64,000 nt of DNA from Diospyros lotus (Eukaryota > Streptophyta > Magnoliopsida > Ericales > Ebenaceae), in assembly GCF_014633365.1 (NCBI RefSeq), contig NW_026267104.1, positions 6,012,587 through 6,076,586 on the forward strand, in the 5' to 3' direction. A program made the position numbers and the translations under genes. Shown here in pieces: positions 1-64,000 of this stretch. Every line of letters begins with the position of its first letter. Position 1 is the first letter of the stretch. The notes under the pieces were generated by a model that was given only the letters and a program-made list of their open reading frames with translations, was not told the origin of the DNA and searched no databases.

Positions 1-239
1 GTTTGTGTAAACCTGAAGACTCCAACAAGGGTCTTCCAATTGTCCCTTGTGGTTTAATTGCTTGGAGTTTGTTTAATGACACATATAGCTTTTCTCGTGG
101 GACAGTGGGGCTGAAAGTCAATAGGAAGAACATTGCCTGGAAGAGTGACCGGGATCACAAATTTGGGAGGCATGTCTATCCCTTCAATTTCCAGAATGGC
201 ACCTTGATTGGTGGTGGAAAGCTGGATCCAAATATTCCT
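1..239 (+). CDS. ALIS: ALA-interacting subunit (ALIS, CDC50/LEM3 family), internal exon, 5' truncated by window edge
   Basis: This is the first visible exon of an ALIS gene. ALIS proteins are the beta subunits of P4-type ATPases (lipid flippases); they are needed for ER exit and activity of the ALA pump in secretory and plasma membranes. The frame from position 3 reads CKPEDSNKG, LPIVPCGLIAWSLFNDTYSF, then IAWKSDRDHKFG and ends ...DPNIP, all hallmark stretches of the lumenal domain of this family. The exon ends in phase 0 at 239, followed by the donor GTAAGA. The next exons are 1807-2096 and 4327-4381, and together they give 193 residues, roughly the C-terminal half of a protein of about 350. 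The N-terminal exons, with the first membrane segment, lie left of the window. No breaks are visible, so the gene looks intact. Which ALIS paralogue it is cannot be told. Confidence 0.93.
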
Positions 240-1806
240 GTAAGAATTTATATATCTTGAGTAATTAGTATGTACTTTCTGAAGCTTATATCTTCTGTGT
301 GGAGAAAGAAGTAGCCATGGTTGGTATTATTGTCTTATGTTGTGCTTGTTCTATGCTTTGTTGTTTTGTGCTATGAAAGCAATGTTGATGAAAGCAGTAA
401 GTTTGGTAATTGACTGGTGTTGTCCTTGTTAATGTTAAATGTCAAACCCGGGAGCACTGAAATTGCACTTTGTTTGGATTGGAAACACACGTGCACACAC
501 ACAGATAGATAGAATCAATCAAGAACAAACAAAACGTAAATGAATAAGTTCAGAAATTATAAACCAAACCACACGAGACAACAAGATTTATCCTAGTTTA
601 GATCATTCGATGGAATGATCCTACATCCAGCCTTCAAATCTCTCGAGAGCAGTCTTCCTTTAATTAGAATGAATCAGTACAAGCCTTACACACACGAGTA
701 CAATCTTGATCTCACAAGATTACAAAAAACTACCACTTTTCTAGCCTTTCCTCTCACAACAAAATGTACTCGTCTAATCATGTGTACAAACAACTAACCC
801 CTGCCCTCTCTCTTATTTATAGACATAAGGGCGGACTAATCTATACAATTACCGGGTTAGTTATTACTGGTTTTACCCCCAATATGTACCGTTGGAAGAT
901 AACCGCCTAACTAAAACAACCGCTTTACACATTGACTTGCTTCACTAACTCCTAGGGCTTACTCGAGGCAAACTAGATAACATTAAAAGCTAGTGATAAG
1001 TGTTTGGTTAATATTTTATTGTATTGTAGATATGCAAAATAATTAAAAAGACTCTAGTATATTAAATAAGCATTTTAAACAAATATTTTAAGTAATGCCT
1101 CACTTATTTTGGCATAAAATATTTTTTTGCTTAAAAAATATATTATATCAAAATGTAAAAAATTACATACCTAAATTTTCTTTTAAATATTCCATATCTA
1201 CTTTACATCAAAATATAAAAGATTCCATAAAATTACTGGCAATATATCATACCACTAACACCTTTCTTCTTTTCCATCTTCTCTTCGGAGCTTGCATTCT
1301 GACTAAATTTAATTAGATAAGATTATTACTGATGAACATTATAGCTCATTTATTGTAGCATTTAGTCTGCTGAAATTTTCTGTATATTGATCAACAAGAA
1401 CTAGACCGCATGATTGGTAGAAGCGAAACTATTGTGCTTGATAAAAGGTTAATTGCACTTATAGTTGAACTCGGAATTGGATATGAAACCATTTGATGGG
1501 ACTAGTTATTATTCATCGTCTTAAAGTTCACATATGATGTAATACTGTGATAGATTGTTGAGGTTTCACTTGGACCAATTTCACTGCAGTATTCCGTTGT
1601 CTGATGTGTTATGTTTCACTCAATATGGAAAAATCTACTCTTGGCTGCTTGCATCTGCAGCATTCAGAGAGGAAGCAAGGATAAGCATGACCTTTACTGT
1701 GCAAATCAGCCAAAATAATGAGTTCTAACAGTTATTCCTAACTTTTTCTTTTATTTTTGGTCCTTTTCTTTGGATTGGTTACTCTTGGGGCTCATCAAAT
1801 CAAAAG
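240..1806 (+). other. ALIS intron, with an unrecognised inserted-looking segment
   Basis: A GT-AG intron (donor at 240, acceptor AG at 1805-1806) of 1,567 bp. The stretch from about 490 to 960 differs from its surroundings: it starts with a CA-rich tract, carries a TTATTTATAGA box near 813-822 and reads like the end of an LTR or another non-autonomous repeat. No clean target duplication was found, so it is left unclassified. The remainder is AT-rich intron. Confidence 0.6.
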
Positions 1807-2096
1807 CTGAGTGACCAAGAGGATCTTGTAGTGTGGATGAGGACTGCTGCACTGCCTAGCTTCCGGAAATTGTATGGAAGAATTGAAGAGGATTTGGATG
1901 TGGAAGATGTTGTAACTGTAAAAGTTTTGAACAACTATAATACCTACAGTTTTGGCGGAAAAAAGAGGCTTGTTCTTTCAACGTCAAGCTGGTTGGGTGG
2001 AAAGAATGACTTCCTTGGGGTGGCCTACCTTTTTGTTGGTTCTTCCTCTATTTTCATCTCCCTCGTCTTCCTGTTGCTTCATGTGAAAAATCCAAG
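1807..2096 (+). CDS. ALIS: ALIS exon with second transmembrane segment
   Basis: Continues the ALIS protein in phase 0 with LSDQEDLVVWMRTAALPSF, then RKLYGRIEEDL, NNYNTYSFGGKK and STSSWLGGKNDFLG, the strongly conserved C-terminal lumenal block of CDC50 proteins. It is followed by a hydrophobic run of about 25 residues (FLGVAYLFVGSSSIFISLVF...) that is the second membrane helix. The NNYNTYSF tract is the most diagnostic. The exon ends in phase 2 after CCAAG at the donor GTAAAA (2097). Splicing to 4327 completes an Arg codon. Confidence 0.93.
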
Positions 2097-2964
2097 GTAA
2101 AAAATTTCAAGCATCCGCAGATAACTGTAAGATATCATTATATGTTTACTTAAGGCTGCAATAAATATTTTATGCATTGAGCAACTCCCCCCCCCAAAAT
2201 ATATATATATATATATATGGAGTTATTTTTGGTCTGTGGTTGCTACTTTTTCTCTTTGCCATTGGCTGATTTATTTTTATTTTTATCTTTTTATTTCCTT
2301 ATACGTTATTTAGTACTTGTGTAGTTTGGTTGGACTTATTTAGAGTTCCCCGCAACCTATGTTCGGAAAAATAATATCTAATATCAATAAATGCAGCAGG
2401 TACTATTTCAAAAAATTATGGCCACATCCAAAAAGAGAAGTCAGAAAAAATAGATCAGCAGCCAAGTAAAACTAACCTGCAGCAATAGGAAATAAATAAT
2501 GGAGTGGCAAGCAGGAAAAGTAGAGGAAGAATAAGGAGAAGCTAACAGAAGACTGGAGAAGATATAAGAGAGAACTGGTAACAGAGTAGCAATGAGAAGC
2601 AGTGAAGTAGACTAGAGAGGAAGAATAAGGATAGACGTGAGGAAAAAGGCAAGAAGGAAGATAATTGGAGAATAACAGATACTTAAATAAGAAACATTGG
2701 AATAAGACAAAAGGAGAGTGCTAACTCCTCTGATGTCCAAATATTCAGGAACTTAATTTTGCCCTACACTTTTGGGCCATTTTATAAACCTTCTAAAACT
2801 TGAAGACAAGTAGTTTTTATATAAACAATTATTATATATTATGATAACTATTTAATGACCAAGTTTCATCATTAAAGCCTTGATAGCGTTCAAAGTAAGA
2901 AGATATGGCACCATAAATAAAAGAATACTTCCATATACAATCCTCGACTCATTAACAATGTAAA

Positions 2965-3074
2965 TTTGAGTCTTTCATCAATTAGGCTGCATCAGTTATC
3001 TTAGATAGGAAAGGGAACATTTGAGTCTTTCATCAATTAGGCTGCATCAGTTATCTTAGATAGGAAAGGGAACA
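2965..3074. repeat. Perfect 55-bp tandem duplication
   Basis: Two adjacent identical copies, 2965-3019 and 3020-3074, beginning TTTGAGTCTTTCATC and ending GGGAACA. No difference was seen between the copies, so the duplication is recent. Confidence 0.9.
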
Positions 3075-3358
3075 GTAAGAAGGTCTTTTGCTTAGCTCAA
3101 ATTATTGGAGCTTATAGGGTATTTTGGTCTTTTACTTGGTCAACAAAGATCTCGTTTGAGATAGCTTATAATCTCTCCAACAAAAAAGTTAAGAGGGTAT
3201 TAGCTTTTGGAAAAAGCTATAGTAAGGGCTTATGCTGGGTAACTTATAAGTTTGTCCAACTTTGCTAGACAGGTAAAAAGAAAAAAAAAAATATTGTGCT
3301 GTTTAAGAGCTTATAAGCTCTCTTTGACCTAAAAATAAGCTAAGCCAAACACCCACTA
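3070..3358. mobile_element. Possible degenerate MITE
   Basis: The ends can be aligned as rough inverted repeats. TTGCTTAGCTCAAATTATTG lies on the left; on the right, the reverse complement reads TTGGCTTAGCTTATTTTTAG. The interior repeats AGCTTATA motifs. The right end, GCCAAACACCC, is a common signature of plant non-autonomous DNA elements. No target duplication could be assigned. Confidence 0.3.
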
Positions 3359-4001
3359 AATTGTATGGGGATGGTCTTCCTTGTGAATTCAAAATTAACT
3401 GAAAAGAATGCATAGATGAAAACCTAGGAATGCCTATTGCCTAGAAATGGTTATTGCTTTAAAAGTTTACAGCTGGCAGCTTTTTCTGATTTCCACCAAG
3501 TTCAATTTATTTTTGAACACTTTTGGGTTTGCTTGGACATGCCATCAAATCTATTATCTCTCTGAAGATTTCTCAGGGTCAAACAGAATTTTCTTGGAGC
3601 CTATAAAAAGTTAAGTTTGCCAATAAGCTTTAGGGCTCAGGCACGGAGGGATAGAGGCAAAAACAGAAAAAGAATGAAATGACTGGCTGGATTTAGTCAA
3701 TAATATGCTTTTGGAAGAGAACGAAGACGGAAAGGGATCCATTTTACCAATCTCAAATTGAGATTCTTCTTGTGTGTTTTAGGTTTCTTTACCTTTCTAA
3801 TTAGCTCATATCTGCATTAAATCTGCTTTTTTTCTAAAATTGAACACTAAATCGTTGGATGTCTCTCTAATTAATATTTTTATTAGCTCAAGGTAGCTAT
3901 CAGTTAAAGGTTTACAACTTTACATATCTCCTGGTACACAGATTTGGCACCACCCTTAGACTTAGTTTTTCCAATCCATTGTCAAAATCTAATATGGTTT
4001 A

Positions 4002-4283
4002 CCATCGTGGTGGTAGCCTAGCGGTTCAGGAGTTCTCGTGTCCCTTGGGTTTGGGGTTCAAACCTTAAATCCATCCTACTTGCAGGAAGACCCAGACCCA
4101 TTATGCCAAAAAGTGCTGTGGATACAGAGACCTGACATTGTGCATTGCAATGGACTCGCCTTTTTGGCAGTAGCTATGGCTCAAATCAGACATTCCCTAG
4201 CAAGGGCTGTCCCTCATTGTTACACCTAGAGGGGGTTGCTACCTTAATCGTCCTACGTTCCTCTTTTGCCAACTGAAGAAAAA
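4002..4283 (+). mobile_element. tRNA-derived SINE with 18-bp target-site duplication
   Basis: A retroposon of about 282 bp. It carries a Pol III A box (TAGCCTAGCGG, 4016-4026) and B box (GGTTCAAACCT, about 4056-4066) at tRNA-like spacing, and ends in a poly-A run. An identical 18-bp sequence (AAAATCTAATATGGTTTA) flanks it at 3984-4001 and 4284-4301, the expected LINE-mediated target duplication. The perfect duplication implies a recent insertion. It sits in the sense orientation in the last ALIS intron, 25 bp before the final acceptor. The element family is not recognised. Confidence 0.88.
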
Positions 4284-4326
4284 AAAATCTAATATGGTTT
4301 ATATCTTCTGGATTCTTTCTATGCAG

Positions 4327-4381
4327 GCCTTATGGGGATACAACTTATTTATCTTGGAACTGGAAAGGCATTTCTAGTTGA
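4327..4381 (+). CDS. ALIS: ALIS terminal exon
   Basis: The first base completes the split Arg codon. The exon then reads PYGDTTYLSWNWKGISS and stops at TGA (4379-4381). The GD-TYLSWN tail is the conserved cytosolic C-terminus of plant ALIS proteins. The ending after SWN is slightly longer than the usual short Arg-terminated tail. The acceptor is TTCTATGCAG. Confidence 0.9.
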
Positions 4382-6295
4382 AGGAGATCTTACTTCTTTA
4401 TCATGTGATTGCCTTAAAAGTAATTTTTCATCCCAGTTACATTGTATTAACTGTGATATACAGTAAACTTTAATAGGAGAGGACTTGATAAATTTAATTT
4501 TGATGTGAAATTTCAGCCTTATTGCTTATTGGGGGCCTTAAATAGTTAGTCTATATTTTAGGGGAATTATTTTTTTGTATATGCCATTAATATTGGTTTT
4601 GGCCAATGTATTGTCCGCAAGCGAGTATTGATCAATTTATTAATTGCTGATGGGCCTTGGGACTTCATATCATGTGGTATGTAAGTTCCTGTTTGTCTTG
4701 CTTTTTTATGTCTTAATTCAGGCATCGATGTCAACATAATTGAGAATTTGGATTTCCTTTAGTTAAGCACAAGTGTGCCTGTCATCCAAACATGGTTATC
4801 CTTCAACTCTCTTGAACACTTAAAGAGTATGAGGCCTTGTATCACTTTAAGATTATGAAAGCCTACCTCCAACTTGATGCAAGGATATGTCAGCATAAGA
4901 AAGGATAGGAATGCACTGAAGGTCTCAATTTCAGATGGTGGAATTATCTTTGTGGAACTGTTGAAAAATTCAAAAGGCCAAATAGTCTACAAGCTTGTGT
5001 GGTATATTACTCATGCACCTAATCCAGTTTTGTAACACTTGGCCATCCATATAGGAATCATTTATTAATTGGTGTTTGTCATTTGTTGATATGTCCATGG
5101 TTCATACAAGTTTTAGCTTGTAGGAGTTCTCGTATTGTTGATGTTTGTTTGTATTGATGCTTGGGGCAGATTGTTCTATTTCATTTTCACTTTCTTTTCC
5201 AGCATAGGGTTTAATTGCATCCATTGTTTTGAAGTCTCTTGGAAGAAGGTACTCAAGTGAGCTTTAATCTATGGTTTTCAGCTAAGCTTCCTTGTTTAGT
5301 AACAGCTGCCTATTATTAATGTTTCTAGATGATCTATTATTAGTGTTTCTAGATGATATAGGGCAAGGGTACAATCCAGATCCTTCTTTATAAGGGTTAG
5401 GCTACAGTAACAACCGTTCCTTGGTTCTTAGTTAATAGCATGAAAAATGTAGACTTTCTAATGCGGGACGATGCATACACTCACAAAGGTTGACCATCAG
5501 TTGAAATTGAGCTGTTGTAAATGCCATGAACAGCGTTTGATATCTGTTGGAATAGTGAAGACTTGTGTTGCGGTGTCCCAGCCCACATTGTAACCCATGT
5601 TTGTTATTTTATCTCTCAAACAACCAATTTCACTGTGAAATACCTCTGCTCTAAACTCTGACCTAGTATTATTTTGACCATTAGTTATCTGTCTCTAGTA
5701 ATTATTTGTATTTCATTCCACAGAAGAATCCAAACCTCCACTTCCATGGAGAGCCGAAGCCTCTTCCTTATAAGCATGACAAGCTAGCTAGTTTATCTTT
5801 GAGTGGGGGGTGGTAGTTTGTTCCGGCATCAGAAAATTCATAGAGGATATTTTCTTTGGAGCAATTTCTGCAAAGGAAACAAGAGTAGAGCAACCAAGTT
5901 GATATGAATTTTCAGCCAGATGCTTGTAACAGAGGTAGAACAACCAACTTGATATGGACAGAAGTTGGGGCATTTTGAATAGATGCGGTGTTGTTCTGGG
6001 TGTTACATGCAAAATTGCCTGAAAACAAAGCCTTTAATGTGTGGATGTTGTTGATCTGCTGTTTGTTTAGACGAAAATTGCAGCTCCATTTATGCTTTAG
6101 TACTGTAAGCAAATGTAATTTCATAAAATGAATGCACTGGAAGCAGTGAAATCATACAACGAGGTATAGTGATGGTGCAGCATGTATGGATATGGTTGGA
6201 AAATCCCGGGGGCTCAACTATAATAAGAACAGTTCATAGTCGGGGAGAGCTATCTCAAATCTTGTGTATTATTGCCTTCGTTTCCCTTTTCATAA
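4382..6295. other. ALIS 3' flank and intergenic DNA
   Basis: The 3' UTR of ALIS should begin here. The rest is AT-rich. A short two-copy repeat (TTAATGTTTCTAGATGAT / TTAGTGTTTCTAGATGAT) lies near 5318-5356. A coding-like 93-nt stretch after a good acceptor (5724-5816) was considered and not accepted as a gene. No other feature is seen. Confidence 0.5.
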
Positions 6296-6395
6296 TTAAC
6301 CACAGAGGCCTAGAAATATATATAATAATCTTTTAACCTCCACGTCCATCTTTTTCAAAACTTCTTGGAGATCAGCGGCTGCTCTTCCATCTAAC
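6296..6395 (-). other. Exon-like segment downstream of the small-protein remnant
   Basis: On the minus strand an acceptor (TTATGTACAG) at 6396-6405 is followed by an open frame reading LDGRAAADLQEVLKKMDVEV and ending with a TAA at 6296-6298. The amphipathic, charged composition looks like coding sequence, and it lies on the same strand as, and 294 bp downstream of, the remnant at 6689-6832. No matching donor was established. It may be a second exon of that gene or chance. Confidence 0.3.
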
Positions 6396-6688
6396 CTGTA
6401 CATAACGCAAGAAACACATACAAAATGAAATCTTCTTCTTCGACATATGTTTAGTCTTAGACGTATCTCAACTCCTCTGTGTCATTTCTTCTTCGTTAAA
6501 GAGAGATCTCTCCATTTATTTATTTCATGAAAAGCTTGCACTTTTTCTTTCTTTCTTTTTTTTTTTTGTCTTTTTTCTTGTTATCAATGAGAATTCCAAT
6601 TACTATCTTTCGAATATATGCCTAGTAAATTAACACTTTCGATTAACGGTGTATTTGTTTATCACAACATAGGACAGAAGAGAAAGAA

Positions 6689-6832
6689 TCACAGGGCAAA
6701 AATAGAAGGCCTTGTGCTGCACGAAATTAAAGCCTTCTTGGACAATCGTTTCGTTTCCAACATTTTGGGAGCATTTGATGAGGGTTTTGGGGGAATGAAA
6801 GGACGTGGTGCAACCTCGACCCAGTTGCTCAT
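6689..6832 (-). pseudogene. Small VAP/LETI-motif protein, probably frameshifted
   Basis: Minus-strand reading from the ATG at 6832 gives a 47-residue ORF beginning MSNWVEVAPRPFIPPKPSS and then KMLET, which matches the W-x-EVAP ... LETI pattern of the other small genes in this window. Directly after LET the sequence holds a tandem AAACG-AAACG; the five extra bases shift the frame, so the expected I-x-QE/EE continuation (IVQEG) is readable only in another frame. This reads as a small family member broken by a 5-bp duplication, unless the shorter protein is functional. A TATA-like box lies about 150 bp upstream (6983-6990), and a 3-codon upstream ORF precedes the start. The protein's function is unknown. 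Confidence 0.5.
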
Positions 6833-6982
6833 GTATGAGCTTATTTACTTGGCCATGGCTATGCAAAGAGCCAAGTAACTAACCTTCGTTTGAAGGCCTT
6901 AAAAGAGAGTGAAAGAGGGCTCTTGATAATTGAGAGTTTTTGGAATAGCTATGGGATGGTTGGAGAAGAATTAGATATAGGA

Positions 6983-6990
6983 TTTATATA
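6983..6990 (-). promoter_or_regulatory. TATA-like box for the minus-strand small gene
   Basis: Reads TATATAAATC on the minus strand, followed by a C/T-rich leader (TCTCAATT..., CCCTCTTTCACTCTC) of plant 5' UTR type, before the start codon at 6832. Confidence 0.4.
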
Positions 6991-7799
6991 TTTATGTATA
7001 CGAGTGTTCTAATTATGGTGGTCAAATGTTGAGTCAAAACACCTTGAATTAACCAATGTGTAAGTCAAATAATTTGAACTTCACTTGAACTTAAAAAATA
7101 AGTAAATCCCATTTTAAAGTTTATGCATGTGTAATGTTAGTTTGTTATAATGTGACATCTCATTATCTCCTAAACTACATTGGTCAAGCTCAGGTGAGTC
7201 ATCTATGCCAAATTAAGTTTGTGAATAATTTTTGACTTAATAGCCATTAACTTGCCTTATTTAGGAGTTATGAAGTTTGCTCTAATCTTTTTCTTTCTTA
7301 GGTAAAACGAGTCTTAGGAAACTTAATTAAAGTTTTCTTGATGTTTTATTTTGTGTTTAATTTTGATTATGAAAAACATATTGATTTATATATTACATCA
7401 TAAGTCAAGCATATGATTTTTAAATAAAAATCAATTTCATATACTTAGTTAAAATAGAGCTATATTCATATATATTTTAAATGGAGATTTGTAACGACTT
7501 ATATTTATTTTGATGATAAAATTATTTTATTAATAATTATTAACTTGGTGTTTTAAATTATTTTTATATGATCTATTAAGTACCAAAATAAAAATTAAAT
7601 TCATCATGCAATCCAAGGTTAAAGAAAAATTTTTTGATAGCATTTGGAATATTATATTTTTATTTGATTAAAAATGTGTCAAAAATTTTGTGATAAATTT
7701 TTTAATGGCATTTGAAATATTATGTTTTTATGTGTCAAAAATATTGTGATGGTATTTGAAATATTATGTTTGTATTTGATTAAAATGGTGTATAGAAAA
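6991..7799. other. AT-rich intergenic DNA
   Basis: Very AT-rich. A short motif (TTTGATAGCATTTGGAATATTAT and variants) recurs three times between about 7630 and 7770, so it is a degenerate local repeat. No gene was seen. Confidence 0.5.
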
Positions 7800-8970
7800 A
7801 TTGTTTTCAAAGAGCTTTAAAAAAAAATTCCATCGCTGTTGATTCCAAGCTTAAACCCTCACCACTAGTCGCACATGGGCTCCTATGCGCACGCACAAAA
7901 CCACTCCATCTGCAGCACTTCTCACTTATATATACGAACAAAATTAATTATATAGTAAATCGAATTTCAATTTTCTTTGGCAAAATTGTCGACTAATCTC
8001 CTTGGATTTATTAACCAACAGAATGTAATTTTTACATCTATCAACAGATTGAAAATTTACACCAAAACTGTCGACCGATTTTCATAAACTATCGACTAAC
8101 CTTTCAAACTTTTTTGCATCTATTGACTAATTCTTTTCATCTGTTGATTACTTCTTTTGTCTGATATCACCAACGACTAGTTTTTTTCTCTCATCTAAAA
8201 TGCTCTTTCCACTACTAACGACAAGATTTTTTAAAGAAGTCGTGAAACTCTATAAATAGGGAATAAATGGATTATTCAAGTGAACCAAGATGATTGATTT
8301 CAACCTCTCAAGTGTTTATTCTTTCGATAACTTAATTGTTTCATTTGTTTTTCATTTTTGTCTCCAATGCTTGCTTTCATTTTTATAAATTTACTTTCAA
8401 GTCTTGTTTCTTTATTAAGAAAATTTGAAAATAAGAGTATCTACACTTAGATCATCTCTTTTGTATTATTATTAATTTTTCTAGTAAGATTGCTAGAGAA
8501 TCTACATTGATTGTAAGAAGTTGTATTTTCTAGTTTGTTACTAGAGGACTTGCTTGTTTAAACAACAGATTGTAATACCTAGCTTGTTATTAGAGAGCTT
8601 ATTTGTTTAAACAAGAGATTGTGAGTTCCTAATTTGTTATTAGAGGGCCTATTCAAAGTTATAAGAGGATAACAAGAGATTGTAAGTTCCTAATTTGTTA
8701 TTAGAGGGTCTATTCAAAGTTATAAGAGGATTATAGTGGATTAATTGAAAAATTCTTAGTAAAGAGCTAAGTAGATTAGACTTGATTTAAATCGAACTAT
8801 TATATATCATTTGTGTCTTTCTTGTTTTTGTTCATGTTTTACTTATAGCTCTAAACAATTCTTTTACAAGCATTAAAATCTCATTTTTCACCAAAAATGA
8901 TTTCAAACATCAATCAAATTTTTAAATAACCCAATTCATCCTTTTAAGTACTGGTGTCATTGATATACAA
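7800..8970 (+). mobile_element. Degenerate copia-type LTR (probable solo LTR)
   Basis: The layout fits a plant Ty1/copia LTR: a U3-like 5' part with repeated TCGACTAA/TCGACCGA motifs, a TATA box CTCTATAAATAGGG near 8249, a long T-rich leader, and a 3' end (AACCCAATTCATCC...) that resembles the usual end of such LTRs. Tandem repeats lie in the middle. Both borders are approximate and no target duplication was found. No internal retroelement coding follows. Confidence 0.4.
8535..8735. repeat. Tandem repeats inside the LTR-like region
   Basis: Units of about 50-65 bp share TTGTTATTAGAGGG/GAGC and AACAAGAGATTGTAAGTTCC. The last two units (about 8626-8670 and 8692-8735) are nearly identical. Earlier ones are diverged. 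Confidence 0.7.
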
Positions 8971-9609
8971 ACCTAACACTTCTTTTTAGACAAATTTTGG
9001 TCATTTTTAATACTAGGTTGAAAAACATCTTGGATGGCATTACAATAAACGATATGTGAAGCCATAGGATCATTGTCGAAATTCAACACTTAAATCTCAA
9101 AATTTCAAATCCAAACTCACAATATATCAAGTTTTTGTCACGTTGAAACTGTATTTAAACAAACACGTGAGATGAAAATCAATTGTCTTCACTCTTACAA
9201 GTAAGGCTAATAAATGTTTAGGTGGTCGTGAATGTGGTGTCACATATCCACAGTATTTGGTCGGCCGCCCCCCATCCCACTGTGGAAAACACTGTAGTAT
9301 TAGCACACTCTACTTCTTATTTCGTTTGGTGGGAAGATGCTTTTATAAACTGTTTAAATCGTGGGAGTGGGAGTGGGAGTGGGAGTATACAATAAAATTA
9401 ACAAATTCTTATAAACGAATGACAATTCTGACGTAACGAGAGCTTTGTCCTAATTACTAAATAAAAAATACCAAGCAGGTGACGTCTGTAAGTTATCAAG
9501 TGGGTGAGATTTGGAAGAAATCGAAATAAATAATGGTAGATTCATTGCACTGACAATTCACTGTTACAAATGATTTGCACGTGCAAATTACAATATATAT
9601 GTATGTGTA

Positions 9610-9627
9610 AATATATATATATATAAG
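9610..9627 (+). promoter_or_regulatory. TATA region of the 9708 gene
   Basis: An (AT)n run ending TATATAAGC lies about 85 bp before the ATG at 9708 and is followed by a C/T-rich leader. Confidence 0.45.
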
Positions 9628-9707
9628 CTGTCACCTGCCCTCTCCATCTCCGGCATCGTCTCTGATCTCTTTTATTTTGAGCCGTCGAATCAGAGAAGTA
9701 ACAACTA

Positions 9708-9998
9708 ATGGCGAAAGAATTTGGGAGAGATGTAGGGTACAACAAGTGGGGGGAGGTGGCGCCGGCGCTTCTCGTGTCTCACAATCAGAAGAAGAAGCCT
9801 TGGAGTTCGTGTTCTCCGAGGTTGGACACCATAGCTGAAGAGGCTTGCTGCTGCGGCTGCGGCTGCTGCTGCTCTGATAGTGGTGGAGATACGGACGCCG
9901 CTGAGGCGGAGGCTGCGGCGGCTGCGCAGAAGAGGGTTTTCAGGAATCTTCTTACTTTTCTTTGCCACGCGTTAGCCAACAGATGTGTCGTTGTTTGA
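9708..9998 (+). CDS. Small Cys-cluster protein of the VAP/LDTIxEE type, function unknown
   Basis: A single-exon ORF of 96 residues from ATG 9708 to TGA. It starts MAKEFGRDVGYNKWGEVAPA, then has a basic stretch (KKKPWSSCSPR) and LDTIAEE, the pattern shared with the genes at 6832(-), 13110(-), 26803 and 32110. After this come a run with seven Cys in nine residues, an acidic Ser/Gly/Asp stretch, an Ala-rich run, and a hydrophobic/basic end (RVFRNLLTFLCHALANRC). The start sits about 85 bp after a TATA run and has G at +4. The reverse strand is also open (87 aa), because the (TGC)n and (GCN)n runs avoid stops both ways; the plus strand is preferred for the promoter and the family motif. No signal peptide is evident. 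Function is not known. Confidence 0.62.
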   Translation: MAKEFGRDVGYNKWGEVAPALLVSHNQKKKPWSSCSPRLDTIAEEACCCGCGCCCSDSGGDTDAAEAEAAAAAQKRVFRNLLTFLCHALANRCVVV

Positions 9999-12858
9999 TT
10001 ATATTTTTATTATTATTGGTTTTATATTTGTTTATCAGATCGGGTGGTTTCCCCTCTCCTTGCCATAATTAAAGCTGTTAAAGCCTGTAAATTGGGGATT
10101 GTTCTAATGGGCTTGTACATGCATGGCTGTATAATAAGAACGTTTGTGTAAAATGAGATTATTAATTAAAGCAGATTATATTTATTCACTAATCCTGACA
10201 TTTCACACATTGATTACAGTGTGCACGATCACTCGTATTAATTCGACTGTTCATGAGCATTAAGAAATTCATGTAAGTTGTATAAAATATCAAGTTTAAG
10301 AGCAATAGGGTAATCTAATTCAAGTTTGAATAATTACTGCATAACTTCGCATGGAATGGCAATGAGGTTGATTCCATAAAGTGAAAGTTGCCTAGAGAGA
10401 TGTGTGCTACTTGATGGAGCAGGGGAGGTTTAGGCGTCAAACTTTATGTATCTGGAACCAAGTTCTCAGTACAAGATTAATTTGGTAGCTACTATTGGGT
10501 GACAGTGAATCTTTATGGGTTAGGTGAGTTCACACTTACCAAGTAAACGATCAGTGTTTTTAGTTGCTTCCAGTGCCTTATTCATGTTTCCCATACTGTT
10601 AAAAACTTATATCACTCCACAAAGTGATGAGGTATAAATTAGGATGAAAGATAGGAGATGGTAGAAAAGTCTTCTTGTGTCATGACCAGTGACATTTCCT
10701 TGGGGTTTTCATAGATTGATTTTCTCACCAATTGCCTCAGCAGTTGGGTATCTCTATTAAGACATAGGTCTCAGAAATCATTGTCGATGATTCCTGGATA
10801 TGACCAGAGACAACTTCATTACCATGTTTGAAAATTATTCAAGCCCAAATGCCTAGTCTTCTTAGGGTTGGGTGTAAGAATGAATTGAGGTGGTTGGCAA
10901 CCTCAAATGGAATTTTTTCTATTCGTTCTGCCTTTGCAGGGTCTTCTGATGCAGTGTCCATGTATTTCTTGGTATCGTTTGGTATGGCATAGTTCAAGTA
11001 TTCCTTCATATATGTTTATTTTTTGGATAATGATTGAACATTGGTTATACTTTTGATCATATTAATCATTATTTATATTTTTTAAATAGATACTTTCTTT
11101 ACAAGATTGACGTAACAAAACGACACTGTCATATTTTCTTTTACTACTTATATTCTTGTCAAGTGTTGTCTTTCTTTTATCATTCAAAGAAATTTGAATG
11201 GCATTGGCGTCGATGGGAAAGGGGAGTACTATGGGCAATAACAACGTGGAGTGGTAAAAGCCCTTAGCAAGTTAACCATTTGGTTTTACAGGCTATGGTT
11301 TATATTCTATGAAAAGAGCACAACAATAGATGTTTTAAGAAGCAAAAGCGATCCGTGTCCCAATTGGCACAACAAATTTTGTGTATTGTCTGGACAAAGT
11401 TAGTTACCATTTTCTTTTCTCATACTTTGTAGAACCGTGCTTTGCAACATTTTTGGCAACTCTTGGCTAACCAATATTCTTCTACTCTACTAAGTTGAAT
11501 TACTTAGTAACTGGTGATTGACATTACTAATGTCAACTTTCACGTAAAATAATAGTTGATTCATGAGTATATTGTTGACACTCTAAGCCATTACCTAGGA
11601 AGTAGCCAATATTTTCATCACAAATATTGTCGTCCATGCAAATATACTAATCTAATGCTTAGGGAAGTTCCATGACTTGACAACTTATACTTTGAATGAG
11701 CTCTCTTTAAATTTTTCTAAGTAAATAATCAAGTGTTAACATCATAAATGTAAACATTCATGTTATAAGCCTTCAAGTAAGAAGATTTGTTAACATGAGT
11801 TCGAGAGTTCGCATTTCAATGAATTTTTTTTACAAACTTTTTCTGCTAGTTGTATATAGTTTATTTTTTTTAATTTAAATGAGTGTTTTTTCATTTTAAA
11901 ATTATAGACGTCTTTTGGTTTTCACAATAAAATTCTTATTTACAATTGACTCAAATTAATTAATGCAATTTTTAAACAATTAATCAATGCAATTTTTTAA
12001 CCATGTCTTTGGGGCTGCACCATAAGCATTTGATCATCATAGCTGCCCCCACGGGGAAATGTCATAAAAACTGCATAAACAGGTAACTTTTATATATATA
12101 TGTATATGTATGCCACGGCTCATGTTTGGGAATTTCTTATTGTAGGGTTCTTTTTCTTTAGAGGGGTGTTGCCCGATTAATTGTAGCTTATTAATTGCTG
12201 CTTAAATTATATATTATATATCAGTAAGTTAATTGATTGTTGAGGCCTTGACTTCAGCTCCTTCACTTTCAAGGCTTGACTGGGCTAACTAACCTGGGCT
12301 TGAGGACCTGCCCAGTATATCGGGCTTAATGTTATTTGCAATAAGATGCATCATTCATTATATAGTGACTATGTATTGAAAAAAGATACCCCTATTGAAG
12401 TAGTTCATATATAGTTGCAAAACTGCCCTTAGTCACATCATTCTAATCATCTTTATTATCAAAATTCTAGGCTAAAATTATATGGCTAGGCCGGAATGCA
12501 ATTTTTTTTTATATAAATTACATGGAATGCTTGATTAATTAAGAAAAAAAATTTAAGAATATAATATAGAGGCTCATATGTAGTGATTAATTAATTATAC
12601 ATGTCCACAATTATAGCAAAACACAAGAAATCATACGAGTCGCGATTGATATAACATCACACTGCTACCAAGATTAATTAATTATTATATATCCCAACAA
12701 GAAGAGCTAATTAATTAATATTTCCACACACTCTCTTTCTGCCCATAATTAATTGATGGAAGAGAAGCCCATAATTAAAAAGTTATTAGATGACTTGTCC
12801 TCCCCCTAATTAAGTAGAACACTAACAATGATGGCGGCTGTAGGCAGAGGCAGATCGA
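9999..12858. other. Intergenic DNA without a recognised gene
   Basis: AT-rich. Short ORFs (for example about 11034-11267) have no family features. Nothing convincing was seen; 10400-10900 reads like old repeat DNA. Confidence 0.5.
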
Positions 12859-13110
12859 TTAGTGACTGGAAACCTCCAAGAAGCAAAGATTTTGCAGCAG
12901 AACTGAGGCTGATGATGAAGAGCAAGCACCCGATGATGTTTCCTTGGACTCGTCGTCCCCGGTTCCTTCTTCATAGATCGTTTCGAGGGTTATTCGGATT
13001 TGTAGCCGTCGAGGGGCCGCCGGGAAGCGAGGCGGGGCAACCGCGGAGAACGGACTTCTGAGTGAGGCAGCGGCGGCGTTTGGTTCGCCGGCAATGTGAA
13101 CAGCTGCCAT
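12859..13110 (-). CDS. Small VAP/LETIxEE protein, function unknown
   Basis: Minus-strand ORF of 83 residues from the ATG at 13110: MAAVHIAGEPNAAAAS, then AVAPPRFPAAPRRLQ and LETIYEE, followed by an acidic and Ser-rich stretch (GDDESKETSS, then Ser/Ala) and the end LQNLCFLEVSSH. The AP-x15-LETIxEE arrangement matches the other small genes here. A TATA box (CTATATATATGG, 13198-13209 on the plus strand) lies about 90 bp upstream, with a CT-rich leader. An overlapping plus-strand ORF (12828-13061, 77 aa) exists but has no family motif. The next longer in-frame start would be a GTG at 13134, so the ATG is preferred. It faces the 9708 gene convergently across about 2.9 kb. Confidence 0.6.
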   Translation of the reverse strand: MAAVHIAGEPNAAAASLRSPFSAVAPPRFPAAPRRLQIRITLETIYEEGTGDDESKETSSGACSSSSASVLLQNLCFLEVSSH

Positions 13111-13197
13111 TTTTCCTGAGAATTTGGCTGCCACCCAGAGAGAGAGAGAGTAAAAAAGCTAGAGGGGTTTGCCGACAGATCATGCTGTGCATGCTCC

Positions 13198-13209
13198 ATA
13201 TATATAGTA
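13198..13209 (-). promoter_or_regulatory. TATA box of the minus-strand small gene
   Basis: The minus strand reads ACTATATATATGGAG about 90 bp before the start at 13110. A (CT)n stretch (13136-13150) lies in the predicted leader. Confidence 0.5.
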
Positions 13210-13259
13210 TGAAATTCAACCCCACGGTTTTCTTTTTTTTTTATGTTTTACCCCAATGT

Positions 13260-15216
13260 TAAGCTGTATATGTAGAGATAAAGAGTATGTAATGGGATGT
13301 GGGTGATTATTTTTTAAGGTGAGTCCGCACAAATGCTTTTGTATGCTTATGGGATGTCGACGATTTGTAAATTATTATTTTTATTAAATAATTCTATTAC
13401 ATGTTTGAAAGGTACTGATGCCAAGAAATAATGGTCCTTATTTTTTCTATGATAAAAATAATTTATATAATATTATAGTTGATGTAGACATGGATTGCCT
13501 GCCTGGATACTCTCTTGCATAAAGTGTATCTGTGCAGGTCCCTCCAGCATGGAGAGATGAGACAGTGCCTCAGGAAAGGGAAGGACCAAATTGTTGGAAA
13601 AGTCATGAGAGTCTCTCGTAGACCCTTCTCTAGGGTATTTTTTATGAAAGAGATGCGTAAATATACCTCCGTGATCTTTTCCAAAAGTTGTGTAACAAAT
13701 TATGTTTTTGTTGAATTGATGCTAATCCCAAAATATCAGGGGATAGTTATCACTTCCCCCTCTCAACTTAGTTATAAACAGAGGAGAGTCCATCTTAGGT
13801 AACACTTCAACTCTTCTAAGAGCTCTGGAATCTTGTCTGAGAATTTAACGTAGTCATCAGAATTTTTTTTTTTTTTTTTTTGCAGAATCCTTGCAGCTTT
13901 GAGATGAATTCGTTGGCAAATAAATTCATTATTGTGTTCAAACAATAACACAACAATTGATGTTATCTAGGGATATCAATCAAAAAGCCAAATGCATTCA
14001 TCATACTAAATTTCAAAATGATTTGCACAAGATTACAAACAGTTGGTAATAGGCAAAGCGAAAGACAAAATGTTAACAGTCCTTCGAACCTTGTAAAACG
14101 GTGGGAAACTCTCGGCAAAGGCTCTTGGGGCCTCTGGGATTGTACTATAGATTGTCCTTCTATGCTAGTATGAAGCCCTTCAAAAACAACACGAGGAGAG
14201 CAATAAGGTTCTCCAAGAAATTATGGTTTTCTTGTAGAATGTCATACCTCACGCCTCACTACCATCAACTTTGCAAAATTATGTAAAAATGGGCAAAATG
14301 ACTTAGCACATGAGACCTAGTAAAAGATTCTAAGAGAAGGTTTTTGAGATAACCAACCAAATGATCCACCCATCCCATAAGTCTATTGGGAGAGGGGTGT
14401 TGAAGAGACTCTCTAGACCCAATCCAATAGCTAAAGAGGGACCTAGTTCGGCAAGTAGGGGTTGGTGTAGGCATAGGCCATGATGAAACTAGGAACGCAC
14501 ATCCACGTAAGACATATACTACATACGAAGTAGTAAAGTATAAATGTAGGAGAAGAACTCGGTGTCTTTTCAAAAAAACCAACCCAAAAAAGAATTGGAG
14601 ACTGAAAATAAGATTGTTTTTAGCGCACGAGAGACAACTAATATGAAGAAGATAATCAATCAAGTATTAAAGCAAAAGAAGCTAGTGCCAATAAAAGATG
14701 ACCAGTAAAGGAGGAAGATCCCATTCACTCTTGTGATCATGGAAAAGCCTTTCCCCCTGCTCATCATTAGAAGATGAGGCATCAAAGAAGAAAATTCGGA
14801 GGACTCTGAAGGAACACCTCTTGCATGGATCCTCAATGGGTTCCAAAAAGAGTTTTCCCTCTTCTTTGCTCGAGAAGAGTTGCAGAGTTGCCCTTTTAGA
14901 CTGGAAGGCTAACTAGGAAAGTAGCTCCCTTATGAAAAAAATCAGAAGGTTTTAGTAGCTACACAATTGAAAGCCCCCATTTAGTTGAAGCTATGTTCTC
15001 GAAGGTTAACACCTCATGAAGTTGGAAGGGAATTTATGGGACTAACTAGAGAAGGCATTATAAGATAGGCATTTGAACTAATAGCACGTGCGAACATCTT
15101 GAGAGAAGGCATTTGAACTATTTGCGTTTCTCGCTCTTCGTCCCAACACCATTGTGGAGGTGTGTACCAACCCGTTGGTGGCTTCACTATGAACCAACTA
15201 GCCTTGAAATTATCAA
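13260..15216. other. Intergenic, old repeat DNA interrupted by the hAT element
   Basis: No intact gene. A 20-bp poly-T run lies at about 13862-13882. The text from 13500 to 15216 and its continuation after the hAT element (18440-19400) have similar composition, with recurring AGAGAAGG/TTGGAAG motifs, and look like one older degenerate element into which the hAT element inserted. The family is not recognised. Confidence 0.45.
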
Positions 15217-15224
15217 CCTTACTT
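15217..15224. repeat. hAT target-site duplication, left
   Basis: CCTTACTT, identical to 18432-18439. Confidence 0.9.
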
Positions 15225-15356
15225 TAGACATGGCCACGGTTCATGAACCGCCGGTTCCGGTTCATGAACCGTCGGTTCCGGTTCAAGAAATCTTTGAACC
15301 TGAACCGAACCGCCCAAGGGCGGTTTGGGACGGTTCGGTTCCGGTTCCGGTTTGTG

Positions 15357-15420
15357 CCGGTTCGGTCAACGGTTTGGACCGGTTCGGTCAACGGTTTGAG
15401 CCGGTTCGGTCAACGGTTCC
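15357..15420. repeat. 22-bp subterminal tandem repeat, three copies
   Basis: Units start at 15357, 15379 and 15401 with CCGGTTCGGTCAACGGTTTG; the last is slightly truncated. They lie within a wider zone (15238-15435) rich in GGTTCCGGTTC on both strands. Confidence 0.88.
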
Positions 15421-15798
15421 AGTTCCGGTTCAAACCGAATTTTTTTAATTTTTTTTAAATATTGTTGTATTCAATTTTGGTCCTTGTTCCGTTGTTCGGT
15501 TCGGTTTGGTTTCGATTTTTAATTGTTAAATGTAATTGTAAATATAAATATTCTCAACCATATTTTTAATAAAAAAACACTACTAAAAATTGAAGAAATA
15601 TAAGTAATAATTTCATTAAAAATAATTAAAACAACTAAACAAGTATGTAATACAAGTAATTAATTTTTACAAATGTGAAAAATAAAAAATAAAAAATAGA
15701 ATTAGACTTAATTTCATTAAAAAATAATTACAACAAAAATGTAATACAAGTAATTAATTTTTATAAATGTGAAAAAAAATAAAATATGGACTTGGATC

Positions 15799-17910
15799 CT
15801 ACGCATCTTCATTGGAGTCGGAAGTCGCCGTTGTTGAACCATCATTAACCCATTCGTCAGATGATGATGAATGGATAAGTTCTTCTTGACGTCGCATGTT
15901 AGCTCTTTCCCAATCATCGAGGCAAACTTGAGCTTCCAATGATTCTGGAGCCAATCTTGATCTTCTTTCGTCCAAAATGTTGCCTCCACTACTGAATGTT
16001 TGTTCAACGGCTACAGTTGAAGCTGGAACTGCAAGAAGTTGACTTGCAATAATTGCAAGAGTTGGAAATGTCTCCTTGTGCCTTTTCCACCACTCCAAAA
16101 TTTCAAAATTTAAACCTGTATCATCACCAAACTCAAAAACTGTGGTTAGATAAGTTTCGAGCTCCGAATGTGAGCTCGATCTAGGTTTTTTCCTCCTTTG
16201 ATCTAAAAATTTATGACCCCATTTCATTGGTTGGGAAGAAGAGGAATGCGGAGCCATGGATGGAAATGATTCTTCACTACTAGGAGCAATAACATATGCT
16301 TCATATAATTGATTGCATAAAGTTCTAACCTTAGAAATTATAATATTCACATCAATTTCTTCATTATTTTCTAATCCTAACAACGAATAATAGTTAGACA
16401 AACACTCAATTAAACCATCAAATTTACACCTAGGATCAAATACCATAGTAACAAGAAAAATTTCAGGAATAAATTGATAATAACGTAACCATTTTTCTCT
16501 CATTTCTAAAACAGCATGACAAATTTCTTCAACATTAATTCCTTCCATTAATACACCGGCCACATTCATTGCTTCTATTAAAAATTGATGTGAAGTTGGT
16601 TTATAAACACTACTAAGTGTATGAGTAGCATCATTAAAAATTCGTAAAATATTCAAAATTGAACTACAAACATTCCACATAGTTGGAAAAATAGGATATT
16701 GTGGAATATAATTTGCTGCAAAAGAACACAATAAATCTTTATATTCAAAAGATTGATTAAGTAATTTAAAAGTTGAGTTCCAACGAGTAGGGACATCTTT
16801 TGAAAAACGTTTTGGGGTTTGACCATTGGAGGTGCAAAAATGTGCCCATGCTTTTGCAGTTCGAGGGTGTACCCAAATATAAGAAATAACATTTCTAATT
16901 GGATCTAAATAAGAATTAAGTGACTTAATACCATCTTGAACACATAAATTTAAAACATGACATGCACATCTAACATGAAAAAATCTTCCACCAAAATTTG
17001 GTTGGCAAATTCTTTTCAATTCATTAATAGAAGCAGTATTAGCCGATGCATTATCAAAAGAAATTGAAAAAATTCTATTAACTAATCTATATTCTTGTAA
17101 AATTTGTTGAATTAATCTACAAATATTTTCAGCATTATGACTTTCATCAAAACATCAATACGCAAGAATTCTTTTTTGTAAAACATAATTTTCATCAACC
17201 CAATGACAAGTAATACCCATATATGAATGAGTTTGCCAATGATCACTCCAAATATCACTACAAATAGAAACATTAATATTATTGTTTTGAAAATATGTTA
17301 TCAATTCAATTTTTGAGTTTTTAAACAATTTTAACAAATTCCTTTTCAAAGTATTTCTAGGAATTGATTTAAAACTAGGATTAACAAAGTTTTGACAAAA
17401 TCGAGTAAAACCTAATTTTTCACCAAAACTAAAAGATAAATGATCAATTGCTACCATTTCAGCTAAACCAGACCTACAATTAGCTTCATTATAATGAAAT
17501 AATTGAGGAGAGTTTGAAGAGGTAGCAAACCCGGATATTTGTGTTTGATCGCGGCTCAATCCAACCTTGAGCGGGTGCTTTGTTTGCAAATGTCGGGCGA
17601 AAGTACCATATCCACCTTCTTGCTTGAATTTGTATACCTGATTACAATAATTACAAGATACATCAAATTTACCATCTCCTTTTGGTGTTTTCTTGAAATG
17701 AATATTAAAAATATCAGAAGTAGAAATTTTTCCACCTCCCTTTTGTTGAGTTTCACTCTCTTGTGTTTGAAAATTTTGAGCTTCAAACTCAACATTTTCA
17801 ACATTTTCAAAATTTCTACCTTCACTTGCCACTTTTTTGAAAAAAGTATGATAATAAAAAAATATAATAATGATAAAATAATATAGTAACAAGTAATAAA
17901 TAATTAACAA
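15799..17910 (-). pseudogene. hAT transposase with one in-frame stop codon
   Basis: The N-terminal part (17910 to 17158) has a BED-type zinc finger (CNYCNQVYKF... HLQTKH; C-x2-C then H-x4-H) and the DIWSDHWQTHSYMGITCHW region typical of hAT transposases. The frame is then interrupted by a single TGA at 17155-17157 (after RILAY). The same frame continues through SHNAENIC and ISFDNASAN into the 406-codon part with HVRCACHVLNLCVQDGI and the C-terminal dimerisation region (LLAVPASTVAVEQTFSSGG, then ILDERRSRL). There is no frameshift; family comparison suggests an Arg codon, so a CGA to TGA change fits. The first 25 or so residues of the long ORF are very AT-rich and may be intron, with the true exon starting near 17833. 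The element may be mobile only in trans. Confidence 0.85.
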
Positions 17911-18121
17911 TATAATTGAATAAATTGATAAATAACAAAATGAGAAGATTGAAGAAATTGAAATTAAAATATTAAATGAGAGACAAAATTGAGAGAATAA
18001 TAGCTTGAGACTTGAGAGAGAGAGAGAGAGAAAGTGTGAAAAATGAGTGGGGGAGGGAAGGGTATATATAGATAGGAATTATAAAATTTAAAAAAAAAAA
18101 AAAGTTGGCTGGGGTGGGGGC

Positions 18122-18260
18122 CAACGGTCCAATTTTGGACCGTTGAGGGGGGAAGGGGGGGGCCAACGGTCCAAAATTGGACCGTTGGGGGAGGGGGGGG
18201 GCACGGCCGCACGGGGGAGGGGGGGACCGTTGGGGGAGGGAGGGGGGGGCACGGCCGGTT
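18122..18260. repeat. Palindromes alternating with G-tracts in the hAT right subterminal zone
   Basis: Two perfect-arm 24-bp palindromes (CAACGGTCC...GGACCGTTG at 18122-18145 and 18164-18187) are separated and followed by runs of 5-9 G, with further partial units to about 18260. The plus strand could form G-quadruplexes and the palindromes hairpins. Confidence 0.85.
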
Positions 18261-18439
18261 CCGCGGAACCGGAATCGGCGGTTCCGATTTTCCGGAACCT
18301 TGAACTAGAACCGGACCGAATTTCGCCGGTTCGGTCCGGTTCCGATTCCGGTTCGGCCGGTTCCGGGTCCGGTTCCGGTCGGTCCGGTTCCGGTTCGAAC
18401 CGCCGGTCCGGTTCAATTTTGGCCATGTCTACCTTACTT

Positions 18440-19410
18440 TGAAGATAGGTAAATAAGTTCTCGATCCCCAGTGACTTTTGAAGGATGAAAAACTAAATCC
18501 TATGGTCTATCCCTCTCACTCGATAAAAGCAATTGAATAACTCAGGAATTAATGGGCATCACATCTCTCTAATGACATACGATTGAGAATACCACCAGTT
18601 GGCTTATCCGATAAGGTAAAAATGCATTGGGTCCAAACAACTCTCCCTTAAGAAGTTCACCCCAAACTTGAGAAGGCAAAACTAAAGACCGAATGCCAAC
18701 AAAGCTCGTGGACTCCTATGCAGTCTTCGTTAATGTAAGCAGTACATGTATCACCCTCGCAAGAAGTCTTATTTCATAATTCTTTAAAAAAGGATAAAAA
18801 CACACGAACCCTCACAAGATTTGCCACTAAAAATCAGGACCTACTACCTAGGATAATTTTTATTTCCTCAAGAGTAGAAGGTCTCTGTGTTTGCTACATT
18901 CTATCCATCACTAAATTCTCTTAAGTATAAAACTTGGAGAAACTTACAAAAGAATTTAGAAAGAAAGAACGAGAGAGTTTATGGGAGACTTGGATGTGAT
19001 TGAAAAAGTCTCTAAGAGACCAAGTGACCAATCAAGAAAGTTTACGAGGAATTTGTGGGGGAGTAAGAAAGTCTTCCAAGGGTAGAGAAATCTTAAGAAT
19101 CTTTGAAAGATTTTGACTTGTGATGAAAATGAAAATAACTAAGGCCCATTTTATAGAGAAAGGCCCCCAAAGATGAAATGCCAAGAGTCGCAAAAGAGTA
19201 ATTCAGATCATCTTATGAGGAACCTCTGGGAGACTATAGCTATGGGATCACCCCAGAAGAAAGGAAACAAAACCTATGTGATAGTTTTGACCCTAGATGA
19301 ATTAACTCACACAAAGGTTAAAAAAGTTCATGAGGAAAGTCTTGACCGTGTGCATCTCGGAGAGTCTATAAGAAAAGGGTAATTTCGACAAAAAATAATA
19401 CTTTTCCATA
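18440..19410. other. Continuation of degenerate repeat DNA
   Basis: No gene was seen. See the note for 13260-15216; this appears to be the other half of the region split by the hAT insertion. Confidence 0.45.
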
Positions 19411-19411
19411 A

Positions 19412-19990
19412 AATTAAGAAAATTCTATTTGTAACCAACTATTTTACTCTTCACAATCACTTTCTATAATTCTGTAATTATTTTTCAAAAATACCCTTGT
19501 ACACAACCATCCACTTGCATCGCTCATCACGCATCATCGTTGGCAGCCCAAGCTCCAATCGATTGCTGCCATCAGCTTCCATCTCCCGCCCATCATCACA
19601 CCCACTCTCTCTCTCTCCCTCGTCGGCATCTCCCACCAAACCTATTGTACTTTCTCTCTTTCCCCCTCTCCTGCGGCATTCCTCGTGGTTGCTATCATCT
19701 CACCTGAACCCAGAAGGAACGCCTCAAGGATGGTGGGCGCAAGGAACACAAACAAGAGAGAGAGAGAGGGGGAAATTGGGTGTGATGATATGTGAGAAGT
19801 GGGAGTTGATGGCGGCCGTGTTCGTTGCGACCACCGATGGGAGCTTGGGCAACCAATGAGAACGCAGTCATGAGAGATTGGGCTGCCGTCAATGATGGGT
19901 GACTGCAAGTAAGAGTAAAAATAATTTTTTATCAAAATGTGAGTGTAGAGAACAAAAGAATTGGTTGCATATAAAATTTTGCTTAAAATT
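19412..19990. mobile_element. Foldback-type element with long imperfect inverted repeats
   Basis: The outer parts pair as an imperfect inverted repeat: TTGTAACCAACTATTTTACTC on the left matches the reverse complement of the right end (TGCAACCAATTCTTTTGTTC). Inside, CATCATCACACCCACTCTC and GGCAGCCCAAGCTCCAATCG on the left pair with GGGTGTGATGAT and GAGCTTGGGC on the right. The whole 0.58 kb could fold on itself. The ends read TTAAGAAAATT / AATTTTGCTTAA; the target duplication is unclear. It is non-coding. Confidence 0.6.
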
Positions 19991-20292
19991 ATTTTAAATT
20001 CTATAAATATTCTGTTTTAATATCGTCATGTTTAATTGGACATTAATTTGGAGCCCTTGAGTCGCTCTCAATCAAGCAGCCGCCTGCCTGCCAGGGACAT
20101 TCACTTTTTTCTCATGGTGGGAGCTACAAACTGAAAATGATATTGTTCTTACATAATTTTTAAATAAAAAAATACTATTTAAATACGGCAGTTTAACTTA
20201 ATATTTTTTTTTTCTTCACAATGCATGAATATAAATAAGTTACAAATATATATATAATTCTTTATCAAAATCTTATTATATAAAAATTTTAT

Positions 20293-20304
20293 TTCTATAT
20301 ATAT

Positions 20305-20344
<40 letters not shown>

Positions 20345-20345
20345 G
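20293..20345. repeat. (TA)n(GA)n microsatellite
   Basis: TATATATATA followed by an interrupted (AG) tract of about 40 bp. Confidence 0.95.
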
Positions 20346-21205
20346 GAATCATCATACATAGAAGTAGAAGAGACAAAGGATTGCTTTATTTGTTTAAAAA
20401 GTCAAGACTTGGAAGAGGTGAGGATACCTTTTTGCTTTAATTTCTTGCCCTCCCTTGCACGGCAAATTTGTCTAATTATTTATAATGTGACAGCTTATAT
20501 AGCCGATAAGGATAACAATGGATGTCTCAAGAAGCCGCCAGTACCATTACCGGTGGTGTCCAAAATGATGAGTACTGTACAGTAGTAATCAGTACTGTCT
20601 GCCGCCGGTGGCGCAAGTGCTAGGATGCATGTACATGCATGCATGGATGATGCCTCGATCAATAAGTTTTCCAGTGTGCTTCCCTACTAACTAGTTATAT
20701 ACCGAAGACGAAGCTTAACTAAGCGAATCTGCTCTGTATGCACAAGGGAAGAAAGAAGAAGCTGATGTGCATGTGCATGCATTTCATCGTACTCAACAAA
20801 ATACCAACTTTTTTCCAATATTAATCATATATACTTGTACAGATCAGTCAGTCCAATTTTAGTTTATTAATTATTTTTAAAGTTACAAATTAAATAAGTA
20901 CTCAAGCAAAATTCATAAACAATAAGTCAAGCCAAATTCATAAAATTTTATGGCTTATATATCATTTGTAAAGACGTTGTAATTCACATGATATTTAAGT
21001 GTTAATTTTTTTACCAGTTTTTCTTAGTATTTCTATCTCTTAATGTTAGATCAATACTTAATTTGTTTCATTCTAACCATTCTCTTTAGAACTTAAACCT
21101 CTCCATTCTCTCACCAATTTGTCTTAACTCTTAATATTTTTATCTTTTAATGTTAGATCAATATTTTTATCATTCTAATTAACCACTCTCTTTAGTACGT
21201 ACTTG

Positions 21206-21257
<52 letters not shown>

Positions 21258-21838
21258 CTCTCCTAACATAATTAGATTATCTTAATTAATTAATCCAATA
21301 TATATCTCACGTTAATAGAAACCGTTCTGTCCTTATTACATCCAATTGCAGGATCTGTCAGTATTGCATTCAATTGGAGGGAGATGCGAACAAGCTTGTT
21401 ACTGCTCTTCCCCCTACCAGTGCTTATCCAAGGTCACTGTAGCTGTATACTCTATCCCTGAAGGAGACTGGTGAGACAAAAAGTGGAAAGACTTTCAACA
21501 AACAACCAAAAGTCATGGACTCACACATTTCACTACATTGCTTTGCCCATGAGGCCTGAACCCTGTGACTGTTCCATGCCATGCGCAAGACGTAAGCATA
21601 TATATAGGTTTATTAATTATTGATGTAGTATTTGTGATAATTATAATCTAAAATTTAAATTTAATCATTATTGAAAATTAAAATATATCTACAATTGAAT
21701 ATTTATTTTCTTCAAGGCTCAACATGATTTATCTTCTTCATTGCTCATCTTCTTATTAGAATGTGAATTTATTAAAAAAAAAAATTATGTACATTTATAG
21801 ATAAGTGATAGATTTATAAATATGTATCTATTATTTTG
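20346..21838. other. Intergenic DNA
   Basis: No gene was seen. It contains RY-type CATGCATG clusters near 20627-20645 and 20768-20783, and a (CT)n(TA)n microsatellite at 21208-21258. The segment 21350-21600 is less AT-rich, but no open frame or family was recognised. Confidence 0.5.
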
Positions 21839-21990
21839 AAATTATTGTAATAATATCATCATAGTAATGTTTTGTTCTTTTTATCTGTAATTTTTTTTTA
21901 TTTAAATTTTTTTACATAAATCTTTTATGTTCATTTATGTATTTGATTATGATTTGTTATCAATCATAAATCCTTACAAACTAGCATTAA
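21839..21990 (+). repeat. Copia-like LTR tail, copy 1
   Basis: AGTAATGTTTTGTTCTTTTT ... CATAAATCTTTTATG ... ATCAATCATAAATCC resembles the R/U5 end of plant copia LTRs. A related copy lies in the same orientation at 24826-24990, about 3 kb away, which could be the 5' and 3' LTR ends of one decayed element now carrying nested insertions. Confidence 0.4.
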
Positions 21991-22386
21991 AGTTGTTGGA
22001 TCAAATCATTAACTTTTGGTAGATCTCAGACCTCGGACCTGCAATCCTTCATCATCTTCTACAACTGGGGTTTCTAACCACCGTCGCCTCTGCTTCATCG
22101 CCGCTGATCGTTGTTAGTTTCCTGAGCTCCGTGGCCGCCGACTGTCGTCAGTTTCTTTTGTAGTCACTGTCAACTACATCGTGGCTGCCTATTCCTGTGG
22201 CTTCCCCAACCGTTGACTCTGTCACTGCAACTTGTTGTAGCTATCGATCCATCATCGTTGTCGATTCATTTTTGTCTTTAACCGTCGGCGACCGCTTCTT
22301 CAACTTCCCGTTTGCCTTCATCTTCATTGGCCAACTATCGGCCTTCTCCGATCACCTTCTGCCACCATGCCATTGACGATGACCCC

Positions 22387-23250
22387 TGTTGCGGAAAACT
22401 CTACAAAACAGTGGGTTAGAACTCAATCGAAATCAAACTAAAAATAACTGAATGCAAGAACAAATCAAGGCAGAAAATTAAACTCCATGTTTAGCAACAA
22501 TGGCAGTCACGAAGACTGCTTCAAGGCTCAGATCTGGGCTCGTTCAAACACCACTTAGGTAACGCCAACGAATAGGGACACCAAGCCACAAAGGAGCCCA
22601 AAAGCCCCAAGAACCGAAGCCCTCAAACCCCCAAATCTCTCGGCCGATCGACACCCTTACCCAAGCCACACAAGCTTCCACACACAGTAGGATCCACCAA
22701 GGAACAGAGGGAAATCACAAAGATATGGGTTCAACAATGGCCGAAAAACTTACCCTAAAGAGAAGACAACAACTCGGACTAAATAGGCGTTGCAAACGCC
22801 ATTGAGGAACAGCCACCACGCACAAGGAAAGTGCGGCACACAGCAAAGGAAAGAAGCATCCATCCGAGAAGGAAAGAAACCCCAAGAGGATCGCCATCAA
22901 TGAGAGGAGATTCGACCGAGAGAGAGAACAAGAGAGAGCACACAATCGGCTGCCACACCTAGGGCACAAAAGGGGAAAAATCCCTTTTATATTGTGGGCT
23001 TAGGGCAAGAGAGGAAATGGCCTTGGGCTTCATGGACTTGGGCTTCATGGGCTTCCTTCCTCATTTGAGCAAATGGGTCAAGGCCCATTTCTCCTCCAAA
23101 TGGAGGATTAAGGGCTTATGGCCCGACTTCTATAAATAGGCTGCCAATAAGTGGGTTGAACTGTTGCTTCAATCCCGGGCCGAAGCCTATTTAGCTAACC
23201 CGAACCATCGTCACCGCCTTGGGCCTCATTAGGAAACACAAAACCCAACA
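22387..23250 (+). mobile_element. Solo LTR (864 bp) with 5-bp TSD
   Basis: Begins TGTTGCGGAAAA and ends AAACCCAACA, so it has TGTTG...CAACA termini. It is flanked by ACCCC at 22382-22386 and 23251-23255. A TATA box (TTCTATAAATAGG, about 23128-23140) sits in the 3' half, as in an LTR promoter. No internal retroelement sequence follows, so this is the product of LTR-LTR recombination. It is nested in a C/T-rich host repeat (about 22030-23560). Confidence 0.8.
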
Positions 23251-23255
23251 ACCCC

Positions 23256-23799
23256 TTAAGCCTCCGCCACTGCTACTAATAGTCCATGTCTCGTGTTCGG
23301 TCACCGACCTCTTGCCATAGGCATCAGCTCTCCTTCCGCCGTTGACGATAACCTTCCAAGCTTTTCCCAAATCTTGCAAATCCGGTCTAGATCTACCCAA
23401 ATCCATTAGATCCACCCAAATCTGATCCATTCAAGACCCAATTCAACCCACCAGATATGCCTAGTCCAGATCTGTCTAGCCTAAGTTTGTTGCCCAAATC
23501 TGCTATCCTTGTTTGTTTTTTGTTGAGTCTTTTGTTTATTAGCTTTTGACCGTGGGTAGGGTTATTTGATATTGGCAATGGCAACCTTGAAATATGATAT
23601 TTTATTGTTGGAGTGAAATATTAGATTTTTATTATGACAAGTAAAGATGTATGCAATTTTGGCATAAATAGATTTAGATGATGCACTATTGAGATTTAAA
23701 TTTAGATTTGGATGATGCACTATTGGGATTTAATAAAATGTCACAATCATAGAGTTACAAGGTCGGCTTAAGATTTTAGAGGCCCTAAGCAAAACTTTA
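23256..23799. other. Right half of the C/T-rich host repeat, plus small duplication
   Basis: Continues the CCACCGTCGCC-like sequence interrupted by the solo LTR. Near 23667-23737 a unit of about 34 bp (GATTT-GATGATGCACTATTG) is present twice. No gene. Confidence 0.5.
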
Positions 23800-23807
23800 T
23801 ATGGGGC

Positions 23808-24571
23808 TAAAGGTGTCAAAAGGGCCGGGCGGCCCGCGGGCCGCCCGGCCCGTTACTGTTCATACGGGCCCGGCCCGGCCCGGCCCCCATTGGGGGGCCG
23901 AACTGGGCCAAAGAAATTGGGCCCCCGGCCCGTGGCCCGTTGGGCCCTTATGGGCTGGGCCCATGAGGCCCTTATGGGCCAGTAAGGCCCTTACTCATTT
24001 TTTTTTTAATTTTATTATTATTTAGTAATTATTGATATTGGATATTAAAAAATTTAATTTCACCATATATATAAATAATAACCATCAATTAATTTATTTA
24101 AAATTTTTAAGTTAAATTTTTTATATATTTAAATTATAAATAAACATTCTCCTTTTTATATGTACATTATTTTTCATATCAATTCACAAGAAAAATTATA
24201 AGGTATATAAAATAATGAAATAATATTTAAAACTTAAGAATTAAGATAGAAAATATTTTAAAAAGAAAAAAATTAATTTTTATATATGTATATATTATAT
24301 GTATTATTTTTAAAAAAATTATTTAAAAAAAAAGAAAAAAAAAGGGCCCGGCCCCCCGGGCTCGGCCCGTTAGGCCCTGTGGGCTAAGGGCCCGGCCCGG
24401 CCCTCTAGCCCACGGGCTGGCCCAGCCCGGCCCGGCCTGGCCCCTTTGTAGGGGGGCCGTGGGTCGGGCCGGGCCCTATCAATGATAAAAGGGCCCGGGC
24501 CCGGCCCGGCCCGTTTAAAAAGCCCGTGGGCTGACTCGGGCCGGGCCGGGCCGGCCCTTTTGACACCTATA
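23808..24571. mobile_element. Non-autonomous GC-rich hAT element (764 bp)
   Basis: The terminal repeats TAAAGGTGTCAAAAGGGCC and, inverted, TATAGGTGTCAAAAGGGCC differ at one base. A perfect 8-bp target duplication TATGGGGC lies at 23800-23807 and 24572-24579. Both subterminal zones are arrays of GGCCCGGCCC-type repeats around an AT-rich, non-coding core. This is a typical hAT deletion derivative with no transposase sequence. Confidence 0.92.
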
Positions 24572-24825
24572 TATGGGGCCCTCTACATTTAAAAATAAAA
24601 TTATATGTAACAAATATTAATAAAAAAAATTATTATATAAAAATATTCAAAATTATCATAATAATAGTTTAAAATTCATAATATTTTACTTTAAATTTAC
24701 TCTTTTAGTATCTTTAGATGAAAAATCAATAATTAAACTATTACAATCAATTTGTTCTAACATATATTTTTCAATAGACACCATCGTTAATCCATTCAAC
24801 ATTTCTAAGTAAGTGTCCAATACCT

Positions 24826-24990
24826 TAGAATTATTATAGCAATATTATTATAGTAATATTTTGTTCCTTTTACCTGTGATTTTTCTCGATTAAGATTTTT
24901 CACGTAAATCTTTTGTATTTGTGTGTTTGATAATTTGATTCAAATTTATTTTCAATCATAAATTCTAATAAGTTTTGACAGGTTACTTGT
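24826..24990 (+). repeat. Copia-like LTR tail, copy 2
   Basis: TAGTAATATTTTGTTCCTTTT ... TTTTTCACGTAAATCTTTTG ... TGTGTGTTTGATAATTTG is the usual flavour of a plant copia LTR 3' end and matches 21839-21990 with divergence. Confidence 0.4.
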
Positions 24991-26570
24991 ACAGTGTAGG
25001 CAATTAGCTTCAAATGCTCCTAAAATGTGCAACCTTTCATTCAATTTGCCATTTGTTTAGGATAACCATATCTCAACCTTTCCTTAGAAAATCAATATTC
25101 TTTAGCAAAAGAATATGTCAATTTCTTTGCAAAATAAGGAACATATATATACATGATATTTCATGTATTGTCATCAAAAGGTTCATCATAATGTTTTTGT
25201 GTTCATTGTAAAAGAGGAAGAGAGAGAGAGAGAGAGAGAGAGATAACATTGCCTCCAACTTTGTTGAACCATTGTCATCATCTCCTCTAAACCCATTGTT
25301 ATCATCCCACCAATTAGATCGTTCCAAATCTAAACCAATCGCCTAGATCTAGAAGGATGATGTTAACCTAGACCGTCTAGGTTCATCATAGAAGAGAGAA
25401 AGGGAAGGTGGAGAGGGGAAGGGGGAGTCAAATAGTTGCTTTCATCTCCACTTTCTACCATTTAAATCTAGAATGGCGTTCATCATGGAGGAGAAAATAA
25501 AAGTCAAATCATCGTTTTCATTCCACTATCTAGATCGTTCTAGATTTAGAATCATCTAGGTCTAAAAGAACGATAAGATCATCTAAGTTTCTTGTAGAGG
25601 AGAGAGAGAGAGAGAGAATTGAATCATCGCTACTATCCCACCATTCAAATTAGGAACGATCGTCCAATTTGGAAAGACACTAAACTTAAACCAGATTTGG
25701 ATTCATAGAGAAGAGAGAGATAAAAAAAAAAAACTTACTGTTATTGTTGAATTGTCACTACTGTCTCATTGTTCCAAATATAAAACGATTGTCAACATAA
25801 TCAAAACCTTAATTAAAAAGAAAGAGATCAATAATATTGTTGTCATCATTGGCGGCAAGAGAAAGAGACCTAGAGAATAGATTGAAAAGAGAGAGAGAGA
25901 GAAATAAAAATAAAAAATGAGAAAGAAGTGTTTAAATATAACAGTATTTTAATTATTTTTAATGTTTAAAAGGAAGTTAACTAAAGGTAGAGAGAAAAAA
26001 AAAAAGCAACATATATTAAATTTTGGAAGCACTTCTTGTATTTTCTCAAACATTAAAGATATTTCTCACAATAATCTCAAACTATACGAATGCCACATAT
26101 AATTTATTCTTAAAATAATAAAATAGAAAGAAATATATATTCATGAGTTTAAAATGAACAGAAATTAAACATTAAAACATTTAAAATTTAGATATTTGTG
26201 AGAGTGAATTTATTTAATACACATGTCAACATTGTTGGTATGTATTTTGAGTTAATTAATTAAGCACGCAAAGAGCAACTATCAGGATCTTCAATGCATG
26301 CAAAAGGGGCAGCCGCCCTTTGCACTCAATTCAGCCAGCCAAGTAATTGCAATACATCATCTTCTCATACACAATAAATAACTCTTGGGGAAAGTGCAAA
26401 AATGGAAGCATCCCATGGATCCTAACAAAAACCATATCTTTGTGCGGGTGCCGCCATCTGATTTTCTTAAAATTAATTTGGCTTTGTCAGCCGAACCTAC
26501 TTTCAATTTAAAATATTTGTAGATTTCACTTCAAAAGCGCCATTTGGATCATTGGAGGACTTAATACTCA
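24991..26570. other. Intergenic, degenerate repeats with GA tracts
   Basis: Between about 25200 and 25920, five GAGAGA tracts alternate with diverged copies of a segment containing CATCATC, ATCTAGATC and TTGAATCATCG-like words, so this is a degenerate tandem array. No gene. Confidence 0.45.
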
Positions 26571-26577
26571 AAAGGGG

Positions 26578-26640
26578 GAGGCGGCACTAAAAGCTAAAAG
26601 TGATTGAACTTGTGTGATTATGACCAGTGATTCAATTTAA
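26578..26640 (+). promoter_or_regulatory. Promoter block shared with the 32110 gene
   Basis: GGCGGCACTAAAAGCTAAAA followed by TGATT...AACTT and GACCAGTGA lies about 220 bp before the ATG at 26803. A very similar block is at 31921-31978, about 190 bp before the paralogue. A weak TATA-like TTTAAA is at 26680-26686. Confidence 0.6.
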
Positions 26641-26802
26641 GCCTGTCCATGCTCTTGCATATCTCATCCATTTACTCCATTTAAACCCTCAGCAATCGCC
26701 CCCCTCCTTCCTCATTCCCAACCCTTCCAAATTCCTGACAAAGCTCTCTCTCTCTCTCCCCCCCTCCCTCCCTCTTCCTCACAGAATTAATTATAATTCA
26801 TA

Positions 26803-27087
26803 ATGGCAAATGCCCGGATTGCAAGGTTTGTTACAGAGACGGCGCCGCCACAGTTTGTCACGGTGATGAGGCAGAGAGCATCAAAGATGTTGGATACGAT
26901 CAATGAAGAAGAGAGAATCGATGCGAACTCAACTGATTCTCTCTCTCTCTCTCCAAAAATTACCTCTTCCAGCAGCTCTTTCACGTCTACTGCTTCTCCT
27001 TCCTCATCACCTTCCAGCAGCACAAACAACAAAACCAAGTACTTTCTCAAGAAGTTGCAGAGATCAGTTTCAATATTTTCCCACTGA
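26803..27087 (+). CDS. Small MANARIARFVTE protein, copy A (function unknown)
   Basis: A single-exon ORF of 94 residues: MANARIARFVTETAPPQFVT, then VMRQRASKM and LDTINEE, followed by a Ser-rich low-complexity middle (partly encoded by a CT microsatellite, giving SLSLSLS) and the basic end KTKYFLKKLQRS-VSIFSH. About 37 of the first 42 residues match the copy at 32110, and the KYFLK end is also shared, while the Ser-rich middle is diverged: a typical purifying-selection pattern. The AP ... LDTIxEE pattern is also seen in the genes at 9708, 13110(-) and 6832(-). No signal peptide or membrane segment was seen. I recall this as a small uncharacterised plant protein family, but cannot name it. Confidence 0.8.
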   Translation: MANARIARFVTETAPPQFVTVMRQRASKMLDTINEEERIDANSTDSLSLSPKITSSSSSFTSTASPSSSPSSSTNNKTKYFLKKLQRSVSIFSH

Positions 27088-27166
27088 GCATGCATTTGCA
27101 TTCCACCCACATGGAATATTTCTTGCAACGCTTTTAAAGTTGCACTGTACCTGGTATTTGATATAC

Positions 27167-27231
<65 letters not shown>

Positions 27232-28329
27232 TTTGGAAGGTGGCTCCAAGTTGCATCCATGGACCATGGAGATTGTTCTTCCACTGTTCAAAAAGCTATG
27301 TCAAAGCTGGTTGTTTGAGTGTTCTTTTGTTTTTCGAGGTTGTCTCTTTTTTGGAGAGGGAGAAGAGATTTTTGTACGTATCCCTTGTACAATGTATCGA
27401 TGCCCCTTTCTACATGATTAAACCCACGTTCAATATATCGATGCCCTACATAATTAAACCCAGAAACGTTGATGCCCTTGGTACAACAGAAAAGCCATTA
27501 GTGGCATCACCTTATCACCAACTGCAAAGGGTCATCGTAAAGAGAATTATGACGGTATTCTTTTAATGTTTTGTTGGGTTTAATAAGCCTGGTCTATCGA
27601 TGATGATGTGCTTTTCTTTCATCTTATCGCCTTTGCAGTTTGGACACAACCAATGTAGAGTTAAGAAATGAACACGCAAAACGGCAACAATGGAAGCAGA
27701 AGAACGAACGAACGAACCGTAAAAGAAACAAGATAATCAAAATTAAGATTATGATTAACCTTGATTGGGTACTAATCGGAAATTAACCTTTTAAGTTTGG
27801 ATTACACACTCTGCTTGTGGGTTTCTTGCCTTTCTAATTAGTCTCTATTTCTTTCTTGCTCAGCTATTAAAGCTAACTAGTTAAATGCTGCCTGCAGTTA
27901 TTTCTGAGATTTGTCTCATATTTTCTTTAGACAGTTTATTAACAACATGTCTCCTCTTGCTTTGTTTCGAGCCTTTCCCCTCCCTTCACATTCTCTTCCC
28001 CACGAACTTCCTTCATGTCACAGCCTAAATCATTTTGACACCCATCATTGTAATCAAACCACTCTAAGTGTGTTGTGCAACACTTCGGCTTGAACCAAGC
28101 CCATCATTCCCGGTGCCAGGTTGGCCTTGCCCTGGGCGAACTAATTGGAACTACCCCAACAGTGTTGTGCCTTGGATCGACCTAGGAAGTTAGCAAAGGA
28201 TCGAGTGGAGTACGAGACTTCTTAACTTCTTAAAGACTAACTTGCCCAAGTCAAAGGAGTTCAAGGGCATAAGAGACACCAATGAGGTGGGAAACTTCTT
28301 TTCGTAATTCGAAAGATACTTTGAGGTTG
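27088..28329. other. 3' flank of copy A and intergenic DNA
   Basis: Contains a (AT)n(TG)n(TA)n(GA)n compound microsatellite at 27161-27231, probably in or near the 3' UTR. Nothing else was recognised. Confidence 0.5.
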
Positions 28330-28720
28330 GACATTGAGGATGACCCGGCTAAGGCATGCGCCGGTATTGCATTGTGATGGCACTGAAAGCATGCTAGCAT
28401 TGAGAAGGTGTGCACTAGGATGCGTTCAAGGGACAGTTCAAAACTGTGGTTTTACCAAAAATATATGGTCTATGAGAGGCGCAAAAGAAGCTACGAGACC
28501 TCAAAGATAATTAAGACTACGATTTATGATCATATTCATGTGAAGTTTGCTCATCATACTCTACAAAAGATGTGGATGACAGCTCCCTCTCTTATTTGGT
28601 TTATAGGGCCTTCAGAATTGGGCTAAGCAAGAGTTTTGGACGCACTTGAAAAGGCCATGGATGAAGCCATTGCGGTGGCCAAATCCCATAGTTATGTACA
28701 TGCTCTGACCACTAGATCTG
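28330..28720 (+). pseudogene. Retrotransposon Gag-like fragment
   Basis: Broken frames read WFYQKYMVYERRKRS..., then FIGPSELG, a stop, and ALEKAMDEAIAVAKSHSYV. The last part resembles the helical end of a Ty3/gypsy gag domain (the usual alanine-rich DLDTAIAAAESL-like segment). It is short, with stops and no zinc knuckle or pol. Low certainty. Confidence 0.35.
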
Positions 28721-29164
28721 GTATAACAAAAAATATAGTTAGATTGCTGTTATGAATGCATAATTATGTATCATTTATCTCATTAAAAGGCCACCCAAGT
28801 TAAGATTGCCAACACCACCACCAGGCCTTATCCCAATCATGTGAGGCTGCCTATACAAAATTATCGAGTCTATCCTAGCAATCATTCCAATCCAAGACAA
28901 ATTTTTTATAGTATCATTATTCCACAAAGTATTCTTCCATCTTCATCTGTTTTTTTTTTTTTTTTTTCAAACTTCTCTTCTATTCCATCCACTCTTATTA
29001 CAAGTGTATTAATATTCTTCTCACATATCTAAATTATTTTAATCATTTTTTGTCTATCTTTATTAATGTGTTAAGATTTTCAATGATAACAAAATTAAGT
29101 TAAGATCCATATAACACATTTCAGACACAACATATGTAGCCAGTATGTAAACAATGCCACCTAG

Positions 29165-29557
29165 GATATGCAGAGTGGTATATCACGTGTCATCTGCGCA
29201 AAGTGCAGGAAATGCTGCTCATCCTACAATGAACACAATTCAGTAATTGGAGCGATCACGTGCGTTCAGCTTATATATGGGTGCTTTGCCTGCAAGCCAG
29301 GGAGGCGAGGACACGGCCTAAATACGAACATCTGTATACTTCTTGTCCCAGTCGGTCCATTATATATATACATATCAAGTGCTAGCCTGTGAGCATCGGC
29401 TCATGAAGGCAACATGTGAGCAAATAAATAGGAAAGAACAAGAATGCATTCAAGATGGAGTGTGGCCATTAAAACCATCTGTGTGACATTTGTGTGAATG
29501 TAGACCTCACTTCTCCCATGAGGTGTGACTACACATTCTATGTGGATAAGACTATGC

Positions 29558-29614
<57 letters not shown>

Positions 29615-29730
29615 CATTCTATGTGGATAAGACTATGCAGTGAGAGAGAGAGAGGATTATTGGATCAAGTCATGAAAATATAATGTTAATCACACAATTT
29701 GCAGGGTAACCCGCAGGATAAACACCCAAA
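29165..29730. repeat. Duplicated non-coding block, copy A
   Basis: Diverged but collinear with 38375-38825: CACAATTCAGTAATTGGAGC versus AACAATTCACTGATTGGAGT, then a TG/GA microsatellite, then ATATAATG ... ACAATTTGCA. It lies downstream of small gene copy A, as the partner lies downstream of copy B. Inside, a 26-bp repeat (29535-29560 and 29616-29641) flanks the TG/GA tract. Confidence 0.6.
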
Positions 29731-30105
29731 AAAAATTGTTGACAAATGTGTGTAAAATACTTTTAAGAAAATATTCTCTCATTTTTTAGTGTTTGGTTAA
29801 CAATTGTTGACATTTAGTTTTTGCAAACATAATGTTGGTTATATGATCAGCACAATTGAGACCAGGATGCTAAAATAAATGTATGATTATACAAAATAAA
29901 GATAAAATTAAAAGTGAAATTGTTTGTAATAAGGTCATAATAGCTCTTATCGTTAAAGATAAGATGCAAGAGAGAATTGATATTATAAGGTCACAAATAC
30001 AGACTCATGATAGTATAGAAATAGTTAATAACAAAGATATATAGGAATACTAAAAAATAAAATAATACTTAGTCAAAGATGGTTAAGGGAAATATTAAGG
30101 CTGTG

Positions 30106-31190
30106 TTTGATAACTAAGATATGTGGTAGAAAATATAAGATATAGGAAATATTATAGACTTTTTAGCTTTTTAACGTATTTGTTAAATTTATCTAATAAT
30201 TTCTAAAAATACATTCACATGACTTCTTATTTGATTTTTTACAAATAAATTTATCTAGGCTCCCTTTAAATAAATTTATCTGAGATCTTACAAATAAACT
30301 TAAATTACTCATATACCCATTTTAGAATAATTAATGTCATTTAATATATTTTTTAAATTTAAATTTATTAAATTTTATTTTGACAATAAAGTTAGTTTTA
30401 AAAGAACTTATTTATTAAGTCTTATAATTAATGTCATTTAATACATTTTTAAATTGTTATATGTTTTGAAAATTTTTAAAATTTAAATGACATTATTGAT
30501 TTCATCGATTTTTAAAATTTTAATTTCTATATATATATATATTATTATCTAACACAAATTCCTTTTGCCAATTTTTTAAATTATTTTATTTAATTTTATA
30601 TTTTATTATCTAATATGAAAATATATATTTTTGACAATTTTTAATTATCTAAGTGGAATTATTGTAATTCCATCAATAATTATTTTTACATTTTGAGTTC
30701 TTTTAGAATCTATTTTTGAAGATACATTTAGAAAATAAAACACTATTTTTATTTTTTATTTTTTATTTTTTGACAATTCACATTAATTTAAAAATATGTT
30801 TTGGCAATTTTTAATTATCTAAGTGAAATTATTGTAATTTCACCAATAATTATTTCTACCTTTTGAGTTCTTTTAGAATCTATTTTTGAACATACATTTA
30901 GAAAATAAAACACTATTTTTATTTTTTGACAATTCACATTAATCATAAAATATTATTTTAATCATAAATTTGTTATTGGTGTTAACATATAGTTTTGAAC
31001 TAATTTGAAAATAAGGATATTTTGATAAAAAAAATCTTATCTCACACTTGAAAAGAAAAAGTATAATTTTCAATAGATTATTAAAAATTTAACAGTCTGA
31101 TAAAAATTTTAGAATACTTTTCAACCTTATCTTGGTCATTCCATATTTTGATTTGAAAACCTTACTATAATCTTATCTCGCTCATTTTAA
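30106..31190. mobile_element. AT-rich element with weak inverted ends (possible MITE derivative)
   Basis: The left end GTGTTTGATAACTAAGATA and the inverted right end GTGTTTATTAAAATGAGC...GAGATAAG are similar. The interior is extremely AT-rich, non-coding, and holds a tandem duplication (30631-30960). No clear target duplication. Confidence 0.35.
30631..30960. repeat. Diverged 170-bp tandem duplication
   Basis: Copies start at about 30631 and 30801. Both read GACAATTTTTAATTATCTAA or GGCAATTTTTAATTATCTAA, AATTATTGTAATT, TTTTGAGTTCTTTTAGAATC and end ...GACAATTCACATTAAT. Some ten substitutions and a length difference in an AT run separate them. Confidence 0.8.
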
Positions 31191-31920
31191 TAAACACTAT
31201 CTAAATATACAAGTCTTATTAAAGAAAATGCAATTGATAGAAAAAAAATAAAAATTTAAAATTTATTTAATCGATTCCCCATATGTTGTGATTTAGGCAA
31301 ACAATGTTAGATAAACCAACTTCTACTTTTGAAGCGTTTCATCGTATTCTTGTAACTTACGTATGTTCGGCCCAAATTTGTTGTTGAGGGGCTCAAATGA
31401 CCAAAAATGCCCGTGTTGATAGTGATTGTCGCTACCAAGACAAGGGTGTTTTGGTCATTTCTTGACGAATGAAATTCAGACCTAATATCATTTGAATTCT
31501 TGCACAAATTCACCCCCGGCCACATCGGGAGCTAGGCACCTCCAAGAGGTACCCCACGTGCCAAATGGCTCCACGCGGCTTCCTATCTGTCCAGAGAGCC
31601 ATTCTTCAGAAAAGTATAATTATGGCAAGTCAAGCACGCACAAACTCCTCCATTGAACCATTGTTTTGACTCAACCTAATGCAAAACCATGCATCTTCAC
31701 TCAGAAACTTTTACCTGACACGTAGCATTTAAGCAGCACCTCCCTAGGAAATCAGAAAGTTTCAAAATGGATGTTTTCGATGCCAACAAAAAACATATCT
31801 CCAAGAGATACCAATTCTTCTCTCCATCCATCGACACATTGCGCAATCAGCTCCACCCATCAGTATACAGTCTCACAAATGGCTTGACATCAACGTCCAT
31901 GCAATGAATGCCCAAAGTAA

Positions 31921-31978
31921 GGGCGGCACTAAAAGTTAGAACTGATGTAACTTAAACATTTAGGACTAGTGACTCTGT
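31921..31978 (+). promoter_or_regulatory. Promoter block shared with the 26803 gene
   Basis: GGGCGGCACTAAAAGTTAGA ... GGACTAGTGAC aligns with 26578-26640, at a similar distance to the start codon. Confidence 0.6.
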
Positions 31979-32026
31979 CTATGGACAAGCATGCCCTCAC
32001 AAATCTGATCCAAACCCAACAACGGC

Positions 32027-32035
32027 CTTATAAAT
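32027..32035 (+). promoter_or_regulatory. TATA box of small gene copy B
   Basis: CCTTATAAATT, about 80 bp before the ATG at 32110. It places transcription start after an in-frame upstream ATG at about 31978, supporting the MANAR start. Confidence 0.65.
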
Positions 32036-32109
32036 TCCATCCAGAGAAAGCATTCCCCTCCAAGCTCTTTCTCAACCTCCTTAGCTCTTATTCTCTCATT
32101 CTTGATCAA

Positions 32110-32412
32110 ATGGCAAACGCTCGCATTGCAAGGTTTGTCACTGAGGCAGCGCCGCCTCAGTTGGTGAGTGTCATGAGGAACAGAGCATCTAAGATGCTGG
32201 ACACGATCAATGAAGAAGAACGAGACATCGGTTCGAATGATCCTACTCTATATCCAAAGAGTTCTCCATCTTCTTCGTCCACCCCTCTATCTGCTTCATC
32301 TTCCATGAATGCAACCAAAGCTAAGTACTTTCTCAAAGAGGTGCAAAGATGTCGGTTTCAGTATTTGGTAGCTAAATCCTTGCGTCCAGAGGAGCATCCA
32401 CCCCACAACTGA
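32110..32412 (+). CDS. Small MANARIARFVTE protein, copy B (function unknown)
   Basis: A single-exon ORF of 100 residues: MANARIARFVTEAAPPQLVS, VMRNRASKM, LDTINEE, a Ser/Pro-rich middle, then KAKYFLKEVQRC and a C-terminal extension ending EEHPPHN. It is the tandem paralogue of 26803-27087 (about 5.3 kb upstream, same strand), with the conserved N-terminal 42 residues nearly unchanged. The frame is open upstream to 31969, but the TATA box at 32027 and the copy A start argue for ATG 32110. Function unknown; no membrane or export signal was seen. Confidence 0.8.
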   Translation: MANARIARFVTEAAPPQLVSVMRNRASKMLDTINEEERDIGSNDPTLYPKSSPSSSSTPLSASSSMNATKAKYFLKEVQRCRFQYLVAKSLRPEEHPPHN

Positions 32413-33809
32413 AGTTCCAACTCTTACTGACCTGACTGATATGTTTTTACCCCTTCAGTTTCAGTGTCAGATATCTTGTAATCAAAGGCAAAGATGATAT
32501 TACAGCATGGGAAAATAGCCGTTTGTTCTTTCCTACGTTGTATGCCTAGAAAAGTCTGTAACTGCTCAATTTGAGCGAACCCTTTTACATGCATGCTAAT
32601 GTTTTATCAAATCAGATGATTTCTACGAGGTCTAATGTCTTTCCTTCTATGAATCTTAGTGTACGAGATGATGGATGAAGAATTTAAGGATTAACATTTC
32701 ACCATGACATAAACTAGGAGCTGTGTGTGTTGGGAATCTCCCTTTTCTCGAGCGGAAGAAGATATTTTTTTTTTTCTCTAATAAAATTACAGTATGCATC
32801 CACCAAGAAAAAGGGCATCTCTATGTTTTGTACAATACAAGAAGTTCATATGTAGTAATATAGTTTCTGCTTTTATGAGACGTGGATAGATTTTTTCTAT
32901 TTCAGTGTAGGGTTGACAGTGGACGGTTGCAAGACCTTTCCATTAATTTTTGCAGATTTACAGCCTTAGTTTATGTCTTTCAGTCTTTACAACGGTACGT
33001 ATAACGAATTTCGAGATAAGATAAGAAGTCCAACAAGCAGAAAAAACCAAAAGCTACAACTTCCAATCCTGGAAGAGCACCAACAACACATGTATAGTAA
33101 CATTGTGAATGTTCCCCCTCTAGTGCAAATATATTGTCCTAAAAGTCAGAGCAAAATAAAGCCGAGTATTGGAAAAGATAAATAATAGTGAAGGATTCGA
33201 ATCAAAAGAGAGTGTTTTTTAGTTAATGAAATTATTTAATGTGAGAAAAAATGTTGTTAGAGGAGTGGAGAAAGAATACTTTAGTTCTCATTTATTAGAA
33301 TAAAGAACATGTTCCAAGTTTAAAGTTGCGTAAATTACAGAGAGAAACCAAGCAACAATGAAACTTTGGGAGAAATGATTAAAAAGAAAAATCAAAATGT
33401 TTGAAAATCAATTTAGTTTCATGTTTGATAGGTTAATAATGAAAAATATAAATTTGTTAAAGACGGCTAATGAAAAGATACAAAAATCAACACAAAAGAA
33501 TTTATATGTAGTATTATAGATTTAAAATAAAATTATGACAAAATTCTTAGAGAAATCTTATGGGAGGGTCTTGATTTAAATAAAAAAAATTCCTAATTGC
33601 TACTTCTTATTTTGGCAAATGGCGTGAGGAAGATGAAGATGGCAAACAATGGGTGCAGCAATTAGGGTTCAACCAACTAACTAACGAGAAAAAGACAAGA
33701 TACTTTTTGGAATTTTTAAATTTATTTAAGGGTATATTTGTCTTTTAATTTGGTCAAAATTAACTTCTTGTGTGCAACTTATAAGCTTCAAAAGTGTGAC
33801 TCCTAAACC
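32413..33809. other. 3' flank of copy B and intergenic DNA
   Basis: AT-rich, no gene recognised. Confidence 0.5.
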
Positions 33810-33950
33810 CCCAAGACACAAGTTAAATGGTTAGCTTATGATAAGTTGGAATTCATACCAATAGATCGTGAATTCGATTTTTTGTCTTATGTAATGAAAT
33901 AAGGCCTCCACCTATGATTTGTCTTCTCTATTGAAATCAAGGGCATGAGT
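33810..33950 (+). mobile_element. Possible truncated SINE
   Basis: ACACAAGTTAAATGGTTAGC resembles a Pol III A-box region, and GTGAATTCGATTTTT a degenerate B box at suitable spacing. TTGTCTTATGTAATGAAATA and GGCCTCCACCTATGATTTGTC follow, a wording common in tRNA-derived plant SINEs. No poly-A or TSD was established. Confidence 0.35.
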
Positions 33951-34240
33951 AGTAGGGGACCGCGCAAGGGCGATAATCCCAAAAGTGTGCCTTCTAATTT
34001 CTACCTTCTTTTTTTTTTTTTCCTGCATAGTAATGGAAGAACAAAAGCAAAAGTGTCCGAAAACGACAAAGAGAACAGGCCAAAACGTGTTTACTTACTC
34101 ATTTTCAAAAATGCATTTTTCAAAACACCCAAAAACTTTACACACAAAACTGAAAACGCCAAAAATACGTTTTGGCCGTTTTCAGCTAAAACCACAGTGC
34201 CAAACCCAAAACACGAAAAACGCCTCCATCTGCCCTTCTG

Positions 34241-34291
<51 letters not shown>

Positions 34292-35635
34292 GTATTATCT
34301 TCACTCTTCTCCTTCTCCTTCTCCTCTGTGAAACACCATCGTCGACCAAGATCAGCCCTTCGGATCGCCACTGTTTGTTCTCTTCCAACCACCATCGCCT
34401 TAGATCGACCCTCTCCGACGGCCGTCGTTCGCCCTCTAGCCACGGCTGCCGTTCGCCCTCAGCCACCGCTATCGTTCATCTTCAGCCATAGCCGATGTTC
34501 GTCCTCTAGCCACCATCTCTTCTAGCAACTCAAATTTGCCCATATTTGCGGCTTTCTCTAGCCAGATCTGCCGCCTCCTCCAGCTAGATCCACCGCCTCC
34601 TCTGTTCTTCATCTTCTGCTCTTCCTCTTTAGGTTTAAGAGGAAGAGCAGAGGAGGCGGTTGCGATTGCATCACCGCCTCCTTCAATGTTTTTTAAAATT
34701 ATTTAAAAATAAAAAATACAGTGTTACAAAAATACACTTTATCATCTTTATATTTGTTTTAATTTTTAAAATAATAATAATAATTAATTTTATTTTTCTT
34801 TTAATTTAAACAGCCATTAAATGTTGAAGTAGCTTATTATTATTATGATAGATTCTTAGACATTATCAATAACAAGTAGATATACACTTACACTGCACAC
34901 AAATAAAATAATTAAAAATTGGGTTAAGTAGACAATATTTTGTGAATAAAATAATTTTTTTTAAAATTTGAAAGTAAACACATTTTCAATTTTTAATTTT
35001 GAGAAATAATTTCTCAAAATAACAAAGAGAATACATTTTTAGAAATCTCAAAATAAACACTCAAAACACAAAATTCAAAATGAATTCAAAACTCAAAACT
35101 AAAAAATGTAATATAAAGAGAACATCACCTAAAAATTTGTAAGTTCAAAGTAAATTGAAAATTAAATATATAAAGTGTCAGTTTAATAAAAAAATAAGTT
35201 TAGATAATGTTATCGTAAAATTTAAAAATCAAGTTATCTCCAAAAAAAGATTTCAAATAACTTGGATCAATCATCTAAAAAGATAGGAAAAAATAATGAA
35301 TATACTACAAAGAATTAAAGAAAAATAATTAAAATGAAAAAGTACATCCACTGTTTTATATATATTAAATTGAAGAGAAAATTTTATAAAACAATTAAAA
35401 GATAATTTTATATGAGATAGAATGTTAAGTAATAAAGAACCATTTTTTACAAAATATGAGTGTGACAGACTTGACAATATTACGATGGATGTGGAGTCAA
35501 ATAAAAAAAATAAAATTAAAAAATATATATTTATTATAAAATTTGAGTGACTTATATTAAATATATGCAAGACTCAATTAAAATAATTGTAATCATATAA
35601 AAAAATACTAATATAAACTTGTGAGTTGAGAGTGA
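33951..35635. other. Repeat-like region with C/T-rich core and long (CT)n
   Basis: A (CT)n microsatellite of about 46 bp at 34243-34288. Around it lies a CCACCATCGCC-like C/T-rich stretch (34310-34680), comparable in style to 22030-23560 and 19500-19900. CTTCATCTTCTGCTCTTCC and its complement GGAAGAGCAGAGGAGGCGG face each other near 34603-34660. Probably a degenerate DNA transposon of unknown type; AAAGAGAACAGGCC (about 34068) and AAAGAGAACATCACC (about 35116) may be ends. No gene. Confidence 0.4.
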
Positions 35636-35643
35636 ATGAAATC

Positions 35644-36707
35644 AGTGTTCTAAAAGGCGGCCTACGCAGTCGCCTAGGCACCACCTAAGCGTTAAGCGTG
35701 TTAAGCGACCCTTGGCCACCGTGAATAATTGCCAATCGACAATTTCAGATGTCGGGCCGATTAATCGACACCTGTGCGGCCAAGGTAACACCTGAGTCGA
35801 CCAAATATGTGTCAAACATGTATACTAATATTGAGTTGTTTGGTATTTTTTTTTTCTCTTTCTCTCTCTCGTCATGCATCGCTTGGGTCATCTCTTGTCA
35901 ACTCGCCACCTTCTCTTTATCTCTTTTTCCTAATTTCTAGACACTTGGTTTATACTCGACCACTATTTATAAGCACTTGCATGATAGTCTCCCACATACG
36001 TTGAAAGCTCAATTTGGACTACACCTAGTGCTACCATGGAGGTAAGAAAAACCAGTCCGACATATTAAACAAATGGACAGAAAAGAGAAAGAAGACAATC
36101 GAAGCACTGAGGCAGCGCTAAAGAAGCAGAATGCACGCTCACGCATTCTGAAAGGTTCAGGGAAAAGAAAGACGGACGCTAGAGAGAAGGCTCTTGCCGC
36201 TACCTTTTATTCATCCTATTTTAATATCATATATTATACATATATACAAATATATACATTCAAGTGGCAGCACATGAGAGAGAAAAAATGACGATGGAGG
36301 TAGAAGCCCTTTGTGTTTCCAATATACAGGAAATTTCCACCAGCTGCTCTAATTTTCTCATTTCCCTACTATTATATGATATTAATATATTATGTTAGCA
36401 ATATATATATATATATGTTATTAATATAATAGTTATTAACATTATATATATATAAGTTAGCCACAATAGTCTCACCAATTTCCAATTGCCCTTTATTTCT
36501 CTTTAACATTATTTTTTTAATATAATACTTGTTACCCAATACTTAACTATTTTTTAGTGTTAAAAAGAAAAATTTATATATATAATCTATTTATATATAT
36601 ATGTGAATTTTATTTAAATTTTAAATAATTTTTCTAAACCCCACTTAGGCGGCCTAGACGCTAGACGTCTAACACCTAACTAGTGCGTAATGCGTTTTAA
36701 AACACTA
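35644..36707. mobile_element. Non-autonomous hAT element (1,064 bp), YAGTGTT group
   Basis: The left end CAGTGTTCTAAAAGGCGGCC and inverted right end TAGTGTTTTAAAACGC match. A perfect 8-bp target duplication AATGAAAT lies at 35636-35643 and 36708-36715. The subterminal zones are rich in GCCTAGGC/GGCGGCC words. The interior is AT-rich without transposase. The termini match those of 56519-57201 and 60144-60843. Confidence 0.85.
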
Positions 36708-36715
36708 AATGAAAT

Positions 36716-37229
36716 AAAATAGGTCATTAATAAATAGTAGAGAAAATTAATATAAATTTTAAAGAAAAACGAGTAGTAATACAAGTTTTAAAGGCATTAA
36801 AAAAAATAAAATGATTGATAAACTAAAATTTATGTAACCAGTTTCACATGATTAGATTTAAATTTGATAAGTTGTGGTTTTGTCCAATGCAATATGGTAT
36901 CCACATGCCAACTAATAAAATGTTAAATCATCACTTTTCCACTTCAAATATTTTTGAATGAAAGACTAATGATGAACAATTTATTTAACATAGTATCAAA
37001 CCAAATCAACATGTCCCTATTTCCAACAATCACTAACACCAACCCCTTGTTTTAAGTACATCACACACACACACACGTATTACACATTTACATCATATGC
37101 GTGCGCGTGTTGGAAGAATATATTTTACATATTTTTAACATACATAAATGGCTGGAGTGTGGTGGCGTTGAAATATGACCATCAAACCCAGAACTTTTTG
37201 TTTTATGGAATCTTTCAGTCATTTTTCGA
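36716..37229. other. AT-rich intergenic DNA
   Basis: A (CA)n tract near 37062-37076. Nothing else was seen. Confidence 0.5.
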
Positions 37230-37640
37230 TTAGCTCATCAGCCTTTTCGCTTTAATTTCTTGCCCTTGCCAGCAGGGCAAATATATATGACCCATTAGCG
37301 AAAGCACTGAATCATTAATAGGTGATTGAGACTCAAATAAAGAGCCAGCAATAATATTGGGAAGAGTTCTCCAGTTGTAAATAAGATGAGACATATCCTT
37401 CAAAGATTCCTTTAGATTAATTATCACCTTCTCATCTGTGGGGCTGCTGAAAGTATGCCCATCGACCCAAAAGAGCAATCCATTTGAGTTGTAAATAAGA
37501 TGAGACATATCCTTCAAAGATTCCTTTCGATTAATTATTACCTTTTTCTTCTCATGTGTGGGGTTGCTGAAAGTATGCCCATCGATCCAAAAGAGCCTTT
37601 TTGCTTTATGGATTTTTGGCGGTCAAAGTCTTGGATCAGT
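37230..37640 (-). repeat. Coding-like sequence with 114-bp internal tandem duplication
   Basis: Copies at 37373-37476 and 37487-37596. On the minus strand both read LLFWVDGHTFS-like then KESLKDMSHLIYN, and the ORF 37230-37517 continues WRTLPNIIAGSLFESQSP. It is open but short and bears no start or splice signal that I trust. It may be a decayed gene fragment duplicated in place. The family is not recognised. Confidence 0.4.
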
Positions 37641-38374
37641 TCATAGGCCTATAGGCCTACTTGCTTTAATTTCCTCTGCCCTTGTCAGCACGACAAGCGT
37701 GACAACTTTCCAAATATGTTTGTTGGTAGGACTGAAATCTCGAGGGCCGGCAGACTGATGAATTTTTTTTTTTTTTTAGGTGCCAAATTGTGCCCGAGAC
37801 AGTAGTGTTTCAATATGGATTGAATTTTATCAAAGTGTGTCTCACAACCCAAAAAAGTTCAGTAGAAACTCCCATAAATTCAACTACATTTTTCTGTTCA
37901 CAAGAAGATCGAATTTGGAAATGTTTTAAGTTCATTTCCTCTTTCGTATGAATGCTAAACCAAATACCTTCAACTAAAACTGTTAAACCTCAATGAACCG
38001 AGATACTTCAACTAAATACTACTAAAGCCCGATGAATAGAGGGAGATACTAGAGAAAGCAATCGACTACTAATAAATCCTAAGCAATTGAGATACTGAAG
38101 AAAGCATCTGGATACTACTAAACCACTAGGCATGGCTAATAACCAGTCAACTCATGTAGACCATTTTTGCAACTTTGCAACTTAAAGCTACACATATAGG
38201 AAGCATTATCAACGACACAGTACAAGCATCTCCTGTCAATCATACAGTATCATTTAAGGCCTTAAACTCTAACCAGATTAAGATTAGCAATCATAAGCAA
38301 ATTAGTCTCCAAGTTATGGCTCCACATAACAAATCAAATACTAACCTCGCTATTGCCTAAACAGTCCCATATAG
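37641..38374. other. Intergenic DNA
   Basis: Contains GCTTTAATTTC-TGCCCTTG-CAGCAC-GCAA near 37660, a short sequence also present near 20436 and 37251. No gene. Confidence 0.45.
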
Positions 38375-38825
38375 AATATGCACAACTGATATATCACGTT
38401 ACCTATGTCGACACAAATGCATACAATATATATGTGTGTGTGTGTGTGTGTACGAGTGCACGCATTTCATATTATGGTGAAAACAATTCACTGATTGGAG
38501 TTGTCACATGCATATTGTTTATGTGATCTGTCTTTTGCGAGGGACACAACCATAGATACAGAAGTCTGCATACTTTTTCACAATCCTTATCCAGTATTAT
38601 CTTGGAAGCACCTGTTCCTAGAGATAGCATGTGATAAGTACAGGGGACCGTAGACCTCCTGTCATGAGGTCTGACTGCTCATGCTAAGTGAAAATGTGAA
38701 TAAGAGGTCAATGCGTGTTTGTGTGTGTGTAGAGAGAGAGAGAGAGAGGGAATTTTTTGAGGACACCACTAAACGAAAAATATAATGCCATAACATACAA
38801 TTTGCAAGGCAATTAACACCTCGTG
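38375..38825. repeat. Duplicated non-coding block, copy B
   Basis: The partner of 29165-29730 (see there). Includes (TG)n near 38431-38452 and (GA)n near 38731-38748. Confidence 0.6.
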
Positions 38826-41230
38826 GATATATGGTAGCAAAGCGCTGTGATTCATTTCATTTTGTAATGTCTATTAGTAACAAAGCTTTCTCTTTACATA
38901 TATGGAATTGACTTTTCCCGTGGTTACCCGTAAGAAATATACCATTTTTTTTACCAATTAATTTATGCTGCAGAAACTGCAACCTTCTATTTTGAACACA
39001 ATTGAAGAGTATTGATAAACATTGTGTTTCTCTGGATATATATTCTCAAGCCCCATTATTTTCATCGTGATATTCTGTAAATATCCCTATTTTGCTTTTA
39101 CCATTGCTAAAGTTCAGTTGAAAAGAAGAAAAAAGAAAACTAGACTGACCTTGAACCACAGTTATTTTCAGTTATTTTCCATAGATGTTGCCACAAGTTT
39201 AGTCTATAGCCATACTTAACAACACTCACAACCAATAGGGACTATAGTAAATAAACTTGATTTAGAAAGAGAAACAAAACTAACATAAAATTATCAGTCA
39301 TAGACCATGAAGATTTGAATTAATATAAAAATGCAACTTTTCACCAAGCAGTACTCATGTCAGAATGAAGAATCTGAAGCCAGTTATTAGGCCATTGCTT
39401 TGACAAAGCGGACCCAGATGCGAACACAATGCATAAACAAACTTCAGCTGCACAACATATTTAATTGAAATAATCTAGTAACTAGAGAAAGCTGATCTAA
39501 TTTCATTTTCAATGCTAATCCTTATAAATTAAAGCTAACCTACAAAATTTTCATATGACAAGCATCAAGAAACATCTCGAACAACTGAAATTGAGAGATG
39601 ACATGTCAGACCCAAATGAGACAGATTAGGGTCAACTTATTTTTTTTTCTTTTTTCTCCCATTAAGAAGCTATTATGAAAGAAGAGCTTGGTAGAAACCT
39701 CTCTTTGATGGCTTTTTTACTGGAGCAAGAAGGATAGACGAATTAAAAAAGCAACTTTTGTTGTTTCCGAAGACCCCTAAGATAAACCAATAATAGTAGC
39801 GTCCCCCTTAGCAGTAGCATTATAGTATATCCTTCTTTGCAAAAGTATCCCATGTAGAAAAAGGGACACATTCCCTTTCCAAATAATTGTTCACGAGGGG
39901 ATGTTTAGTCCTAACCCCATCTCACATTAGTAGTATGGAAAGGTATTAAGTATATTACTAGATCTCATGAATCCAGAAATTGCCTTCAGCTAGCACTTTT
40001 AGGCGAGAGGACCCATAGTGTTTCAGCTAATATCAAAATCAACCCAGGAACACTACCAAGTGGGTGCAAGCTAAGAGAGTGCTTGAAACTAACTTGGGTC
40101 AGATTTATTGGATGAGATAATTTTTGGTCTAATGAGGATGCCGAGACCAAAAATTCGGTAGTTTGTCATGACCCATTCCATACTAACAGTCTACTCAGAA
40201 AGTCCTGGGCATATGACCAATGAACCAAAGATTATTTGCATTTTGGGTGAAAGTATGTGGTGTGTTACTGTTATACGCGTTCTCACTCCATATGAATCAA
40301 AAAGATGAAATGTTCTATCTCCTGTGATTCTCTGAAAAGGTATGTGTTCCCTTTCCTACAGTTCTCCAAAGGAATGTATGTCCTTTTCACAAGATTCTAC
40401 AAAAGAATATGTTCTGTCTCCACTCACTCACCTTTTCAACTAGCTTTCATTCTGCCACCATTCTCTCTATGACCTCTTCTGAAGTGATTCAATCTATCTC
40501 TAACCACATAAACCTCCAATGACACCATCCTAGTGACCATTGGGATCCCGCTCCCTCACTAACTCTGGTCAGTCAGTCATGAACAGTTACTGAAGGATAA
40601 TTGCTGCTTAGACAGTCCAAGTTCAAAAATGGTGCTTCATAGGGCTCACTGCCTCTATCCCATTCAAGAACTATTGTTACCTCAGAAGCTAAGTTGGGAG
40701 AACTTCATCCTGTGGCGCGAAGTTGACAAGAAAACAGTTCTTATTAGATAATATGAACCAGTAAAAAGTACTGAGGTAAAAGAAAAAAAAAATAGAAAGA
40801 GATATAGTTGTTGCGATAAGCATTTTATTGATATATTATGAGACTGTTTCCTTCTCAGTGAAGAAAAAAGAAACCAAAAACAGATTAAAGTTAAATTTTA
40901 AAATACGCATCACAAGGAAAATCCTGTAAGGAGTTTGTATCAAAATTTAGCTAACTATGTATCACAAGTTGGTGTACTGTTCTGTTAATCATATGTCAAC
41001 TCTATACTGGACTCGAACCTAGATCACATGTTCCTGTGTATAGGGATCCAAGTAAACATAAACCAAGACGTATTGTTACCAACACCTCATCATTCAAGTG
41101 TCATGTTGTTTATACCATGACACTTTTGTTGTCTCATGATTTCACATACATGAATTCAGCATCTGCAACATATACCCACTTCACATGTGACAAATATTTT
41201 GGATAATAAAATAAAAGACATTTTCATTTA
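38826..41230. other. Intergenic, probably old retroelement DNA
   Basis: No intact gene. Minus-strand stretches near 40600-40690 read like coding (VTIVLEWDRGSEPYEAPF) before a stop, and 40450-40560 resembles LTR leader DNA, but nothing could be classified. Confidence 0.4.
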
Positions 41231-41354
41231 CCAGAAGCCTTAGACAAAAGTAAATGATAACAAACAAGAAAAAGGCAAGTGAAAGACCATAAGATCTTTC
41301 CTCGGGCAATCTTGAAGAGGGAATTCTATAATTGTTCTCCAGTTTCAGATTCAC
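41231..41354 (-). other. Candidate exon encoding a membrane segment
   Basis: The minus strand has a textbook branch point (TACTAAT) and acceptor (CAATCTTGCAG) ending at 41355. An open stretch follows, reading KLENNYRIPSSRLPEERSYG, then the hydrophobic LSLAFFLFVIIYFCLRLL, ending at a donor-like CTG|GTAAAT. One membrane helix is predicted by eye. The neighbouring ORF at 41486-41689 (-) (NPAVQSKQKRPPLWESS) may belong to the same gene, but no joining splice was found. Not recognised. Confidence 0.35.
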
Positions 41355-41485
41355 TGCAAGATTGAACTCGCATTAGTAATATTCAGAAGATACAAGACAT
41401 CCAGTAAAGTAACTTAAGAAAAAATTACAGCCAGTTTACAGATCAAATCAACTTATTCAATTTGCCTCAAAAAAGAACTTTTAAA

Positions 41486-41689
41486 CTACATAAATTGATT
41501 AAACAAATATGCCATAGAGATATCTGAAGGTTGGATCATCTTGGGAAAGTGCTCTGGTCTGGATATTGATGACTCCCACAAGGGTGGCCTTTTTTGTTTT
41601 GACTGCACCGCAGGGTTCCACCCCAAAGGTTGGTAATCTAATAGCATGGCAAATCTGATTACGGACTGGCGCCTCAAGTGCAAGGACAA
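41486..41689 (-). other. Coding-like ORF, unrecognised
   Basis: A 67-codon minus-strand ORF containing FAMLLDYQPLGWNPAVQSKQ and PPLWESSISRPEHFPKM. The composition looks protein-like and no repeat is obvious, but the first codon is not ATG and no family is recognised. It may be a terminal exon. Confidence 0.25.
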
Positions 41690-42193
41690 AAAATCAGATG
41701 ACTATCTTTTACCACATATTCAGATAGCTAGAGGATCTGGAGCCTCATTTATTATGTTTGTTGTACAATGGAACATGTTGAAAATGTAAGATTTGTTCTA
41801 CTCTCAGGATTGTGTTTTCCAATTAGCAAAAACAATCTCAGATTGTGACAGTGCTCAGTGTGATCTGGTGAATTTGCACCAGGGAAATAAGAGAACTCTA
41901 AAAGATTTATCAAGACATCTTGTGGACATAATTTTCCACATCCCCCTACTTTAGTGTTCAGAGAGGATACTCCCCTTCCTCTTATTTTTTTAGTGCAATT
42001 CTAAGACAATATTTCTTGTATGTAGATAGAGATGGCAAAATGGGCCCGGCGCGGGACCGGGCTAGGGCCAGCAGTTTGCTGGCCCATTTAAGGCCGGGTC
42101 GATTTGGCCCGGCCCGCTTGGCCCGCCGGCCCGTTAATCGCCCACAAAACCCCCCACCCTCAGCCTCGCCTCTCGCCCTGACCCTAACCCTCT

Positions 42194-42480
42194 GCCTCGC
42201 CCTCGCCCTCGCCCTCGCCCTCGCCCTCGCCCTCGCCCTCGCCCTCGCCCCTCGCTCTCGCCCTCGCTCGCCCTCGCCCTCGCCCTCTGTCTCACCCTGG
42301 CCCGCGCCCCTCGCTCTCGCCCTCTGTCTCGCCCTCGCCCTCGCCCTCGCCCTCGCCCGCGCTCGCCCTCTGTCTCGCCCTCGCCCGCGCTCGCCCTCGC
42401 CCGTGCCCGCCCCCCTCGCTCGCCGCCCTCGCCCCTCAGTCGCCCTCGCTCCCCCTCTGTCGCCCGCGCCCCTCGCCCTC
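42194..42480. repeat. (GCCCTC)n-type hexanucleotide array
   Basis: Pure and interrupted GCCCTC units over nearly 300 bp in the 5' region of the hAT element. It gives long open frames on both strands that are not genes. The minus strand is G-rich (GAGGGC) and could form G-quadruplexes. It lies in the transposase promoter or leader. Confidence 0.92.
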
Positions 42481-42534
42481 TCTCGCTCACTGCCTCGCTC
42501 ACGCCGCCTGCCTCTATTGCCTAGCTAAAGCAAG

Positions 42535-42625
42535 GTAAGTTAAGCTTTTTTGTTAATTATTTGCCTAGCTAAAGCCTAAAGTTTTGTGTTAATTATTTTA
42601 AATGAATTATTTTAATTATTTACAG
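42535..42625 (+). other. Intron in the transposase 5' leader
   Basis: Donor CAAG|GTAAGT at 42535 and acceptor TTTACAG at 42625, 27 bp before the start codon. Confidence 0.65.
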
Positions 42626-42652
42626 TGAGGATTCTTCTGTTAGAAATTTAGA

Positions 42653-44842
42653 ATGGATGGTGATGATCAAATTTCGAGAGGAATCCCTAGTAATGTTAAT
42701 GAGGAATCTATCTCACAATCACAATCAAAAAAGCCTAAGATTTTAACCTCTGATGTGTGGAACCATTTTGTGAAAATTGGTGTTGGTAGTGATGGCAAAC
42801 CAAGGTGTAAATGCAAAGGGTGTGGTAAAGAATATTCATGTCCATCTAAATCAGGAACCTCTCATTTAGTCATCATATTCCTAAATGTATGATGATTTCT
42901 AAGTATAATGATGCGGGAGATATGCTTATTGATTATGAAGGGAAGTTGAAGAGAAAAAAATTTGACCCTAAAGTAAATCGTGAACTTATTGCTCAGATGA
43001 TTATTTCACATGGTGCACCCTTTAATATGGTTGAGTGGAAGGGGTTTAGAAATTACCAAAAGTTTCTGAATGAACATTGTAAGTTCATTTGTAGAAATAC
43101 TGCTAAAGCGGATGTCTTGAGAACATATGACATAGAGAAAGAGAAGTTAAAACAACAATTGGCCCAAATTCCTGGTAGAGTTTGTTTGACTTCTGATGTT
43201 TGGACTGTATGCACTAATCATGGATTTATTTCTCTTACTGTTCATTATGTTGATGGCAATTGGAAGTTAAATAGTAAGATATTGTCATTTGCTCATATGA
43301 AGCCACCACATAGTGGACGTGAATTATCATTGAAGGTGTTGGAATTTTTAAAGGATTGGGGATTGGAGAAAAAAAAATTTTCCCTCACTTTGGACAATGC
43401 CACTTCAAATGACAACATGCAAAATATATTGAAAGAACATTTAAATTTGTCGAATACTTTGTTGCTTAATGGAGATTTCTTTCACATTAGATGTTGTGCT
43501 CATATACTGAACCTTATTGTTCAAGATGGTTTGAAGGTAGCTAGTGAGGCATTGCATAAAATAAGACAAAGTGTTCATTATGTGAGGGGTTCAGAAGCTA
43601 GGATGAGACAATTTTATCAATGTATTGAGCAAGTTGGTGGAATTGATACAGGAATTGGGTTGAGACCGGATGTTGTCACTAGATGGAACTCCACCTACAT
43701 AATGCTTGAGAGTGCACTCAAGTATCGTCGTGCATTTCATAGTTTAAGCTTATGTGATAAAAATTATAGGTGGTGTCCATCAAGTGATGAGTGGACAAGA
43801 GGGGAGATAATTTGTGAATTCTTGAAGCCATTTTATACTATCACTAATTTGATTTCTGGATCCTCATACCCTACATCTAATTTGTATTTTGGGGAAATTT
43901 GGAGGATAGAGTGTCTCTTGACATCCAACTTAGAAAATGATGATGAGTTGATTGCAAGTATGAGTGCAAGGATGAAAGAAAAATTTGATAAGTATTGGAG
44001 TGATTATAGAGTGGTTCTTGCATTTGGAGCGATTCTTGATCCAACCGAGAAGTTTAACTTTTTGAGGTACACTTATTCAAAGCTCAATCCTTATAACTAT
44101 GAAGAGAAGTTAGAAAGGGTGAAGACGGCTTTGTATAGGCTTTATGGTGAATATGTTAACAATGGTTTATCAAGTTCAAGTTCAATGCCTTCCTCAAATG
44201 TTAGTGGATCACAAATTTCCATTGGAGGTGAACAAGCAAAGAAGTCAAAAAATATATATGATGTAAGTCTATATTTTTTTAAAACACTTGTTCGTATATA
44301 ATTGATATAAATATTTGGTTGACTATTTTTTTTATTATTTGATAGGATTTTGAAGCATTTGATTGCCAAGTTTCTAACGATGCCGGAAAATCCCAACTTG
44401 ATCTTTATTTGGAAGAGCCAAGGATTCTAATATCGGGAGCATTTGATGTCTTGGCATATTGGAGAGAGCGAGCTAATAGAGGGAAAATTATTGCAAAGAT
44501 GGCTTGTGATATATTGAGTATTCCGATAACAACCGTAGCATCGGAGTCCGCTTTTAGCATTGGATCTCGTATTTTGAACAAGTATAGAAGTCGTTTGCAT
44601 GATGAAACAATTCAAGCTCTCTTGTGCACACGGAGTTGGTTACATGGTTTTGGAGGTAATTTTTTTTAAACTTTCTAATATCTAGGATTTAACATAATAT
44701 TAAACATTTCTCTTATATGATAAATAATTAACATATGTAATTTTTTATTATAGATGATGATGAGGATGAGGAGTCAAGCATTGATGATATAAGACTTTCT
44801 AAACAAGACTCAAATGTTGTTGATGAAGAGGATGAAGATTAG
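42653..44842 (+). pseudogene. hAT transposase, three coding exons, one frameshift
   Basis: Coding exons 42653-44262, 44346-44655 and 44754-44842, joined by GT-AG introns. The start MDGDDQISRG is followed by a BED zinc finger (CKCKGCGKEY ... GTSHL). Near 42868 the frame shifts by one missing base; the expected HHIPKCM end of the finger and all later sequence are in the next frame. Then come CLTSDVWTVCTNHGFISLTV, SLTLDNATSND and HIRCCAHILNLIVQDGLKVA, all hAT core features. Exon 2 has the dimerisation region (LSIPITTVASESAFSIGSR, ILNKYRSRL) and exon 3 an acidic tail ending EEDEDED-stop. Apart from the frameshift the sequence is clean, so loss of function is recent, unless the single base is an assembly error. 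Confidence 0.85.
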
Positions 44843-45269
44843 AGGCATAATTTTTAATTGTTTTTTTTTTTCTTATTTGTAATTTAGCCTCCAAAAATGA
44901 CTTTTTGAGTAGGTTGTTTTTCTTCAAAGTGGGCTAAATGGCCAAATATGGTATCAATTATCAAACAAAAAAAAAAAAAAAAAATTGGGCGGGCCTGTTT
45001 GGCCCGCTTGGCCTGCAGGCCGGGCTAGGGCCAGCAATCTGCTAGCCCGTTTTAAAGCGGGCCGATTTGGCCCGACCCGCTTGGCCCGTGGGCCACTTGG
45101 TGGCGGGCCGGCCCCGCCCGGCCCGACCCGTTTGCCATCTCTATATGTAGACAGATAGATTTTTTCTTCAGTTGTATACGGTATGTCCCCTTACTGGCAT
45201 GCTTTTTTGTCAAAATCATATTAATTATAAAAGAAAATATGCAAACATATATCATCTGTCTCTATTGAG

Positions 45270-45668
45270 TGACGCGGCGTGTAGCGCGAGTGTGAAGAAA
45301 ACACACCAAAATAAACCCTTGAAAGAACAAACTTCAATGGCCGAAGCTTGACTTTCAAGAAGATGCAAAAACAAAACTGTTTTGCTAAGAAAACCCAAAT
45401 AGGTTGCTAAAATTTGATTAAGAAAAACTTAATTACAAACTCTAGATCCTAGACATATTTATAGTATTTGGCTAATCCAAATCCATCTAATATTTGTAAA
45501 CAAAATCCAACTAAAATCCTAATCTAACATGAAGAGAATCCTAAATCAAGTAGAAACATGAAATTGAATCCTAAATCAAGTAGAATTCTAAAACTTAAGA
45601 AGTATTAAAATATTGTTCCGGCGTGGTCGGGTCAGTTTTGGGCCGGGTCTTGATTGGTGACCGCATCA
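45270..45668 (-). repeat. 3' LTR of the gypsy element
   Basis: 399 bp; on the minus strand TGATGCGGTC...GCGTCA. It differs from the other LTR by a 17-bp-scale indel near 45520 and a handful of substitutions, mainly C/T or A/G transitions, so the insertion is not very recent. Confidence 0.92.
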
Positions 45669-46927
45669 TTCACCTCCACTTGAGAAGAATTCGTCCTCGA
45701 ATTATAATCTGAGTATGACAACTCAACGTCAGGCAAATACAAAGAAAGATCAGCAACATTGAATGTTTTGGAAATACCCATATAATTTGGCAAATCCACA
45801 ACATAAGCATTATCATTGATCTTCTTTGTAATCTTGTAAGGACCATACCTCTTTGGTTGGAGCTTGTTTTGTTGTCCTGCAGGAATCCGTTCCTTCTTCA
45901 AAAATATCATGACTTCATTTCCAACCGTAAATACTTTGTGCTTCCTATGTTTGTCAGCTACTGCCTTATACTTCTTATTCGCCTTGTGCAACTTTTGCTT
46001 GACATCTTCCTGAACTGCTTGAACATGCTCAGCTAAGTCACTAGCTGCAACACTGAAACCTGATACCTTTGGCAATTTTATCAAATCCAATGCATGATTA
46101 GGAACTTTCATGTATACGATAGAGAATTGTGATCTTTCTGTTGAGCTATGCACGGCGTTGTTGTAGGCAAATTCCGCTTGAGCTATGACTAGGTCCCATT
46201 GTCTTGGCTTATCTTTGCAAACACTGTGAATCAGATTTCCTAAGGTACGATTCACCACCTCTGTCTGTCCATCAGTCTGGGGATGTGCTATGTTGCTGAA
46301 ATTCAAAGATGAATCGAACATTCTCCGCAAGATAATCCAAAAGTGACTCAAAAACCTTATATCATGATCCGAAATAATAGTTTTAGGGACTCCATGTAGT
46401 CTAAGAATCTCCTTGAAAAACAATTTGGTTGTAGCTACTGCATCTGCCGTCTTCTTACATGGGAGAAAGTGCGCCATTTTGGAAAACCTGTCAACCACTA
46501 CAAAAACAGAATTCATACCTCGTTGGGTTCGCGGTAGACCTAACACAGAGTCCATAGACAAATCTTCCCAAATAGCATTGGGAACAGGCAATGGCATGTA
46601 GAGACCGGTGTTAGAAGAGTGCCCCTTAACTATTTGACATATATAACATCTCGCAACAATAATAGAAACATCTCTCCTTGCTCTTGGCCAATAATACCTT
46701 CCCATAACAGCTTCAATAGTCTTGTCTCTGCCAAGATGCCCTGCTAAGCCACCACCATGCAAATCCCGAATAATTTTCTCACGAAGAGATGTGCAAGGGA
46801 TGCACAATTGATTTCCCTTCAAGAGAAACCCATCATGCACATAGAAATCTCCTGACAGTTGCTGAGACATGCATTGTTCCCGCACATGTTTGAAATCCTC
46901 GTCTGTCCATATAATTCTTTCAAGCAC
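45632..46927 (-). pseudogene. Integrase region of gypsy pol
   Basis: A long ORF of 431 codons, the best preserved part. It contains the HHCC zinc-binding module ([13 protein letters not shown] ... CYICQ), the catalytic core with Asp in [10 protein letters not shown], Asp in [10 protein letters not shown] and Glu in [15 protein letters not shown], and the C-terminal GPY-type segment ([20 protein letters not shown]). The frame runs to a stop just inside the 3' LTR. It is separated from the RNase H part by a frameshift near 46905. Confidence 0.9.
45669..45682 (-). other. Polypurine tract
   Basis: The minus strand reads CAAGTGGAGGTGAA directly before the 3' LTR (TGATGC...), the usual position for plus-strand priming. 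Confidence 0.7.
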
Positions 46928-47644
46928 TCAAACCCAACAATCTTAACACTGAGAGTCTTAATCAAATCCACACGCCTACTCAAAGCGTCCGCCACTCGAT
47001 TATGCTGTCCCGACTTATGCACAATTTTATATGAAAATTTATCAATAAAAGCAAACCATCTAGCATGCATATCACTCCTCAATTGCCTTTGTTACTCAAG
47101 TACTTAAGAGCTTGGTGATTCATGTAAAGAACAAATTCTTTGGCAATCAAGTAATGTTCTCATGTCTTAAGAGCCCTCACCACTGCATAAAACTCCTTAT
47201 CATAAGTAGACCACTTTCTTCTGGCTTCACACAACTTCTCACTGAAAAATGCAATTGGTCTCTTCTCTTGGGACAACACAGCACCTATTCCCACTCCACT
47301 CGCATCACACTCAACCTCAAACAATTTGTCAAAGCTTGGCAAAGCAAAAATGTTGGCACTGCACATGGACTCATGCTAGTCTGAATGTGCCCTTTTCTCA
47401 ACAATTCCTCTACCTGCTCACGCAAAATCTCATTCTCCCTAGGACTCATCCTGTAGTGTGGTAGGTTAGGCAAGCTAGCACCAAGAACCAAGTCAATGTA
47501 ATGTTGAAGATCTCTCATAGGAGGTAGCTCATTAGGCAACTCCTCAGGAACCACATCCTGAAATTCCTCCAACAATCCCTGCACCTCCACTAGAATTTGA
47601 TTCACCTTTAGTGGCTCACTCACACTCTCTCCCTTGATAACCAA
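46819..47644 (-). pseudogene. Reverse transcriptase / RNase H region with large deletion
   Basis: 47285-47644 starts with the RT N-terminal part ([19 protein letters not shown]-like [20 protein letters not shown]) and then, within a few bases near 47355-47370, passes into another frame with [20 protein letters not shown] and [11 protein letters not shown], the start of RNase H. The whole catalytic RT core, including the YxDD motif, is absent, so roughly 0.7-0.9 kb has been deleted. A TGA (where Trp is usual) follows RALKT at 47160, then a frameshift near 47100, then the RNase H end and linker ([11 protein letters not shown]). Confidence 0.85.
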
Positions 47645-47717
47645 TAAGTGAACCTCTCAAGTATCCTTACACTCCCTCACAAACTCAAGTGTGTTTATGT
47701 GCAATAGTAAGAAAATT

Positions 47718-48308
47718 TCACCCCTCTACTTTAGAAGCTTTGCTTTGATTCTTTTCCACTATGGATAACAAAGTATAACGCACACCTTCTTTTTCAAGCT
47801 GATATGTGTTCTTTCTACCCAAGTGCTTAGCATCCACATCAAATTGCCAAGGCCTCCCAAATAAAATATGGCAAGCATCCATATCAACAATATCACAATA
47901 GATTTCGTCGGAGTACTTACCAATAGAGAAAGGCACCATGCAGCGTTCATCCACATGTATGCCACCAACTTCTTTGATCCATCCAATCATGTAAAGCCTT
48001 GGATGTTTTTCAGTAGTTAACTACATCTTTGCCACCACGTCTTTTCCTATGATGTTCCCTTGACTTCCACTATCAATAATCAACTCAAAGATTTTTTCTT
48101 TCACCGCACACCTTTTGCGAAAAAGCTTATGCCATTGAGTAGTATCTTCATTCTTTTGAGATAGCATTAACTTCCTCACTACACAGGTATATTCCCCATG
48201 TCCATAATCTTCTTCGCCATCCTCCCCATCAGGCTCGCAATATACTTCCTCTTCAGCAACATCTTTCTCTTCCCTTTCTACAATGTTAACTTTTTTCTCC
48301 TTGGACAA
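47718..48308 (-). pseudogene. Aspartic protease region of gypsy pol
   Basis: 48021-48308 has FELIIDSGSQGNIIG, the retroviral-type aspartic protease site (D-S-G). A stop and frame change follow, and 47718-47990 continues with GWIKEVGGIHV, VPFSIGKYSDEIYCDIVDMD and HILFGRPWQFD, the second half of the protease domain. Confidence 0.85.
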
Positions 48309-49428
48309 TCACTAGATCGATGCCCAACCTCATTGCACTTGAAACATTTTAAAAGAATAGGCTTTGCATAAGGATTAGGGGATTTTGGAAGATTAGAAGT
48401 AGTACCTCGAATGTTTCCCCCCGTTGTAGCCTTATTAGGGTTGACTGTATGGGGTGGATTGGAGGGTTGTGCTCCCTGAACCGACTTGCCTTTATCAAAA
48501 GCTGCTTGTTTATTTTCATTCCCACTATACCAACGATAGTTGTCATTACGAACTCTCTCACTCAACATTAACTCAGCCTTTAAAGCTAAGTTTCTTGCTT
48601 CTTGCACACTCAGAATCATTTGAACCTCAATTTTATCACGAATAGCAGACTTCAATTCATTCAAGTAATGAGCTGCTTGTTGATTGTCACTTTCTGACAA
48701 TTGGTTTCTCTCCGCCAATCGCAGAAACTCAGAGGTATATTCATTCACACTCTTCATGCCCTGTGCACATCTTTGATAAGTTTCAAACATATATTGTTCA
48801 TAGTCAGGGGGAAAAACCTACCTCTTAATAGCTGTTTCATTCGTCTCCATGTCTGAACTGGCTATCGGCCTTCCCTCAATCTCGTTTCTCTTAATCACTC
48901 CCACCAAACAGATGCACCACCCTTCAACCTGTAAGCCACTAACTTTACTTGTTGTTCATATAGGATCTCCATGTATTCGAAAAAACGGTCAACCTTAGTG
49001 ATCCAATCCAGGAACCCTTCGATATCAAGATCTCCACTAAAGGTAGGAATATCAACTTTTAGTTTATACTCATCGTTGCCCCAATGATTGTGCTAATGCG
49101 CATTCCTCCTAACCCCTCTACCACCAGGGTTAGCTATTGCAAGACCAAAATCATCATCTTCATCGCTATCTTCAATCACTGGTCTTCTAGGATTAACAAG
49201 GACATGATTAATGGGTGGTCTTCCCGCTCCGGCTTGATTCACCCCATTATTTAGGTTCCTGTCATCATCAACTCGTAGTAAGGTGCCCAATTGGTTGCTA
49301 AGTTGCTCCAATCGCTGCTGGATAGTACGAGTTACTTCCCGCTGTTCTTCGATTGCTCTCCAAACTGCGGACAACCCCTGATCACCGTCACAAGGCTGGT
49401 TGCTATCGTTACCTTCAAGATTGGCCAT
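48278..49428 (-). pseudogene. Gag region with zinc knuckle
   Basis: Starts MANLEGNDSNQPCDGDQG and runs through a coiled-coil-like segment (REVTRTIQQRLEQLSNQLG). A TAG at 49093-49095 and two more stops interrupt the gag core between 49092 and 48830, and a one-base loss in a C run lies near 48812. From 48790 the frame reads FETYQRCAQGMKSVNEYTSE and ends in a CCHC knuckle, CFKCNEVGHRSSDC. Confidence 0.85.
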
Positions 49429-49445
49429 CTGATTGGTTGATTAAT

Positions 49446-49458
49446 TGCTCTGATACCA
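49446..49458 (-). other. Primer binding site (tRNA-Met type)
   Basis: The minus strand reads TGGTATCAGAGCA two bases inside the 5' LTR, complementary to the 3' end of plant initiator tRNA-Met. Confidence 0.92.
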
Positions 49459-49460
49459 CC

Positions 49461-49876
49461 TGACGCAACGTGTAGCGCGAGTGTGAAGAAAACACACCAA
49501 AATAAACCCTTGAAAGAACAAACTTCAATGGCCGAAGCTTGACTTTCAAGAAGATGCAAAAACAAAACTATTTTGCTAAGAAAACCCAAATAGGTTGCTG
49601 AAATTTGATTAAAAAAAACTTGATTACAAACTCTAGATCCTAGGCATATTTATAGTATTTGGCTAATCCAAATCTATCTAATATTTGTAAACAAAATCCA
49701 ACTAAAATCCTAATAGAAATAAATCATAATCTAACATGAAGTAGAATTCTAAATCAAGTAGAAACATGAAATTGAATCCTAAATCAAATAGAATTCTAAA
49801 ACTTAAAAAGTATTAAAATATTGTTCCGGCGTGGTCGGGTCAGCTTTGGGCCGGGTCTTGATTGGTGACCGCATCA
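49461..49876 (-). repeat. 5' LTR of the gypsy element
   Basis: 416 bp, the pair of 45270-45668. It holds about 17 extra bases (AATAGAAATAAATCAT-like, near 49711) relative to the other copy. Confidence 0.92.
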
Positions 49877-50196
49877 ATGAGTGCATGTATGGGTATGTGA
49901 TGTCAAGATCAAGAATACACTTCACATCGAAGTGCTCAAAGGGTGTGGAAATACTGAAGTGAGCTTTCACATATCGTGTCCTTCAAAACGGCTATAACAA
50001 GAGTAAATCATCATTTGCATAAATTCTCTTCAGACCTCGTTATTCAGCCCCCCTTAAAAAAAGTCGTAAGACCTCGTTTTAAGATCGGAAATCAAATTAT
50101 AGAAGTAAAATGGAGAATTTCAGATTCACCTCATACAGACAGCAAATTTGGACATGTGATGAGAGATTCATGTTAGGAAAACAAAATTCATGCCTA
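49877..50196 (-). other. Interval between helicase stop and LTR element, probable 3' UTR
   Basis: 320 bp from the helicase stop codon to the retrotransposon. It probably contains the 3' UTR; no clear polyadenylation signal was singled out. Confidence 0.5.
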
Positions 50197-50300
50197 CTAA
50201 TTGTTTAACTTCTGTCCTTTAACCAAGCTAGAAGACTTGAATTTAGTCTTGCGCTTCCTGTTTGTTTCTGCTTCAACACTCTCCTTCAATTTTTCCAGAG
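50197..50300 (-). CDS. RH1: RH1 helicase, terminal exon
   Basis: Encodes LEKLKESVEAETNRKRKTKF and KSSSLVKGQKLNN-stop, a basic, lysine-rich tail of nucleolar type. Stop TAG at 50197-50199; acceptor AATGTGTCAG. Confidence 0.88.
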
Positions 50301-51057
50301 CTGACACATTGAGAATAACAAGGGTTAGTTCAAGAAACATCTCTTACTATTGTCCCCAAAATTAAAGGCATAACAGAGAAAAAAAACCAGAAACTACATA
50401 CAACTGGATGAAACTCAATATGACTCAGACTAACCTATTTGATGAGGTAAAATAAAATTAGTTTGGATTGTAACTAAACTGTTATTGGGAATAATCCATT
50501 TCATATACTAATATAAAACTAACTTTGGAGAAGCCTTGGTTCCCATTCTTTGTTTACCAAGTTAATAGTATATTTCTCTTAGACAGAGGAGGAAGAATGA
50601 AGTGGCCAACTCAATCATCTGGACTATCAAGTTCTTTCATTATTCATGATGGAGTGAATGAAAAGTATCAAGCTAAATGATATATAGTTGATTCATGGTT
50701 TAACATTAAGGCTCTCAGCCCTTGCCAACGTACACAACAGGAAATGTGAGCTGACTGTTAATCACTCTTAAAGCAACCAGAATAGATAAATAATTATATG
50801 ACCAGACTGACTGGCAATTACAATCCAATCTCATAAAAACCATTTCCACCTATTTTCTTATGTTTTAGTGGGGACTCGCTAAACCAAATTTAGCCCCTGC
50901 AGTTAAATCCACATTAAAAGTTGAGTTTCTCTTCTTAATACCTTTACCTGTTTCAGACAAAGAAAATTATGTTTCTGATCTTAAACATTTATAAGCAGTA
51001 CCAGTTGCAGACAACAAATCCTATTCGTGTGGCCTATAAAAAAATAACCAAACAAAT

Positions 51058-51105
<48 letters not shown>

Positions 51106-54100
51106 TTACCAGAAGTATATGTTGACTGAAGTGATTCTATGGCATCAGAAGGAACAGAGTAAACAGAACAAGAGTTGTTGTCAGCTTTCTGTAACATCTT
51201 CTTGAATCGCTTAACCTGAAACAAGAGATATATGTTGATACTTACCACAGAGCAATATCACTTCTCACCTCATATTTCTTTTAGTAGGCAAAACCAAATA
51301 GCAGCAAAATACTGGATACTGCAAAACTATTTTAGTAAGTGAAATGTATAAAAATATGACCCGCAGATTGAAATAGAAGACAAGTACCAATCAAACTCTT
51401 AAGAATAAATTGAAATCGTCACTACGTTTAAGTCAGAAACAAGGATCAAAGTAACATTTAGATTTGTTTCGCTTAGCTTGGAATGGAAATGTTTTGGAAA
51501 CATATCAGAAAATTGCAGGAAATAGTAAAAGAAAATAAAAGCTATAGCATTGTTCTGAAATAGAACCTTATTTTTATATAAGCTTAAAAATTGAATGACA
51601 AATATTTTTTTGAGGTATACACATCTTTCTTCATAAGGTAACCATCAAATCATTTGAAAGCAAATTCAACCTACTTTAAAGTAATTGTATCAACCACAGG
51701 TTCCTGCATTTTAAATATGAATACAAACTCAACCAAACAAAAGTTACAAATCTAAAAATAATTCCAGTACAATTTGTAATAGATGCTAATATGTCAATGT
51801 TGGGAAAGTACTTAGTGAAAATTGTTTTTCCCCATCAGTAACATTGAGAATAGAACCCAACGGAGGGAAATGAATGGAAAAAGCTTCAAGTCAAAGCCTG
51901 TACTTGATAGTTTTGGAACTTAATTGCCAAAAATATCAAAATTGTTAGTAGTAGTAGAATGAGGAGGGGGGTGGGCGCCAATTAATGATAGCATCTTGTA
52001 TAGAAGAAGCATCTACTTGTTAAAAGAATAAAAACCTATACTTTCCACGATATGAGGAGGGGGGGGTGTACTTGATATTTTATATTTTTGTCAAAACTTT
52101 TTAATATATATCTTATGACATTTTGACTTATCCTCAAATGTATTCCTATAAGGAATTCATAATATCTCTCCTTATATCTTGGAAAAAAGTTACTACTTCA
52201 AAGAGTGCACCCGGCTTCCAGCTTTGCCAGGGTAGGAGGATTTCTTTTGTACCCAGCCTTCCCTTTGCTTCATTTTACTTCATTTTAAATAGCTGTTCAT
52301 AATATTTTAGGAAGTTTTCATGCTTTTTAGCATGTTTTATAGGAAACATTGGGAATACGATTTTTAAGATAGTTTCATGTTGTTCATCAAGGAGCTGTTT
52401 CAATGGAACAGAAGAAAACTTTGTTCCTTGGTTCAAAATAATATTTCTAGTTCAAATTACATGTGACTCTTAGCCTTCCTTCTAAGAGTGGTGACGTAAG
52501 GAACTTTTTCAGGTGGGATCATTCAAAAATTAAGAGTAAATATCAAATCTATTTATAGAAAGTCTACAAGGTAAATGTCATCTGACATGAGTCTCTTTTT
52601 GATATTTAATTCTACTGTCACATAACACAAGTTGAATATTTTTTGTAGAAACTAGAATGCTTTATGAGAGATTTGAATACTAGCATTAGTTTGATTTGCT
52701 TATAGAAAAATTGAACCTTAAAAAATTGCGGGCACACCTATCACATCCTCCTAGATAGTGTGCCATAGCAACTCCTCTCAGTTATCAGAATTATCTGCAA
52801 TCTCTCCATACAAGGATCATGATATCCATGTGAATCTCCAAGTGCCATTCTCATGTGGCAGAACGTAAATATCCCCAACCTCTCCCTTCATTGATCAAAT
52901 AAGGAAATACAGATACCCCTATACATAAAATCTTTGTTAAAAGGATGTTCAGATCACCTCCTCAACATGACAGATTGAACTCTCCACCTGAGCTCCACTA
53001 TACATTCATGGAACCACCCTTATTCCCCTATACATAAACCAAGTAGTTTTTTTTTTTTTTCCCTCTTTTTCCTTCCTAAGTGTTTTTTTTTTTTTTTTTT
53101 TTTTTGGGGGGGGGGGGGTTCTGTTCTTCATTTCCTCCTTCAATCCAAGGGGGACTTCCTCAATCCCATCCACTCAACTCTTAGTGTGTCTATTGCTCTT
53201 CTTTTGACATGTTTCACATGTCCAAACTATTTTAATTGTGTCTCACACATCGGACAAACTAGTTCATATTCAAAAAAGAATGTCATGGGTAGGATTTTAA
53301 GGAACATCATATGGGACATGCTTCTAAGCATCATCATTCCATTGAAAAATGCTCCTCTGATCCAGCCAAAAAAGAAAAAGAAAAAAGTTCCTCCATTCTT
53401 TTGAAAGATTTATGATTCCACTTTCCCATCTTTCTACAACTTAGACAAGCAATCATCTAGAATTCACTTTAGACAGGCAACAAACCTGGTCTTTACGAAG
53501 AAGTGTAAAGCAACGCCCTGACTGGCCTGCTCTAGCAGTTCGACCAGCTCGATGAACGTATGTCTTTATGTATGCCGGCACATCATAGTTGATAACATGT
53601 CTGACCCCTTCAACATCCATTCCACGAGTCATTGCATCAGAGGAAACAAGTGTTTGTATTCCTCCCTTCCGAAATGCCTTCAATGTCTTGCTGAAGAATA
53701 AATTCTCACCATTATCAGAGTCCAATAGGTTTACACTTATTGAGACAAACTTGAAGTTTATGACAGGATAAATTACAGCCTTCCAGTAGGTATCGAAAGA
53801 GCCAAAGACTAGACATATTGCCAAAAGTTAGAAACAGGTGTGTCCACAGTAACAGTTTATTGACCAGAAGTTTACACAGGATGATACCACGTACAAACAT
53901 TCACATTACAGCAAAATGGCAGGCAGTTGATATCATTTTATATTCTCTGTCCCCCATTTTATGCCCAAAATAAAGTATTATAGCTCTAAAATAAGAATTG
54001 ACCACTCAGAGATAGTTCCTTGTAAGAGAAAATTAGAATCTAGGGGACAAGCAAAGACATAAATGAACATCTTCCATCAAGTACCAAGCACCTAAGAAAT

Positions 54101-57100
54101 GATGAAGAATAAGGATGCCCAAAAAACCCAGTAAAACAATTATCCAGTAGCTGATAACCTAAAAATCATAATTTACAAAATATATTAAAGAATGGTCCCT
54201 TTTTCATACAAATAAATACACAGCACCACAGTGAGCAAATCCAACTCCAATTAATATATTTTAAAAAAATTGATTCCAGCAAATTTGCAGATATAATGCA
54301 TGGCAATGAGTCCCAAAAATGGGTCCCTGATTGGGTCCCCAATTAAAATTAAAACAAGTATAAAAATTGAGAAATAGGCATAAGATTTATTTGAAAATTT
54401 GTTAAAACAAGTATGTAAATGGGTAAATGGGAGACCCATTGCCATCCCTTATATTTTAATAATGCTCTCATGAATTAAGTTTTTATAGCAAAATGGTAAC
54501 TAATTTTGTGCAGAAGTGGCTAAATAAGTTCCTTGAGTCAAATATAATGAAATTACACGTCTTCACAGCAGATTTCATGCTTTCCTGTATTGCTATGGAA
54601 AATAGGTAATAGATAGGGGCACAACCAGTGCTAATAACCTGCCTAGACATGACCATGGTGACATAATGGTCTATGTAGAGTTGTAAAATTCATACCATAC
54701 TGGACTATACTATCATTCCGATGAGAAAACAAAATGAATAAGGAGTCAGTATCATTCCAGTAGCAATACTGGCTGGTACCAGCTAATATCAGGCAGTATT
54801 GGCCAGCAGTACCGGTCCACATACAATCTTGAATGACTTTTTATAAAGGAATTTTGAATGGCAAGCATGAGGAAGGTATGTTTATAGATTTTTGTTATTT
54901 TTTTTAAAACTTTGGATGTTTGTTTGTGTATGCATTTTTTAAACAGGAGGAATGTTAGTTTTGGAAATTTTGTTATTTTGGAATTCTGAATGTTAAACAA
55001 GAAGAATTTTTATGTTTGTCTTATGCCTTTTTTTTTTTTTTTGAAATTTTGAATGTAGTTTACTTGTTTATGTTGATTAAATGGATTTGAAGTATTGTCA
55101 ATTTATCATTGTTAGGTTGTGTTAAATTGGTTCTTTAGGCTTTGTTTATTTAGATTATATATGTATTTTTTTTAATAAGAGGCTATATACAATGTTTAGG
55201 TTTTCTAAATTTTAAGCTAAATTATAATATTTTTATTGAAAAATTTATTATGTTTATATATTCTGTATATTTTTGTAATTTATATTGTTAACTTATTTAT
55301 AAATCCTAAAGGGTACCCAGTATTATCTGATACCATACTATACCATACCAGTGACAAATCCATTATCTTGTCCAATACAGTATTTACAACCATGGTCTAT
55401 ACGCACTGGAAAATTGTAAAGACAATTGTCCATTAGGAATGCAGAACTTAAACCTCCTCAGTGGTCAGATTTCATGGTCACCATTCAGCAACAATAAATT
55501 TGAAAACCAAACAATGAGAACATCTACTTGGTTTTTTTCCTTGGTAATGCTAATAAAGTTCTAGTCCAAGCCATCCATGTATACCATAGAGTCTTAAGTT
55601 TTTCAACACACCCCATGATCAAGCACATCCACAGCTCATGAAATGGATTTAATCCTGTCTAGAGAAACAATCAATAATCATAAATTATGTACAATGATAA
55701 GACCAATTAAGTAGACAAATTCAGATATTACCTTCTTATGGACTGCTGCTGAAGACCAGAATATTCCTTGATCTTGATTCGTAAATCATCAAAGAAGTTC
55801 AGTAATGTGCAGAGTCTGTGGGTTGATTCTACTGAGGATGTGAAAACAATGCACTTCTCCCCTTGCAAAGTTTGAAGAAGGGCCACCAAATACAATGGTT
55901 TAAGTTTTGATTCACATATCTGCATAGAAGATTGGGGGGAAAAAAATGATAATTGAACATTAACAACCAATTTTTCCAAGGATAATATTTTTTAAGCAGG
56001 TGATATAACTAAACTTTGTGTTTGAATAGAAAGAATCAGATAGACTCAGATTGGAACAGTGTGCATCTAGACATTCTAAATTTCACAATTTTGATGATAC
56101 ATCCTCAAATAAGTTCATTGGTTCTGAGAATTGAGAAGGCAACTGTGCAGAATGAAGAGTAACAACACTACAAAAGCATATGTCCCAAGGCTCAACTGGA
56201 TAATCTTAAAACCACTGTGGGAGAGGATTGCACAATAAGAGACCGATGAGTTAGGTAATGACTTCTATTAAATTTTTGAAGCCTTAGCATAATAATAATC
56301 TCCTCAATTATTACAAAACCAAAACTTTCTTTATGCAATTAATTTTTGTAAGCAAAAAAGTCATACCAAATACAAGATTCAAGATGGACAAGTAATATAC
56401 CAAACACACTCATAGAACGAAAGTAACCAATTACTCAACTGATATTTTAAATTTCATCAAGTTCTCAACCATTTAAACAAATACTGTAGCAAATTGTACA
56501 TTTGCTACTAGTTTCAACCAGTGTTATTAAAGGCGCGCCTAGGCGCAAGGTGCGCCTAGGTGCACCCTGGGCACCTGAAAGCCTTCTAGGCAAGTGAGAC
56601 CAAAAGGCATGCCTTGGGCTTTTTAGCTGTTTTTCAAGCTTTTTATTTCACTGTTTATTACTTTATTTAATTTTTTACTGTTTAGGGTTTAAATTTATTG
56701 CTTCAACTACAAATTTGACAATAACTAAAAATGCTAATACTTCAAATGCTCTAATTGAATTTGAACTAGATGAAGATGGATAGGGAGAATTGAACAAATT
56801 CAAGGCATGCAATAACAACATGCAACATTAAGTCACCAAAACAAAGAAAGATGCAAATTCAAGTCTAGTATATTACCTACCAAAAAAATGTATGAAACTA
56901 TCATCACACTTCTAAACCATAGAAATCATCCAACAAGAGTAGATGATGTGGAAGAAGATATTAGAGATGATGCTTCTAATGATGAAAATATAGAAATGTT
57001 TGGTCTTTAGAGTGATTTTTTTTATAACATGCTTGTTAAAATATTATTAGAAGTTAAGACATATTTTATACATTTTTCTTCAACTATATTTTTATTTTAT

Positions 57101-60100
57101 TTTATTTTTTATTAACTAGTGCCTAGTTCTACCAGGCTCGCGCCTCGCCTTGCGCCTCAGGCTCCAAGACCCTTATGCGCTTTGCGCCTTTAATAACACT
57201 AGTTTCAACATGGCCAACAACTGAAAATTTAGATTTAAAAGTTCATGGATAAATACCATTTCCACTCCATTTTCACAAGATAAGCAAATAAATTAAATAG
57301 TACATTTCAAAAGCACAACTTTCTAAACTTGCAATTACTTAATATACCTGAAAAATTAGACCCTTAACTCCTAATGCATCAAAGGAAACAATTTGTTGTA
57401 CATAATACCAAAACAATTAACCTTCATTCCATTTTTTCCCTATTGATAAGTGAACAACATATTAAAGAAGGCCTTGGAGAAGCCACACTCTATAGAAAGA
57501 TGCCAGAGAATGTCACCCATATACAAGAGATTGTAAAAGCTACCAAACCTATACATCCACTTTTTGAAGTATTTGAATGAAATCCAAAAAATGATTCAGT
57601 GAATATTTTTATAGATAGGTTATAGAGGAATTCATATTGCTCAACACCCAACAACACAAAGAGACGACTATACAAACCAACTGAACATTTGATCAAAGAG
57701 AAAGAAAGTTATCACATTCTACAGAAGTTGCTGGTGTAAAGTTTGTACCTCTGCCACTAAAGATTTGTGTTTCGCCCAACAGAGAGGAAAGATGAACCCA
57801 GCAACTCAGGTTGGGGTCATGAATCATCCAGGTAGAGGTTATCTCATGATCGCTCAGGAGATAAACAAACCAAGCATCATTAACTTATTAATTTATTGTG
57901 AGAGCTAAAGATAGACCAATAAGCTAATTGATTACCCAAAAAACAAATATTCTCAAGTTCAGTCCAAGATTGGCTTTGACTAGGTCTGTTCAGAAGGCTT
58001 ATCACATAAACAAGTTGAGTCCAAGTTTCAATGTTAAATCCATCAGCATTAAGTGTATCATTCATATGCATGAATCATACATTGAATATATAGTGTTAAT
58101 GAGGTGCATTGACTAGAGAATCAACGCTCAAATTCTAGCAAAAGAGAAACAAGACAGTACAATTGCACATCCCAATACACTTGAAACAAAGCAGAAACAA
58201 CTTTTTCAAAATATTTACTAGTATGGTTACAGAATCATACCAATTTGAAGGATTCTAGTTGTTCCGGGAGTCGGTAACGTCTTTGTCCAGTTGTCAAGAA
58301 CAAAGGGTGATGCAGATCAAGCTGCGCGAGTTTGCTTGGATCCCGGGTTAGTGTGGCAGATAGTACCATCTTCACAAGCCTAGGGTAAAATTTATCCTTG
58401 AATCCCCTCTCAACACCGCTGCAATAAATTAAAGTACCTTTTGAAATACAAGATAACAGTTACAAGAGAAATACTTCACTCAACATATGGGAGAAACTAA
58501 GCAGGTTATCTGAAGAAAATCTGTCCACAAACCTAAATTTCTTTTCTACACTCCCAATTTCCAATCCCATATATATCCATGGATTCTAATATAACTTGTT
58601 TAGATCTGTAGACAGTGATATCCAGCCAGATGCATTTGAATTTGAGAAAAAAAAAAGCAGCAACAGACTGCATTTTTATATGCAACTATGCAAGTTTACC
58701 CATAGCATGCATCACATGTGACAAACTATATTAATGCCAACAACTATTTGCCCTTCTTGTGGGCATATACCCAATAATGATTAAATTTAAGAGATCACAC
58801 CAAAGGAGGTGAAAGGAATTAGAACTCACAGTCTCCTTATTGTCTTTAGTGAACCAAACATGGAAGGAAGGAAATTTCTGGCATGAGGGAAGAGCCCTCC
58901 CACACCGAAGCGAGTGAACTGAAGAACAGTAGGAAGCCAGGATTGGTATGACTCCCTGAGCAATCGATCTGTTTCGTCAACGACCTGAAAAATCCCTTAT
59001 AGAAATATACTTGTAATTTGTAAAGAGAAAATCCAAAATAAACCTAGTGTCATAACATGTATACATAATGCTTTTTTTTTTTTTTTTTTTTGCCCAGCAT
59101 ACAAAATGCTTTTGATTGCTAGATATAATATATTTACTGCATTTTTTTATTATTCTACTGATTAACCATAATGGTAACTTGATAACAACAATGCAGAAGT
59201 TATGCTGACTGAAATTTCAGCATTGGCATAAGCATTAGGTGGTCCCATGGGTTGAAAACTCTGCATTCCAGAACAAGCATAATGTTTCAATCCTTAATTG
59301 CAAGGGTATAACTTGAGCAGCATGTTGGAGAGCTTGATATAAATGGTTTTGGGCTACTAGTGAGTTCACATGGTATCACAATTCCGAACTCTAGCTCTAG
59401 AAGGTACTTAGTTCAAGTTTTGTTCCTCCTGAAATGCAATGTCATAATAGAAGCAGACAGTTGGAGAGCTTGACATGCATGGTTTTAGTGACTTGACATT
59501 GCATCAGAGTTCTAGCAATCGTTGTCGGTACCGTGTTGTACAAGGTATCAGATTTGTCATTGGTACAGCTGGTATTGATACCATTTCAGATAAATTGCTC
59601 GAGTAATTAATTATGCATACTATAAAAATGTGTACAGTTATAGTAAAATTTCCTTTATCGCTATTGTCTAGAGCATGTTCTGAAAGCCAAAAAAAAAAAG
59701 ACAATATAACAATGTCTCCAGATCAACATGTAAAAAAGTAGGAAGTCTCTACTTTTCCATATTATAGAAAGCAATTATACAATTAGTGATAACAAATAAA
59801 GCAATTATACAATCAATAATACATCATTTATGTATAACAAAATGTTAAATTAATACCCCCGTGGGTCTAAGAAACAGCCCCCCCCCCCCCCCCTGTTGCA
59901 GGAAGGTAAACATGGACTGGGGAGGGACCGAGTTGCAGGGTCATCGTCATCCCCACAAGTCCCTGCAACAGCATACTGCTGCAGGAACACAAAGTAACCA
60001 ACTGCATCCCTGAGGTCTTGACATACCACTAGTACCACCGGGATACTGTACAGCCAGTATTTCTGCCAAAATGGAACAAGAACCATTTTGTACCTAATTT

Positions 60101-61314
60101 CTTCAAGTATGGTACATACCAACTAGCACGGAACAGTATTGACCAGTGTTACTAAAGGCCCAAGACACACTAAGGCGCAAAAAGGTGTTGCGGCACAAGG
60201 CAAAGCGTGGGCTTGATGGAACTAGGCGCATGCTAATTAAAAAAAATGAAAAATATATATGCTAGTTGAAGAATAAGGTATAAAATAGGTCTTAACTTCT
60301 AATAACATATTCACAAGCATGTTATCAAGAAAATTAAAAAATTCAACATATAGTAATGAAAAGTACAATAAAAAATGCCAAAAGATGCAATTTAAAAGTC
60401 TTTTAAGTCAACTTAAATTAAATCTTAAATAATTTATAGGTCTTAAATCTTAATTAAGATTAACTAATTATGCATTTAAATAATCTAAAAGTCATCATCA
60501 TCACTAAGGTCAAACATTTCCATATTTTCATCATTAGAAGCAAAATTTCTAATATCCTCTTCTTCCACATCATCTCCCTCTCCATCTTCATCAAGTTCAA
60601 GTTCAAATTCAATTGGAGCATTTGAAGTAGTAGCCTTTTTACTCATTGTCAAATTTGTAATTGAAACAATAAATATAAACCCTAAACAGTAAAAAATTAA
60701 ATAAAGTAATAAACAATCAAATAAAAAGTAGTTAAAAAGGTCCAGGTGCGCCTAAGCCCAAGGCGCCTTGGGCCTAGGCATGCCCTAGTGTGCACCTGCC
60801 TGGAAGCATTCCAGGCGCCCAAGGTGCGCCTTTAATAGCCCCAGTATTGACAAGTAAATTCTAGCTCAAGAAGGAATTAGTTAAACTCTTATTACATATA
60901 TTTGTCAAAAATTATTCACATACATTGTGTTCTCTTTTTCTGTGTGCACTAGTACACCTCTGTTGAATGGTGCAACCACAAGGTTGTCCATGAAGGAATG
61001 TGTTGGAAATTTGAAAAAATTGTATGTAAAAGTTGAAACAAAAATGATTTGACACTTACCAGATAACAAAGATGCTCAAGTGTAAAACCTCTCGTAGAGT
61101 TAATATGATCCATCAGCCTTCCAGGTGTTGCAACCAAAATGTCCACTGAACTCTGTAAATCCAGTGAAATATCATCTGGATCATAACAGATACCTGCCTC
61201 AAGTTTAGGCCTCTTAATAAGTTCTGAAATTTCATCAGCAATTGAGGACTGGCCAACTGCCAAGCCAACAGATAAGCCAACTGCAGGTGCAATAGCAGCA
61301 AAGACTTCCTTAAC
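50197..61314 (-). CDS. RH1: DEAD-box ATP-dependent RNA helicase, RH1 type; seven 3' exons (gene continues past the right edge)
   Basis: The minus-strand gene closely follows the plant DEAD-box helicase 1 protein (related to yeast Dbp6 / human DDX51, ribosome biogenesis factors that remodel pre-rRNA in the nucleolus). Exons in order of translation: 61060-61314, 58830-58984, 58241-58418, 55732-55919, 53486-53690, 51110-51215, 50197-50300. All borders are GT-AG and phases agree, giving 396 codons plus stop. Visible motifs: VATPGRLMDH (Ib), VVDETDRLL (motif II, DETD not DEAD), LSATLT (III), IVFTSSVES (IV), TRGMDVEGV (V) and HRAGRTARAG (VI). The Q motif, Walker A and PTRDLALQ are upstream, beyond 61314, and were not found before 64000, so the next intron is at least 2.7 kb. 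No stop or shift was seen; the gene appears functional. Introns of up to 2.3 kb carry several transposon remnants. Confidence 0.92.
51058..51105. repeat. (TA)n(GA)n microsatellite beside a splice donor
   Basis: On the transcribed strand the intron after exon 51110-51215 starts GTAAT followed at once by a CT repeat and a TA repeat. Confidence 0.95.
51110..51215 (-). CDS. RH1: RH1 helicase, exon after motif VI
   Basis: Encodes VKRFKKMLQKADNNSCSVYS then VPSDAIESLQSTYTS, the family's post-helicase helix. Donor GTAATC at 51109-51104, acceptor TTTCAG. Confidence 0.88.
51216..53485 (-). other. RH1 intron, 2.3 kb
   Basis: No coding element was seen. It holds long T runs near 53047-53059 and 53083-53104 followed by a G run of 12 (53106-53117), a place where sequencing error is likely, and a GAGGGGGG pair near 51962 and 52058. 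Confidence 0.6.
53486..53690 (-). CDS. RH1: RH1 helicase, exon with motifs V and VI
   Basis: Encodes KTLKAFRKGGIQTLVSSDAM, TRGMDVEGVRHVINYDVP and YVHRAGRTARAGQSGRCFTL, ending LLRKDQ. The first base completes a Ser codon split with 55732-55919. This is the second RecA domain with the arginine finger. Confidence 0.93.
53691..55731 (-). other. RH1 intron, 2.0 kb, with a possible DNA transposon
   Basis: Contains the candidate element 54675-55392 (see separate entry). The rest is unremarkable AT-rich intron. Confidence 0.6.
54675..55392. mobile_element. Candidate non-autonomous DNA transposon
   Basis: Flanked by TGGTCTAT at 54667-54674 and 55393-55400 (9 bp if the preceding A is counted). The ends read GTAGAGTTGTAAAATTC and, inverted, TGGTTGTAAATACTG. 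Near both ends, words such as ATACCATACT and CAGTATT/GGTACC recur. No coding. Confidence 0.5.
55732..55919 (-). CDS. RH1: RH1 helicase, exon with motif IV
   Basis: Encodes ICESKLKPLYLVALLQTLQG, EKCIVFTSSVESTHRLCTLL and KEYSGLQQQSIRR. Acceptor TCTATGCAG; phase 2 end. Confidence 0.92.
55920..58240 (-). other. RH1 intron, 2.3 kb
   Basis: Contains the hAT remnant 56519-57201. Otherwise AT-rich; no other feature. Confidence 0.6.
56519..57201 (+). mobile_element. Non-autonomous hAT element (683 bp), YAGTGTT group
   Basis: Ends CAGTGTTATTAAAGGCGC and, inverted, TAGTGTTATTAAAGGCGC, with a perfect 8-bp target duplication GTTTCAAC at 56511-56518 and 57202-57209. Subterminal zones are rich in GCGCCT words. 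The plus strand keeps fragments of an acidic coding sequence (FELDEDG; DDVEEDIRDDASNDENIEMF) homologous to the mini-ORF in 60144-60843. Confidence 0.88.
58241..58418 (-). CDS. RH1: RH1 helicase, exon with motif III
   Basis: Encodes GVERGFKDKFYPRLVKM, VLSATLTRDPSKLAQLDLHH and LTTGQRRYRLPEQLESFKL. SAT is motif III. Acceptor TTTATTGCAG; ends in phase 0. Confidence 0.93.
58830..58984 (-). CDS. RH1: RH1 helicase, exon with DETD motif
   Basis: Encodes VVDETDRLLRESYQSWLPTV, LQFTRFGVGGLFPHARN and SLKTIRR. DETD is the Walker B (motif II). Donor GTGAGT; ends in phase 2. Confidence 0.92.
60144..60843 (-). mobile_element. Non-autonomous hAT element (700 bp), YAGTGTT group
   Basis: Ends CAGTGTTACTAAAGG and, inverted, TGGGGCTATTAAAGG, with an 8-bp target duplication GTATTGAC at 60136-60143 and 60844-60851. 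Subterminal zones have GGCGCC/CCTAGGC words. It is in reverse orientation relative to the copy at 56519-57201 and holds the mini-ORF 60485-60646. Confidence 0.85.
60485..60646 (-). pseudogene. Acidic mini-ORF inside the hAT remnant
   Basis: 53 codons from ATG 60646: MSKKATTSNAPIEFELELDE, a Glu/Asp-rich middle, then NDENMEMFDLSDDDDF-stop. The middle and end match fragments in 56519-57201, where about 170 extra bases separate the two parts, so this looks like the first and last coding pieces of a lost transposase brought together by internal deletion. Probably non-functional. Confidence 0.5.
61060..61314 (-). CDS. RH1: RH1 helicase, exon with motif Ib (most 5' exon in window)
   Basis: Encodes VKEVFAAIAPAVGLSVGLAV, GQSSIADEISELIKRP, GICYDPDDISLDLQSSVD and ILVATPGRLMDHINSTRGFT, ending LEHLCYL. 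85 codons, phase 0 at both ends. Donor GTAAGT at 61059-61054; acceptor TGTTTTAG. Confidence 0.93.
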
Positions 61315-64000
61315 CTAAAACAAAGAAAAGGATATTTTCAAGGTAACATTAAGATAGTGCATGGATGTGTCATGTACCTACTGTTGATGGGGGTTGTACT
61401 TTGTATTAGCAGTTATAACCAAAATATTGTGCCCAAAATATTTCATTGCACAAAAGGCCTGTGCTCTTACTAACTATCCTGCCACTTAATCCTAGAGGCC
61501 TAGAGCCATTCCAAATCAATAAACTAAAGTTCAAGCAGAAAGCATCCCATATAAAAAAATTACCCCAGCAAATCCCCAAGTTAGCCAAAAGTCTATCTTT
61601 ACATGTGTACCAACCCCCCAACCATGCACACCTGAGCACACCCATATTTATCAACCACTATTCTCCTCTAAAATTTTAAGTTTACAACACAAAGCCACAC
61701 AACAAATTCCCATTAATGCTTTATTGAAAAGATCCAGTTTCCTAAAACCTATAACACCTACAAATAGAGGGTTATAGATACATTCCACTTGTGATACTAA
61801 ACTCATCACTTAGACCCCCCATCCAAAAGAAAAGAAAAGAAAATTCCTCTACAGTCCTTCAAGCCTATCAATTTCTGAGATAGGAGCTAAGAAAAGGGAA
61901 CAGGTAAGTCAATTTTTAGACAGGGTTGTTTTGATGAGGATTCACCTGCTCCTTCAGAGAGAGGTAAGTTATTGGTCATATTTCACAATTTCCCACCAAA
62001 ATCATCCTGTACTCAACTTAGAGCTTAAAGGTACTCCCAGATAATTACCCAAAAAAGATATCTCAACTTACATTCTAAGATATCAGTGAGAGCACTTTAA
62101 TTATCCACATCTCCCACTTGCATAATTTACTCTTTGTTTGATTGATTTTAACTTTGAAGTCCCTAATAGCCTCAAAACAAAGAAAGGCAATGGATTTTCA
62201 AAGCTGGATACATTTGTGTGTGTCCATACTAAAGTTCTTCATCCAGGTTAACAGAGTTTCCAAAAGGTTTTTGGTTCCCTATATAATAATTTTACAAGCA
62301 CTACTCTGTATCACCAAACATTTTCTTATATTTTGAGCTCTTTCATTCTTCCATTATGTTTTAAAATATTTACATTACCAAGCTGATCAAAACAATACAA
62401 TGAAATTTAATTCCAAACCTTAAGTAACCTGATGCCACTTAAATTCTACTATGCGGTCCAGTAAAAGCTTGGTGTATTATTGTTTTGTGGGAGTTTGACC
62501 TATAATTTTTCCCCTAAGTTTTCTTTATTTGCTTTTCATTTTTGTTGAGAATTGTGATTTGGGGAATCAGAAAGACTCTTGAACATGAAATTTCCAATGA
62601 CAATGCAATATGATTTCATAAAATTCAACACATACTATCATTATACTGTTTATTTATCATGTCCTGCAGCAATAAAACCAGGTCAAAAGCATAAAGTCAA
62701 GATATGAAATTGAACATAATTGATGAACAGCACTCAACATAATTGAAGAACTTGATGCACAGAGGCGCTTAGCTTGCTAATTTTATTATGAAGAATGCAC
62801 TTAGATGTAAATTGAATGACAGTGCAGCCAAAAAGATCTACTGGCTGCTTTTAACCTTCTTTTTCATAAGACGTATCCTTTGGCAGACAATTGATGATGT
62901 AGGTTAAGCTACTTTTTTTTTTTTAATAAATAAGATTAACTGGAAAACTGTAGTTATCAACACAAAAGTTTGTAATATGGTTTCTTAACTTCAGATCTCA
63001 TCCCGCACCTCTACCCATTCCAAAACCACCAATTACCATTACCATTGCTTTTCATCAGTCCCATAAGGGCACCGTAGGGACATTTTTCAACCAAGTATTC
63101 CTCCCCGGTTCAAACAATTTTATGCATTCCAAAACTTATACCCAGTACACTCCCTGTTTATTTAATTGCTTAAATCTATAACAAACTTCATCAACCATTC
63201 TTGCTCATCTTTTAAACCCTCATCTCAGCTACACAGAGTAGCCAATTCAATTACATACCATCATGTTTTTTTCCAAAATGTGTGACTTCATACCAATTCT
63301 TAAATAGACTTTCTCGCCCCCAGGGTCAGAGCCCAGAGGGCATGCACGAAAGGCTTTCCGCCCTCACGTTTGCAGTGTGCCCGTGTTTGACTCTTGGCTG
63401 CTATGGACTCCCTGATTTACCTCCTCTATCCCTTGGGGCTGGGCAGTAAGGGCACTCGCAAGGGGGCGTCATCCCAAGAAACTAAACTTTCTCAGCAAAA
63501 AAAAAAAAAAAAAAAAGAATCAACTTTCAGAGAGAGTCAATTCTTCATTCCTTTTCACTTTGTTCATTAAAATGATACCTTTTCCTTGGTAATTGGTAGC
63601 CAAGGCTGACAATCATGGAAAGGCAGGTCCAACACATTAATGTATTTTGCACAAACAAAAGTGGTCAGATGCGTAGGAACTCTACCTTCTGGCACCTGAA
63701 GTGACAGGGCCACCATTAGCTACTGGCTGTTTAATTAAAATGATTCTTTGACAGTTTGCATGGATCATTAACACTTCTCCCAACTAGCATTCTTATATGC
63801 ATCTACTCGAGGATGATAAGCCTTATTTGAAAAAACCGCTCTATGCAGTAAGTTTTTCCTGTTGAATGGAACATATGCAATGGCATCTTTAAAATCATTA
63901 ATGAGCAACAATGTTTTCCACGTGAATTTTAACAAATAACCAAAAAATCAAGTACACTAACACTTAAAATATGTTCTCAATGTTATACAAAGCAACTTAG
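61315..64000 (-). other. RH1 upstream intron, running to the window edge
   Basis: No exon encoding the expected Walker A or PTRDLALQ segments was found here. It contains AT-rich intron DNA and the retroposon-like segment at 63310-63515. Long A or T runs lie near 62911-62925 and 63497-63515. Confidence 0.55.
63310..63515 (+). mobile_element. Possible SINE-like retroposon
   Basis: A GC-richer island of about 190 bp with a loose B-box-like GTGTTTGACTC (about 63382) and ending CTTTCTCAGC followed by a poly-A run of about 19. The flanks do not show a clear target duplication, so this is tentative. Confidence 0.35.

Follow-up and report, generated by a model that had tools for sequence, protein, structure and literature searches.

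The window, a stretch of 64,000 nucleotides of Diospyros lotus contig NW_026267104.1, carries five short open reading frames (ORFs) on both strands, named here by the position at which each begins: 6832(-), 9708(+), 13110(-), 26803(+) and 32110(+) (Table 1). All five lie where an earlier note had placed them, and the gap of 14-19 residues that it gave between an AP block and the leucine of a second block agrees with our analysis. The shared motif ascribed to the whole set, L[D/E]TIxEE, is complete in four of the five, because 6832(-) is out of frame after LET and has no match beyond it; a GAAACGAAACG direct repeat lies at this place, and TIVQEG continues the motif in another frame. An acidic and serine-rich tail had been described as well: 13110 has one and 26803 and 32110 are rich in Ser, but the tail of 9708 is rich in Cys and Ala, and 6832 is without such a tail.

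Table 1. Coordinates of the five ORFs and their associated elements in the window.
Feature	Position	Strand	Basis
6832 (47 aa), WVEVAPRPF...KMLET up to the loss of frame; probably a broken or altered relative	6689..6832	-	core profile
GAAACGAAACG direct repeat, where the motif frame of 6832 is lost	6747..6757	-	sequence
9708 (96 aa), with WGEVAPALL, LDTIAEE and a tail rich in Cys and Ala; probable third subfamily	9708..9998	+	ORF, core profile
LDTIAEE of 9708, LxxIxE-type motif	9822..9842	+	sequence
13110 (83 aa), with PFSAVAPPRF, LETIYEE, a linker of acidic and Ser residues, and CFLEV; second subfamily	12859..13110	-	8 relatives, alignment, profile link
LETIYEE of 13110, LxxIxE-type motif	12967..12987	-	sequence
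5' flank of 26803, common with the 32110 gene (GGCGGCACTAAAAG...)	26580..26802	+	blastn alignment
26803 gene (94 aa), intact, with AP block and LDTINEE, a linker rich in Ser and, at the C-terminus, the conserved block KYFLKKLQRSVSIFSH	26803..27087	+	ORF, 49 relatives
LDTINEE of 26803, LxxIxE-type motif	26890..26910	+	sequence; conservation in relatives
5' flank of 32110, common with the 26803 gene	31922..32109	+	blastn alignment
32110 paralogue, 100 aa as read: TEAAPPQL AP block and LDTINEE kept	32110..32412	+	ORF, blastn alignment
LDTINEE of 32110, LxxIxE-type motif	32197..32217	+	sequence

The pattern exceeds chance expectation, as judged by 200 first-order Markov shuffles, each generated in 2-kb blocks. 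Across all six reading frames of the window L[DE]TI.EE has four matches, with none in any shuffle; [VTA]AP-x(10-25)-L[DE]TIxEE likewise has four against 0/200, while the shorter [VTA]AP-x(10-25)-L[DE]T has five, which are the five ORFs (shuffle mean 0.065, largest 1). It should be noted that the search pattern was picked after inspection of the data; profiles made from relatives outside the window are independent of that choice. Chance ORFs are ruled out for the motif by the shuffles, and for 26803, 32110 and 13110 by their relatives.

Protein searches, which covered 26803, 13110 and 9708, returned 49 relatives for the 26803/32110 group, the named ones being eudicots, and eight for 13110(-); together they span several eudicot orders, and the source names in the first group are hypothetical, uncharacterised or unnamed. 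Subfamily profiles built without the window rows link the two groups (E 3e-6; the reverse match is weak, E 0.0037), and hhalign joins them at 95%. With a core profile, 26803, 32110 and 13110 score E 1.1e-23, 3e-22 and 1.3e-12. On these sequence comparisons the three are clearly one family, and the single family proposed in the earlier note is supported for them, on reciprocal profiles and the same A-to-L spacing, and is only suggested for 9708 and 6832. Homologues keeping both AP and LxTIxEE, which the note had set as a test, were found for 13110 and none for 9708. Neither Pfam nor NCBIfam gave a family match above its curated cut-off, no solved structure similar to 26803 appeared up to E 1, and literature searches on the motif and on plant LxxIxE/phosphatase returned no description of such a family among the matches listed. 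A pattern scan of IMG/VR gave 45 matching stretches. A single one survived tblastn (E 3e-6, with 48% across residues 10-38); as it runs antisense to a long ORF and lacks L[DE]TI.E, it was taken as chance. At2g31345, At1g06135, At1g06137 and At2g31335, judged by gene codes alone, are probably wrong as relatives, since these codes occur in a paper on CTNIP signalling peptides (PMC9191895).

The two genes 26803 and 32110 form a tandem pair whose DNA aligns by blastn from the flank through the coding sequence, at 65% across 504 alignment columns (E 1.9e-42), the shared 5' flank of 26803 being probably promoter and leader. No DNA alignment covering the ORFs was obtained for 9708, 13110 and 6832 against this pair or one another; the old tandem amplification proposed earlier accordingly has DNA evidence for the pair and is inferred for the other copies. 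The consecutive Solanum verrucosum tags MTR67_029782/029783 hint at tandem copies there too. The AP block of 26803 reads TETAPPQF ahead of LDTINEE. Over the first 38 codons the pair differs at 5/2/15 sites by codon position, with dN 0.065, dS 1.08 and dN/dS of about 0.06, which shows, at the level of sequence, an N-terminal part under selection. Near 32350, at the conserved C-terminal block, the frame of 32110 shifts, the end of the block is lost and the protein extends further. Upstream of 32110, an ATG at 31981 precedes a TATA-like site lying 81 bases upstream of the ORF.

Two blocks recur in the relatives. L[DE]TIxE[ED] is found in 57/57 with L, T, I and E unchanging, an invariance that is overstated because the search gathers relatives through shared 5-residue words. 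The second motif position is D in 34 and E in 23, the seventh is E or D, and the fifth varies among N, K, Y, H, Q and C (53 rows). AP stands 16 residues ahead of L in 53/57 relatives (46/49 of the 26803 group and 7/8 of the 13110 group); 13110 itself has one extra residue between the blocks, and 9708 and 6832 also differ in spacing. The 53 aligned rows were selected by this spacing, hence their constant AP. The seventh residue before L is R in 52 of them and K in one. In subfamily 1 (42 rows) M1, A2, R5, F9, E12, P15 and R23 are invariant too, so that positions outside the motif are constrained as well. Sequence thus shows two blocks, AP and L[D/E]TIxE[E/D], at a fixed distance, followed by tails that change fast. 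Within 15 residues upstream of the motif there are 2-4 R/K in 49/49 relatives of 26803, 1-3 in 8/8 relatives of 13110, and 3-4 in the four motif-bearing ORFs of the window. The looser [LMFIC]..I.E matches once per protein (57 matches in 57 relatives), with no second site.

A third, C-terminal block, FL(K)EVQ[RK], takes the form FLKKLQR in 26803, is partial in 13110 (CFLEV), is read as FLKEVQR in 32110 before the frame is lost, and was not seen in 9708 and 6832. A loose version of it occurs in 22/49 and 7/8 relatives, some of whose gene models stop short or extend too far. VQ[RK]xxS is a basophilic kinase site consensus, and such a C-terminal site was considered and set aside, a loose pattern for it being present in 22/49 and 1/8 relatives. 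Predicted structures of 26803 (pLDDT 55.7, a single weak helix at residues 16-30 that ends at the first motif residue) and of 13110 (pLDDT 59.5, no helix) are of low confidence, show no fold and are consistent with disorder. Residues 21-50 of 13110, which include AP and the motif, have a mean pLDDT of 69-77 by block, and this stretch may not be fully disordered.

For the short linear motif suggested in the earlier note a concrete candidate emerges, LxxIxE, present in four of the five window ORFs, its docking role being putative. Our main reading, with a probability of about 0.4, is that the family comprises small disordered proteins that dock to the B' subunits of phosphatase 2A (PP2A-B') by this motif. 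L[D/E]TIxE would occupy the groove of the B' (B56) subunits; its acidic second residue would take the place of phosphoserine, and the R/K residues shortly before the motif would aid docking by charge. Such a protein might tether PP2A-B' to a partner bound through its AP or C-terminal block or, alternatively, act at the groove as a competitor of PP2A-B' substrates, and differing tails could give each copy its own partner or expression pattern. According to PMC7108865, KIF4A bound B56 with about 50-fold higher affinity once CS was changed to LE, which alters both the Leu and the acidic residue; basic patches up to about 15 residues ahead of LxxIxE also raise affinity, helping some ligands without being a strict requirement. 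A review (PMC10418862) describes the groove as conserved from yeast to plants, mentions a list of 107 Arabidopsis proteins with the motif, regards Arabidopsis proteins with LxxIxE as candidates in need of testing, and ties the B' subunits of plant PP2A to signalling by brassinosteroid and salicylic acid. Several points weigh against docking to PP2A-B': LxxIxE is short, it does not require a Thr at position 3, which here is no more variable than L, I and E, 6832 lacks an in-frame motif, constraint extends beyond the motif, and a single upstream R/K is present in 3/8 of the 13110 subfamily.

It is also possible that the family is real and that AP...L[D/E]TIxEE acts as a single bipartite docking peptide serving a different partner, such as a kinase, calmodulin, an E3 ligase or a transcription factor, the likeness to LxxIxE being coincidental. 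The fixed AP-to-L distance suggests one surface reading both blocks, and the unchanging Thr and the near-constant R seven residues before L fit this too; the weak helix predicted in 26803 carries basic residues, a possible trait of calmodulin binders. Between the blocks, however, the two subfamilies are mostly unlike save for F, V and R columns, which together with the missing helix in 13110 makes a shared helical ligand unlikely, and the variable position 5 and acidic position 2 suit LxxIxE without special pleading.

A narrower family of 26803, 32110 and 13110, with 9708 and 6832 as unrelated ORFs bearing a chance look-alike motif, appears less likely than not. These two are absent from both subfamily-profile match lists up to E 10, their core-profile matches are weak (E 0.053 and 0.33), and no relatives of 9708 were found in the protein search (seven candidates, all with E above 1). 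They nevertheless rank fourth and fifth of 1498 ORFs by the core profile, though preselected by the same motif; W.EVAP occurs in the window in these two alone, W.EVAP...L[DE]T having two matches against 0/200 shuffles, as L[DE]TI.EE had none; and 9708 is a GC island (0.56 against 0.37 and 0.34 in its flanks). We regard both as probable, if unproven, members. That the ORFs are decaying remnants without function is very unlikely: 6832 and 32110 do have frame changes, and 13110 stops three residues past CFLEV, as in 1/8 relatives and earlier than in the other 7/8, but these frame changes might be assembly errors, 26803 is intact, its first 38 codons carry the low dN/dS given above and relatives persist in several eudicot orders.

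A stronger form of the PP2A-B' docking reading, in which these are fast-diversifying, clustered eudicot microproteins whose main conserved function is that of a constitutively strong, phospho-independent LxxIxE ligand of PP2A-B', seems rather improbable. If true, such microproteins would be dedicated tethers or competitive inhibitors setting PP2A-B' signalling, with tails free to evolve and to switch partner or expression. A small plant family with LxxIxE at its core would offer a simple handle: a ligand the size of a peptide, in which two residues can be changed separately, together with natural variants that differ in their tails. It would also show that short ORFs named hypothetical in their sources can form a coherent family.

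Among known sequences, 26803 and 32110 belong with uncharacterised eudicot proteins (for example Camellia LOK49_LG09G01279 and Solanum MTR67_029782/029783), with which they share MANxRIARFVTEVAPPQFVxVMRxRASKMLDTINEEER and which, where it is kept, have a C-terminal FLKEVQRSxSxFG block. BUBR1, RepoMan, KIF4A, AIM1 and NHS are large animal proteins. The family resembles these PP2A B56 ligands in placing LxxIxE within an apparently disordered stretch, and perhaps also in the basic residues ahead of it, and its D/E at position 2 matches the acidic or phosphorylated second residue of the tighter ones. In those ligands, however, the motif is one small part, whereas in this plant family it ranks with the best conserved segments of a protein of 80-100 residues.

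A listing of ORFs and motifs confirms the positions of the five short ORFs, each named here by its start and, where minus, its strand, in which the earlier note had seen a [V/T/A]AP block, a spacer and LET or L[D/E]TIxEE. In 200 first-order Markov shuffles of the window by 2-kb block, L[DE]TI.EE, [VTA]AP...L[DE]TI.EE and W.EVAP...L[DE]T never arise, against four, four and two real occurrences, and [VTA]AP...L[DE]T is found five times against a shuffle mean of 0.065. GC content is 0.45-0.56 in every ORF vs 0.31-0.42 in its own 500-base flanks, and 36% in the window.

Coordinates of the five short ORFs and of neighbouring genes and mobile elements
Feature	Position	Strand	Basis
CDC50/LEM3-family exons (flippase subunit)	3-257, 1729-2097	+	Pfam, E 8e-17, 3e-36
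ORF 6832(-)	6689-6832	-	
ORF 9708	9708-9998	+	
ORF 13110(-)	12859-13110	-	
hAT transposase (BED finger, dimerisation region; two long ORFs)	15802-18078	-	Pfam
ORF 26803	26803-27087	+	
ORF 32110	32110-32412	+	
Second hAT-like transposase	42644-44666 (match 42850-44298)	+	Pfam; neighbouring ORFs by eye
Retroelement with integrase	45635-48817 (integrase 45635-46927)	-	Pfam; neighbouring ORFs by eye
DEAD-box RNA helicase-like exons	53456-61314 (Helicase_C 53456-53827; DEAD 60952-61314)	-	Pfam: Helicase_C E 3e-16, DEAD under its cut-off; DDX47-like match at DEAD, E 4e-6
ORF	55731-55991		no Pfam match

The first hAT transposase sits between 13110(-) and 26803, and its insertion therefore probably stretched the cluster. 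The flanking CDC50/LEM3-family gene, of a type called ALIS in plants, is a possible synteny anchor.

The tandem pair 26803 and 32110 belongs to the larger of two subfamilies. Protein search with 26803 yielded 49 relatives at E up to 0.01 from 100 candidates, the closest from Camellia (70%); the 39 with a named organism are eudicots without exception, among them Camellia, Rhododendron, Bertholletia, Solanaceae, Gossypium and Carica, and the other 10 have no organism given. None of the 49 has a listed Pfam domain, and their names are hypothetical, uncharacterised or unnamed. Three are from Solanum verrucosum (MTR67_029782, MTR67_029783 and MTR67_030197; rows P0032, P0029 and P0016), and the consecutive locus tags of two suggest tandem duplication in Solanaceae too. 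The DNA of the pair aligns at 65% over 504 columns, spanning the coding part and 5' flank (223 and 188 bases). Over the first 38 codons there are 5/2/15 differences by codon position, with dN 0.065 and dS 1.08 (NG86), a ratio that is rough because codons are few and that, at sequence level, points to selection on the protein. Within the C-terminal block 32110 loses its frame, reading VQRCRFQYLVAKS...; SVSVFGS followed by a stop lies in another frame and resembles some Solanaceae ends; the change may be real or an assembly error.

The second subfamily comprises 13110(-) and eight relatives, with E between 5e-7 and 0.02, from nine candidates: one each from Camellia, Quercus and Vaccinium, three from Shorea/Rubroshorea and two without a name. 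The Camellia and Vaccinium members, together with the Camellia protein closest to 26803, make it likely that the window comes from an Ericales-like plant. P20, F21, A23, V24, P26, TLETI, EE, CFLEV and a few other residues are invariant across the nine aligned rows; seven relatives extend 12-15 residues past CFLEV, and P0053 and the window copy end after three. A profile of the eight relatives, built without the window row, matches 26803 (E 3.3e-6) and 32110 (3.2e-5) among 1498 window ORFs; the reciprocal profile (40 of 49 relatives, nine left out of the alignment, window rows excluded) matches 13110(-) more weakly (E 0.0037). Hhalign, with window rows in both alignments, joins the subfamilies from AP block to C-terminal block (probability 95.4, E 1.7e-8, 27% identity, 64 columns), and the A-to-L distance is 16 in 46/49 and 7/8 relatives.

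The earlier inference that all five ORFs form one family is supported for these three, through profile links and hhalign; for 9708 and 6832(-) it is probable. Neither appears among the matches of either subfamily profile up to E 10 in the 1498 ORFs. A 33-column core profile was made from 53 of 57 relatives, leaving aside P0023, P0024, P0030 and P0050, which lack AP or have it at a different distance. It places the two ORFs fourth (E 0.053) and fifth (E 0.33) of the 1498, a rank that is partly circular because both had been picked by the same motif. They share W.EVAP and are probable members of a third subfamily. After LET, 6832(-) loses its frame at a GAAACGAAACG repeat, the other frame reading TIVQEG. 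Plant relatives keeping both blocks, asked for in the earlier note, were found for 13110(-); protein search gave none for 9708.

L[DE]TI.E[ED] occurs in 57/57 relatives, an invariance to be read knowing that they were gathered by shared 5-residue words. Numbered from L, residues L1, T3, I4 and E6 are invariant, position 2 is D/E, position 7 E/D, and the variable position 5 holds N, K, Y, H, Q or C in the 53 aligned rows. AP lies at a fixed distance from L in 53/57, and is constant in the aligned rows because they were selected for it. R5, F9, E12 and R23 are also invariant in the larger subfamily. Within 15 residues upstream of the motif stand 3-4 R/K in the four window ORFs that carry it, 2-4 in 49/49 and 1-3 in 8/8 relatives of the two subfamilies.

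Pfam gives the family no match above cut-off, motif words find no open-licence paper, and LxxIxE with plant terms, by title and abstract start in part of the open-licence matches, finds no such plant family. The 107 Arabidopsis LxxIxE proteins whose list PMC10418862 cites may already include some of the relatives. AlphaFold2 gives low-confidence models, in line with disorder, for 26803 (pLDDT 55.7, weak helix at residues 16-30) and 13110(-) (59.5, no secondary structure, though residues 21-50 reach 69-77); the subfamilies thus share short blocks, not a predicted fold.

The conserved region might dock another partner, an alternative kept mainly because LxxIxE leaves the AP block, Thr3 and, in the larger subfamily, R5, F9, E12 and R23 unexplained. 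Judging from sequence, we give a probability of about 40% to the family being small, putative PP2A-B' docking proteins, which would act as tether or competitor. For PP2A-B' docking the comparison is with B56/B' ligands, whose LxxIxE form L[DE]TI.E[ED] matches; PMC10418862 describes the receiving groove as conserved to plants. In KIF4A, according to PMC7108865, changing CS to LE tightens binding ~50 times; its authors place the Leu in a deep pocket, regard the Glu as a phosphoserine mimic, and state that basic residues within ~15 residues upstream help binding.
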